Positions 1 through 64,000 of a DNA stretch of 64,000 bases are shown one piece after another (position 1 is the first letter of the stretch; each line of letters starts with the position of its first letter). The position numbers and the translations under genes were made by a program. The notes beneath the pieces are model-generated. The model ran no database searches. It saw only the letters and a list, made by a program, of their open reading frames with translations, and was not told where the DNA came from. Source of the DNA: Beroe forskalii. Taxonomy: Eukaryota; Ctenophora; Nuda; Beroida; Beroidae. The stretch is from the NCBI GenBank assembly GCA_011033025.1, contig WFMF01000578.1, forward strand, positions 35,053 to 99,052. The letters are read 5' to 3'.

Positions 1-118
1 ATCTTGTTTCACCTTCTGTAATCTGTTCGTCTATTACGGTATCAGGTTATTTATGTTTTTGTCTTTCGCATTATGTCATTTTTGTGTGTTCGTCTGTGTG
101 TTCGTCTGTTTCTTCGAC

Positions 119-692
119 TGTCCTCTCAGTTCACACTCACTCACCAGATAGTTCCCAGGAATTTGTCCTCTCAGTTCTCACTCACCAGATAGTGTTTCCC
201 AGGATGGTGTCCTCTCAGTTCTCACTCACCAGATAGTGTTTCCCAGGATGGTGTCCTCTCAGTTCTCACTCACCAGATAGTGTTTCCCAGGATGGTGTCC
301 TCTCAGTTCTCACTCACCAGATAGTGTTTCCCAGGATGGTGTCCTCTCAGTTCTCACTCACCAGATAGTGTTTCCCAGGATGGTGTCCTCTCAGTTCTCA
401 CTCACCAGATAGTGTTTCCCAGGATGGTGTCCTCTCAGTTCTCACTCACCAGATAGTGTTTTCCCAGGATGGTGTCCTCTCAGTTCTCACTCACCAGATA
501 GTGTTTCCCAGGATGGTGTCCTCTCAGTTCTCACTCACCAGATAGTGTTTCCCAGGATGGTGTCCTCTCAGTTCTCACTCACCAGATAGTGTTTCCAGGA
601 TGGTGTCCTCTCAGTTCTCACTCACCAGATAGTGTTTCCCAGGATGGTGTCCTCTCAGTTCTCACTCACCAGATAGTGTTTCCCAGGATGGT
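119..692. repeat. 44-bp minisatellite covering a 5' splice site
   Basis: About 13 tandem units with a 44-bp period, for example at 207 and 251, most nearly identical. Read on the minus strand each unit contains the last 21 bases of the 670-763 exon followed by the donor CTATCTG|GTGAGTGAG and about 14 more intron bases. The right end of the array is therefore the functional junction and the rest are copies of it running into the intron. The leftmost units (119-170) are diverged. Period and position are seen directly; that copies can act as donors is inference. Confidence 0.93.
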
Positions 693-763
693 GTAGGCGT
701 AGCACCACTCTGTCGCTGTTCCTTCTTCCGATATTCCCACAAACATGGGAGATGCCACTATTC
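670..763 (-). CDS. Internal coding exon of an unidentified minus-strand gene
   Basis: On the minus strand an acceptor (tgtatttcag) at 764-773 is followed by a 94-bp open exon ending at a strong donor (CTG|GTGAGTGAG) at 669. The open frame reads IVASPMFVGISEEGTATEWC and continues YAYTILGNTI. Its codon choice looks like coding sequence. I do not recognise the family. The next downstream exon would lie left of the window and I could not find the upstream one. The exon abuts the 44-bp minisatellite, which is built from its own 3' end. Exon call is fairly secure because both splice sites and the frame agree; the product is unknown. Confidence 0.6.
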
Positions 764-775
764 CTGAAATACACT

Positions 776-1119
776 GCTAATGCGCGTTTATCATTTGACC
801 AATCAGCATGACGTGCTGAGGTTATCCTGCTAGCTGATTGCCCTTACGAATAAACTAATATTTCGTTGTAGCTGTCGCTAAAAGTCAATTTCTTTCCCAT
901 ATTTATTGGAAATATTTAAAATTGAAATAAATGCTACATAACTCCTTGGAAAGGTGTTTACGAAAGTAATCCGGTTCTAATGGAACTCTCACAAGTTTAG
1001 TGTTCATTTAGCCAGCAATTCTAGTGGCTGCTCGAATGAACATTATTTTTTATTTCGAAGGTTTTACTTCTATTCCAACAGCAGTAACAGCCAATGACAG
1101 GAATCGAAGGATTCAAGTA
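776..1119. other. No gene seen
   Basis: AT-rich intergenic or intronic sequence between the 670-763 exon and a SINE. I see no convincing exon or repeat in it. Confidence 0.5.
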
Positions 1120-1360
1120 ATCAAGCCGGTGACGGTTAAGGAAGTGTAATCCATACTGTCGTTCGAGACTTCGCTGCAATGGGCAGTCTTTGATTTAACC
1201 TCCCGCACAGTTTCCTGTACGCTCGGCTGAGTGAACCGTGTGGCTGCTTAGGTGCGAGTTCTCACCCTTAGCACGGTAGGCAAGGCCGGGAATCGAACCA
1301 CCAACCTCGCGATTGAAAGTCAGACGCCCTAACCACTGCGCTACCTGGCGGCACTTCATG
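1120..1360 (-). mobile_element. tRNA-derived SINE (copy 1)
   Basis: Reading the minus strand from 1360, a tRNA-like head carries an A box (TAGCGCAGTGG, 1333-1343) and a perfect B box (GGTTCGATTCC, 1289-1299). A non-tRNA body follows that contains GCTAAGGGTGAGA and AGTATGGATTACACTTCC. The same two body motifs occur in the element at 40463-40620, which has a different tRNA head. The paired RNA polymerase III promoter boxes and the shared tail mark a SINE family rather than a tRNA gene. The exact ends and target-site duplication were not resolved. Confidence 0.75.
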
Positions 1361-1669
1361 ACCATCCCAATTTACCTAATCCTCTAAGAAGACCCACGAA
1401 GGCACCAAGGATGTCTCGTAGCGCTACATTCATGATAAACACATTCTGAAACGATGAGATCCGGTATTCATTTTCAGTTTTCAAGAAAGTGGGAAGTCGT
1501 GCCCGAAATCACTCGATTTGCTTCGTTATAATACACCCACAGCATAAAAGACCCTAATCATTGCTATAATGTGTTCCAATTATCGCACTCAATTAGCCTC
1601 TAAAACACATTATTAAACACAATATCCGCTTCTCAATAACGAACGTTCCTTTCGACTAACCTGGCACAG

Positions 1670-1861
1670 AGGCAGCTTAACGTGGAAAATGAGACAGTAG
1701 AATGTGACGCTGCTCAGGAAGAGACCAATGATGCTGATTACTGTGAGGAACGAGCCCTGAAACGCATTTCACAGGTCAAAAAACCCTACAAACGGCTTGC
1801 AGTGAGCAATCTCATTAACACCGGCCGAACTATTTGTGGGACCTTGTCGGAATCTAAGTAG
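1670..1861 (+). CDS. Probable 3'-terminal exon of an unidentified gene
   Basis: An acceptor-like stretch (ctaacctggcacag) with a possible branch-point motif precedes a 64-codon open frame ending in TAG at 1859-1861. It reads RQLNVENETVECDAAQEE and, further on, KRISQVKKPYKRLAVSN and GRTICGTLSESK. It is acidic at first, then basic. Codon use looks like coding sequence rather than random AT-rich DNA. I do not recognise the family, and no upstream exon was found. It could be a chance open frame, so confidence is low. Confidence 0.35.
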   Translation, partial: RQLNVENETVECDAAQEETNDADYCEERALKRISQVKKPYKRLAVSNLINTGRTICGTLSESK

Positions 1862-4100
1862 AACTTACAGTAACTTAGTAAGGGATGTATCTGCCAATCC
1901 AATAATTTGAAAAACAAGATTCACCGTCAGGCCGGTTCGGCCTGCACTCACATTAACAATCTGGAAGATGCAGGTGTCAGCAGTGCCGTTCTGTTGGCAT
2001 CCACTCTCCCCAATGTTATACATCCTTTGCTCAAATTTGATTGTAAGAAGTTTTCAGGATACGTCATGTTTTTCTTCTATAATTCAACACTATTGCATTC
2101 CTTGTCAAATTTTCGAACTCTCTGATATTATGGTCGAGACTAGAGTTGGTCACTGACAGATACCTCAGACTTTAACTATCAAGTCTTGTATCATCCAGCG
2201 TTCTAACTATCTAGCCTTTTGGACTTTGGGAGACAGTCAGATCTTCCAATCATGAATTTCCATAGCGATCTCATTGGCCCTGGTGTTCTGCGATCTTGTT
2301 TAATTGTTTTTAAATGTTATATTTAAACTTCCAGACGCAGCATTATCAGGGAAATGGGGTTATGTAATGCTTCCTACAAGAATGTATTAGATAAACTGAT
2401 AGACAACGGTAGACAACGATATTTATGAAAGATAAGATAAGCACTGCTTGAGCACGTGGCAGCTTGACGTCACGGCTTAATTTCATTGATTGCTCATGAG
2501 CCATGAGGAGCCACTTTGAGAGGTGTCTTAACATCCACATCAGCGGTTAATAATGCCACATTAGTCCCTGGTTTTGATTATATGAATGCGCGAGTGAATC
2601 ATGAGCACCTACGAGGAACATGCTAAATGCTCGTGTTGGGTGAGTTATCTGGTCATACCCATGCCATGGTCCCCTCAAAATAAATTAAACTTAAACTGCA
2701 GGTCTAGGTTAACGGGTTAACGGGTTGACTGACAGCCAACAATAAATACTATGAATTAGAGCAATTTTCACAGATAACATTTTACGTATTATATATTACC
2801 AATTAACCTAGTGGAACTCTAGACTCTTATTAAGTTTCGCGTATTTGAAAATTTGAAATTGGCGCTTTGCTCGGTCAATCCATTGCCTGTCAAGTGATCT
2901 TCCTTGGGAACAACGTCAAATAAACCAATCAGACGGCTAATAAATCTGATATTCCGAACGTCAGATTGACAGATTCAACCGTGATGTAGGTCAATTTGGC
3001 ATCGTGTAATCTAGTGGAACTCTTACGAAACATAGTGCTGTTTAGATTCCAAGAAACCGCTATTAGTTTCCCCATTGAGTTCTAGAGGCTCGAAAAATAG
3101 TGATTGGATTGGTTTAGATGTTAAGCCTTTATCTATTATTGACTGAAACGACAACATCAAAGCAAATTATAATCAAATATCGATCATTCAAAACAGAGAA
3201 ACCCCATTTTTTCATCATGGGGTACTGAATTCTATCAGTGCACTTAGGACCGCAGAGTATCATTAATTTATTAATCATGTGACTAAATCCACCTTATTTG
3301 CACTGTCATTATAATATGTGCCATGTGATTATGTGAATTCTGTGGTAATGAAAAGTCGACACATAAACCCCTTCTTATCTTAGATATTGGCTCAATGCCC
3401 CTTATCATAAAGTTATAATGCCCCAGCGACTGCGATATAATTATTCCCTTGTTGGCGTGACATAGGTAACTTGATGAACCTGTTTTGTTTATGTTTTGTA
3501 TACGCTAAATCAAGGCAAGACTCGGACTAGAGATCGAACAACCCGTGCCCGGAGACACGGGAGTCGGGACCAAGAAAGTTCCGGACTCAGATGAGAGCTA
3601 TTCCCGACCCAGCACCCCGTGCCCGCCGACAGTGCCCCGACCCCTGCATTGGAGTATAGCTACGGGTGGTACCTGAAATGGCACATGGATTAAACATCAA
3701 TGGTTCTCATTTCGGTCGTTTGTTCAGAGTTACTGACGGACAGAGACTTTGGTTCCGTACCTCCACTGAAAGGCTAACACTTGAATTATACAAACAGGCA
3801 TCGCTGTACCCTCAGTACCCTCTTATGATCCTCACTTCCTTACTTCCTTACATCGTTAGGCCGAACTATAACATACTATTTCTTTTAATTTCACAAATGC
3901 TGCGAATTCTAGAGAGGAACGTCTACCCCAATAATGGGCAGTTTAGTTATGAGCATCTCCTTGACCCCTTGTGTAGTGTTACATCCCCTCTCGCTCCCTT
4001 TGACAAGCACGACAAATCACGTGTACAACCACTCAGTTCTTCGGTTGACTGAAATAGAACGGACTAGCCGTCTATCATGCAATAAAGCTCACCTATTCTG
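1862..4100. other. No gene seen
   Basis: About 2.2 kb of mostly AT-rich sequence. A GC-richer patch at 3530-3660 keeps a short frame open (PGDTGVGTKKVPDSDESYS) and a 128-codon open frame runs 3666-4052. Neither shows a recognisable motif or clean splice sites. The patch could belong to the N-terminal stalk of the sulfotransferase that follows, but I cannot support that. Confidence 0.45.
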
Positions 4101-4991
4101 ATGCGCCGTTACCTCACTTCTCAATGTGAGACGTTGCTGCTTGCCGAAGGGGCACTGCAGGGTCGGGTGGAAGAGCCACGCAAGATCATACATTCGCAGT
4201 AAGTAGGACCCTACAGAATAGGGGCCCAGAGAAGCAAGGTCATATCGCCAAACTTCAGTTTCGCTGTCGTTCGCAACCCATGGACCAGGCTCGTCTCTGC
4301 GTATGAGGATAAGCTGGGCCCTGGCGGCCCCAAAATACCTCCTTCAGCCGAGGAATTCGTCAGGAAACTTACGAGACAAAATGCAAGCACTAGCGAGGAC
4401 GGCATAACGTTCGAGGAATATCTCCAGTTTCTCATCTCATCCAGAGGCTCCTGGAATTTGCACTTCCGACCACAGACTCACACCCTAAATTTGACTTTTA
4501 CCTGTTACTGAAGGCAACCCAGCTCAACCCTTTTCAAACTCTGACTTTCTTGACTGACTCATGGTACGTGGACAGGGAGAGTAAATCTACTTTTCAGTGC
4601 TTTGGACAGAAATTTAGTTGACTCAAACTGTAGTGTGCAGTAGTAAAGGCGGCTTGTCTGGCCTAACACCCGGACCCCCATTGCTCAGTGAAGTTCATCA
4701 AGCCACTGTCACTGAAATGTTGTTCCCACTAAATCCAGAGCACATCGAGGGTACCAGTGACATCCCTGCCGTCGCTATTAGTGGTGTCCCGTGGCCCCTG
4801 TGCTGGCAGTGCTCAACAGAGTACTGTCCCCCATACTCCCGAGTATGGGGAACTTACAATACAATACAATACAAAAGATGGCCCCAAATATTATCGACGA
4901 TATTTACAAACTCTTCAAGCCCGATTTCATGCTCATGAACTATACCAATTTCACAGTCTATCCAAACTTCCCGATGCCTAGTGCTTTATAA
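4101..4991 (+). CDS. Carbohydrate sulfotransferase (CHST/HNK1-ST family), partial or decayed
   Basis: Golgi enzymes of this family move sulfate from PAPS onto glycans. Three pieces are visible. (1) 4101-4198 encodes ETLLLAEGALQGRVEEPRK and ends at a donor (CA|GTAAGT). (2) After a 60-bp intron, 4259-4508 begins FAVVRNPWTRLVSAYEDK, the 3'-phosphate-binding motif (RxPxxRxxSxY), then GITFEEYLQFLISS and LHFRPQ, which match the middle of the domain. (3) 4878-4991 encodes NIIDDIYKLFKPDFMLMNY, the typical C-terminus. Piece 2 runs into a stop at 4509 without an obvious donor, and the cysteines usually found just after FRPQ are absent. No N-terminal transmembrane exon was found. It may be a pseudogene, or exons between 4510 and 4877 may have escaped me. 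Family call is secure; intactness is not. Confidence 0.62.
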
Positions 4992-6546
4992 AACCTAGCC
5001 TTATATTGTATCATTCAATGAAATTTAATTTCGCTCTCCCCTGATAGCCAATATGTTTTCACAAACGACATTATTTAATTATTATTAAAGAAGGTGGTAA
5101 AGAAGAGTTATCAAGGGAGATATTATGCACCTATCGTTACCATACATCATATCTCAAGTCTTCTGGTCAAGGGTTGTGTCAATAACCCAATTATTATTAA
5201 CTTTTCTCTCTATGGAAGGAAATTAGGAGTTTTTCTGGTGGTCTTTAATTTTTATTCGACAAGATTGAAATATCGTAAATCAAAATATGTACTATACCTA
5301 CATGTACTTTGGAATCGGGAAATGCCAAAATTGTCACTTTGAAAGCGAGATATAACAAGTCAGTTGAAAACGATCAATAAAAGCATAAACTTAAAAGGAA
5401 GTAAATAGCACACTTTTCTGTTATTAAATACTCCGAGAAATTAATCAGTTCCGCAAAAAACATGGATAAAGAAAAATTAATTGAAGTATCAAGTTACGAA
5501 GTTCCTATTGTTCATTTTCCGTGAACAATGAATTTTTGTGGAATGTGGATATGTGTGTTCCTATAGGCAATTAGGATGAATATTATATCATTATATGGGA
5601 CATGTATCCCTTTTTTCATGGAATTGGGGACCTGCACAGTGCACCTTTAAACTTACTACGTAACGCACGAGTTTATGGTTTTTTCACTTAACTAACTATA
5701 CGGACATGGTTGATCCGTTGATCATATTACACCAACTCTGTTCTGAAGTATGCAGATAAAAATACTACATTCGATGCGATAAAAGGAAGCATAGCATTTA
5801 ATAACCTCCAATTGAGCCACTGCATTTTTCTGGATACGATAATACAGAAGATTCAAAATTTAAAATTCTTCTATCTTGAGCTCGGTCGCTCTGGAAACTC
5901 GTGTGGTTGCTATGGAGTCAAAGCAACCTAAAAATCTAAGAATCCATTTGCGGCTGGTGATAATTACAGAAATTCTTACAGAACTGAAAAATTTATCGAA
6001 TTTCATGAATTATCGAGAAAGTAAATGGGGTCATGAAACCACCAATCTGTAACATTCATTCCTTACTACTAGAACAAAAGATAAAGAACTGGATTTTAAT
6101 GATGACAGAGGAAACTTATAAGACTACCTTGCTCCTCAATTAACACAAACTAACAAAACATATCAAATACTAACCAAGCGACTGGCACCTGTTTCATGAC
6201 AGATAATTATCTATAATTAGATAGTAATTACTGAGCTTCTAGCAACAATGGTCGTAACTCACAGTGACAACTTGTCCGTCGTTCGTAACTTAACCAAACA
6301 TAATGGTATTGTTAGAAGTGATAATTATTTCTACATGGGTGTGTTATAATTATTTCTATGCTCCTTGGACACCGCAATGTTGCACAAAGACACCAGTTAC
6401 TTTGTTATTAGATCGTGTCAACTCATCATGTCTGTCATCCATAATTATTGAGTGATTAGGGATCCTTTTGAAGTTGTTAAATCAGTGTTAACTTATTAAT
6501 CTAAATTCTCAAGTCACAGATCAAAATATGAATCAAAAACTGAGTA
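4992..6546. other. No gene seen
   Basis: AT-rich intergenic sequence. Only short open frames without motifs or supporting splice sites are present. Confidence 0.55.
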
Positions 6547-7329
6547 CCTTAGTGGTAGAAATTATGATGCGTACTAATTATGATTATTTTCGCAAAATGA
6601 TCATAATTAGTACGCATCATAATTTCTACACACCATAATTTCTACAGATCATAATTTGTACTTTCTCAAAATTCGACCATTATTTAGACTTTGAGAAAAC
6701 ATGTTGAAACAACCAGTATGACCATGTTGCCCAAAAATTATGGTTGGCTCCAAGGCCCTTTTCACATCTTTGGAATACAACTTCAATCAGCAAATTTTCA
6801 AAAGCAAAGACTAGGGTGCTATCATATCATGGAGTTGCCATAAATTACGGAGTTTCACTCAACTTAGTTGATACCAATAATCAAGGCCCTAACCTCCAAA
6901 TAAGCTACCTTACTACCAGACCTTATCAAAAACCAAATTTACATTTGATCCAAAATGAAAACACAGACAACATAAATCGAAAAATAATCTGTGAATGTGC
7001 AGGCATGCCGCATGATATTCACATAACATTAACTTCCCAATCACCATGATGTTGAAAGTTAGAGCACAATTATGGATGTTAAATCATGCCAAAAGAAATG
7101 ATTTTGTCAGAAAATAGCTTATTTTATGATTTTTGACCAAATTTCGGAGGACTCTGGACAATTTTGGTTCAAAGGGCCGGGTAAAATGGTTAAAAAATAA
7201 TGAAACTTCATTCCACTGGTTGTTCGCCGAAAAGGTTTGTTTTTATCCCAAAATTTTTTCATCATAATTAGTACCGATCATAATTTCATTCGTCATAATA
7301 AGTACACATCATAATTTCTACCACTAAGG
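6547..7329. mobile_element. Small non-autonomous DNA transposon (MITE-like) with TA target site
   Basis: The ends are inverted: CCTTAGTGGTAGAAATTATG at 6547 matches the reverse complement of the right end at 7310-7329, and similarity continues about 40 bp inward. TA flanks both sides (6545-6546 and 7330-7331), as for Tc1/mariner-type insertions. The element is 783 bp. A 101-codon open frame at 6744-7049 has no transposase motifs. The left end also holds a separate perfect hairpin (6555-6629). Superfamily assignment from the TA duplication alone is tentative. Confidence 0.75.
6555..6629. repeat. Perfect 30-bp hairpin at transposon left end
   Basis: Arms 6555-6584 and 6600-6629 are exact reverse complements (starting GTAGAAATTATGATGCGTAC), separated by a 15-base loop TATTTTCGCAAAATG. 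The left arm overlaps the terminal inverted repeat, so the end of the element is a subterminal duplication in inverted orientation. Confidence 0.92.
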
Positions 7330-7712
7330 TATGTGAGCAATTACTAGTAAATCTCATTATGTATCAGCTATGATGAGAAATCAAACAAAGCCAACAATCC
7401 TCGGACCAGATAGTTGTACGAGGATACATAATATCACTATTTCAGTGCATATTTTCAGGACATTATGTTAATTATGTAATTATGCGAAAGATAAATCAGT
7501 CATCGTTGCGTTCCAACAATAATCCAAAAATAATTATAATTTATTACAGTATTACCAAGATCGACCTGATATAATACATTTATCTTGTGAAATTGATTTA
7601 AATTATCATCTTACAACCCTACGGGGTTTAACAACTAGTTCCAAAGTTTTGCTACTTTTGTTTCGTATTATCCTGATACTATCTTATCTTACTATATATA
7701 ATGCGTGTTGTT

Positions 7713-8054
<342 letters not shown>

Positions 8055-8144
8055 TGGCTGGCGATTCGTTTTCAAGTAGGCAACGAAACTCTTTTTTCAT
8101 CGTGTTGCAAAAACTTTATAATGAATCAGATAAATTATGAAAGA

Positions 8145-8470
8145 TTTTTTCGGCCACCCTGAGGGGCGTGGGGGGCCACGCCCTTTTTTTCGCAAAAATT
8201 AAACTTTCGAATTTTTTCAAAATTCCTTCGCCATTGAGTTGTTTATGATGAATGAAAATTTTGAGAATTTTGTCCGAATTATTGGGTCACCCTGAGGGGT
8301 GTGGGGGGCCACGCCCTTTTTTTCGCAAAAATTAAACATTCGAATTTTTTCAAAATTCCTTCGTCATTGAGATGCTTATGATGAGTAAAGGTTTTGAGAA
8401 TTTTGTCGGCAATATTGGGTTACCGTTGGGGGCATGGGAAGCTTTTTTCGCAGAAATTAAAGTTTCGATT
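8145..8470. repeat. Tandemly duplicated ~134-bp segment
   Basis: A segment beginning CACCCTGAGGGG and containing a GC-rich inverted motif (GGCGTGGGGGGCCACGCC) followed by TTTTTTTCGCAAAAATTAAA is present at about 8154-8285 and 8288-8420, with a weaker third copy to 8470. No coding potential is seen. Confidence 0.85.
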
Positions 8471-10004
8471 TTCCGCTCCTGCACAATCATCATTCAAAAG
8501 TAATTTTAACTGCAAACTCGCACGGTCAAATCACTGTCAAAGGGACATGTGGCCGTTAGCTCATGCGACTGCCCTCATTCGCCGTCCGTAGGACGGGAAC
8601 CGACTAGTATTACTAACAACTATATTATGTCAATGTTATTATGTTCCATTGTGTAGATTGATCAGATTGTAGTACTTCTGTTATCGTGTGTTATCATGAC
8701 GGTGTAAACTGTAGCTTCTCTCTCCATTGCAAACGTGGGTTCATGAACGCTGAAAATTTCTACTATTTGCTTTGTTTTAGCTTTTCAGACTTTAAGAATT
8801 GCCGTGCAGTGCGCAATCACCTCTTATCGTGCTGTGAACGAGGACTGTGCAGTGTGCAATTTTCTGACCCCACGATTCAAATTTCAGTTCATAAAATTTG
8901 AGCGCATGTCCAGATCCTCGAAAACATAAGTTTGAAACATTCACCCAATCTTTGTCTCTCATATTTCAGTACTTGATAATTTCACATCTATGATGAATTT
9001 ATCAATAAATTGCTATTGCCGAATGCTGAGTCTAGATTCATAGCACTCTTACTTCTCATTGGTCGATATCACAGAAATTTTAATCAAAGCATACGACATT
9101 TTAATCTTGGAAGTTCTTCTTTATAACGTAGAATTGAATTTGTAAAATATCTTGATCCATTTTATTTGACCATTTAATGACTCTCGTATTTATCTCTAAC
9201 CACTGACATTCTAAATATCCCTCTTATCGTATTTAATAAAAATCTAAAGACTTCCAATCCTGAATGATAGTTGGGCTGCAGTACGTAATTTCCAAGAAAT
9301 TTCTCCTTGAATTTAAATATTTTTCTACCAAATTTAGGAGCAGATATCTAGACGTCACCCACGAATTGCTAGCAGCGGGTAACTGAAACTTTATACAGAA
9401 GGGAGTGCATATAAGCCCATTGAACTGCAAACAAACACTAGCAAAACAAAAATATGCCCGCAAAATGCACTGAGTACTATAATTTGTTATTTGATTCACT
9501 TTTAGTTCGGAACATGAATAATTTAGATAAAATTGGCCTTAGAAAATTGGCCATAAAAGTGACTGTTATTTTGCTATTTTGGGATACAAGATGTACTACC
9601 GCAGTTGGCATATTTACAAAATATATCGAGATATTGAACAATTGAGGTTCACAAATTAAAAAAGATAAATTATCCACAACAGAAAAGTACAGGTGCACGG
9701 TAACATAGTAAGATAGTAATTAGAACGGTTATGGATTTCAGCAGTACTGAATAAACTTTTAAAATGATACAGCGAAGGTAAGAAGGTATCCAGAGGTATC
9801 ATGCACCGAGTGTCCCTAATAAGTTAATTAGGCAACAGATGATCAGCAACATTCATGGGAAGTAAGCGAACAGATGGGAATGATTATGATTATAATTAGA
9901 AGGTAGGTGTCATCTTACATACAGCCCTGCTTAATGATCGACATGGGGAATGATTCTTTGCGGCTCATTGCCTGGCTGAAACTTTGTGCAGGTCATCATG
10001 TAGG
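8471..10004. other. No gene seen
   Basis: AT-rich sequence with short open frames only. No exons matching the missing 5' part of WDR82 were recognised here. Confidence 0.5.
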
Positions 10005-10295
10005 CACTTGTACATTAACCCTCCCATTTACCCACTATTTACCCTCCAATCTTTTTCAACAACCCTCTTATAATTACCCATTATTTACCCTCCAATATCC
10101 GTACATTAACCCTCCCATATTTACCCATTATTTACCCTCCAATCTCCGTCCATTAACCCACTTTTTGCCCTCCAATTTCCGTACATTAACCCTCCCATTC
10201 ACCCACTAGTTACCCTCCGATTACCGTACATTATTAACCCTCCCATTTACCCACTATTTACCCACTATTTACCCTACATTATTAACCCTCCGTCA
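10005..10295. repeat. Pyrimidine-rich minisatellite abutting the WDR82 acceptor
   Basis: Irregular tandem units built from CATTAACCCTCCCATTTACC and ACTATTTACCCTCCAATCTC, about 30-45 bp long and strongly C/T-biased on the plus strand. The array runs directly into the polypyrimidine tract and acceptor (cacctctccag) of the WDR82 penultimate exon at 10305. It resembles telomeric TAACCC only superficially. Confidence 0.85.
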
Positions 10296-10304
10296 CCTCT
10301 CCAG

Positions 10305-10718
10305 GCTCCCAGGACGGTCACCTCCACGTTTGGTCGGTAAAGTCGGGTAACAAGATAGCTGTGTTGGAAGGAAACCACCCCAACCCTATCACATGCGTGG
10401 CTTTCAACCCTAAATACATGATGATAGCCTCAGCTTGCAACAACGCCGTGAGTACATGCGTTAAATCTGGAACTGTGTCAAGATTAATTGATTCTTTCGA
10501 AGTTGTGGGATCAACTGAAGTCTGGTTGTTTATTGAAATAAAGAATCAGTGTCCCCCCTTTTCTTTAAAATGTGTGTTTTTCAGTGAAAATGACATGTAG
10601 AAATATCCCCAAGATGACGGCATTTTATTTTGTTTTGAACTTTATTCTGTTACTCCGCTTCCTAATCCGCTGTGTTTTTCAGGCATTCTGGATCCCTAAC
10701 CTAGAGGAGCTACAGTAA
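10305..10718 (+). CDS. WDR82: WDR82 (Swd2) C-terminal two exons
   Basis: WDR82 is a WD40 beta-propeller subunit of SET1 histone H3K4 methyltransferase complexes and of PNUTS/PP1 termination complexes. Exon 10305-10447 (acceptor ctctccag, donor GCC|GTGAGT) encodes [20 protein letters not shown] then [20 protein letters not shown]. Exon 10683-10718 (acceptor tttttcag) encodes [11 protein letters not shown] and a TAA stop. This matches the end of WDR82, where the last WD repeat (DGxxHVW, ITCxxFNPKxM, SAC) is followed by a short AFWxP tail. Frames and phases join cleanly. The upstream propeller exons are not recognised in the preceding 10 kb. This is either the end of a gene with a very long intron or a duplicated 3' fragment. 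Confidence 0.82.
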
Positions 10719-13260
10719 TGAGAGTAGTATTTAGCAATGTCACTTGAATCAGATTGGTTTCCACCCACCAAGAGAGGAATAGAAAGACTTACAAGACAGG
10801 AGCTCAGGTCACTCTAACGTCAATGTCAGGTCCCAATAACTGAATGACAGACAATTTCTAACAGGTTACTGACGGCCTGACAGTTCCCAGTTCAGACCCA
10901 TCCTAGCTAATATCCTTCAGTATGAATTGAAATGTGACTTAAGTTCATTCTACCCTACCTTCCACCTACCTTCCCATATTTCTTTGCCTGCCCTAGCTGA
11001 CATTACATGAATGGTATTCAACCTAAATATACTTGTGTACACGTCAAAGTCCAAAGATTCTTGACATCCCGAATTTCTGAATTTAAAGAATCAATAGCAT
11101 TTCTCGTATTCTAACTATTAAAATCAGACAAGTTAATCCGAAGTTATAATGTTAGAAGTCATGTTAAGCTACCTAGATCTTTTAATGCTCTCGTTCTAAA
11201 AAGTAGTTATTCTGTAGGTGGGCGGTTACGGAAAATTCAAATTCCGTTTCCAGTCGTGAATCAATGTCTCAGCACAATCAGATTTACCCCTGTTGATACT
11301 TTGATAGATACCAGATAAAACACCTACGCTTCTTTATAAATATTGATATGCCCGGTTTTAAGTTGGATCATCTGATAATGTATATTTATTGGTTCGTGGT
11401 TCTAGATAGCTCACATCTAGTAATTTGTACTCAGTTTCTAGCTTTTTCATCAGTTCGCACTCGATAATGAATCAGATACGTGGTTTAAAAATTACAACGT
11501 TTAACTCACGATACTTAATACTTTAACATTTAGGTAGCTTTTTAGCTACGGAGGAGACTGGTATATGAATAATTTCATGATTTATTGTTGTATTTTTAAC
11601 CATTAAACTGAATTCTCATATATTAAAGTATTAAAACTTTAAAATGTGATAATCTTCATTTTGCAACTAGAGCACTCGATGACCGATGTGCTTAGTACAT
11701 CTGTATGGTAGTCTTGTGGTTGCTTCGTGGCTATCAAGGTTATTCCCATTAAGAAAGTGGAGGTGTAGCACATTTCACTGTCACTTCCTTAAGACTTCCC
11801 CTAACTTTTCCCTACGCGTAGTTCAGTATAATCTGCCTGTGACCTATGTTCTTCACCTACGGTCACCGGTTTCTAGTCACAACACCAGTGTTGTAGGCAA
11901 ACTCCTGCTGACTTATGTTGCGACCCAGCCTCTTAAATAAGGCTGGGTTGCAGCTACTTGACCTGCTATCATATCCCCCCTTATCGACCTTATCGCCGCT
12001 TTGTTTTACAGAAAGGCATTGAGGTAGGGTTAGAAATCGACAAGTGCCGAGAAAGTGTTTATTAAGTACCACATATACTGTGGTTGCTATGGTATAAGCC
12101 AATACGAGAGCAGGAATAACGTCGTCTCCATACTAGTACTCTCGCAACAGCAGAATGTGGGCAGACTCCCTTTAAAAGGTAGCATCTGACGCCACACGGC
12201 AGTCTGGAGGAAGGCCATCATTCAGCGCCCGGTGCACCTAATCAGCTAAGGGAGACCTAAGGCGGACTTCGGAGTAACCAATCAGCCCAGGTATCAAGTA
12301 ATGAGGGGTTGAGCAAGGAATTCTATCATATGTTGTGGTAGGAAACATGGTATATTGGAAACTTCCGATATTTATAGTCTGGGAGCTCACTTGGTCGATG
12401 ACCATGGATTTTTAGATAAAGCTAATTTTAATACCTCTTATGAAATTCTTATCTTAATGGTGTCCAAAATTTAGAAATCAATGAACATAAATTTATTCAA
12501 AATTAAGATCAATTAAACCTTTTGGAATTAATTCTAATGACCTTTGGGATACCTCTACTCTCATTTAAGACTTAGGTGGTTTTCTGTACATTTGCTTTGC
12601 TGTTTCCTAATCTAGTTTATTCTCATTATAGGCACTGATGATGTGTAAAACGAAAGATTTCTGCCTCATATTAATGAAGTTTAATTCAGTATATCAGCAT
12701 TTCATTCCTCACGATTGAATTTATGTATTGGACACCAGTTGGTATGTAGGTCACACTTACCAAAGTTCGTTCGCCCTACAGTTAGTGTGCCTCTGACACC
12801 TTCATACCAATACCCTCTCATAGTTGCGTCATTCCAAATAATCTTTTTTTTTCGATTTGAAAATTAATTAGCTTAAATTTGATGATAGCATGCGCCCTCA
12901 CTTGCTGAATTAACAGAATATCTGTCACCGGTACCCATGAAAGTGCATCGTTCGCGGTCAGGTTGTTTAAGTGGGCCGGCTAGCTTCGATCATGAATTGA
13001 GACACGCGCTGCGTTGTGGCAATTTTACAAGCTATGCTGGAGGGCGCGAGGTTTGATTAATGAATTTATGTACTGGGCGCACGAGCGTTTTTATTACTGT
13101 GTCTTTGGATTTGTTAAGAAAACCGCCATAATTTTAATATTTATATTCATTATGAATGAATGATAAATGCATGAAATGAGAGAGAAAGAAACGGGGATCT
13201 TTTTATCGTAATAAATTTGAGTGCTTTCAATTTCATCGATTTGGTAAGTGCACGTAACAT
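10719..13260. other. No gene seen
   Basis: About 2.5 kb of AT-rich sequence with no convincing exon or recognisable element. WDR82 3' UTR presumably occupies its start. Confidence 0.5.
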
Positions 13261-13267
13261 TTTTCGT

Positions 13268-13510
13268 CATGCTCGATAGCGTGTTAAGTGGTGTCAACGT
13301 CATAGGGTTGGTATGTGGAATGTGCAAACGTAGCTATTCGTCACGCTTAATATGGTGCGGAGTGGTGTCAACGTCATAGGGTTGGTATGTGGAATGTGCA
13401 AACGTAGCTATTCGTCACGCTTAATATGGTGCAGAGTGGTGTCAACGTCATAGAGTTGGTATGTGTACGTAACGCTATTCGTCATGCTTGATTGGGTACT
13501 GAGTGGTGTC
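13268..13510. repeat. 74-bp tandem units upstream of the ORF1-like gene
   Basis: The motif GTGGTGTCAACGTCATAG recurs at 13288, 13362 and 13436, a 74-bp period, with a diverged fourth copy near 13502. The units sit 170-400 bp upstream of the ATG at 13674. Tandem 5' monomers of this kind act as promoters in some LINEs; that role here is inference. Confidence 0.88.
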
Positions 13511-13673
13511 AGTGGCATATATTACTCATTTGCAATTTACATTTCGTTGCGTTTTTATCTCTCTGCAAGTGCAATAACTGATAAGCGCATCACACACTGT
13601 TTGCTACCTGCTCATGATATACATGGAATACAGCTACCGTGTATAATATTGTACAAGTACATCTCCTGTAACC

Positions 13674-14783
13674 ATGGATCAGTATTCATTGGAAAACGCT
13701 CAGAATGTCCTGTTTGATGTGTCTACAAGGTTACATGAGTTCTCGCTTCAAACTAAGTGTCCCGATATCTATAAAATGCCTCGAGATGTGTTTGCGGGTA
13801 CGGATTACAAGAAAGAGGTCGTGTCAGTATGGTTAGTGGAAACTCTACAACAACTAAAGCTGTATTACGATGGTCTCAAAATCTCAACAGGAAAAGTCGA
13901 TCAGCTGAAGGAGGAAGTCATCAGACTGCAGAAGGATGAGCTTCAGAATCAAAGAAATCAGTTTTGTGAGAGTCAGAGTGAAACCGTTTGTAAACTTCAG
14001 ACGACGCTTAAATCTGAACTGAAGAGTTACAGTGATGCTGTTGCTTCCAGTTTCAGTACCCAGGTTCCAATGGTTTCTGCCGAGGAAATTGCTGGTGTTG
14101 TAGAGAACGTTGTGAAAACAGAGGACAGAAGCAAGAACATCATTCTGTTTGGTGTGGAGGAAGATGACGGTGTTGAAGTAGAGAAGGCGGTTGGTGACTT
14201 GTTCTGTAAAGTTGGAGAAAAGCCTCACGTCAGCTTCTGTGAAAGGTTGGGGAGGAAGAACACTGACAGACCCCGCCCCATCAAAGTCTGTCTTACCAAT
14301 TGTGACGCAGCTGTCCGTTTACGGAAATGCGGTAAGAGGTTGCGAGACATTCCAGCTACTCGGCGAGTGTTTGTGGCACCGGACCTGACTCATGAGGAGA
14401 GAGAGGAACGGAAGAGACTGGTTGAACTCATGAAAGCTAGGAAGACAGCTAACCCAGAACACCACTTCTACATCTCAAGAGGTGAAGTTTGGTGTGATCA
14501 GTCACCGACAACCCGCAACCTTGTACCAGCTGCCAACTCTCAGACTGCTCCTGCCCCCTCAAAGCCTGCTCCTGCCCCCTCGAATCCTCCCCCCTCAAAG
14601 ACCGCTCCCGCCCCTCCAAAGACCACTCCTGTGCCCTCGAAGCCTTCTGCTGCCCCCTCGAAGCCTGCTCCTTCCCCTGTTGCCCGTACAGGAGCAACTG
14701 GTAGCACTGCTGATGGATTACTCAAGAGAGCTATGGCAATAAATGCTAAGTTGCAGAGCAAAGCATACGGCGCTAAATCATGA
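13674..14783 (+). CDS. Stand-alone LINE ORF1-like protein, intact
   Basis: An intronless 369-residue open frame with a good start context (aaccATGG). Residues about 60-115 are rich in L/K/E/Q and probably coiled coil (LQQLKLYYDGLK, QLKEEVIRLQKDELQ). Residues about 155-270 resemble the RNA-binding core of non-LTR retrotransposon ORF1 proteins: NIILFGVEEDDGVEVEKA, FCERLGRKNTDRPRPIKVCL, VFVAPDLTHEEREERKRL. A Pro/Ala/Ser tail follows (repeats of APAPSKP, about 288-335). Such proteins bind their own RNA as chaperones in retrotransposition. No endonuclease/reverse transcriptase frame follows, and a polyadenylation signal lies 235 bp downstream. It is either a truncated or two-part element, or a host-adopted ORF1 gene. 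Confidence 0.75.
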   Translation: MDQYSLENAQNVLFDVSTRLHEFSLQTKCPDIYKMPRDVFAGTDYKKEVVSVWLVETLQQLKLYYDGLKISTGKVDQLKEEVIRLQKDELQNQRNQFCESQSETVCKLQTTLKSELKSYSDAVASSFSTQVPMVSAEEIAGVVENVVKTEDRSKNIILFGVEEDDGVEVEKAVGDLFCKVGEKPHVSFCERLGRKNTDRPRPIKVCLTNCDAAVRLRKCGKRLRDIPATRRVFVAPDLTHEEREERKRLVELMKARKTANPEHHFYISRGEVWCDQSPTTRNLVPAANSQTAPAPSKPAPAPSNPPPSKTAPAPPKTTPVPSKPSAAPSKPAPSPVARTGATGSTADGLLKRAMAINAKLQSKAYGAKS

Positions 14784-14895
14784 ACTTTCGCTGCCAAGCT
14801 TTTTCGGTGTTTGAAGACAGAGTGAATATTTTGTGAATTTGATTGATGTATTACACGTCCATACAGAAGTGTTAGTGCTTCTTCGGACAAATTAT

Positions 14896-15022
14896 GTTTA
14901 ATTCTGTTTAATTCTGTTTAATTCTGTTTAATTCTGTTTATATAAAGGCATGTGCTGCGTCCTCTCGTCATTAGTTCTGCTCGTTGTTTTCAATTTGTGT
15001 TGCTTAATATGTCGCCAATAAA
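14896..15022 (+). promoter_or_regulatory. 3' UTR decamer repeat and polyadenylation signal of the ORF1-like gene
   Basis: About four copies of TTTAATTCTG at 14896-14938 are followed by AATAAA at 15017-15022. Together these suggest an independent transcript end for the ORF1-like gene. Confidence 0.6.
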
Positions 15023-15024
15023 GT

Positions 15025-15420
15025 AAAAAGGTACTGTTGTTAATAAGGTACCGTTGTTAATAAGGTACCGTTGTTATGTTAATAAGGTACCGTTGTTAAT
15101 AAGGTACCGTTGTTAATATAAATAAGGTCCCGTTGTTAATAAGGCACCGTTGTTAATAAGGTACCGTTGTTAATAAGGTAGTGTTGTTAGTAAGGTAGCG
15201 TTGTTAATAAGGTACCGTTGTAGATACCGTTGTTAATAGGTACCGTTGTTAATAAGATGTACTGTTGTTAATAAGGTAACATTGTTATCAAGGTACCATT
15301 ATACGGTACCGTTGTCGACAAGGTACCGTTGTTAATAATGGTACCGTTGTTAATAACGGTACTGACGTTAATCCGTTTCTAAAAGTATTGTTGTTCGTTG
15401 TTGATAAGGTACCATTTTAA
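15025..15420. repeat. ~17-bp minisatellite (GTTAATAAGGTACCGTT)
   Basis: More than 15 imperfect tandem units of GTTAATAAGGTACCGTT with small insertions and substitutions, starting right after the polyadenylation signal. Confidence 0.93.
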
Positions 15421-15424
15421 TAAA

Positions 15425-15680
15425 GCTATGATCTTGTGAGCTACGATACACTGATCCACGATCTACTGATTTGCGTTTTAGCTAATCCACGATCAATACA
15501 AGTACCGTTGTTATCTACCGATTTGATCCACGATCTAGTGAGCTATGAATTATGATCTACTGATCCACGATCTAGTGATCTAGTAAGCTACGATCTACTG
15601 ATCCATAATCTAGTGACCGAGTAAGCTACGATCTATGATTTATGATCTATACTGATCCGCGATCAGTGGATCCATGATCT
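15425..15680. repeat. Degenerate repeat of GATCTACTGATCCACGATCTA type
   Basis: Irregular short tandem copies of motifs such as CTACTGATCCACGATCTAG and GAGCTACGAT. Period is unstable. Confidence 0.8.
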
Positions 15681-16184
15681 CCGTGAAAAGAAACAACTAT
15701 TTCAACAAAAGTAAAAAGAATAAATCATTGAATCATTAGGACTGGGTCTGATCAATGATCATCTCGGAGTCAGAGAAGAAACACAATTAAACCATTAATT
15801 TATTCATATCAAAGATGTACCGTATTCATAAGAAGTCAAATGCTTACGCAGGAGTCAATAAACTGCAATCTTAACAAAACTCACATGAAATGAAATAAAG
15901 GCTTCGCTCGAAATAAGATCATTACAACGAATAAACGAAACATGCGCGGCTTTTGTGAACTGATGACCACACGTGAAACCTACTCGCCTCCACAAAGTTA
16001 TGCGTATACGGCACAAGGAACTTTAATTAGCTGTTATTCATCTGCTATTCGTGATTTCTTCCTCTTTTCTTTCAGAGATAATGGGGGAGGGAAATTAAGC
16101 GCCTGCATACGGGAACAACGGGGGGGGGCAACCCCATGTAAACTTCGGTGGATATCGAAAAAATGGCAAATGGGGGTTTAATTT

Positions 16185-16640
16185 TTGGGGTTTATGGGGT
16201 TTATGGGGCTTAATTTAGTTAAATTTTGCTGTTTTATGACTGATTTTTTTCACGATTTTTGGCATTTTACGGAATATGCCATTTTTGTTGACGATTTTTG
16301 GCCTTTTTTGAAATGGTACCATTTTTCGTTGATGAATTTCGGCCCTTTTCTGAAATGGTACCATTTTTTCAGCGATTTTCAAGCCTTTTTTGAAATGGTA
16401 CCATTTTCTGTTGTGCATTTTCGAACCCTTCCTAAAATGGTACCATTTTCGGCCATTTTTTGAAATGGTACCATTTCTTGTTGACAATCTTAGACCCTTT
16501 TTTGAATTGGTACCATTTTTTGTTGGCGATTTTCAAGCCTTTTCTGAGATGGTACCATTTTTTGTTGACGATTTTTGGCCCTATTTTGAAATGGTACCAA
16601 TTTTCATTGAAGATTTTCGACCTTTTTCTGGAAAATTAAA
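16185..16640. repeat. 42-bp minisatellite with a palindromic AAATGGTACCATTT core
   Basis: GGTACC occurs at 16315, 16357, 16397, 16439, 16467, 16509, 16551 and 16593, mostly 42 bp apart. Each lies in a perfect or near-perfect 14-bp palindrome AAATGGTACCATTT. Because 42 is a multiple of three, open frames of 90-145 codons run through it on both strands (for example FEMVPFFVDDF); I regard these as repeat artefacts. Confidence 0.93.
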
Positions 16641-16879
16641 CCCCCATAAACCCCCAAGTGGATATCGGAAAAGGCAAATGGGGGTTAAATTTGTGAGGTG
16701 TTCTTCCTCTTTTGCCCCCGAGTTAATAACGGACAACAAGAATTGTGCCGGCAGGCGCAATTCTTGTTTTCATGTTATTATTTACAATTTCTTATTTTTA
16801 AGTTCACATTTCAAAGTCTCTATGTAAAGTAACAATCATTCCCGTATTGTCAAAGCAGTGTACAGGCTCGCATAACATT
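16640..16879. other. Probable 3' flank of the ECT2L-like gene
   Basis: Short AT-rich stretch downstream of the ECT2L-like stop codon. No feature recognised apart from a second copy of GTGGATATCGG and AAATGGGGGTTAAAT, which also occur near 16149-16180 on the other side of the 42-bp array. Confidence 0.4.
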
Positions 16880-19800
16880 TCACGGGTCATTGGTAACGTA
16901 AACATTAGGCACAAACAGTTTAGGTGCGTTTTGGATGGCTGTATTTATGCAGTCCACCCACTCAGTCATCTCTTTGGCCGTTGCAAATTCAAACAAGTAC
17001 ACACTCTGAGGCGTGTAAAGTATGAACTGGTTTTCTCTTTCTGTGTTTCTAACTCTGAGACTAGCTAGAGCGTAGCTGTTAACGAAGTTATCAACTTCTC
17101 TCCTCGAGGGCTCGTAGGGCTCAATTTCAAACGTTGTTTTGGTGATTAGGAGTGCATCATCGAATAGGAACAACTTAAACTTCTGGAAATGCGGGAATTT
17201 GTTGTCTTGGGGGAAGGTATGGACAGCTCCTGATTTGTCAACGACGCATTTCACGCGGAATACGTCAGCTTTAGCGAGAATTGCTCGATTCTTGTCTGTC
17301 AGCATGGGGCAGTTTTTGACTTGTGTTTGGATTTCTTTCAACTCCTTTAAATCTCGGTACTGAGCTTTTGATTTTTGGATGAGTTCAACCAGCTTTTTGT
17401 ACTCACTCTCTGCCTCTTGTAGCAAGATAAGGTCTGAGTGCTCTCTTGGTGTGTAGAACACCAAGGACGAGACTAGGGTTTGCAATGCGACGATCCGAGT
17501 CAGCGGGATTCGTAGGATCTCAAACAACTTCAGCCTCCTCGGGTTTCTGTCCTCAAATCGTTGAACAAATCCCCAAAACGCGGGGTTATCGCTCAGGTTT
17601 TTACGGAAAGTAGCAACGGCTGAGGGGTAGTTGCTCACGTAGTTGGAGTAACAATCAAATCTCTGGGATAGCTGGATAAACACGTCCCCTAGGGTTTGGT
17701 CTGCTGCCCATGTTGCTTGCTTAGCTTCCAGTCTCTCTAGGAACGTAGGATGAATCTTCCCCATTTCCAACAAGTCCGCAAAACACAGCCGCAAGTTTGC
17801 CGGGTTCATGATCGATTTCTTGTTCTCTGTTTCGAGTTCTAGGAGGGGTTTGTGTAGCTCGTGATTTGCGGTTGCTAAGTCTCTGATGTAATCCCGCTCC
17901 GTTCTTATCACTTCCTCCAGGATTGTCATTCTCTGGTCTACTACTGCTCCTGAAATTGTTTTCAGGGTTGGGAATTCGTTGGTTAGGGAGTTTCAAATGA
18001 CAAATGAAAGCTTATATAACGGTTAACTGTTAAGCCAGGTTAAAGCACAGTTGCTGTATCATTAGTCATTACCTTTTGGGTATATGATTCTGTGAGAATT
18101 GTTCTCAATTGAGATTGGAACAGACCTCTTCATCCACTCTGAAAATATTGATCCATAATTCCACATCAAATCAACAAATCAATGTGATATCAACAGGGTT
18201 CATGAAGCAGCTGCCAAATTCTCAAGGACACTAATTCTCATTACCAGCACATCAATATGCTCACACGACAAATAGGCGGATCGTCGTCGTCATCTTCATA
18301 GCGTAATGTAGGAGATTTATGACGTTGAACTGCCTATTTCTCGGCGGTTAATCTCACCTAACATAGCCATCATATCCCTCCCGACGACTGCCTCATCCTG
18401 CTTCTCCTCCTCCCCTTCCTTCTCCTTCTCCCCCTCCTCCTCCTGCTTCATGCCCTCCAGATCCTTAACGAACTGACTGGAGAGCAGCACGTCCACAAGG
18501 CGCATGCACAGCACGCCCCTCTTCACCTTTTCACTCTCCTCCGGAGGTGCCCTGGTGTCTGCCGGCTCTGTGCGCAGCTTGGAGAGCGCGTAGAGCAGGA
18601 TATCTGCCAGGTGGGGGTGCTCTGTGGACGGCAGCACTTCTATTCCTAAGGAGGGGTGTGGTTACATTCCTAGCGGAATGGGGCTTACATTAGGTAGATT
18701 ATAAAATAGATGGTAGCACCTCTTCTAGTAAGGGTACGATTGTAAAGTTTAACCCCCTGTGAAGGGAATAATACACTAAACTTGACGATGTTTTTCGGTA
18801 GCAGATAGGTCATTGATTCACCCAAAAACTCTCCAACTTTGGCTTGGGAAACCCCTTTTGTGGGAGATTTGATTCAAAATCAGATTATTAATCTGCTAAA
18901 ACTCGATTTGATCTGATCAACGTCCAATATGAATTTTGTTTTGAATGCCCTTCCACGGTGCTCCCCCGCACTCTATGAAGATATAGGTTTAACTTTAAGG
19001 CTAATATCTGACTACAACACATACCTTTTCTGATGATGGCATTCACCACTCTGTGCATCCCGTGACTGTTCTGTAGTTGGAGTTTGTCCTTGTACTTCTT
19101 GGTTATGTCCCGGGATAGATCCTCCAGCTGCTTTGCAAACATCACCCACCCTCGGAGCTGGAAACATAGGAATATCACAAGGATTTTAAACTGTTTAAGT
19201 GCTCATTTAGTGGGTTTACTATTCAATGCTAGACGCCTAATTTGTGCCCTGATAATGATATGCCCTCGTGAAGTTCTAATCGAACGATTTTAGGAGAGAA
19301 TCACTGGACTGTACCGGAATACGTTTATTTTCTGGTTCAATTCTTTGTCAGTATTTCCTTTATTTTAAATACTGAGACTTGAGAAGATGGTCATTGCATT
19401 TTAAAGGGTTTATTGTTGAACGAGAACAAGAAGGCACGGGTTTCGTCTAGCATTTCGAAACTATGATCCCCGGTTTTTAAAACAGCTCACAACTTAAAAC
19501 CATGGTTATATCTTTATATTAGCCAGCTATGCAAGTTGTAAGTGGTGTCTTTAGATAACTTCTCGGTTCCGATGAAGAGGCGCTCTCATACCTGGTGCTC
19601 TCTGAGGTAGCAGCTGACAGGGTGCAAGTTGTCTGGGTGGAGTAGCCAGGTCCCGCAGATTTCTGCCCACTCTCCGTAGATTCCCCCCAGGGGAGCATTG
19701 AAGGGGAGCGATGTGACGGCCGTCAGACGGTAAATGATGTCCATGCCGAGGGTTGTGTTCACTGTCGACACCCCCACAGAGCTAGGGAGGGAAGTTATTA

Positions 19801-22800
19801 GATGGGGGCAGATGGGTTTAGAAACAGAAGGGTTGGTCGCTCTTGTGATACAAGAATTGACAATCTCATAACTGTGCTACAATGTGACCACATACCAAAG
19901 TGCCATTTCACATGGCTACACAGTCCAATGAATCCTCACAACACTAAACACTTGATAATGTGACCCAATAACCTCGACATCTCTCCGATTACCTGAAGAT
20001 ATCGATCCTTCCCCCCAGTTTAGCGTCCAGCACGCAGCCACAGAGTTGTCTCCAGAAGTCCGCCTCCAGATGGCCCCCACTGATGTGCACTTGTCGGGTG
20101 AGGTTGAGGTATCCCAGCCTCCCCGGAGCGAACACCCCGACACTCCCTGCCCTCCTACCGTTCAGGGAGTGTTCCACCTGGTTCAGGATGGACCTCAGCG
20201 AGGCCTTCTCAGCGTCATACACCAACCCTATCACACCTGGGAGAGTGCGGTAGTGGTTAGAGGCTAGAGTTAAAGTTGGGGACAAGGGGTGAACTTAGGT
20301 GGTGACTGAACCTTGCTGAAAAGTTCCCTATTTCAATAAAAGATCGCCAATGAAGGATAGATGGTTGAGGATGACAACTTAGTGGTGAGTAGTGACACCA
20401 TTGTCATCGTTTATAACGTTGAATTGATGTCTGTTCCTCCCTGCAGTTACCTGGTATGACGATGCCCACGATCATCTCGTAGACCGGAACATCGGATGAA
20501 ATGAGGAGTATCCGGGGGTGGGCGTGGCAGGGGAAGTTCTCGCCCCAAACAGCCCCACACCCCAGTGTACCTGCCTTCTCCGCAACTACCATTTCTCCTT
20601 GTTTCCCTGAAATCATCATAGTAGAACTACCCAGCTTTTCTGCGAATGCTAGTTTCTTCTAAGCTGGTGTACTACGATAAGTTGCTGACAACACTATTGT
20701 GATGCAGCGCCTCTTTCTGCAGAAATCAAAGCTTTCTGAGAAACTGCTTCTCAGAATTCGATTAGATGATTTAGAAACATTTACCGTTGCATATTTCTAA
20801 GTGTTATAAATAATAATATTTTAAAACGTTTAGTAACTCAGCAGCTTGTCAAATTACCCCACCTAGAATAGTCTGCTTTTGGGGTTTCTGAAGCCAGTAA
20901 TTAAGGTGTGGAACAGTGATTCCTTTCCTCGTGACGAGGACAGGTTGCTCGGCAGGGCGCTCCCTGATCCTGAAGGTGCCGTGGTTGGTGTATATCTCGG
21001 TGAGGGTGGGGGCTGAGCCCCCGCCCTGTAGGGAGGAGAGAGACTTCTTGCTGGTCTTGCTGTCAAACCGGACTTCTTTCTTCTTAGGCGGACTCAGCGA
21101 TTTGTTGAACATCTCCAGACGGGTGTAGGATTTGGGTTTAATGTTGCCTGGCTGTGGTGAGGAGGGGATTACTATCTTTGGAAATGAATTTTACTTACCA
21201 ATACCATGGTTTTAGAGACTCTATAAGGGAGCTTTGATTAACTACACAGCTTTCACTGTATTGGTTGTTGCGCGGTCTACATGTAGTTTAAATCACAGGG
21301 TGTTCCTTGCCCCCCTCCCCCATGCCCGAACAGTCACCAGTACCTTGTAGAACTTAATGTCGGCTTTGTACTCCTGGCTGGTAACTTTGCCCCAGTTGTC
21401 CAGGTCCTTAGGTGTCTTGTTGGGGTCTACCCACGGCTCCTTCATCAAGCTCCTGTCCAGATCCACTGCATCCTCCCCACTTCTCTCCAGCCTCCTGCTG
21501 GGCTCCTCCTCCTCCGGTGCTGCCTCCTCCGTGTCTACGAAGTACTTGCTCAGTCTTTCCAAGTCAGACGAAGAGTACTTCTGTGGATCTTCCGGCCTCG
21601 GTATTTCCTGGAATATTTCAATGAAAGTTAATCTTCAGAAACACTGTTCGGGGAAGTGTTTTAAAAGTGTCTAGCATTCAGCACGGTCGGTCACAGTCTA
21701 AGAATTTAAGTGATTTAGTTTAAATATGATTCATGGATCGCCGGATCGGGTTGATTTGTTTTAAATCGCGGTGTGGGTGGTTCTGTGTTAGAAAAACAGA
21801 GGCATGCATTTCTTGCCGGACGTTGTCTGGCCCACATCGTTGCCAGACAACGTCTGGCAATGCATTTCAGAGGAGAACTGAATTTGAAAGCATCGTATCA
21901 TTGAAATATTGCGTGATCTTTGGAGGAAGAATCCTCAACTTGGTTAAACTAAGTTTCCTCACTCGCATAACAAGTTAATTCACCTCAAGAGTCACTCCAT
22001 TCCACCACTCCCTAACTCCTCTTACCTGCTCAGGGCGATCTAGTAGGCTGGGTTTCTCTAACCTGCTCAGGGCGATCTAGTAGGCTGGGTTTCTCTAACC
22101 TGTTCAGGGCGATCTAGTAGGCTGGGTTTCACTAACCTGCTCAGGGCGATCTAGTAGGCTGGGTTTCTCTAACCTGCTCCGGGCGATCTAGTAGGCTGGG
22201 TTTCTCTAACCTGCTCAGGGCGAGCTAGTAGGCTGGATTTCTCTAACCTGTTCAGGGCGATCTAGTAGGCTGGGTTTCTCTAACCTGCTCAGGGCGAGCT
22301 AGTAGGCTGGGTTTCTCTAACCTGCTCAGGGCGAGCTAGTAGGCTGGGTTTCTCTAACCTGCTCAGGGCGAGCTAGTAGGCTGGGTTTCTCTAACCTGCT
22401 CCGGGCGATCTAGTAGGCTGGGTTTCTCTAACCTGTTCAGGGCGATCTAGTAGGCTGGGTTTCTCTAACCTGTTCAGGGCGATCTAGTAGGCTGGGTTTC
22501 TCTAACCTGCTCAGGGCGATCTAGTAGGCTGGGTTTCTCTAACCTGCTCAGGGCGATCTAGTAGGCTGGGTTTCTCTAACCTGTTCAGGGCGATCTAGTA
22601 GGCTGGGTTTCTCTAACCTGCTCAGGGCGATCTAGGAGGCTGGGTTTCTCTAACCTGCTCAGGGCGAGCTAGGAGGCTGGGTTTCACTAACCTGCTCAGG
22701 GCGAGCTAGTAGGCTGGGTCTCTCTAACCTGCTCAGGGCGAGCTAGTGGGCTGGGTTTCTCTAACCTGCTCAGGGCGAGCTAGTAGGCTGGGTTTCTCTA

Positions 22801-24786
22801 TTACCTGCTCAGGGCGAGCTAGTAGGCTGGGTTTCTCTAACCTGCTCAGGGCGAGCTAGTAGGCTGGGTTTCTCTAACCTGCTCAGGGCGAGCTAGTGGG
22901 CTGGGTTTCTCTTACCTGCTCAGGGCGAGCTAGTGGGCTGGGTTTCTCTAACCTGCTCAGGGCGAGCTAGTAGGCTGGGTTTCACTAACCTGCTCAGGGC
23001 GAGCTAGTAGGCTGGGTTTCTCTAACCTGCTCAGGGCGAGCTAGTAGGCTGGGTTTCTAACCTGCTCAGGGCGAGCTAGTAGGCTGGGTTTCTCTAACCT
23101 GCTCAGGGCGAGCTAGTAGGCTGGGTTTCTCTAACCTGCTCAGGGCGAGCTAGTAGGCTGGGTTTCTCTAACCTGTTCAGGGCGAGCTAGTAGGCTGGGT
23201 TTCTCTAACCTGCTCAGGGCGAGCTAGTAGGCTGGGTTTCTCTAACCTGCTCAGGGCGAGCTATTAGGCTGGGTTTCTCTAACCTGCTCAGGGCGAGCTA
23301 GGAGGCTGGGTTTCTCTATTACCTGCTCAGGACGGGCTAGTAGGCCGGGTTTCACTTACCTGCTCAGGGCGAGCTAGTAGGCTGGGTTTCACTAACCTGC
23401 TCAGGGGGGCTAGTAGGCTAGTGGGCTGGGTTTTCTTAACCTGCTCAGGGCGAGCTAGTAGGCTGGGTTTCTCTAACCTGTTCAGGGCGAGCTAGTAGGC
23501 TGGGTTTGCTCAGGGGAGCTAGTATTAACCTGCTCAGGGCGATCTAGTAGGCTGGGTTTCTCTAACCTGCTCAGGGCGAGCTAGTGGGCTGGGTTTCTCT
23601 TTTACCTGCTCAGGGCGAGCTAGTAGGCTGGGTTTCTCTAACCTGCTCAGGGCGAGCTAGTAGGCTGGGTTTCTCTAACCTGCTCAGGGCGAGCTAGTAG
23701 GCTGGGTTTCTCTAACCTGCTCAGGGCGAGCTAGTAGGCTGGGTTTCTCTAACCTGCTCAGGGCGAGCTAGTAAGCTGGTTTCTCAGCATTCTTGACGCA
23801 CATGACGTAGTACTGCTTCCAGGCCCCGTGCTGGGTGTGCGGGGGGTTGTAGGGCAGGTACCAGCCCCGGGCTGCAGTCCTGTGCCTCCAGAGGATGTCC
23901 TGCTCTGCCAGGTAGTGCCAATGAGAGCTCACCTGAAAACATGGGCATCAAACACTGTAATACTAGTACTGAATGACAATGGCACCCCGGATTGGATGCA
24001 TAAATACACCAGGGTGGCAATAAGCACAGACAACTGAAAACTTCAAAAAGGATAACAGGTCTTCATAATTCATTGTTGATTGAGCACCTTGGCTTCTGTA
24101 AGTAGGGGTAGTTATGTACCTGGCTGGCTCTGCAGAGGTCGGCAGTGGTGAGGAAGGACATGACGTAGAGCATGACCCACTTGGGGAGAAGAGAGGCGGG
24201 GTCCACTCGCCACTGCGGCTCTGGCATCCGGCGCAGAATCCACTCCCGGATACCGAGGATCTCCTCCTCCGTAGTGCGCTGCAACAGGTGCACCAACAGC
24301 TGCTTCCTCTGCCGCTCATTCCACTTGTCATGCCTGGGGGAAGGGTTACTTGTGGGTTACTACTTGTCATGCCTGGGGGAGTGGGGAAAGGTTACTATTT
24401 GTCATGCCTGGGGGAGTGGGGGAAGGCTAATTACTTGTCACGCCTGGATGGGATGTGTTAGAGATCGAACAAAATGGGCGGGGAACGACCTTATGTTGGA
24501 TTGTTGGATTCGGAACATATCTAATTACCGTAGATTTTAGCTCAACATTGGCCCCCAACACCCGTATAGATATCAGGTACCATTAAAACGAAATGTGAGG
24601 ATGAATCATTGAAAATCACTCTTACCAATGAGTGATGAGTGAAACTCTTTCTTGGAAGAGTTTGTGGTTGTTCTTAGGGTCTAGTTTGGGGGTCCAGGCA
24701 CTCCTGTTGGTCTTCAGGTAGTCCGGCTCAGCTGGTTTTATCGTAAACGAGGATCTCATCGATGCCTGGGATCCACGGACTGACAT
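16880..24786 (-). CDS. ECT2L: ECT2L-like F-box and RhoGEF (DH-PH) protein
   Basis: Eleven exons (minus): 24786-24626, 24333-24120, 23932-23754, 21607-21344, 21151-20863, 20606-20451, 20236-19993, 19781-19592, 19157-19025, 18645-18358, 17949-16880. All have GT..AG borders and every phase joins except exon 3. The product is about 1062 residues (human ECT2L is about 900, from memory). An F-box lies at about 98-143 (SLLPKWVMLYVMSFLTTADL). The DH domain starts near 714 (TILEEVIRTERDYIRDL) and includes IPLTRI; a PH domain follows (FKLFLFDDALLITK, EMTEWVDCINTA). This F-box plus DH order defines ECT2L, a likely Rho-family exchange factor and SCF substrate adaptor. Exon 3 ends inside the 37-bp minisatellite. 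It has one C fewer than other copies (AAACCAGC for AAACCCAGC), which creates a TAG; with that base the exon is 180 bp and in frame. A sequencing error or a real frameshift are both possible. Confidence 0.88.
21813..21860. repeat. 19-bp hairpin in ECT2L intron 3
   Basis: Arms 21813-21831 (TTGCCGGACGTTGTCTGGC) and 21842-21860 are reverse complements with one mismatch and a 10-base loop. ATGCATTT flanks both sides. Possibly the remnant of a very short inverted-repeat element. Confidence 0.8.
22024..23785. repeat. 37-bp minisatellite made of the ECT2L exon 3 / intron 3 junction
   Basis: About 46 tandem units with a 37-bp period, with point variants (GATCTAG/GAGCTAG, CTAACC/CTTACC). On the minus strand each unit reads AAACCCAGCCTACTAG, CTCGCCCTGAGCAG and then GTTAGAG. 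That is, the exon end KPSLL..RPEQ plus a donor CAG|GTTAGAG. The last unit at about 22024 has the stronger donor CAG|GTAAGAG. The array therefore sits between exon 3 and the rest of the intron and offers dozens of near-equivalent donors. Confidence 0.95.
24322..24455. repeat. ~36-bp tandem copies of the ECT2L exon 2 acceptor
   Basis: CTTGTCATGCCTGGGGGA recurs four times (about 24324, 24364, 24400, 24436) with GTGGGGAAAGGTTACTA between. Reverse-complemented, each unit carries CCCCCAG|GCATGACAAG, the start of exon 2 with its acceptor. The functional copy is the leftmost, next to the exon. Confidence 0.88.
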
Positions 24787-25735
24787 TGTGATGGTGGGGT
24801 TGTGAAGCTGTGAGCTTCAATGCGATATGTGTGTTCGAAGTTATGGGAGGAGGCTGAGCCCCTGATCGAGCCTGGTATCAAATCTTCGTACTGGCGACAG
24901 CAAATATAGAGTTGTAAACAACAAAATGACAGAGTACGATTCAAATGCCATGCATTCGCTCCAAATTCAAATTTAAGGATAAAGACGGTATCGTATTTCA
25001 GTTGCTACCCACAGTATGAGCATGAACTCTCAGCGTAACCCATGGCAACTCAATTCCGTCAGATAATTGGTGGATGAGGCTCCGAATGATAAGTTATCTA
25101 GAAGTAAATGTAGGTGTATATGTACTCTGGAGCAATTATGTCATTAACATGTACATAAAAAGCATCATAACTGCTCTATTGTTATTGAATACGAGATGCT
25201 GTATGTATAATATTGGAAGTATGGTGGTACATAAAAGATGTATGGGAGGAATAATATTAATAAATTAATGATACATATCATCATCAACTTCAAGTTCAAG
25301 AAATTGGCGCAGGGAGCCATGATAGCTAGGTGCCATCCATATCTGGACGTCATCATTGTGGACGTCCTTTATGGATGGCCCCTTCATCAAGAAAGCATTA
25401 AAAGAAATTACAATACCACGCCTTAACACGGCCAAAACGATGCCAAAGGCAAGAAATCAGAATGAGAATCCATCTAACTCTTGTCTCTTTTTAAAGCAAA
25501 AGTAAAACAAAATATTATAACTCCGTAACTATCACTACGCTTTACTGCAAAATCGTTTTAATTGGTTACTTTAATACTTTACTGGTTAAGGGAAGCGATG
25601 GTTAACCAACCTGCTTCTTATTTGCTCATTAAAAGCTGCCCAGGACTCCTGGGAGTGAGATTCATCTCATTAACTCCGAGGTGGTCTCACAAATCACACT
25701 AAGTCCCAGGGTTACACTAGGAGAGGTCTCACTAG
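24787..25735. other. ECT2L upstream region; no gene seen, one hairpin
   Basis: The 5' UTR and promoter of ECT2L should lie at the left end. No other gene is evident. At 25332-25379 an imperfect inverted repeat pairs GCCATCCATATCTGGACGTC with GACGTCCTTTATGGATGGC over a 9-base loop. It is short for a microRNA precursor and not supported as one. Confidence 0.5.
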
Positions 25736-28700
25736 TCAGTGACTTTTCCGTGGAAAAGCACACATTTTTCTTCCGTGAAGAAAGCACGCTTTCCTTCTGT
25801 GAAGAAGTGCACGCTTTTCTTTCGTGAAGCTGGAGCTCACTTTAAAAATGCGTGTGCTTCCTCACTGAAAAAGCATGTGCTTCTTCGCTGAAAAAGCACG
25901 CACTTCTTGATCTTCAAAGAACTGCACTTGCTTCTTCATGGAAGAAAAGCGTCTGCTTCTTCACAGAAAGCGTGCATTTCCTCACGGAAGAAGAGTGTGC
26001 GCTTCTTCATGGAAGAAAAGCGTGCGCTACTTCATGGAAGAAAAGCGTGCACTACTTCATGGAAGAAAAGCGTCTGCTTCTTCACAGAAAGCGTGCATTT
26101 CCTCACGGAAGAAGAGTGTGCGCTTCTTCATGGAAGAAAAGCGTGCGCTACTTCATGGAAGAAAAGCGTGCGCTTCTTTATAGAAGAAAAGCGTGCGCGT
26201 CTTCATAGAAGAAAAGCGTGTGCGTCTTCATGGAAGAAAAGCGTGCGCTTCTTCGTGGAAGAAAAGCGTGCGCTTCTTCATGGAAGAAAAACGTGCGCTT
26301 TTTCATGGAAGAAAAGCGTGCGCTTCTTCATGGAAGAAAAGCGTGCACTTCTTCATGGAAGAAAAGCGTGCGCTTCTTCATGGAAGAAAAGCGTGCGCTT
26401 CTTCATGGAAGAAAAGCGTGCGCTTCTTCATGGAAGAAAAGCGTGCGCTTCTTCATGGAAGAAAAGCGTGCGCTTCTTCATGGAAGAAAAGCGTGCGCTT
26501 CTTCATGGAAGAAAAGCGTGCGCTTCTTCATGGAAGAAAAGCGTGCGCTTCTTCGGAAGAAAAGCGTGCGCTTCATGTGAAGAGAAAGCGTGCGCTTCTT
26601 CTTCGTGCGCTTCTTCGTTGAAAAAAGCGTGCGCGCTTCTTCATGGAAGAAAAGCGTGCGCTTCTTCATGGAAGAAAAGCGTGTGCTTCTTCATGGAAGA
26701 AAAGCGTGCGCTTCTTCATGGAAGAAAAGCGTGCGCTTCTTCATGGAAGAAAAGCGTGCGCTTCTTCATGAAGAAAAGCGTGCGCTTCTTTATGAAGAAA
26801 AGCGTGCGCTTCTTCATGAAAGAAAAGCGTGCGCTTCTTCGTGAAAGAAAAGCGTGCGCTTCTTCGTGAAGAAAAGCGTGCGCTTCTTCGTAAAGAAAAG
26901 CGTGCGCTTCTTCGTAAAGAAATGCGTGCGCTTCTTCGTAAAGAAATGCGTGCGCTTCTTCATGGAAGAAAAGCGTGCGCTTCTTCATAGAAGAAAAGCG
27001 TGCGCTTCTTCATGGAAGAAAAGTGTGCGCTTCTTCATAGAACTAGAAGAAAAGCGTGCGCTTCTTGGAATATAAGCGTGCGCTTCTTCATGGAGGAAAA
27101 GCGTGTGTTTCTTCATGGAGGAAAAGCGTGAGCTTCTTCATGGAGGAAAAGCGTGTGCTTCTTCATGGAAGAAAAGCATGCGCTTCTTCATAGAAGAAAA
27201 GCGTGCGCTTCTTCATAGAAGAAAAGCGTGCGCTTCTTCATAGAAGAAAAGCGTGCGCTTCTTCATAGAAGAAAAGCGTGCGCTTCTTCATAGAAGAAAA
27301 GCGTGCGCTTCTTCATAGAAGAAAAGCGTGCGCTTCTTCATAGAAGAAAAGCGTGCGCTTCTTCATAGAAGAAAAGCCTGCGCTTCTTCATAGAAGAAAA
27401 GCCTGCGCTTCTTCATAGAAGAAAAACGTGCGCTTCTTCATAGAAGAAAAACGTGCGCTTCTTCATAGAAGAAAAGCGTGCGCTTCTTCATAGAAGAAAA
27501 GCTTGCGCTTCTTCATAGAAGAAAAGCGTGCGCTTCTTCATAGAAGAAAAGCGTGCGCTTCTTCATGAAAAAAGCGTGGTTCTCATAGAAGAAAAGCGTG
27601 CGCTTCTTCATAGAAGAAAAGCGTGCGCTTCTTCATAGAAGAAAAGCGTGCGCTTCTTCATAGAAGAAAAGCGTGCGCTTCTTCATGGAAGAAAAGCGTG
27701 CGCTTCTTCATGGAAGAAAAGCGTGCGCTTCTTCATAGAAGAAAAGCGTGCGCTTCTTCATGGAAGAAAAGCGTGCGCTTCTTCATGGAAGAAAAGCGTG
27801 CGCTTCTTCATAGAAGAAAAGCGTGCGCTTCTTCATAGAAGAAAAAGCGTGCGCTTCTTCATGGAAGAAAGCGTTTTCTTGGAAGAAAAGCGTGCGCTTC
27901 TTCGTGAAGAAAAGCGTGCGCTTCTTCATGAAAGCGTGCGCTTCATAGAAGAAAAGCGTGCGCTTCTTCGTGGAAAAAAAGCGTGCGCTTCTTCATGGAA
28001 GAAAAGCGTGCGCTTCTTCATGGAAGGAAAGCGTGCGCTTCTTCATGGAAGAAAAGCGTGCGCTTCTTCATGAAAGAAAAACGTGCGCTTCTTCATGGAA
28101 GAAAAGCGTGCGCTTTCTTTATTGAAGAAAAGTGTGCGCTTCTTCGTGCAAGAAAAGCGTGCGCTTCTTCATGTAAAGAAAAGCGTGCTTCTTTCATGGA
28201 AATTGCATGCGCTTCTTCATGAAAGCGTGCGCTTCTTCATGGAAGAAAAGCGTGCGCTTCTTCATGGAAGAAAAGCGTGCGCTTCTTCATGGAAGAAAAG
28301 CGTGCGCTTTTTCATGGAAGAAAAGTGCGCTTTTCATGGAAGAAAAGCGTGCGCTTCTTCATGGAAGAAAGGCGTGCGCTTCTTCATGGAAGAAAAGCGT
28401 GCGCTTCTTCATGGAAGAAAAGCGTGCGCTTCTTCATGGAAGAAAAGCGTGCGCTTCTTCATGGAAGAAAAGCGTGCGCTTTTTCGTGGAAGAAAAGCGT
28501 GCGCTTTTTCGTGGAAGAAAAGCGTGCACTTCTTCATGGAAGAAAAGCGTGCACTTTTTCATGGAAGAAAAGCGTGCGCTTCTTCGTGAAAAAAAGCGTG
28601 CGCTTCTTAATGGAAGAAAAGCGTGCGCTTCTTCATGGAAGAAAAGCGTGCGGTTTTTTATTGAAGAAAAGCGTGCACTTCTTCATGCAAGAAAAGCGTG

Positions 28701-29900
28701 CGCTTCTTCATGAAAAAGCGCACGCTTCTTCATGGAAGAAAAAGCGTGTTTTTTCATGGAAGAAAAGCCATGCGCTTATTCATGGGAAAAAGAAAAAAGC
28801 GTGCGGGACATTCATGGAAGAAAAGTGTGCGCTTATTCATGGAAGAAAAGCGTGCGCTTCTTCATGAAAGAAAAGCGTGCGCTTCTTCAGGGAACAAAAG
28901 CGTGCACTTCTTCATGGAAGAAAAGCGTGCGCTTCTTCGTGGTAGAAAAGCGTGCGCTTCTTCATGGAAGAAAAGCGTGCGCTTCTTCATGGAAGAAAAG
29001 CGTGCGCTTCTTCATGGAAGAAAAGCGTGCGCTTCTTCATGAAGAAAAGCGTGCGCTTTCTTCATGGAAGAAAAGCGTGCGCTTCTTCATGGAAGAAAAG
29101 CGTGCGCTTCTTCATGGAAGAAAAGCGCTTCTTCATGGAAGAAAAGCGTGCGCTTCTTCATGGAAGAAAAGCGTGCTTTTCTTCATGAGAAAACGTGCGC
29201 TTCTTCATGGAAGAAAAGCGTGCGCTTCTTCATGGAAGAAAAGCGTGCGCTCTTCATGGAAGAAAAAGCGTGCGCTCCTTCATGGAAGAAAAGCGTGCGC
29301 TTCTTCATGGAAGAAAAGCGTGCGCTTCTTCGTGAAAGAAAAGCGTGCGCTTCTTCGTGGAAGAAAAGCGTGCGCTTCTCCGTGGAAGAAAAGCGTGCGC
29401 TTCTCCGTGGAAGAAAAGCGTGCGCTTCTCCGTGGAAGAAAAGCGTGCGCTTCCTTATGGAAGAAAAGCGTGCGCTTCTTCATGAAAGAAAAGCGTGCGC
29501 TTTTTCGTAGTAGAAAAGCGTGCGCTTCTTCATAGTAGAAAAGCATGCGCTTCTTCATAGTAGAAAAGTGTGCGCTTCTTCATAGTAGAAAAGCGTGCGC
29601 TTCTTCGTTAAGAAAATGGTGCGCTTCTTTTTGAAGAAAAGCGTGCGCTTCTTTACGAAAAAAAAGCGTGCGCTTCTTTACGAAAAGTCGAAAAAAATGC
29701 GTGCGCTTCTTTATGAAGAAAAGCGTGCGCTTTTTTATGGAAGAAAAGCGTGCGCTTTATGGAAGAAGGCTTGCGCTTTTGCACGGAAGAAATGCATGCT
29801 TTTCTTCACTTTGAAGAATAGCAATCACTTCTTCAATGAAGAAATGAGCGAGCGAAAGGCTTGTGCGTCTTTTTTTGTTGAAGAAAAGTGTGCGCTTTTC
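25736..29900. repeat. 25-bp self-complementary satellite, forward arm
   Basis: About 4.1 kb (roughly 160 units) of a 25-bp repeat: CATGGAAGAAAAGCG followed by TGCGCTTCTT. The unit is close to its own reverse complement, with GAAGAA pairing TTCTTC and GCG pairing CGC around the centre, and CATG at each end. Variant blocks are visible: CATAG in place of CATGG at about 27160-27850, CATGAAG near 26760-26830, CGTGG/CGTAG near 29330-29600. Edges are diverged (25740-25900, 29600-29900). Because the period is 25, open frames run in all three frames and encode a 25-residue repeat (KACASSWKKSVRFFMEEKRA); these are not credible genes. Confidence 0.96.
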
Positions 29901-30790
29901 AGCTTCTTCGGACAATAGCGTGCCGTTCTTCTTTGAAGGATAGCTTGTCTGACGTTGACAGACCCTCTCGAGAATCAGCGCCGCGCTGACGCCAGCCGCT
30001 TCGCAGCTGGCGTCAGCGGGCCATACAACGTACGGCAAAGGATAGCTCGACGGGCGATGTCCGTCCCTTTCTTCTGACTTGTTGTTGGACGAAGGCGCAA
30101 AGTGACGTCCAAATGTGGAACGTTGCGCCGCGCGCGCGAGGGTAGGGTAACATCCTACTTGCTAAACACGTATATCCCTGTCTGCGTTGCGCGGCGCGCG
30201 TACACACACCTATGCGGGCTTAGGAAACATCCTACGAAGGATAGCCTGCACTTTTTCTTTGGAGAAAAGCACGCCGTTCTTCTCTGAAGAGAAGCGCGCA
30301 CTGCATTTCAGTGCAGAAAAGCGTGCACTTTTTCTGTTTCATTTTGTGATGAAACCCACACTTTTCTTCCGTAAAGATTTGAAAAAACGCACGCTTTTCT
30401 CCCGAGAAGACGCGAGCACTTTTATCACCAATAAACCTTCACTTTTCTTAGTAAAAAGCATACACTTTTTTTTGCTAAACATGTATATCCTTGTGTGGCT
30501 CGCGCGGCGCGCTTCCCCAGTGTGTCCCGTAGGGAAGCGCACGGCGCGCGCGTACACACGCCTATGCGGGCTTAGGAAACACTTTTCTTCTGTGGAGAAG
30601 AGCTTCCCAAGCCCGCATAGGTGTGCGTACGCGCCGCGCGCAACCCACACAGGGATATACGTGTTTAGCTCGACGGACGTTGCCCCGTCTATTTCTTCTG
30701 ACTGGATGACCCCGGGCGAGGTTGCAAAGTGACGTCCAAATGTGGAACGTTGCGCCGCGCGCGAGGGTAGGGTAACATCCTACGAGTGTT
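29901..30790. other. GC-rich spacer between satellite arms with direct and inverted repeats
   Basis: Two direct copies of a ~125-bp segment (about 30037-30163 and 30660-30785) share GTGACGTCCAAATGTGGAACG, CGCCGCGCGCG and AGGGTAGGGTAACATCCTAC with at most small changes. A second ~65-bp segment (GCTAAACACGTATATCCCTG to CTATGCGGGCTTAGG) occurs forward at 30163-30225, forward with an insertion at 30473-30580, and inverted at 30607-30668. A perfect 13-bp hairpin (CGCTGACGCCAGC, 29984-29996 with 30006-30018) lies at the left side. I see no gene. The mixture suggests a rearranged mobile element or satellite breakpoint. Confidence 0.8.
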
Positions 30791-32685
30791 TAGCAAGAGA
30801 AGAGCACGCTTTTCTTCAGTGAAGAAGCGCACTCGTTTCTTCAGTGAAAAAGCGCACGCGTTTCTTCAGTGAACTTGAAGAACCGCACCCGTTTCATCAG
30901 TGAAGAACCGCACGCGTTTCTTCAGTGAGGAACCACACGTGCATCTTCAGTGTAGACCCGCAAGCTTTTCATCGGCAAAAAAGTGCACACTTTTCCTCAA
31001 AGGGAGATTGCGCTATTCTTCAGTGAAAAGTGCATGCTTTTTTCCAGTTCCATGAAGAAGCGCACGCTTTTTTCCATGGAGAAGCGCACGCTTTTCTTCC
31101 ATGAAGAAGCGCACGCTTTTCTTCCATGAAAAAGCGCACGCTTTTCTTCCATGAAGAAGCGCACGCTTTTCTTCCATGAAGAAGCGCACGCTTTTCTTCC
31201 ATGAAGAAGCGCACGCTTTTCTTCCATGAAGAAGCGCACGCTTTTCTTCCATGAAGAAGCGCACGCTTTTCTTCCATGAAGAAGCGCACGCTTTTCTTCA
31301 ATAAAGAAGCGCACGCTTTTCTTCCATGAAGAAGCGCACGCTTTTCTTCCATGAAGAAGCGCACGCTTTTCTTCCATGAAGAAGCGCACGCTTTTCTTCC
31401 ATGAAGAAGCGCACGCTTTTCTTCCACGAAGAAGCGCACGCTTTTCTTCCATGAAGAAGCGCACGCTTTTCTTCCATGAAGAAGCGCACGCTTTTCTTCC
31501 ATGAAGAAGCGCACGCTTTTCTTCCATGAAGAAGCGCACGCTTTTCTTCCATGAAGAAGCGCACGCTTTTCTTCCATGAAGAAGCGCACGCTTTTCTTCA
31601 ATGAAGAAGCGCACGCGATTCTTCCATGAAGAAGCGCACGCGATTCTTCAATGAAGAAGCGCACGCGATTCTTCAATGAAGAAGCGCACGCGATTCTTCA
31701 ATGAAGAAGCGCACGCGATTCTTCAATGAAGAAGCGCATGCGATTCTTCAATGAAGAAGCGCACGCGATTCTTCAATGAAGAAGCGCACGCGATTCTTCA
31801 CGAAGAAGCGCACGCGATTCTTCAATGAAGAAGCGCACGCGAATGAAGAAGCGCACGCGATTCTTCAATGAAGAAGCGCACGCGATTCTTCAATGAAGAA
31901 GCGCACGCGATTCTTCAATGAAGAAGTGCACGCAATTCTTCAATGAAGAAGCGCACGCGATTCTTCAATGAAGAAGTGCACGCGATTCTTCAATGAAGAA
32001 GCGCACGCGATTCTTCAATGAAGAAGCGCACGCAATTCTTCAATTAAGAAGCGCACGCGATTCTTCAATTAAGAAGCGCACGCGATTATTCAATGAAGAA
32101 GCGCACGCGATTCTTCAATTAAGAAGCGCACGCGATTCTTCAATTAAAAGCGCACGCTTTTCTTCAATGAAGAAGTGCACACTTTTTCAGTGTAGAAGGG
32201 AACACTGTTCTTCAAGGAATCAGCTTATATTTTTTATAATGAAGAAGCGTACACTCATTACACTCTCCAATGAAGAAGAGTACGCTCTCAATGAAGAAGC
32301 GTATGCTCTTCAATGAAGAAGCGTGCGCTTTTTTTATTGAATAACGAACGCTCCTCAATGAAGAACTGTACGCTCTTCAACGAAGAATCATACGCTCTTC
32401 AATGATGAAGCATATGCTTCTTCATTGAAGGAAAACGTACTCTCCTTCATTAAGAGAAGCGTTCGCTTCTTCATTAAAAAAGCGTGCGCTTCTTCAGTGG
32501 AGAAAAGTTTGCGCTTGTTTATTGAAGAAAAGCGCGTGCTTCTTCATAGAAGAAAAGCCTGCGCTTTTGATCGATGAAAAGCGTGCGCTTCTTAATTGAA
32601 AATCATACGCCTTCTTCATTGAAAGAGTACGCTTCTACATTAAAAAGCGTACGCTTCTTCATTGAAGAGTTATATGGGACACATA
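30791..32685. repeat. 25-bp satellite, inverted arm
   Basis: The same 25-bp family in the opposite orientation (GAAGAAGCGCACGC then TTTTCTTCCAT). It is homogeneous at about 31070-31610, changes to a GCGATTCTTCAATGAAGAAG subtype at 31610-32150, and then degenerates with mixed orientation to about 32685. With the forward arm it forms an inverted structure of about 7 kb around the spacer. Confidence 0.94.
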
Positions 32686-32689
32686 TCAA

Positions 32690-33095
32690 TTAGTAAGAGA
32701 AAACGATATTCTATAACGGTGAATGTTATGTCATTCTATTACAATAATTTCAAGCTTTCATTTCAAAGTATCTTACCAGAAGCTTCACAATTTAAATCAT
32801 GATGAAACGATAAAGATATTTGAGGAGAGAAAGCGTCGCCGAATAAATTCGAATTCCGAGGATGGATTTTAATTCTCTGAAGAACGATTCATTGTTTAAA
32901 AGTACAGCAGAAATTAAAAGATTATCAATTAATACTGAGCCAAATGAAGGGAAATAAGCCTGAAAATATGCCAATAGTATAGGGCTGTCAGCTGATGAAA
33001 AAGTAAAATATTAAACAAGTCTTGTTTTGATACGGGCATATATATTAAACTATCAAATTAAAACAATAAAAAGACAGTTTCCAGCCACACCCCTG
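32690..33095. other. MAGOH 3' flank; no gene seen
   Basis: AT-rich stretch between the satellite and the MAGOH stop codon, presumably including the MAGOH 3' UTR. Confidence 0.45.
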
Positions 33096-36000
33096 TTAGA
33101 TGGGTTTGATCTTGAAGTGCAGGCCGATGAGAGAGAAGACGAAGCACTTCAGGTCCTGGACGAGGTAGTAGAAGGCCCGGAGGCCGTCTGGGTCCTTGCT
33201 GCTGTTCACATCCACCAGACTACCTATCTTGGAGGTGTTGAAGCAGATGTGCTGGTTCTTGTGCACGATCTCTAACTCCTGGCGACCTGCCAAGGGGGTA
33301 ATGTGTCAGTACACAACAGGAGGGGTTCCTGGCGACCTGCCAAGGGGGGTAATGTGTCAGTAAACAATAGGAGGGGTTCCTGGTGACCTGCCAAAGGGGG
33401 TTATGTGTCAGTACACAAGAGGAGGGGTTCCTAGCGACCTACCAAGGGGGGTTATGACTTATGTGTCAGTACACAATAAGAGGGGCTCCTGGTGACCTGC
33501 CAAGGGGGGTAATCTGTCAGTACACAACAAGAGGGATTCCTGGCGACCTGCCAAAGGGGGGTAATGTGTCAGTACACAACAAGAGGGATTCCTGGCAACC
33601 TGCCAAAGGGGGGTAATGTATCAGTATTGGTCAGTACACAACAGGAGGGCTTCCTGGCGACCTGCCAAGGGGGGTAATGTGTCAGTACACAACAGGAGGG
33701 GTTCCTGGCGACCTGCCAAAGGGGGGTAATGTGTCAGTACACAAGAGGAGGGGTTCCTGGCGACCTGCAAAGGGGGTAATGTGTCAGTACACAACAGGAG
33801 GGGTTCCTGGCGACCTGCCAAGGGGGTAATGTGTCAGTACACAAAAGGAGGGGTTCCTGGCGACCTGCCAAGGGGGTAATGTGTCAGTACACAATAAGAG
33901 GGGTTCCTGGTGACCTGCCAAGGGGGTAATGTGTCAGTACACAACAGGAGGGGTTCCTGGCGACCTGCCAAGGGGGGGGTAATGTGTCAGTACGGGTCAG
34001 TACACAACAGTAAAACCATGTGTGCGCATGGACAGATCGATGAAACGACAGAAATTCAATTGAAATTAAATTGTGCGCACCATGTGCGTCTTTCAGTTTA
34101 TCAATCCCTTCATCGATCGATACATGTGCAATTTGTGCATACATATGCGAATCAATCACGGCAAAAACTTTTAATAACTTTCATTCTTTTTAGATTCATT
34201 TAAAAACTTTGGGTGTTAAATTTTGCAAGTTTTCTTTAAGTTTCAAAAAGGGGGTAGAAATTGAGCACAAAACGGTAAAGGATTGATTTTCAATTTTTCT
34301 CCATACATAAGATAAAGAGAAGACCCTTCCAAAAATTTCATTATTTTGAGCCAACCCCTCAACCTTTCCCGTCACCACGAATATGATACCCTCTCAATAC
34401 GTGTACAGCAATTATCTCATCTTAAATAGTGAACACGTTTGAGGGAAATAAGAAATTTCTGTGTAAATCATAATAATAAGTGATGGAAATATTCATAAAT
34501 CGTGAACATTAACAGACGAAAACGGTTATTCGCTGCATAGCCAGACACCGGTACATACATTAGGTAAGATTCGGAAGTAAAGTGTAAGTAAAGGGGTGAC
34601 TGCTTCCATCTACCAAGAAATTATAATAAAAGGAAAGACTTCCAGTGAGAATTTAAAATTTGAAATACCGATGGTGTTTTTCATATACTTTACCTTAAAT
34701 ATTTCCTCAGTCATCAATCTCGCTTAATGAGTATGAAATATTAATAAGCAATTATGATTAATCGGTTGAATCTTAAGGATGTTAAAATCAAATATTTTAA
34801 AAATCTCTAAAAATAAAAATTCTGCTAATAAGGCTGGCTCATTATTATCATACAGTGAAAATGTCTTATATTGTTTGACCGGAATTGAAACTGTGAAACA
34901 TCTGTAGTTCAAGCCCCAATTAATAAAAACACTGTCATTATCGTGTGTATGTAAAGTTCAAACAGATCTGTGAATGGCGAAATTACTATGCTTTAGAACG
35001 TAAAACTCCTGACAGTGATCACCGTCACTGAGTGTTCTCATCACAACTGCGATGTCTGAGTGTTCTCATCACAACTGCGATGTCTGAGTGTTCTCATCAC
35101 AACTGCGACGTCTGATGGCTCTGGGTCGGAGCCTCCTGAGAGTTACTGTGCGGAAGGGGCGCGTAGTACGCCGGGTAGGGGTATGCGTACGCCGCGGAGG
35201 CAGGATACGCCGCGGCGGCGGCGGATCCGGGGTGCGGCAAAGTTCCGTGCGGCGGCAACACAGGGACCGCTCCGGGATGCGGTACAGCACCGGGATGGGG
35301 CACAGCACCGGGATGGGGCACAGCCCCGGGATGCGGCAGGGTGGCGTAGGGGTGGTACATCATGGGGTATGCAGGGGGCGTCTCCGCTGAATGAGCAGGT
35401 ACAGGGGGAGGGTACATGGGGTGGTAGTAAGGAGGGTACATGGCTCCTGGGTACCCTGGGGCGGCAGCCACATGGCCGGCTTCTATCCCTGACTGCCGCC
35501 TACTCCTGCTGCTGGAAGAGTCAGTGACGACGATGTCATCGAATCTAGGCGGCGGGCTGGGGGATCGTACTCTCCGAGTCCTCTCGGAGTTCACAGACCT
35601 GCGTCTGCTCCTGTCTGGGGACCGGACAGCGCGTCTGGGAGGCGGGGATGGGGAGGAGTCCTCACACAGTGCGTCCGGGTTGGTAGTGAAGAGCAGGGCG
35701 CGTCTAGCCTCCGGGGACAACAGACCGTCAGAGTCCCGGTGGTCGGGCTCTTCTCTTGGCACGGGTTTTGGTGAGGTCACGGGTTTCGGTGAAATCACTG
35801 GTTTTGGAGGTGCAATAGGTCGTCTGCTGACGGACGGAGGGGTCATGTCGTCCTCACTGTCAGGAGCAGGCGTTATCTCGTCTTCTTCTACTCGGTAAGC
35901 TTTAGACCGGGACTTGGGACTTATCCCCGCAGCGAAGTAAGGGTCGACCCTCTCCTTCTTAATAGCAGCCTCCAGCTCTCTCCGAAGCTTCTCTTCTTTC

Positions 36001-39000
36001 TCCAGCTTACTTAACTTCTTAGGTTTCTCAGGCTTACTAGGCTTTTCAGGCTTACTAGGCTTATCAGGCTTGCTGGGTTCACCTGGTATATCCGATCTAT
36101 CTGTGGTGATGGTCTTTAGGAAGGGGGCAGGGGGCGACTGTCCCTTCTTTGGCAGTTTCGGTAACCCGTGAGTCTCCAGGATTTCCTTCAGTTGTTCTGG
36201 TGGCAGCTCGGGACCCTCACCGAGCGGCTCAGGCCTGAACCTCCGGGACTGAAAGCCGGGCGGCGTGTTGAGGGCGTCGTCAAGAGTCTCATTGAAGCCG
36301 TAGCCATTCCACTCCTTCATCTCGTAGGTTCCATCATCCTCATTGTACTTCTGTCCGAACCTCCCTGACTTGAGCTGATCGCAGATGTGGTAGGAGTCCA
36401 GGACCCTCACTACCAACATCAGCACGATCACTGCTGCTATCACTGCTATGATGATGATGTACTTAGTGTCAAGAGGGGCTGCTGCCACAGGGGCTACCAG
36501 GCTAGCCACCAAGATCCACAGCGCTGAAATAAGCAGGGGGTTGAGTAGACGGATATAAACTTGTTAAAACACTGTGTTATGGAAAGCATCATAACGTAAA
36601 CGAGATGGCTGAAAGCCCGGGAATTAGCATGCTATTCGAGAAGGTTCTATCGAAATCTCGTCTTTCGCAGCCACGTCATTCAACTTTATTTTAAAACTAA
36701 GCGAGATTCAAATCGGCAATTTATGTCTAAAACTTCAATGGCATCAGCGAAAAGTTAAACAGGCTCTGGGAAGAACTAACCTTTGTACATTGCGGTATAA
36801 CAATCCAAAGTCCACTAAGAAACACAAGCGGCCGCAGGCACGAAGCTCTAACACACACACGGGATGTGTGCACAGACAATGTATCAAATTACCAACGGTG
36901 CAGCCTTCTCTAACGATGTGTGTATAATTATTACAGAGAGATGAATAACAAACGAATTGAATATATCCCTCGTCCCAGTAGTATTCCGATGATGTGATGT
37001 GTAGGAATGTACTCCGAGTACAATAGAGGAGCCTACTACTACAACAACACACGGTCAGAAAGAGAGAGGTGAATTAGGAAGCACTTTAAGTGAGCGAGGG
37101 GGTATTAATTTAAAAGAGGCGGCCTGTGTTCAGTCAGATCATGAGAAACATCAAGAGAAACATGAGATGTTATCTCTCTTGGTGTAGTAATAACAGTACA
37201 CTCCGGAGTGTGGAACACGGTGTACACACGAACTAGAGGCGGTAGAGAGTGACGTCATTATCAGGTAGCTGAGTGGTGAACTGATGAGGGAGTGCCGCCT
37301 ACCCCTCAACAGAGGGCAGGTTATCGGGTGTGTGTTATTAGATTAGGATCATGACGTGTGGAATTAGGGAGTTGTATTACGTAATTAGGCTGTGTGTAAT
37401 CACCAGATCATAGTGACACGGTGACTGATCCCATGAGGCGCATCGTTAGACATAGAGCTCGTTTACATCAGATGTCAAAACGAGGCTATCACTAGACATT
37501 ATCAGTCAATCAGTCGGATATCAATTATCAGCGCCAGGCATGTCTAGTCAGACATCATCATTAGACAATAGACATGATCAGTCAGACATGACATTATCAG
37601 TGACCTGTCAGGCATGACAGGCGACCAGTCAGACATGACAAGTCAGACATGACCAGTCAGACACAGGATTGTTTAATACGTGCAAAAATCGTGAAAAAGT
37701 ACGGCGTATTGCTCCTGGAGAAAATTACGCACATTTTTCTCAAAATACGCGCATTTTTCTCAAAATACGCAACAAGAAATTTCAACACCACGTCTGAATA
37801 GGAGTTGCAAATCATAGAAACATTCTATATACATAGATACGCAAAAGAACTCATCGCAGTTAAAAGATAAATCATCAATGATGTAAGTGCACTGAATCGC
37901 ATAAACACCGAATACAGAGTTACATGTTGAGAAGTTCTTATAAAGCTCGTCATGTATACATTCTGACTATTCAGTATTCAAAGAAAACAGTGAATTTGTT
38001 CATAGAAGCATTGTGTACGTGAAAATTATACACAGTATTCTGTATACACTATACAAACTACAAAAGTATACACTATTGACTCAGTTACTCTGTACACAAT
38101 ATCTAAAATAAACAGTGAGACCGTGTACTAACACAACTGGTACAACCAAGTGTACAATACACCTGTTCGATGTATTTAACAAGGGTCCAAGAGCTCTTTT
38201 ATTGTGAGCCAAGTTATTTGCCTTTGTCTCCTTTGGAGCTGTTATCACTGCTGTTTTAATGCGCTTCAACGTAATCGACTCAGAACTTCAAACAACCACA
38301 TTAACGTCACAAGAGCCGACTATTCTAAACAGATCTACAATTATCGCACAAAGCACTAACTGCTCCACATATTAGCTCTCTAGAAAACATAAGAGCCCCA
38401 GGGGGTGGGTACACTAAACTCCAGTAACAGGGACATATCGAACTCCTACTTGCGCGGGTTTTTCGTGCGCGGCTCACTGCCTGTTATTAACAACCAGTGA
38501 GCCGCGCACGACAAATCTGCGCACTGAGGAATTCGACTTGTCACGGTACGTGCCAAAGAGGGAAGGTACACAGGCCATGTGAGGGGAGTGAAAGGGAAGT
38601 GTTGTTGCCATCCCCTGGGCCGAGGCCGGGGATGCGTCTGACACATCATGTGTCTACTGCCACGCTTAACCTGCCAATGTCAGCCATGAATATTTCACCC
38701 ATTATTTACGACTAAGAGAGTCAAGTACAAAAACACTTGTGAGACAAAATTATTTACATATCAAGTGTAACAACAAAGCATTAAAAGAACTGTGATACTC
38801 ATAAGTTTGCCTATATAGTTTATTTTATGGCAGGCTCCAATGAAAGGACATTATCCTAGTTTAAACAAACTTATCAACAAGAATACATTCCCGGAAGGTG
38901 ATTCGTCATCAGGCATTGTACGCTTCAAGAGGGCACTTTACACTTTACAGTAAGTCAACAAAGAGCGTGATGTGGAACGTTAGTGATTACAGCTATACCA

Positions 39001-41315
39001 ATATCACATTGATAAGTGATGTGATGCGGATCAACAATAATAGCTAAATTTTAACAAGGTATGCACTGTTGATAAAAGTAAACAACTCTGAAATGGGAAA
39101 TTGGTGACCAATAGCCAGCTTGTGGACATTTATATCAGTGGCGTATTAGCTTAGCCGTAGGATCTCGTCGTGAAGTTGACCAATAAGCATGCCAGTTTGC
39201 TGTCAACTCGCGCGCTGATTGGTTTATGTCAAATAGACCTGTTGGTAAGGTAATACGTCATCGATATTAATTGGACAATAGCCAGCTACTCATTCGAACG
39301 GAACAATATTCACAGCTTGCTAATGACAGCTCAAATTGAAAGTTATATCAACGGGGAAAACTATTTTCAAGTGCAGGAATGAGAACATGAATAGCAGAAA
39401 AGGTATTACCGCATTTCCGCATTAGCAATTTTAAGTGCAAAGGTGTCAACGACACTCGTTAACACATGCACATTTTGAAAATGTACTGGAAGCAGCAAAT
39501 AATTCAAAGGTCCAGGTGCTCCCAGAGCAGGAGATAAATTCTGCGTTGTCATGGAGACACCACTAATCGACTGTTCTATACAGTCCACACTAAGTCTATA
39601 ATCGTCCTAAAGCGTAACGAACTTAAACAAAACTGTATATCGCATATATATTCAAAAACTAATGATAAGCATGATGTTAATAAGTGTACACTTAAACGTG
39701 CATGTGATTGGTAGTCAGAGGAAAGGAGTTGAGGGGTCTCATCAAGTGATAAAGCGAGTGTTTGAGTGTAACTTGTGCCGCAACATACAAAGTAGTATTC
39801 TAGAAATGCTGTTTATGTAATAGGGTAAGAATAGTCATGATCATTGAGATCGATTTTTCCACAGCAATTCGCCCCCCTCCCTCATCTAAGTTCCCAACCC
39901 CTGACTATCTGTCCCTTCCAGGGAACAACTCTCGCACCTCCCAATCTCGCATCCAATGAAATTTTTACGTCGATAGGCAATGATTCTGGAATTGAAACAA
40001 ATTGATCAATAAGAACAAGAAAAGTTCAAATTTTAGTCTTTTCATATCATCGCAGTACAGCCATTCAGAATGCATGATCATGAAACTACCGAAGCTGACT
40101 TTTCTTGGCCGGTGCCAAAGCTTTGGTAGCTCCAAGGAACATATTGGTTAAAAAACTGACTTATTGTGTCAGGGGCAGGAACAAATTGGTTAGAAAAAAG
40201 TGACCTATTCTGTCAGGGGCGGGAACAAATTGGTTAGAAAAACTGACCTATTCTGTCCGGGTCAGGAACAAATTGGTTAGAAAAACTGGCCTATTCTGTC
40301 CGGGGCAGGAACAAATTGGTTGGAAAAACTGACCTATTCTGTCCGGGGCGGGCCACATCTTGTCATCTTCGTACATGATCTCTGCCTCCTCAATAATCCG
40401 AGATAGCTCCTGGAGTACAGGAGGTTAAGTTAATGAGGGAATTAACAATCCGAGACAACTCATGCCAGTGACGGGGAAGTGTAATCCATACTTTATTCGC
40501 CCGAACCTGCAGAGGCTCGAGATAAATCTCTCACCCTTAGCTCAGTGGCGCTGGCCGGGATTCGAACTCAGGATCTTTTGATCCTGTGCTCAAACTGATA
40601 CCACTACACCACTGACATTATAAAATGTGAAAACAGAGAAGGCATGAGCATACCTTCTCAAATGTTCCACATACCTGGAGTACAGGTAGGTTGACGTTGC
40701 ATTCCTTCCTGATCATGGTGTCGTTCTTGTAGTTGCTGTTGTTAGCGTACCTCAGTTTACCTGGACGGTTATTCGAGGGGTCAGTCACGAGAATACACAA
40801 TCAGTACTGGACTAGTAAGCTGTTAGTCAGTTGTTGGTAACAAGTAACTAACAACTTGTTTTTTCAGTTCTGATTGTGTGAGCTACTAACAACTTGTTAG
40901 TTAATTTTCATCGAGTTGTTAGTTTGCAGTTAGTTAATAGTAACGACTCACTGATATGTGTGCTCATAGGTTCAAAGCAACAGGTCGAAAAGTAGGTTGA
41001 AAAGGTAGGTAGAAAGGGCTCAATCAATCAAGACCCTTCTTGGCTTGGAAATTGCAGATCATGCTTTCAATCTTCAACAGAGATGAGGAAAAGATAGTTC
41101 CTGTTATGAAAACCATCCAGACTGGGGCACAGTAAAATTCTACATGTCCTTTCGACCTTCTTTTCGACCTACTTTTCAACCTGTTGTTTTCGACCTATGA
41201 AGTCACATATGCGTAATAACTCACCATCGGGTCTGAACTCGAACTCCAGGAACTCGTGACCGAACTTTCCCTTGTGTCCAACGTAGTACCGGAGGTAGAA
41301 GTCCGAACTGCTCAT
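33096..41315 (-). CDS. MAGOH: MAGOH (mago nashi), exon junction complex core
   Basis: MAGOH pairs with RBM8A/Y14 and locks eIF4A3 on spliced mRNA about 24 nt upstream of exon junctions. Four exons (minus): 41315-41225, 40760-40675, 40409-40334, 33286-33096. All phases join to give 147 residues, matching the family (human 146). Exon 1 reads [20 protein letters not shown]; exon 2 [20 protein letters not shown]; exon 3 [20 protein letters not shown]; exon 4 [20 protein letters not shown] and ends [19 protein letters not shown]. Intron 3 is about 7 kb and contains another gene on the same strand (35097-36790). The exon 3 donor (ATAG|GTCAGT) and the exon 4 acceptor (GGCAG|GTCGCC) are each multiplied in adjacent tandem arrays. 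The protein appears fully functional. Confidence 0.95.
33278..34015. repeat. ~50-bp minisatellite made of the MAGOH exon 4 acceptor
   Basis: About 14 units (spacing about 48-60 bp; first copies at 33281 and 33331) of CCTGGCGACCTGCCAAGGGG plus TAATGTGTCAGTACACAACA and GGAGGGGTT. Reverse-complemented, each contains CCCTTGGCAG|GTCGCCAGG, the acceptor and first bases of exon 4. The functional junction is the leftmost unit and the array extends into intron 3. Confidence 0.95.
34016..35032. other. MAGOH intron 3 / downstream of nested gene; nothing seen
   Basis: AT-rich sequence without recognisable exons or repeats. Confidence 0.5.
35033..35112. repeat. 28-bp triplication across the nested gene's stop codon
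   Basis: TGAGTGTTCTCATCACAACT plus GCGATGTC is repeated about three times with a 28-bp period (TCACAACTGCGA at 35041, 35069, 35097). The unit at 35097 carries the stop codon (TGA on the minus strand) and the last codons TSQL. Confidence 0.9.
35097..36790 (-). CDS. Single-pass membrane protein with proline-rich tail, nested in MAGOH intron 3
   Basis: Two exons (minus): 36790-36781 (ATGTACAAAG, donor GTTAGT) and 36523-35097 (acceptor ttatttcag), joining in phase to 478 residues. The N-terminus [19 protein letters not shown] looks like a signal peptide. Only a few residues (APLDTK) separate it from a strong membrane segment [17 protein letters not shown]. The tail contains [16 protein letters not shown], a Lys-rich run of KPSKPEKP repeats (about 150-185), SR/RS-type segments ([14 protein letters not shown]), and a Tyr/Pro/Ala-rich end with four PHPGAV repeats. 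I do not recognise a family; it resembles adaptor-type proteins such as Shisa only in layout. The nearly absent ectodomain is unusual. Gene structure is well supported; function is unknown. Confidence 0.78.
36791..40149. other. MAGOH intron 3, upstream of nested gene; short repeats only
   Basis: Holds the promoter region of the nested gene. I see a CAGTCAGACATGA-type short tandem repeat at about 37550-37665 and a perfect 16-bp hairpin (CGTGCGCGGCTCACTG, 38464-38479 with 38495-38510, 15-base loop). No further exons were recognised. Confidence 0.55.
40140..40345. repeat. 43-bp tandem copies of the MAGOH exon 3 donor
   Basis: CTGACCTATTCTGTCCGGGG recurs five times with a 43-bp period (TGACC at 40201, 40244, 40287, 40330). 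Reverse-complemented, each unit carries CCCCGGACAGAATAG|GTCAGT, the end of exon 3 with its donor. The copy next to the exon (40330) is the functional one; the leftmost is diverged. Confidence 0.93.
40463..40620 (-). mobile_element. tRNA-derived SINE (copy 2)
   Basis: On the minus strand from 40620, a tRNA-like head has an A-box-like TGGTGTAGTGG and a B box GAGTTCGAATCC. The body then contains GCTAAGGGTGAGA and AGTATGGATTACACTTCCCC. The body motifs match those of the 1120-1360 SINE while the heads differ. It lies in MAGOH intron 2. Confidence 0.75.
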
Positions 41316-41830
41316 CCTACTGTCACAGTTTCAGGTGTTAGCATTTCAGGTGTTAAGATGTCAGTTAAGATGTCAGGTGTTAAGGTGTTAGCATGTCAGG
41401 TGTTATCAATATGGGATCATGTTAATTGTAACTATAAACTTTGCTTAAAGTCAAGCGAAATTGAATCGTATTTGGTAATAATTTTAAATCCAGAAAAATA
41501 AATGAACTGTTTAAACTACTATAATAAGCGGAAAACATGATGTCTACGTCGCACAATGGAACAAGTTTAAGTAACAACAAGTGTGATTAAAAATTAATTT
41601 AATAAATTAAAATAAATCAGAAATATGTCAGAAATAAGAATCTTTTAAATCTCAAAAAAGGTTATAACGCGTTAAGTAATAAGTATCTCCCATAAACCTC
41701 AGCCTATCTTGAGATTTTGAGGAATATTATCGATCTACATCAAGCGATTGACTCTTGATCTTACATTTCTAAATCGTTAAATAAAGAGGGCATAGAAAAT
41801 TTCCTTAAAACTTATCTGAAGAATACCAGT
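41316..41830. other. MAGOH upstream / NUFIP1 downstream region
   Basis: Contains a short tandem TCAGGTGTTA(GCA) repeat at about 41327-41405 just upstream of the MAGOH start. The rest is AT-rich with no gene seen. An open frame ending at 41832 may be the true C-terminus of NUFIP1 (see that entry). Confidence 0.5.
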
Positions 41831-41955
41831 TTTATGTCCGATTTCCTTCAATCTCTTCAGTCGGAAGATCAGTTCCTTGTGATGCATCTAACTGATTCTC
41901 CTGATCAATCATTTGACCTTCAGTTCGAGAGACATCTTCTTTTGGTAAAGTTAAT

Positions 41956-44900
41956 TCACTTAACGTCTGAATACCACTGGTATCGGTAACCTCGGCTGAC
42001 TGAGTAAAGTTCACATCTGAAGTTTTCCCCATTATCTTCTGGATTAGGAGCATTATTCCCGTCAGGAGGGGTAACTGCAGGTGGATCGAAGAAGTTGTTA
42101 TCGGCGATGTATCTGATGCACTGGAGGATTTTATTGTTTTCCCGGGTGATGTCCTTGGTCAGGAGTTTCTGTAGCAGAGTCGGCTGATACCGTCTGCGAC
42201 CCGTCTTCATCACAGTATTCCGTTTCTTTCTCTTAGGCTTAGGATTACCCTCGGCTCCCCTCCACTTAGCGTATCTCTTGAACTTGTTCAGAGCGTGTTT
42301 CACATCAGGTGCAATATCACCTTCCTCAGGCGTTTCACGGCTTTTAGGGGGCACCGGAGCTTCGTTTTCATTGTCCGACTCGCTTGAGCTGCCGTAGGCA
42401 CCCATGCCTAGAAGGGAGGGGACCGCTTTCGCTTCACTCTCTGAGCCCAAAATAAAGGATAACGGGTCGTTTTCTGGAGCTTCTTCTTTCTGCTGCTTTC
42501 TGTCCTCTGGAATGCAGGGCTTGTGACGCTTCACCATCCACTGGCTACCTTTCCGAACGTAGGACTTCTCTCGGGCAGCAATTCCAAAGTCGAGCTTTGC
42601 TTCTTCGCGCAGTTTCTTGAGCTTTATGTTCCCGCTAGATGGAAAGTTTTTCCTACGCTGCTGCAACCATGCTTCTAAAATAGCTGGGTGCTCCATTGCG
42701 AATATCTGAAATGTTTTGAAACAGGTATATTGCGCTAACATGTATATTAAATACATAGCAGTCCATGTCACGAAATGAAGTTTAGAATTACGTTCAGTTG
42801 AACTGAAATTTCCTCGATTTTAGTCGTATTTTTATGCAACTCGATGAAAATTATGGCTCTGAAAAATGTAAATTTTGGCCTCCCTGAGAATCAGATTTCA
42901 AAAGCCCCTCTCCAAGTAAAATCTAGTGGGTTGAATCCATGTTTCAACGAGCAAGACCACCCAACCGCCTGATCTGAGTTTCCACCCACCTGAACACACT
43001 CTGAGTCGTCATGTTCCTCCTTCTTGTGCTTCGCAACAGCCGCTGCCACGCCCACAAAGTCACATCCCTCATCGTCACAGGTCACGTGGGTACTGGGGAG
43101 GAGGAACATTAAAGGGGGGGGGGGCAGTCAGCTGTAGTCAGATGGTTGGGTTTTATGATATGTCAGTAGTCAGTCATCTCATGTCACTGTACTTATCGGA
43201 CATAATTATCACGGACTTTAGTTTCACAGACTTTAGTTTCACGGACATTAATATTCACGCTCGATTTACCCCTGATAGGAGTGGGGATAGTAGTTGGGCC
43301 AGGTGTTGGCCTGGACGTGTACCAACATTTTGGTAGTGGTCTCGAGTCCATGGGTTCAACATTGCCCACGTGTGGCCTCGGGGCAAAATTGGGGCCAAAA
43401 AGTCAAAATCTGGATGGAAGGCGATAAAGCTTAGGTCTTGATTACATTCGATTCGTCTCGACGAGAAGATCATTTTTTCCCTCCCCATTGACCTTTTTGT
43501 GAATACAAAAAGGCAAATGAGAGGGTTGGCAGAGATCGTGGTTTGGGAAGGTGAGAAATACGATATGTGTATATCAGGTCCAGGTTTGCAATACAACTAC
43601 TGTAATTTCTGGAAAGTGCCCGGAAAATGGAAGTGGCGTAAATTCGTCATAAAAGTGGCGTAAATTCGTCATAAAAGTGGCGTAAATTCGTCATAAAAGT
43701 GGTGTAAATTCGTCATGCAGTCGAGTCTCTTAGCAACTCTTACATTTGCGCGCGCACAACGCGCGCGCGCAAACGCTTGCGCAGGTGTGAGATTGTTGGT
43801 GTAAGTTCGTGCGCGGCGCTGTTTAAGTCAAACAAGCCACACGAATAACGATTTCAGTTGAAATAATTATGTAGAGCGTCCAAGAAATGTTAATTGAGAA
43901 TCGAAGCAAAGATCATGATAAATATTGAAAAGTTTTCCACAAAAATAGTTTCCCTCTAACTATTCTGTTTCAGCAGAGGGCCCAGCGTTTGCGCCGCGCA
44001 CTCCAGCTTGTAGCTCCGAGAAAATTAAGCGGCTTTCCCATTTTTTTTTTTTTTTTTTTTTGTGCAAAATCCACTGACCACACGCCACCGCTTACGCGAG
44101 TGACGGTGGCAGCTCTCCATTGCAGAGAGCTCTGCTGGGACCCATCTGGATGCACTCTAGCAAGCTAGTAACCCCTTACCTGGGTGCCAGATGGTGGTGC
44201 TCCTGGGAGCACCAAATGGTCGGGGGCGCCCCTCCGAAGATTGACTACCGTGATCCCTTGGTAAGAATGGCTTGTAGGCCTTGTCCCTCTAACACTGGGC
44301 TCTGAGAGTCCATCAGGTTGAGTTGTGCAGGACTATGTCGGTTAAGTGTGGTTTTGTCGTGGTTATTGTTAGTTGTACTTTGTAGTCATGGTTTGCATTA
44401 TACTTTTCGAGGTAGCCGAAAGGGCTGGGAGCTATTGGGTAACGGTATGGTATTGGTTGGTTTGGTGCCAGAAGGGGCATAGTTCCCACATACATGGATT
44501 ATTGAGCCCATGGAGGGTTTGGTTCCTGTCGAGGGTTTGGTTCCCGTCGAGGGTTTGATTCCCATTGAGGGTTTGATTCCCGTTGAGGGTTTTATTCCCG
44601 TTATGGGTTTGATTCCCGTTGAGGGTTTTGTTTCCGTCGAGGGTTTGATTCCCGTTGAGGGTTTGATTCCCGTTGAGGGTTTGGTTCCCGTCGAGGGTTT
44701 GATTCCCGTTGAGGGTTTGATTCCCGTTATGGGTTTGATTCCCGTTGAGGGTTTGGTTCCCGTCGAGGGTTTGATTCCCGTTGAGGGTTTGATTCCCGTT
44801 ATGGGTTTGATTCCAGTTGAGGGTTTGATTCCCGTTATGGGTTTGATTCCCGTTGAGGGTTTGATTCCCGTTGAGGGTTTGATTCCCGTTGAGGGTTTGA

Positions 44901-47608
44901 ATCCCGTTATGGGTTTGATTCCCGTTATGGGTTTGATTCCCGTTGAGGGTTTGATTCCCGTTATGGGTTTGATTCCCATTGAGGGTTTGATTCCCGTTAA
45001 GGGTGGTGTAGAGTCCATGGTATAAAAGCACAGTATGAAAGTTAGCTGTGTGTCTTTCCCCGGTAGGAGTTAGGACCAGAGCAGTGAAAGCAACCATAGC
45101 AGTAAAAGCCGGTATCACCCCTGGGATTTCAGTACTCCGCAGCCCTCTCTGCAGTGGTTATGTAGAGAAATCTTGCCTTCTGTTCCTTAATGATTCCACG
45201 TATCCCAACGTCCTGAAGCTTCTGATGATCTGTAACCGAACCTCGTTGAAAATTCTTCTTCTGAGGACTGGGGAGCTATCAGGCTCTTTGGGATCACAAT
45301 CACCCCGTGAGAATATTCATCTCTATTTGTATGCATCTCGACTTTAGTACTCTTTCTAATGTAGTCAGGCTCTCATCTCTCTGTCTTTTCTCCCCTTATT
45401 GTGGAATACTGGAATGGGAGTATGGGTTAGTAGGGGTTGGTGGGTCATGGTTGTAGTCCCCTTTAATATAAATAAAATCAAATTACACGCTAAGACATTG
45501 TCAAATAAATATCATGAGAGGGTAATATTTTAGCCATTTAAGCGTGACCACAAGATTAGAAAAGACTCAGAATTTCAAAAAGATTCAAGTAGCCAAAATC
45601 TAGACTATAAACTTTTACTGAGCTTACTCCTTGAAAGGCTTCCTCAAAATATAATAATATGATTTTAAAGATCTCTTAAATTTCTGGGATGCTTCTAATT
45701 GAGTAGGGTAAACTATTCCAAATTCTAGGACCATTGTATATTAAATGCATACTCAGTTCTTGAAAAATTTGTTTTACTAGGCATTTCAAGGATGAAATAC
45801 TCATCATCTACTCTAAAACTCATTCTGTTTGTGTCTCTCAAAGTTATGAGGTCTCTCAGATATTTAGGAACAAGGTTATTCATACCAGGAGGGCAGTCTT
45901 GAATTGAATTCTATAAACAACTGGCAAGAAGGGAGGTTCACTAGATATCAAAGCAAAGGCTTATTCACAGCTTGGAGCTATGTTAAACAATTAAACATAC
46001 ATGAGACTATCATATATTATTTTGGTTTGCTGCATTACCTATAACGACATTCAAGTATTGAAGCTGTTTCAAGTAGCCTTTTTGTTTTGTAATTTGTTTA
46101 CATTATCAATTAGTCCACACTAGTCTATAATTCTCTATCACTTTTCAATAAAACAAATGAGTAATGCTTGATCTCTTTATAGTGTGTAACCTGCATTCGG
46201 TGCTGATTGCAAAGTCAACATCTGCCGACTTGTGTACCTGTAGTATAGTGATTATATGTGTACATTTAAGAAAGTTGCGTCACTTGATTTCATTCTTGAT
46301 AAACTCGAGCAATAAGTAAGTGCATTATAAATTAAGTGAAGTATAGATTGTTGTCGTGGCAGTTTTGCAACTGAAACAACTTTAAGTTGTATCCAGCATG
46401 GTGCTGGTTGTGCTCATGTAGAGCTTGATTCCCTTGAAGGGTTTGATGCTCGTAAAAGAGTTTCTTCTGGGTTGTGACGGGTCAAGCCTCGTCGGAGGTT
46501 CTTTGGGCTGGAGAGAACCAACAAGACCGGTGAGTGAGGTGAGGGGTGAGGTTGCACATTTAGTTCCCTGGGGGAAACACACGGGGACTTCTGAAAGTTA
46601 AAGAGAGGATCTGAGTGGTTTGTGACCCTTCTGATGCGGGGTCGTGAAGGATTTTGAACTTGTTTTCCCGGCACACTGCTCTCAGTGATACAATGTCCTT
46701 CGTCAGGATCATTTCTAGCTGGGAGGGAAATTCGCCTGCATGGGAACAATGACAAGAAATCTGCCGGCAGGCCAATTTGTTTCTTCATCAAAATCGGATG
46801 TATTCCTTCTTTTTCTCCGAGGCTTAGGCAATGTTTGACCTTATGGACTCGGGAATCCCCTCCAAATGTTGGTACGCGTGTCTCTACAACTCCTATCCCA
46901 GAATTGTGTTTTCACAGGGGTGAGGTGCAATGATCATGTCCGTGATAATTCGTTATGGCGTTTCCTTCGAAAAACTTTGCCAAACGCCCGAGGGAATGCA
47001 GTACCGACGGGCGCCGCGCCGCGCTGAAACCATTTAAAATGTTGAAGCTTACTAACTGCAAATCAAAAAGTTGCCGCGCGTTACGCAAACTAACAAATGA
47101 ATGTGGTACTGGGCCAATTTGGCGGAAAAACATGAACATTGCCAGCAGTGGTCACAAATTTGGATTACATCAGTTCAACCATACAATAAGTCTTGCCCCA
47201 TGATAGTCAACAAAGAATCAGACATTCACATACATACAAACCATACCATACATCAGTTGAAATATAAAATACACATACCTTAGATGCTCGAAAAGCATTT
47301 CCCGCTTTCTGAATGATACGTTGCAGGTTTTACAAGCATGAGCCCCATGACCTCCACCATGCTTAGCTCCTCGCTTGTTATTGCGTTGTCCAGACTCAGA
47401 GCTCTGAAGATATGACGGATGAGATTTGAAATTGAATGACAAATGTTAGCTTAAAAGCTTAAATTGCAAAAAAGAATTTATACATAAAAGAAGTAGTAAA
47501 ATTCCCGCCATACCGACAACAATATATTAACAATTTTACCTTGTTCCTACTTTCTGATGCAGCAGCCTCATAGTTGCTGAGCAACAAACTGAAATCGTCA
47601 TCATCCAT
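41956..47608 (-). CDS. NUFIP1: NUFIP1-like zinc-finger protein
   Basis: NUFIP1 is a nuclear RNA-binding protein that bridges box C/D snoRNP proteins and the R2TP assembly machinery. Four exons (minus): 47608-47540, 47403-47279, 43092-42990, 42705 to about 41956; all phases join. It starts [22 protein letters not shown]2H2 finger ([19 protein letters not shown]) spans exon 2 and a second Cys/His motif ([18 protein letters not shown]) is in exon 3. Exon 4 has the family signature [18 protein letters not shown], and the C-terminal [20 protein letters not shown] region follows. After NAPNPEDN the frame ends at 41956, but the +1 frame stays open as [19 protein letters not shown] to 41832. An extra G in the GGGG run (about 42026) would explain this. 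Exons 1-2 have a second complete copy at 49885-50209. Confidence 0.85.
43310..43480 (-). mobile_element. Dispersed repeat, inverted copy
   Basis: Reverse-complemented, this stretch matches 49370-49520 closely (CTCGTCGAGACGAATCGAAT, GCCCCAATTTTG, GGGCAATGTTG, ATGGACTCGAGACCAC). A partial third copy lies at about 46820-46890. No coding potential or ends resolved; probably an interspersed element fragment. It lies in NUFIP1 intron 2. Confidence 0.8.
43628..43718. repeat. 22-bp tandem repeat x4
   Basis: Four copies of GTGGCGTAAATTCGTCATAA plus AA, followed by a CG-rich purine/pyrimidine alternating stretch (43745-43790). Confidence 0.92.
44036..44310. other. Homopolymer T run and GC-rich stretch, unexplained
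   Basis: A run of over 20 T (44040-44061) borders a GC-richer block with local palindromes (GGTGCTCCTGGGAGCACC at about 44196-44213). It may be a retroposed or inserted sequence with its A-tail on the minus strand, but I cannot identify it. Confidence 0.3.
44505..45005. repeat. 18-bp minisatellite (GAGGGTTTGATTCCCGTT)
   Basis: About 28 tandem 18-bp units with point variants (GTTATGGG, GTCGAGGG). As 18 is a multiple of three, long open frames appear on both strands (EGLIPV on plus, NGNQTL or TGIKPS on minus). I regard them as artefacts. Confidence 0.95.
45640..45915 (-). mobile_element. Decayed LINE reverse transcriptase C-terminal remnant
   Basis: On the minus strand, the frame reads [20 protein letters not shown], then [19 protein letters not shown] and RTEYAFNI. 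After a frame change the next part reads like [12 protein letters not shown] and FKNHII. This is the usual tail of non-LTR retrotransposon ORF2 proteins (PxYL..L, R.., aFsy..priWNsLP..ir, F K..Lk). Stops and a frame break show it is dead. It lies in NUFIP1 intron 2. Confidence 0.7.
45916..46790. other. NUFIP1 intron 2; nothing recognised
   Basis: AT-rich sequence and short open frames without motifs. Confidence 0.45.
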
Positions 47609-48830
47609 AGTCTTACTGTGTTGTAGTGACCCTTGACATGCTTTGAAAAAGAGGTTCAAGTGATTTCTATTAAAAGTGCGAAGAAAACTTCAAGCTAAGA
47701 CGCAGAATCAATTAATCGTGGTTTATTAGGATCATCAGAAGACTTCATTGCATGGAGTAAAAATGGTTTTAATTGACGGAAAATGTAATAATGATTTATT
47801 TTCTATAGGCTAGAGTTTGTTAAAACAGTAAGGCTACAAAATTAACGTGTTAACAAATTATTCAGAACATCATTTTAAACATTATATGAAATTCATAAAC
47901 TACAAGATATAGATAATTTATCAAACGCCTTTTCGAGCAACCAATTGTTGCATCATAAATACTAATAAGAGCTTAATTAATTGTCTTAAACAATCGACAT
48001 TTCAAAATTAATGCTAACCAATCCCTTATTTACAGATCAGAATAAACGAACATTAATTTAAACAAATAAATCATGCTAAGTTACCAATTGTACAATTTTA
48101 ACACTTCACTTTTTGTGCTTTCCCTCTCTGATATTCTATTTATAAGTTTTATCCTTTTGAACATGACAGGACACGTGAAGTTGATGCAGTTTGACTGTGA
48201 GGGGTGTTTCATGGGGGGTGTTAGCAAGACCAGATACCAAACAGAGAGTGGAGCTTATCAGATAACAACGACAAAGAGTTTATCAGAACACCAAACTTTC
48301 TGTTGATCATGATAACACACTAACGAATCTGATCTTGCCGCAGAACGGACAATGTTTCATTGAGGTAGTGGGTGCTTTGCAACAGCATCCTGTAAACCTT
48401 TTGGGAGTTCAAGTTCACAGCCAAAACGTTGATGCCCATCGTCCGAATACTGAGAGGTCACTATAGCCTTGGTAATGTAGGGAGGAGGAACATTTGAAAT
48501 AGGGGGGCAGTCATGAACAATGAATCAATGGCAGTTAGGTTTAGCAATAACATACTGTCAGTAGGCTCACTTCGGGTCATTCTTCAAAGTCAAGACTGAA
48601 CACCTTATCGATAGGAATCTTCCACGATATTCTTTTGAAATGAACTGGTACCTGGTTTTTTGATCTTCATAAACTGATTTTTCAGGAATGTCTTCACATC
48701 ACTGAGGTTTCAGAGGATATTATTTGTTTAGGTTTTCAACGGAAGCAGGACAGTCATCTCGTCTAACTTGTCTCAAACCCCTTCGTATTACCAGGGTCAT
48801 TGGATATGGATATATCGCTTCTTTGTCAAA
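46800..48830. repeat. Segmental duplication, copy A
   Basis: About 2 kb colinear with 49440-51640. Shared in order: the end of a dispersed repeat, GCGCCGCGCCGCGC, TTGAAGCTTACT, CCAATTTGGCGGAAAAACAT, NUFIP1 exon 2, exon 1, the NUFIP1-REV3L intergenic region, and the 3' end of REV3L. The NUFIP1 exons are intact in both copies, whereas the REV3L part is intact only in copy B. Confidence 0.92.
48061..48830 (-). pseudogene. REV3L 3'-end pseudogene fragment
   Basis: Colinear with REV3L 50690-51640. It keeps stretches such as CTTTCCCTCTCTGAT, GATAACAACGACAA, GATGCCCATC and ATATCGCTTCTTTGTC but has lost many short blocks of roughly 3-50 bases, which destroy the frame. No long open frame remains. It ends about where the segmental duplication ends. 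The intact gene is at 50701-56776. Confidence 0.9.
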
Positions 48831-48841
48831 ATTGTAATGGG

Positions 48842-48932
48842 ATTTTCGGACAAATGTTCGTGTCGGACAAATGTCCGCAACATTTCGTACTGGGTTTCGG
48901 ACAACTGTCCGTGTCGGACAAATGTCCGACTA
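48842..48932. repeat. Repeated CGGACAAATGTCCG palindromes
   Basis: Four copies of TCGGACAA(A/C)TGT(C/T)CG within 90 bp, each a 6-bp inverted repeat with a 2-base centre. They directly follow the REV3L pseudogene fragment. Confidence 0.85.
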
Positions 48933-49369
48933 CCCATTTTAGTGTATTCATTTGTTATACTCGGATGGAAAATGACCATGTTATGGCCCTGCACGGCAGT
49001 TGGCTTATTTTGGATCTAAAGGTGTTCATAATTCATATTGGCCACATTTTCAACAAATGGGCTTCAAACCTGTTTAATCAAAAATCCGGATCCATTAATT
49101 TCTGCAGAAATTACCCCTCTAACCCCAGCAAAAACAATTATGGAAAAATATTAATCCTGGCCGAAGTTATTAGACGTTGAGTGGAGGACACTGGAAAAAT
49201 TGACTTTTTAGATTTTATGGATTTTTTGGAGTTTCTATGGGCTAAAGTGACCAAATTACATCCGATTCACTTTTAATCGGTTTGCCCATTGATACTGACC
49301 TAAATGATGGATAAAACAAGCTGAAGCTCATTTTAGAGAATTTTAATTTTGACAAGTAAATACACTTAA

Positions 49370-49520
49370 ATGATCAGCTCGTCGAGACGAATCGAATGCA
49401 ATCAAAATCTAAGCTCTATCACCTTCCATTCCAACTTTGATTTTTGGGCCCCAATTTTGCTCAGAGGCCTCACATGGGCAATGTTGGACCTATGGACTCG
49501 AGACCACCGCCAAAACGTTG
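49370..49520 (+). mobile_element. Dispersed repeat, forward copy
   Basis: Same family as 43310-43480 (which is inverted). It lies at the left edge of segmental duplication copy B; its degraded relative lies at the same edge of copy A (about 46820-46890). Confidence 0.78.
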
Positions 49521-51640
49521 GTCCTATCCCAAAATCGTGTATTTCAAAATATCAGACGTGAGGTGCACAGTGTGACTGTAATGTCCGTGATAATTATTCC
49601 GATAAGGTATATTGATATGGCCTGTTGGATATGAAAAAACTAAAATCTGCCAAATCGCCTGAATGTGGAACTGTGGAGCGCCGCGCCGCGCGAAAACCAT
49701 TTTAAAATGTTGAAGCTTACTCACTGCACATCAGAATACAGCCGCGCGTTACGCAAACTAACATATGAATGTGGTACTGGGCCAATTTGGCGGAAAAACA
49801 TGAACATCCGCAACAGTAGTCACAACTTTGGATTACATCAGTGAAACCATACAATACATCAGTTAAACTGTAAGATACACATACCTTAGATGCTCGAAAA
49901 GCATCTCTCGCTTTCTGAATGATACGTTGCAGGTTTTACAAGTATGAGCCCCATGACCTCCACCATGCTTAGCTCCTCGCTTGTTATTGCGTTGTCCCGA
50001 CTCAGAACTCTGCAACCATGATGACGGATGAGATTTGAAATAAAATGAAAAATATCAGCTTAAAATCTTAGATTGCAAAAAAGACTTTGTACACATAAGA
50101 AGTAGTAAAATTAACGTCATACTGATTACAACAATTTTACCTTGTTCCTACTTTCTGATGCAGCAGCCTCATAGTTACTGAGCAGCAGACTGAAATCGTC
50201 ATCATCCATAGTTACTGTGTTGTAGTTACCCTTGACATGCTTTAAAATAAATGGTTGAAGTGATTTCTATAAAAAGGAAGAAAACTACAAGCTAAGACGC
50301 TGAATCAATTAATCGTGGTTTATTATAGCATCATCAGAAGACTTCATTGTATGGAGTAAAAATTGATTTTAATTGACGGAAAATGTAATAATGATCTATT
50401 TCTATAGGTTGGAGTTTGTTAAAACAGTAAGGCTACAAAATTAACGTGTTTACAAATTATTCAGAACATCATTTTAAAAACATGAAATTTAGAAACTACA
50501 AGATAAAGATAATTCATCGAACGCCTTTTCGAGCAACCAATTGTTGCACCAATTGTTGAATCATTTTCTCAATTATTAAAAGCTTAATATATTGCCTTTC
50601 ACTATCGACATTTAAAAATAAAAACTTACTGATACCTTATTTACAGATTAGAATAAACGATACATTGAACGAATATTTTCAACAAATAAATCATGCTAAG
50701 TTACCAATTGTACAATTTTAACACTTCAATTTTTGTGCTTTCCCTCTCTGATATCCTATTTATTAGTTTTATCCTTTTGAACATGACTGGACACGTGAAG
50801 TTGATGCAGTTCTGACTGTGAGGGGTGTCAGGGCTTGAAACGATAGCGGGGGTGTTGGTACAGTCTGTGCAGATACCGAACAGAGAGTGGAGCTTATCAG
50901 ATAACAACGACAACTCGGAGTTTATCAGAACACCAACTTTCTGTTGATCATGATAACACGCACACAACGAATCTGATACCTTGTCACAGAACGGACAATG
51001 TTTCGATTGATAGTAGTGGGACAATGTGTGCTTGCTATGTTTGTTTGAGGGAACAAAATGCATCCGTAAATCCTTTGGGAGTTCGTTATACCAAGCCAAA
51101 ACGTTGATGCCCATCAGTCCAAATACTCGCTGAAGAGGGGGCACTATAGCCTTGGTAATGTAGTAGATAGAGTTGAGGTAGAGGTTATTAGAAAATATCA
51201 GCTCTGCAGGTTCATGAACAAGTTGAATCAATGGCAGTCCAGGGGTGCCATAGCAAATAACATACTGCACTCTCTCGCCTACTAAAGGCTCACTTCTGGG
51301 GTCATTCTTCAATCTCTTTTTAGCAATTTCAAGAGCAGGAACACAGGCACCTTGGCGATAGGAATCTCTTCCACGATATTCTTTGGCAAAGATAAAATCT
51401 TGAACTGGTACCTGGTTTTTTGCTATCTTCATAAACTGATTTTTTAGGAATGTCTTTACGTCACTGAGATTTCTGGTTTTGAAGAGGATATGAAGAGCTT
51501 GTTTTAGGGTTTTAACGGAAGCAGGACAGCCATCTCGTCTAACCGTCTCAATACCCTTAGCTTCGTATTCACCAGGGTCATCTGGACTTTCATACTTCAT
51601 TCCAACATATCGCTTCTTTGTCTGCAAGACACAAGGATAG
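49440..51640. repeat. Segmental duplication, copy B
   Basis: Partner of 46800-48830. It contains NUFIP1 exons 2 and 1, the intergenic region, and the intact REV3L 3' end. Because REV3L is whole only here, copy B probably keeps the ancestral REV3L-NUFIP1 arrangement. Confidence 0.9.
49885..50209 (-). CDS. NUFIP1: Second copy of NUFIP1 exons 1 and 2
   Basis: Exon 1 (50209-50141) encodes [20 protein letters not shown] plus RNK, identical in protein to copy A. Exon 2 (50009-49885) differs by one visible residue (HTCKTC for HACKTC). Lengths (69 and 125 bp), donors (AAG|GTAAAA, AAG|GTAT) and the acceptor (ggttgcag) are all conserved, so either copy could splice to exon 3 at 43092. The start lies about 490 bp downstream of the REV3L stop. 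It may be an alternative first promoter for NUFIP1, or a recent copy not yet decayed. Confidence 0.8.
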
Positions 51641-54600
51641 TATACCTTTTCAAACTTCAATTTAACTGGTTTTGGATTAAGTTCAGTCACTACATCTGCT
51701 ATTTCCTGGCCTCTCTTGAAAGCTTCATCCTTGGAGCAGCCCTTGAACAAGATAAAAAGACTGTCAGTGTCACCATAAACTACTCGACCGCCCCACTTTG
51801 GAGTATTATTAACGAGATCGATGGCAGACTCTAGTGTTTCACGACCCTTAGCGACAATTGAATCTCCTATCTCTATACAAGGCATTCGACCAGAAAAATT
51901 TGCAGATGTGTAACCATATGTAACATTAGCAATAAGCTTCAAAGCCATCTGTCTGGCATCTAACATTTTGTAAAGTGCTTTGTCATCCTTGTGTTGTTTC
52001 ATCATTTGCTTGACCATGATCCTGGTTTCAAGGATTTCATTCAGCATCATTGGTAATACCCCTCTCCTGACAGATTGGTTAACGAAAGCTACCCCACAGG
52101 GAGAAACGAACATGTGATCTTTATACTTCTTCAAGCAATTGGGAGTTATGTTCAGACTAGCTGCCCCGAATGGAAACCTGCTGTATGTTCCTAAGTAGTT
52201 AACCCGTCCTAAACAGGTACTGAAACACATGTTGTAAGCAATGATCATGGTGGGGTATAGGGATTGGAAGTCAAGAACAACCACAGGATCACCATAGAAC
52301 TTAGATTCAGGCTCCATTACAAGAGGTATGAACTCAGGGGCTGCCATTGTTGCACGTTGCTCAGGACTTGGACTTATGCTAACAAATTTTAGAGGTTTTG
52401 CCAATCTTGACATCATCGATTCAACTCTGTACTGTGATCCTCTAGATAAGACATTGAAAAATTCAATGCCAAACAATCTTCCCATTTCACTTGTTCTCAC
52501 CAAAATGTTGAGATCCAGTAACAGCCTCAGATTGCCTCGAGTTCTGATGACAAAATAATCAACAAAATTGAAAAACAACTTTGCATCGTTATAGAAGTTA
52601 TGAAGTGAAGACAGAGGATGCTTTGGCAGTCTTTCGTGCAAAACATGATAAGCTACACTTTCAAAGGAATAGTTTGTAAGGTTAACTTCCGTTCTCATAA
52701 GTCTCCACAGATTGATTATCACCCTCCCAGCAAGTTGAACCTCATTTGTAACAGTAACCCACCAGTTAGATACACCTTCAGGTTCATCATTTATATCCTT
52801 AGTTTCTTCAGGGAATCTTGAAATGTTGGCTTGAAAGTTGAGACCAATAATATTTGCCCTTTCAATAAGATAACCTAGAGAAGACATTTTTATCTCATAA
52901 CCAGTAATGATATCAGGGTCATTTTCATGAACAATTCGAAATATTTCTTTAAATAAATCCCCCTCTGAATCAACAATAAGCATATTATCAGGGACACATT
53001 TTGGTCGTGAATGAGGAGGATTCAAGCAGACAGATCCCTCAACAATATTTTCATTATTATCATTATACAGTGCATAGAACACAGCAATTACAGGATCATA
53101 TCTAGGGTTGGGTCTCTTATCTCCCACAGCCGCAGCAAACATTTCCACACTCAGAACTGTGAGATGCTGCACAACATGTGCCTTAGTGCAATCACCCATT
53201 GGTATTGACAACCCAAATTTATAAGAATCATTGTTAGAATGTTCTGAGATGTGGGAATTTATAAACAGAGTGGGGCTAATAGGAGCATGAATGGAATCAT
53301 TTTTAGGAGAAAATTTGATCCTTTTTTTGAATTTCGAAATTGGGTTCTTATTCGGTATTGGTGTAATAAATTTGTCAGGTAAGCTTGTAAACTTTACCAT
53401 AGTACTAATAGGAGTGGAGCAAAGTGCATTAGGAAGTGACTGAGGTTTATGTTCATCTTTATAGTCATTTCGAGTGCCAGATGGAATTATAGCACATACT
53501 GATTCATTTGATTTCTTTTTCTTTTTACATATCCAACCTTTTACATCAGACACTAAAGGAGCTGGTATAGCATATCTAAAGGAAGAAAGTTTGTCTTTGG
53601 ATCTCTTGTATTTCTCATCTATTATATCTTCCCAGCTTTCTAGAGCCATGACTCCAAGATCAGCTCCACACTCAGGAAAGAATAATTGATCAGGTATGCT
53701 ATTGCAGTGACCAAAGTCCACTCTTTTGGCCCCAATTGTAGAAGGCCCTGGTACATCATTAGGGTTAGTGTAATGTGGCTCAATAAGAGATGAAATATCG
53801 TTATCTGTACAACTTTGAACATAAGTAAGGCAATCTGAAACTGTTGGTTGGGGCTTGGTATACTTATATGTTTGAATGGAATCAATTTCTTTGGTTTGAT
53901 TTACTTCATCTAGTTGATATTGACTATAAAACAGTGATGAGTCAAACTCAATGTTTTTGGGGGTAGAAAATAGGGAATGACTGCTACATTCAAATTTGCT
54001 ACTACAACTTTCTGGTGAACATACATTTTCAGGGGTAGATTGTGAAGTGTGGGACTCAAACTTGTCTACAGTAGATGCTCTTGAATCATAAGATGAACTG
54101 ACTAGAGCAACAGGACTTGTAACAGATAGTTTGGATGCATTAGCGGATCCAGATAGTTCATCAGGGCTTAAAAATGATAACTTACTGGATTTACTACTGG
54201 TAGTTTGAGATGGATACTTATTGTTGAATATACCTAAATCTGATGAGTTATGAGATTTATCAGTCTCAATATTTTGTTGATGTACATTTTCCTCATTCAG
54301 ACCTTCAACTTGAGTTTTGACTCCAGTTTCACAAGAGCTTTGATCAGGAACAAATGCAGAACTAACTTTTGGAGAAAATTTCAAAGGTGCAGGACTGTAG
54401 GAAAAGCTATCTGCAGAAAAATTAAGTGAGAGATTGACTGATCCAGTTTTAGATTTGTGTTGCTCCAAATCCAACGATTCATGAACTTTATCAGATTCAT
54501 CTTGAGAACACTCGCTTTCACTGAGCCACATCAGAACCTTGCTATCCAGTATATTTTGTTCCTTTTCCTTCATTTGACAGGAAGGCTTTGCAACTGATAT

Positions 54601-56776
54601 AGGAGCTCTCACCTCAGAACTATGGTTTGAAGGAGTGCTCATGGATGATCCTGTATGGAAGCTTCTAATTGATATATTGTCTTCGTCTAACATAACATCA
54701 ATAGCTTTAATAATCTTAGTTTTTGGTGAATCATTAACATTGAACTTACTTGAAGGAAACAACTTCTTTGGAATGAAAGCATCTTGGTTCACCTTGGGGG
54801 ATGAACTTTCTCTGGTTGGGGTGGTGGGTAGTTTATTTTCATTTTTCTGGATATTCTTGGTGTTTCGTTTTAGAGATAGGGATCTTCTAGGCTGAGACGA
54901 ATCATTAGTTCCCTGAGAAGAAATCTTCAGTGATTTGTATTTTTTCCCTCGAACTGCAGTTGGTGAAAATTTAAGATCATCAAACTGAGATAAATTAAAT
55001 TGCAGGGAAGGTGATTTTTCTGTCACAGAGACTTTAGTTGGGATCTTGGGAGATGGAACAGTTTGATCGAGAGCTTGGCTACAAGATGGGACAGCAGTTT
55101 CCTTGCTTGAACAGCCAGTGGACATATGTCTAAAAGCTAACTGTTTATTTGAATGATCTGGCACAGTTTCAAGGCTCTCAATCTTTTCAATTTTATTTGG
55201 TTTTGAAGAGGCATTTTCCCTTGTAACATTTGATGGTGATACCTTCGCATATCTTCGAGCAGACACGGATGGTTTTTGGACTATTCCTTCGGTAAAAGGT
55301 TGAGTATTGCAGGATGGATCTGGAGTTTCTTTGCTTGAGCAGCTCTTTGATTCAAACTTCAAACATTCATGTACGTTTGCTAAAGGAGAACTTTTAAGAT
55401 GGGTTGGTGATGATTCGAGAAACTTTATCTTTCTCTTTTGATTTGGCTTTGTGGTGGTATTACCTTGCGAAGTCTGTGATGGCGACAGTCTCGTGCATTT
55501 ACGAGCAGAGGTTGGTGGTTTTTGGGCAACGTCTCTCTTTGAGCTTCTGAGAACCCTTCCAACAGTGGCTGGTTCATTGCTGCTGGAAATCATTGCATCT
55601 TTCGATGGACGACCACCTAATCTCTTTCTTTTTCGAATGGTGACCTTTTCAGCATCATTGTTGCCATCTATTTGAAGTAACTGAGTTGCAGAAAAATCAT
55701 CAAAATCACCATCACAACTGTCTTCTTTTGAATCATCTTTTTCATTTTCAACTAAAACATATTTTGATGTCCCAGATGATTTGTGTGGTTCAACCTTATT
55801 ATCGGCTGATTCTAAATCATAGAAAACTTTTTGAGTCATCATCATGGACTGTTCTTCTTCATCACTGGAACTCATATGTTCTTCTTTGCAATGTAAACTA
55901 AGGTTTGGCTGGCTAGACTTGCCTGATACTTGGGATAACGGCTTATCAGAGACAGTTTGAGATACTTGTGTAGCATCGAGTTCCAACAGGAAATCTACCA
56001 CATCCTGGTCACACGTTTGGGATTGAGGGGAAATACAGGATGAGTTGCCAATTATCTGCTCTAACTTCTCCTCCCACCGCTTGGTTTGAGGCAAACTAGC
56101 TTTCCTCCGGGGAGGAGTAGCGGTTTTACTGAGCGGAGTGAAGTTCCCGGCCTGGTGTCTACGTTGCCTCTCTTCTTCACAGATGGCCCTGGAAATTGAG
56201 GCAAATGATTTGTGATAATAAAAACAGAAATGAGAAATCATAATTCCTTACGAGTATCATTTGGGTTACTTACATGGGACAATAATTCTGGGGATCGAAT
56301 TTTTGGGGGTACGAAATTTGGGATATTTTTTTGAATAATTCACATGTAACATGTTAACGTATGATGATGGCGTCATATTGACATTTTGCAGGGGTCGAAA
56401 ATATGGTTATTTTTTCAAAAATCCCAAATTTCATACCTTATAAATATGTCTCGTCAGGCAGACAGATTACTAGGGATTGTGAAGCAAAAAAACAATAAGC
56501 TGGTACCAAAACATCAAAAAAACCTATTATGATTAATATCAACCTATATGACCTACATAATCAATAAGAGTAATAGGTATGCATGCATTCCCCGAAATTT
56601 TCAAATTCGATTCTCATGGAGCCTTACTTGATGCCGGGGTTACAATTCACATCAATGAAATTGACGTTAAGTATGGAATCAGAAGTAGTATCCATCTCAA
56701 GGGCACTGGCACACTTTTTCGTTGCATCTTCAGGGTTCACCATATGCCTTTGTGGCACCTCATTCAAATCTATAAC
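50701..56776 (-). CDS. REV3L: REV3L, DNA polymerase zeta catalytic subunit, N-terminus missing
   Basis: Translesion B-family polymerase that extends from damaged or mismatched ends. Two exons are visible (minus): 56776-56628 (VIDLNEVPQRHMVNPEDATK, KKCASALEMDTTSDSIL) and 56188-50701; they join in phase (GIK|AICEEERQRR). A long Ser-rich linker (about 56100-53200) leads to an exonuclease-like domain. Next come polymerase motif A LDFQSLYPTMIIAYN (about 52240-52280), motif B LKLIANVTYGYTSA (about 51890-51935) and motif C VVYGDTDSLF (about 51755-51785). The C-terminus has two Cys clusters (CPFC..CAC; CTDC..CINFTC), the expected Zn and Fe-S sites. The first exons (N-terminal polB domain) are not seen; they would lie beyond the GPCR gene or outside the window. 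The 5.5-kb exon is unusual. Confidence 0.93.
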
Positions 56777-57430
56777 CTGTGATCAAAATGGGTGAATCCA
56801 GACTGCTAGAAAGATCCTGAAAATAAGATCCTGAAAATTTTAGCCATACAAGCATTTTAAGAGCTGACATATGAACGTGAAATTCAATTATAGAAAATTA
56901 GAAAGTTGCCGTAAAGATGCTGACCATACCTATTAACGCGTTTTATAATATTTTAAAAGGTCAAACCTCCATTTTCTCAAAATTGTTCACAATTCCTTTT
57001 TCGGTTATGGAGTCATACCCGCCCCCATCAACGCAAAACCCACCATTCAATGATCAAAAATGGATATAATAGTGTTTATAGTTGCTTTGTGCTTTTGTGA
57101 TCCACGGGGCAACATTAGTATGTTATACCATTTGATTCTCATTCCAAAAAGGATGGTTTGTCGGTTTGACCGGAAAAGAAGCAAAAAGAAAACATCGGCA
57201 ATTAGTTGCTTTGTTTTGCCCGGATTGAAAGTGACGATGCCCTAAAATGATTCCTATTTAAGTATTTAAGAATTATTTCCGTTTGCCGGCAGAACAATGT
57301 ACCAGCCTCTTTCTGCATAATCCAATGCATTGTTTTGGAGGTTTGTGCTGTTAAATATAAATGTTCCTGTGGAGGTATAAAAACCTTGCAGAGTGCCTTG
57401 CAGAGTGTTAGTTTGGTACAGGTTTGCAGA
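56777..57430. other. REV3L upstream intron / GPCR promoter region
   Basis: AT-rich, no exon recognised. It separates REV3L (minus) from the GPCR gene (plus). Confidence 0.5.
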
Positions 57431-60400
57431 ATGATGCTGCTTGTCATTTTTGTACCATTTTTCAGCCTTTCAGCTGTGTTGGGAATGGATGCCAACGAAA
57501 TCAGAGAGGGAATGAGACTTCATCCAGGTTCTGACTACTTGCTACATGAGTGGAATCCTTTAGAGAGACATTCAGGCGAAGAGTTACTTGGGGAAGAGGA
57601 TGGTTTAGATGCAGTGGAACATCACACTGGTGCACAAAGAAGACTGAAAAGGGACCGGGACCAAAAATTTGACCCAGGTTTGCAGACCTCCCTATTAATA
57701 TTATGAATCTATACCTAACGTTGTGAAATGTGAATCAAATTTGTGTCGAATAAAAATTGTGTTTTCTCTTGATTAACCTTTCCCTGTGATTGAACTTTTA
57801 ACAGTGTACACCCGCTATTTAGAGTATTAAATTGTAAGCATTACCAATAACTTACGTTTATTATTAAGTTATTAAAACGCCAATTAACAATTTCCCAGTA
57901 GATCAATTTTAATGTACTTTTCAGCAAAGAATTGCAAACTCTCGGAATGGAATGGATTTCTGAAATACGTATGCCATGACAAAACCCATATCTTCTTCAA
58001 ATGCATAAACTCGAATATTTTCTATGATGGATATTTCAAGAATATCTGCACCGGAGACCCTGAATTTTACCAGATTTGCGGGGTGGAGCTCAATGGATCG
58101 CTGCAACAGTCATCCCTTCTGTGCAATGATTTCATTTGCTCCACCCACCATAAAACTTACATGCTGCAGGGAAGCAAGGTGCCCCACTTAATTTGCAATG
58201 GAAGATTTGATTGCGATAACACAAACGTAGATGAATTGGATTGCCAGAAAGATGGTGAGGAAGAGAATGTCTTTGTCAGATTGAGGTCGGGTGAGTTGAC
58301 TACGAGAGATAAAGTATGTAATGGAGTATGTGAGGAATTCGGGAAGCATTCCCATTGCGAAGACGAGGCAGAGTGCAATGGGTATCTGTACGGCTTGTAT
58401 TGCAAGTTGTATTCTAGAACACAGTACGTAATCCCACACAGAGTTTGTGATGGAGTGGAGGACTGTTTAGACGGGAGAGATGAGATGAATTGTGAGGTCA
58501 CTGAAGACAACATCCACAGCACTTGTGCTGGTAATGCAGATAAGGCTACATTAATCGGCCTGACTCTTGCTGGCAAGAGAATAATGCTTTTCAATTTCAC
58601 TAGGTGTACAGCCGTAATCGAGAATTTAAACGAAATTTTTCATGCTTGCTCAGATTACATGGATCAAACTAACTGCTCCGATGCATCAAGACTTGGGGTG
58701 ATTTGCAAGATCAATAACTTCACATCTACAGTATCTAAAATGATGGTATGCAGAGGGAGGGCCCAACTATGCGATGACAACATAGAAAATCTGTGCTTTA
58801 CAACCTCGGGAGGGTGCCTCATTCATAAGCACAGGTTTTGCGATGGAGTCAATGATTGCCCGGATGGAAGTGATGAGGCAGACCTCATGTGTCTCAACCT
58901 AACTAAAAACCAGTGTTTCAGGAGGGGGCATCCGGAGATAGGTCCACCTCACTACCACTACCTTGGCTTGGAGACGGGGAGGTGGACTGTGTGGATGGTG
59001 AGGACGAGGATGAAGCTGTGTGGCCTACCTGTGGCGAGGGCATCACTAAACGTTTCGTTGCTGACAATCTAACGGAGTGTAGTGATGTGTTTCTGTGCAG
59101 GATGAGCAGTGTTAGCTTCGTTGATAATGAGGATTTGTGTGATGGAGTAGAGAGTTGTGAATCAGAGAACAATGTGTGCAAGGTTTCTAGGGGTTTTCCA
59201 GAGATATTCACTTCCGTTAATCAGTACACAACTCATCAGACCACGACTAAAAACTTACTTTATTGTCTACCTGGATTGATGAGCTTAGAGGGTCTGAAAA
59301 AGGATACATGCCTATTAGTTTCTCCTTTCCGGTATCCGAGCCACAAAACATTGGGTATCAATGATTTGCAGCGACCTCGGTTGCGGTTACCTGTCAACAA
59401 ACAATGCTGTGATAACATGTATGGTGAAACATATGTGTTTATGAGCTGTTCAGGAAGCCTGTAAAAATTCAAAATGCCCACTCAGTTCGACCCCGAAATT
59501 AAGTTTATGCCGAGACCAATTTCCCCAATCCTTTGTTGGGACATATGCTCATGATACCACAGGAAACCCATATCTATCATATGTGGCAAGATCACGCAAT
59601 TCCTACCACAGTGATTTCTTTGTTTGTGAAAATTCCAGGAAATGCATCCCGTACTCCAAGGTTTGTGATCTTGTTGATGATTGTGGTGATTACACAGACG
59701 AGGCTTCGTGCACCAATCATTTTCAATGTGCAAATCAAATGCATTTGATACCGAAGCCTCACAAATGCGACGGCATTTTTCATTGCCTTGATTTCTCTGA
59801 TGAGTGCAATGACCAATGCTCAAAACAATTACTGGATGGTTCACTACTGAAAATAGTGGCTTTGGTATATGGCATTTTAGCAGTCCTATTTAATCTGACA
59901 AATATCTGGCGATGCATCATAAAAATACCGAAGTGTGAAAATTTCAGGACCCTCAGTAACAAAGTTTGGGTTTTACTCATAAGCTGTGGTGATTCCTTGA
60001 TTGGAGTGTATCTTTTGGTCGTTTCTGGAATGGATTTCTACTATGGTGATAGGTTTTGCACTCTGCAAGCTAGTTGGAGAACAGGGAACTTATGTTCCTT
60101 CTTGGGAGTAATATCCACATCAGGCTCATTCATATCTATGTTCTCCATGACTTTCATGAGTGTGATAAGGCTTCGTGAAATGAACAGAGCGTCGCATCTT
60201 CTCTCCTCGCCGCCAGTCAATAAACTCCATGATCTGAAGCTTTCCTGGCATCTCTGTATGTTATAGTTACATCTGTCATCGTTTCCATAGTGCCAATTTC
60301 CAGTTATTTTGAAGACTTCTTCTCGAACGGGTTGAGTTATGATCCAAAGCTGAAACTGTTCATTGGTTTCCCCGATAAAGTAAAGCATTTCAACATAATC

Positions 60401-61227
60401 AACACTTATTATAAAGGTCACATGAAAACAAATCACATTTTGAGTTGGGCTCTTATCAGAAGTTTGATTGATGAAATGTTTTCCACGACTATGGTGGAAT
60501 TTTGGAGCAAGTTAAGTCTGTCAAGTTTTATGGTAACAATGCTTGTTTTTTCAAGTATTTTGTGACTTCCAAAGACCCTCAAAGATTCTTCGTTTGGGGT
60601 GTTCAAGGAATTTATCTTCTTTGTTTGGTGGTCATTGCTTTTTGCTACTTTTCAATCGCAGCAATTTCAAAGAAAATTGGAGCAAATGTTGGAGAGAAGT
60701 TTGCCAGCAGAAACAAGAAAGTGCAAAGAAGGATACAAATCATGATTGGAACGGATTTCATTTGTTGGTTTCCATTCATCATAATTTGTGTTCTGCATTC
60801 CTTTGAAGTGATGGATGCAACAGATTGGTACTCAGTTATCTCAATCGTTATTCTCCCAATAAACTCTGTCCTCAACCCAGTATTTTATGATGATATTCAT
60901 TCAAAACGAGCAGCTCATATCAGAAGTTTTTGTGTCAGAGCGTTTCTAGCAGCAAAGTTATTTTGTACAGGACGAAAAGTGGAACCTCGAAACATTGAAG
61001 ATTTGATCAAAGCAAATCCATCTGGTTTACCAGCGGTTGAACAGAGAAAAGGAACCAGGGATGAGATTATTATACCTACAAGTACCAACCTTACTGATGA
61101 ATCAACTCACGAATTGCAGGCTTGTGGTGAGAGGATCCTACCGGCCGATGGAAATGTTAGTATACGGCTTGAATTATTCATCTTTCTCACTCAAACCTTG
61201 ATCCTTGTAATTAAGTTAATATTCTAG
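57431..61227 (+). CDS. LDLa-repeat rhodopsin-type GPCR (LGR/RXFP-like 7TM), with frameshifts
   Basis: Exon 57431-57677 (signal peptide MMLLVIFVPFFSLSAVLG; basic RRLKRDRD, a possible furin site; donor CAG|GTTTGC) joins in phase to 57925-61227. The ectodomain has about seven LDLa-like modules (CNGRFDCDN..DELDC, CDGVEDCLDGRDEMNC, CDGVNDCPDGSDEAD, GDGEVDCVDGEDED, CDGVESCESENNVC, CDLVDDCGDYTDEASC, CDGIFHCLDFSDEC) and no leucine-rich repeats. Seven membrane segments follow from about 59840; TM6-TM7 (GTDFICWFPFIII, LPINSVLNPVFY) resemble leucine-rich-repeat GPCRs. Four frame breaks occur near 58925, 59440-59470, 60240 and 60500. Three are single-base losses in G, T and A runs, so sequencing error is as likely as decay. 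Ligand unknown. Confidence 0.72.
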
Positions 61228-61655
61228 TAACCTAGTTACCTAGATGACATAGACAAGTTTGAAGTGGCAAATAGTGGTTATTACGCCACAACAAAAAACC
61301 AACCTATAAATAGATCAATTGTGATGTGCGGTACATGAACTCATTAATTTAAAAAACAAACCCAAGATATATTCCAACAGGAAACAACAAACAGAATGGA
61401 GGAAACCAATCCTGATTCCTGAAACTCGGAGTTCATAACTTGCAGAAAAAACGGCCGAGTGACGAAAACAAAGAATTCTCCGGTCTCTAATATAGTTATA
61501 TGGATGATGGAATACTCGGAAACATGTTCCCGCCCTGGCCAGGGCGGTAACCCCCCGCGGTAAAAAAGAAACTGGCCAGGGGTATAAGTTAGAGATTTGA
61601 GTGTCACAGGGTGTTAATATATGTACTTTAGAGGCGTAAGACGAACACGCAGACA

Positions 61656-61727
61656 ATATAGAGCCCTGCGAGAGCAGGGCTCTATATAATATTTAAATGT
61701 CGACAGCGTAGCTGGAGACATTTAAAT
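61656..61727. repeat. Two adjacent perfect hairpins
   Basis: Hairpin 1: ATATAGAGCCCTGC (61656-61669) with 61674-61687, loop GAGA. Hairpin 2: ATTTAAATGTC (61691-61701) with 61717-61727. They lie just left of the DNA transposon at 61742. Confidence 0.9.
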
Positions 61728-61741
61728 AATTTAGAGTGCGA

Positions 61742-62533
61742 CGGGGGGGCCGAGAGCTAATTGGTTGGACCACATGCCAGTTAAGGGGTGGGTGACCCAG
61801 AAGGCTCAACCAGTTAGGGTCTGGACCCTAACTGGTAAAATTTTCTGCCAAAAGGGTCCACCAAACCATCTGACCAGTTAGATTTTGCTACCTAAGTGGC
61901 TATTTTCAGACCTAATTATTATTGAAATTACCATTTCAATCGAAATTGAAAACCAAATTGATTCATTCTACCAGAAAAACGCATGATAAAAAGAAAGTGA
62001 GTATGCTAAATTGCCAATTTTGTGCTTATTTTTCATCGTATATTCTTAATTCTATATATACTGTATTATGCACATATTTATCACTCACACATAACTCAAT
62101 AATCAACATCATATGACCTTATCAATCTCGCAATAACGTTGATGGCATAGGCGCTCGAAATGATAGTGAAATAAATTAATAGGTACCGTTCATTCTTAAT
62201 AATGATTCTGTGTCATTTTCGTTGTATATTTAACAGAAAGCTGTTTTTGAGCTTTAAAATATGATGTGCAATGATAATTATGAGATCGGAGAAAATGCAC
62301 ATATTTAGCCATAGGAAATTAAGTCTCGATAATTTATGGGATTCAATTGAGATATTACATTATTATATAACATTATGGAAATCAACATTAATTGGGTGGG
62401 TGGTTATCGTCGATTTTGCCCAACCACTTAGAGTAAGAACCTAACTGGTGGGTGGGTGGGTCAAAATTTTGGCTAACCAGTTAGGTACCAAAATAGGCAT
62501 GTGGTCCAGCCATTTAGCTCCCGGCCCTCCCCC
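61742..62533. mobile_element. Non-autonomous DNA transposon with 8-bp target-site duplication
   Basis: Left end CGGGGGGGCCGAGAGCTAAT and the reverse complement of the right end (GGGGGAGGGCCGGGAGCTAA) match over about 36 bp with few changes, both continuing to GGACCACATGCC. The element is 792 bp and exactly flanked by GAGTGCGA (61734-61741 and 62534-62541). An 8-bp duplication is typical of hAT-type elements. Internally, ACCAGTTAGGGTC pairs perfectly with GACCCTAACTGGT near 61808-61836. No transposase frame is present. Confidence 0.82.
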
Positions 62534-62541
62534 GAGTGCGA

Positions 62542-64000
62542 GGCGAAGCGAAGCTGAGCCGAGTGCTCTAAATCATATTTCTGCGGTGAGTCTGAGCCTC
62601 TAAAGTACTATAGTAGTCGAACGGTGTACAAAAGACACACCCTGTACACAACAAGCACACATTACCTTATATGGTAATAATAGAAAATGCTTGTTAACAC
62701 AAAACAAAAAGCGCATAACTCAGCCGTTTTTTTGAGCAATTTTGATCAAACTTACAGGATATTACGGGCAAGATATGACCAATACATTCCTGGAGTAGCT
62801 AACATTTCTGACCCTCAGAAATTGAGATATGACAGATAAACCGGTGTTTTGTTTTAAAGTTACCGCTTAACAACTGGCTTTTCGGTCATAACTCCGCTTC
62901 TGGAGCTCAAAATGAATCTAAACTTCACTGAGATGTTGCTTTTATGAAGCTCTAAATATCCTGAAAGTTTCATCAAGTTTGCTCAAAAACCTCGGAGATA
63001 TGCACATTTTTGTAACGCAAAAGCAAAGGTCGCGTAGATGTGTATTTAAATTGGTGTGTCATAACAAACACATGATATAAAGCGCGAGTAGAACACGACT
63101 CTACGCATATAGTACTACCCTTTAAATCGGTGAAAACTTGTCGTGAGACTACTATATAAGATTAATAATATATATCATGATAATTGGGAGCAAATTTGAA
63201 ACGCTGAGATCTCGAGAACGGGAAATGGTAGAGCCATGATCGAGGTCAAGTTTTGTTGATCTAAGATGGGAAAGTGTTATAGGCTATAAGAGAAGTTCTG
63301 GTGACGTCATTATCACGTCACTATGACGTCATCAACTTAGCGTCATTTATTGCTTTTTAGCGAAAATAGGTCATTTTCGAGCGCATTTTTCACCAAGAAG
63401 GAATGGAGATAGCTCAAAATTTTTGAAAAATCGTTAGTTGGAAATTTAAAGAGCTTTCAGAAAATCATACGGATCATTGGGCTATCTCGATTTTTCATCG
63501 AGATATACGCGATTTTCTAAGGTACGGTGGAAAAATCGATTTCCTAATTATAGGACAAAACTTAAATGAGTGATATGTCAAGAACTGCAACTTATCTTGA
63601 GATGAGACTGGTCAAAGTATGTTGTACTAAGGCGGAATTGTGTGATAGGCTATATGGGAAGTTGGTTTGAGCTCATTTGGGTGCTGTGATGACGTCATCA
63701 AAATCGCGTAAAACCACTAAAATAGCGTATTTTGCAATAGAACGCTATTTTGCGCTACTTTGGACATCTTTAACTCAAACAGTTTTCATCGGATTATGTT
63801 TTACATTGATCTGCTGCTTTTAGACCTTGAGATTTAGCTATAAAACGAGTTTCAGGGCGATCGGTCCTAGATTGTTGTCCTGCGAGGCTTCTGGATATGG
63901 AGCTGCAAAATGCTTGAAATTACGTTTATGACGAAAATTTGTTATGTAGTCCTATTCTGTGATACGATGGTCAACTGATAATGGTTTCTCCATGTCTCAT
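62542..64000. other. No gene seen
   Basis: AT-rich sequence to the window end. It has no substantial open frames or exons and no REV3L N-terminal exon. It has the look of old non-coding repeat DNA but I could not define an element. Confidence 0.45.

Follow-up and report, generated by a model that had tools for sequence, protein, structure and literature searches.

Minisatellites spanning exon–intron junctions in several genes of the ctenophore Beroe forskalii

Minisatellites whose repeat unit straddles an exon–intron junction were found in several genes of Beroe forskalii, both inside and outside a 64,000-nucleotide stretch of genomic DNA (the window). The mitochondrial code and the glutamate receptors of this genome point to a ctenophore and not to amphioxus, which was also considered; a GFP-family search gave no match, but neither did its control, and it is given no weight. 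Tandem arrays are abundant in this DNA, the functional boundary lies in the outermost copy and, in a duplicated gene, the array carries the same variant as the exon that it adjoins. We consider it probable that minisatellites arise pervasively in this genome and are tolerated at exon edges, the exon ends being drawn into the turnover of the array.

Junction-spanning arrays in the window

The five arrays listed in a preliminary description of the window were all recovered using TRF and cyclic alignment. Three lie at donors and two at acceptors, and both types also occur outside the window. The unit straddles the exon–intron boundary in 5/5 arrays, two of which (those of MAGOH) are proven by protein alignment. 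Reading and cyclic alignment confirmed for 5/5 that the functional junction is the terminal unit and that the copies reach intronward; the outermost copy of each array is presumably the working splice site. The five array-bearing exons are all on the minus strand, and none of the unit lengths (44, 37, 35, 50 and 43 bp) is a multiple of three. When the junction strings were re-read, the (A/T)G|GT reported for four of the five was found as CTG|GT, CAG|GT, TAG|GT and CAG|GT; the fifth junction reads CAG|GC.

MAGOH, whose product is an exon junction complex component, bears arrays with unrelated units at opposite ends of one intron. Its exons at 40334..40409 and 33106..33286 (the last coding exon, ending in ...KIKPI), both on the minus strand, were placed by reading and protein alignment. 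The donor of the former (40334|40333) is spanned by a 43-bp unit repeated 5.0 times (40135..40349, minus strand) and the acceptor of the latter (33286|33287) by a 50-bp unit repeated 13.7 times (33277..33993, minus strand), both delimited by TRF and cyclic alignment. GT is intact in 3/4 scored spare copies of the donor array and AG in 13/13 of the acceptor array. The joined exons (residues 3–147) gave a gapless alignment to the solved Mago nashi homolog 2 chain (E = 4.3e-78). Since this alignment runs across both array-bearing junctions, both are certain, and the exon ends proposed beside these arrays are borne out. Each MAGOH exon has one place in the assembly.

The name ECT2L is backed by domain matches to F-box-like (1.5e-12, over the joined exons), RhoGEF (1.2e-30) and PH (2.4e-8). 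Exon 3 (23754..23932, minus strand; reading, gene finder and F-box-like match) has a proposed donor at 23754|23753, spanned by a minisatellite with a 37-bp unit and 48 cycles (22019..23785, minus strand). TRF reported it in two parts, 22019–23507 (37 bp × 40.0) and 23526–23785 (× 7.0), which cyclic alignment joined into one array; GT is intact in 46/46 scored spare copies. This donor lies in the outermost copy, but an in-frame TAG (23768–23770) precedes it as assembled. The gene finder placed the exon end at 23802. The exon-side copy is one base short of the consensus; a consensus copy has an open frame and would end in phase 0, matching the start of the next predicted exon. The array makes up 1735/2146 bp (81%) of the intron after exon 3, provided that this intron hides no exon. 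Exon 2 (HDKWNERQRKQLL..., 24120..24333, minus strand; gene finder and domain matches) has an acceptor-spanning array of three to four copies of a unit of about 35 bp (24325..24447, minus strand; junction 24333|24334), delimited by TRF and reading. The TRF row itself (24355–24447, 35 bp × 2.6) excludes the diverged copy that bears the junction.

The remaining array (136..694, minus strand; TRF and cyclic alignment) has 12.8 copies of the 44-bp unit CACCATCCTGGGAAACACTATCTG|GTGAGTGAGAACTGAGAGGA and spans the donor (670|669) of a coding exon at 670..763 (minus strand; GIVASPMFVGISEEGTATEWCYAYTILGNTIW), identified with the gene finder and from a paralogous exon. A Pfam search of this exon gave no match; by eye, we labelled the gene as GPCR-like. 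GT is intact in 12/12 scored spare copies. A second copy of the exon lies at C667:16206-16299, on the contig of the window; all four differences between the two are synonymous in the frame proposed earlier, and the flanks are just 81% and 72% identical. At one synonymous site the exons read either ACC or ACT, and the variant of the own gene is present in 11/12 spare copies of the window array (the exception is a degenerate distal copy) and in 10/10 of the paralogue array as scored with the 44-bp unit. The paralogue array contains both 44- and 48-bp units. As regards introner-like dispersal, in the one case tested exon 670–763 with its part of the unit matched two places, itself and its paralogue.

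Two further arrays lie close to or on other gene landmarks. In a WD40 gene on the plus strand a minisatellite at 10010..10291 (TRF, gene finder) reaches toward the acceptor of exon 10305–10447 and stops just short of it, no crossing being seen. A 28-bp unit repeated 3.1 times (35028..35115, minus strand; TRF, stop-codon test) straddles the stop codon 35097–35099, which ends a long reading frame nested within the MAGOH intron.

Frequency of arrays at junctions

The sample with array-bearing genes comprised 252 kb. Arrays with units of 15–200 bp occupied 30,693/219,052 bp of sampled DNA (14%). Outside the window, reading yielded nine more junction-spanning arrays of unequal certainty; with similarly unequal certainty, the arrays are spread over about ten genes.

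With all data, an outermost copy was found at 15/232 junctions against 5.84 ± 2.27 at intronic positions (P = 0.0007), a count that takes in the window, itself chosen for its arrays. The junction list had contained false introns in open frames, and 14 junction ends were removed; a first version of the test had given 6.14 expected (P = 0.0013). With the window left out, 10/176 junctions carried an outermost copy against 4.7 expected (P = 0.016). When contig C667 was left out entirely, the excess was not significant (6/152 against 4.05, P = 0.21). Five of the 15 hits are doubtful and on inspection resemble stop codons or wrongly called junctions (two at L011, and L017, L036 and C667:70154, the last two at stop codons). 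With these removed 6/176 remained outside the window and there was no excess (P = 0.34 for ≥6, from a null set that was not curated alike). Two tests that combined TRF arrays with exons from the first gene finder gave six junctions, where 2.97 (P = 0.08) and 2.87 (P = 0.055) were expected. The earlier statement that chance placement is unlikely is borne out only in part.

The outermost-copy rate rose from 1/233 at 40 bp inside the exon to its maximum at offset 0 (the 15/232 at the junction) and was 4.7–5.6% from +5 to +40 and 0.6–4.4% from +100 to +900 in the intron. The count of 10/176 against 4.7 and the elevation of the +5 to +40 rate above that of the deeper intron count against tolerance alone. 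Over all tested junctions, copies were on the intron side only in 17/246 and on the exon side only in 1/246. The exonic share of the unit, set by hand, was uniform over 14 arrays (KS P = 0.75). Of 33 long reading frames, three (two of which are clear cases) have an array of this structure at the stop codon.

Splice motifs and tandem splice strings

The splice-motif density of 69 units was not raised over that of single-copy DNA, in a test disturbed by base composition (the reversed donor matrix that served as control itself gave an excess at 7 bits, 28 against 11.9). Compared with shuffles, motif strength reached p < 0.1 in 8/55 units for donors and 5/55 for acceptors, near chance.

A blind genome-wide search returned 354 tandem triples of the donor string AGGTAAGT against 49 of its reversed control and 495 of the acceptor string TTTTCAGG against 17, match counts that overlap within arrays. 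Counted by distinct locus in comparable contigs, the ratios were 10:5 for AGGTAAGT, 2.6-fold over control per occurrence (P = 0.06), and 12:0 for TTTTCAGG (P = 0.01). As a single string, AGGTAAGT occurs less often than its control (8,045 against 10,531) and TTTTCAGG more often (19,494 against 9,235). A third donor string, CAGGTGAGT, gave 406 triples against 82; among the matches listed most were in contig C77, and little weight is given to it. The search modestly favours targeting of junctions.

Splice dinucleotides were intact in 179/181 scored spare copies of nine arrays against 169.4 expected from other adjacent pairs, a hint of constraint although the copies are not independent. In the L007 array the splice dinucleotide was intact in 39/39 copies and 30/33 other pairs were worse. 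In several arrays many other pairs were as intact as the splice pair, and the MAGOH donor pair was among the worst. The excess of splice-string triples over reversed controls and the dinucleotide count are further observations that count against tolerance alone.

Origin of the arrays

Under the explanation that we favour, tandem arrays would arise throughout the non-coding DNA of this genome, and a founding duplication would now and then cross an exon edge by accident, leaving the added copy in the non-coding DNA. Because the exon and its splice site would remain intact as the outermost copy, selection would tolerate the duplication. The array may then lengthen on the intron side through unequal exchange or slippage, and the exon end would join its turnover, co-evolving with the intronic copies. 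The preliminary description had offered tolerance or a junction-duplicating process as alternatives; the former, with a copy still supplying the splice site, fits the arrays, and the latter is not established.

Such a lineage-specific process, preferentially duplicating splice-junction DNA through events such as breaks or templated repair where R-loops form or forks stall near splice sites, appears unlikely to us, although it would account for the all-data excess with its peak at offset 0 and for the surplus of AGGTAAGT triples in spite of the rarity of the single string, as well as for that of TTTTCAGG. Against it, the excess fades outside the contig where the arrays were first noticed, the triple counts overlap and the donor ratio by locus is just 10:5, unit breakpoints have no fixed register, the motif density of the units is not raised and the TRF-based tests stayed at P = 0.08 and 0.055. 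We are equally doubtful of its broad form, in which a genome-wide ctenophore process would duplicate exon edges and splice junctions in particular, leaving arrays at several percent of junctions, lengthening introns at their ends and making coding exon ends co-evolve with dozens of intronic copies. That selection retains the arrays, the spare copies acting as backup or alternative splice sites, seems improbable. The intact dinucleotides, particularly those of L007, would be expected from it, but with the unit lengths of the five window arrays, splicing at the neighbouring copy would change the reading frame in each. Moreover, the recent common ancestry of the copies makes the dinucleotide count no test, and other pairs are equally intact in several arrays.

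It is very improbable that the arrays represent a stage in the birth of introns by duplication of an AGGT-bearing segment. The (A/T)G|GT at four of five junctions is in keeping with such a route, and excerpts of published accounts report introns from boundary minisatellites in duplicated human genes (PMC2812944) and discuss them for amphioxus globins (PMC3087553). However, the MAGOH intron has unrelated arrays at its ends, the acceptor of the intron after ECT2L exon 3 falls outside the array and an unsystematic look met no intron with both splice sites in one array. Of the earlier suggestion that arrays lead to intron growth or new introns, growth is supported by the array's 81% share of the ECT2L intron, if that hides no exon, and birth is not. 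We give as little credence to an assembly artefact or wrong exon ends. The one-base difference that makes a stop in the terminal copy of ECT2L exon 3 is what a repeat consensus error could produce, but the MAGOH alignment is gapless across its junctions and the same structure occurs at loci in other contigs. Tolerated minisatellites thus remain our preferred reading.

Relation to known systems

In the open-licence literature, as far as the excerpts consulted extend, junction-spanning arrays have been described in amphioxus and in human genes that are duplicated, but not in ctenophores. The amphioxus 'mirages' of Adh3, troponin C, globins BflGb6 and BflGb9 and PGBD5 (PMC3087553, PMC3902484) are described there as repeats across a 5' or 3' exon–intron boundary with units of tens to hundreds of bases and AG/GT signals in the copies. 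Mirages are further characterized by copy numbers that differ among alleles and in somatic cells and by regular splicing that proceeds undisturbed. The window arrays likewise have a boundary-spanning unit, occur at donors and acceptors, keep the functional boundary outermost and retain AG/GT in spare copies. They differ from the mirages so described in their ctenophore host, in affecting several genes within a 252-kb sample and in copies that share the variant present in the exon they adjoin; here the evidence comes from genome sequence.

According to the parts of PMC2812944 covered, minisatellites with units of about 30 bp, some at exon–intron boundaries, vary among paralogues of human genes in segmental duplications. 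Those cases came from comparing near-identical paralogues, and transcripts suggest novel introns; the ctenophore cases lie in conserved genes that appear to be single-copy, MAGOH being an example. Intron gain via tandem AGGT duplication, as outlined in extracts on the Rogers model, ATP2A1, fission yeast and potato RdRp (PMC4974935, PMC3629103), likewise involves duplicated DNA containing splice signals. The ctenophore arrays, in contrast, each occupy one end of a pre-existing intron, with no intron seen between two copies, and neither the MAGOH intron nor that after ECT2L exon 3 has both splice sites from one duplicated segment. The ctenophore Hormiphora shows a similarly high abundance of tandem repeats (TRF repeats form 13% of its genome; PMC8527503), and arrays at splice junctions are not mentioned in the covered parts of that account. 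A search of the open-licence literature for minisatellites or duplicated splice sites in ctenophores turned up no account of junction arrays among the matches listed.

The presence of such arrays in several ctenophore genes, including MAGOH, shows that this state can be reached in a distant animal lineage. With as many as about 50 near-identical sites to choose from, such junctions would be a natural experiment on how one site is selected by the spliceosome. The arrays would also give introns a simple way to grow and provide a context where the coding ends of exons may homogenize with non-coding copies.

Sample and search procedures

The window corresponds to C667:35053–99052; contig C667 belongs to an assembly of 216 Mb in 1134 contigs. 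The sample (251,758 bp) comprised the whole of this contig (99 kb), 12 fixed-position 10-kb stretches of other contigs and ten of 11 glutamate-receptor loci (one overlapped another). In the first 219,052 bp sampled, 104 arrays with units of 15–200 bp span 30,693 bp. Junctions were supplied by our own small gene finder and were scored if the central 24 bp matched (at least 19/24) a copy 13–250 bp intronward and no copy exonward; cleaning removed 14 ends that belonged to false introns. Each of the five window arrays described below was aligned to its own unit, with the register set by the junction. A blind genome search was made for three copies of a splice string with gaps of 15–45 bp, using the reversed string as a control.

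On a 13.3-kb contig lies a highly derived COX1 whose reading runs on across TGA, with seven AGA/AGG codons where Arg is expected (e.g. FDRNF) and no CGN codon; ARAGORN in its bacterial setting found no tRNA on 2.8 kb of this contig. The top PDB match of two glutamate-receptor stretches was the receptor ML032222a (100.9 and 88.2 bits), followed by 4zdm (72.7 and 70.4 bits), the others listed reaching at most 65.5 and 56.9 bits; these two receptors are from Mnemiopsis and Pleurobrachia. From the COX1 code and the receptor matches we conclude that the source genome is that of a ctenophore. Loci L034, L036 and L037 contain three glutamate-receptor-like genes, each a single open frame of ~960–980 codons.

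Arrays at exon ends

All five arrays reported in the preliminary description were recovered by TRF, namely those at the donors of exon 670–763, ECT2L exon 3 and a MAGOH exon and at the acceptors of ECT2L exon 2 and the last MAGOH exon. Minus-strand reading, junction-register alignment and re-reading of the junction strings agreed with its placement of the exon end within the outermost copy, the remaining copies lying intronward, in all five. MAGOH residues 3–147, translated from four exons, aligned without gaps to a Mago nashi homolog 2 chain of known structure (E = 4.3e-78); the gene identity and junctions are secure beyond doubt. One 7-kb MAGOH intron has arrays at both ends, with unrelated units. 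On its strand it encloses a 488-aa frame (window 35097–36523, minus) with a hydrophobic segment near the start (by eye) and a 28-bp array straddling the stop codon; this nesting agrees with the many nested intronic genes of Hormiphora described in PMC8527503. tRNA-derived SINE-like sequences were seen by eye at window 1200–1350 and 40460–40625, the latter between two MAGOH exons.

The name ECT2L is backed by Pfam matches to F-box-like, RhoGEF and PH domains. The proposed array at the exon 3 donor, which escaped the gene finder, is present, but its exon-side copy lacks one consensus base, which brings a TAG (23768–23770) into frame ahead of the proposed donor. The consensus copy would have an open frame finishing in phase 0, which suits the exon predicted to follow (EIPRPEDPQ, phase 0). 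The TAG may be a consensus error or mark a genuinely broken allele. Between ECT2L and MAGOH (window 25930–32668), 25-bp arrays extend over several kb (157 and 57 copies in TRF), with consensus units resembling mutual reverse complements.

Reading of the matches and sequences yielded nine more junction-spanning arrays outside the window. On C667 these are a donor array in the paralogue of exon 670–763 (16299), an acceptor (27746) and a donor array (30293) in a WD40 gene (WD40 matches, the Pfam one under cut-off) that resembles WDR82, and a two-copy acceptor array in a GPCR-like gene (32627). Elsewhere, acceptor arrays lie at L035:1509 (glutamate receptor, Pfam 5.6e-26) and at L007:2120|2121 (28 residues, coding by eye only, no Pfam match; missed by the gene finder), and donor arrays at L018:4373 (SPRY match under cut-off), in L023 (no Pfam match) and in L032 (cullin match of 4.5e-4, under cut-off); the last two are not a fair sample because they were found through the donor-string search. 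At G000:C173:129518–129693 a 28-bp tandem unit contains adjacent acceptor-like and donor-like strings (TTTTCAG GGTAAGT).

History of the GPCR-like exon array

Neither exon 670–763 nor the joined peptide of its gene gave a Pfam match. A second copy of the exon lies ~19 kb away on the opposite strand; the two copies show four differences, each of them synonymous in the originally proposed frame, while the flanks are only 81% and 72% identical, and the exon was therefore taken as coding. The downstream exons (C667:33111–33246 and 32244–32627, with NPLIYFC) suggest by eye that the gene encodes a GPCR. The synonymous ACC/ACT difference is matched in each gene's own array (11 of 12 and 10 of 10 copies other than the outermost). 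In the window array, the most distal copy is similar to the paralogue's longer unit. We infer that the array predates the gene duplication and was later homogenised separately in each gene, exon end included. The region C667:4207–45500 (window 1–10447 and the contig leftward) contains inverted duplicate pieces, with two GPCR-like gene copies, one apparently nested in an intron of a WD40 (WDR82-like) gene whose last exon occurs twice (C667:4207–4349 and window 10305–10447).

Possible enrichment at junctions

Outermost-copy junctions numbered 17 of 246 before cleaning. The cleaned set gave 15 of 232, five of which on reading appear false or are stop codons, compared with 5.84 ± 2.27 at intronic positions (P = 0.0007). 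With the window left out the count was 10 of 176 (4.7 expected, P = 0.016), and with contig C667 left out 6 of 152 (4.05 expected, P = 0.21). By offset, the rate was 1/233 at −40, 15/232 at 0, 4.7–5.6% at +5 to +40 and 0.6–4.4% at +100 to +900. Straddled junctions are therefore roughly as frequent as straddled intronic positions, or more so. A two-fold excess is possible but is not borne out by the unselected portion of the sample. The earlier judgement that chance placement is unlikely finds only partial support.

Origin of the arrays

A process that preferentially duplicates splice-junction DNA is possible, and its best evidence is the splice-string triples. Donor-type AGGTAAGT triples gave 354 matches (49 for the reversed control) and acceptor-type TTTTCAGG triples 495 (17), overlap inside arrays making these counts exceed distinct loci. 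Single occurrences (8,045 versus 10,531 for AGGTAAGT; 19,494 versus 9,235 for TTTTCAGG) mean that string abundance fails to explain the excess. By distinct locus, among the matches listed, donor triples numbered 10 versus 5 in C1–C248 (15 control loci genome-wide) and acceptor triples 12 versus 0 in C1–C200 (4 control loci genome-wide), with one-sided P of 0.06 and 0.01 given single-string abundances. Of two donor-string loci inspected, L023 is a junction array and C1:1948117 an array whose exon side was not placed. Against such a process, splice-motif density was not raised across 69 array units (donor, 7 bits, 6 versus 10.4; acceptor, 8 bits, 5 versus 8.7), in a test whose reversed control misbehaved. 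Across 14 arrays, the fraction of the unit that is exonic (0.17–0.92, hand-set from alignments) is compatible with uniformity (KS P = 0.75), as expected of random founding duplications. Stop codons are likewise straddled in three of 33 long reading frames, many of which do not mark true gene ends (the MAGOH-nested frame and a glutamate receptor clear, one doubtful); the feature therefore belongs to exon edges, and the arrays perhaps reflect these rather than splicing as such.

Intronward copies may also act as backup splice sites. Among 181 of them, 179 retain an intact splice dinucleotide, with 169.4 expected from other adjacent pairs in the same arrays, which only hints at constraint because the copies are related and several arrays have many equally intact pairs.

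Of the two readings first offered, tolerance of arrays begun by accident at an exon edge would account for the observed anatomy, and targeted duplication stays at the level of a possibility, its excess losing significance without C667. Growth by exchange would give the arrays their length and homogeneity. Earlier reports describe junction arrays in a few amphioxus genes ('mirages'; PMC3087553, PMC3902484) and minisatellites at exon–intron boundaries of duplicated human genes (PMC2812944), the same phenomenon as in this minisatellite-dense ctenophore genome. As the ECT2L intron demonstrates, array sequence can come to make up most of an intron.
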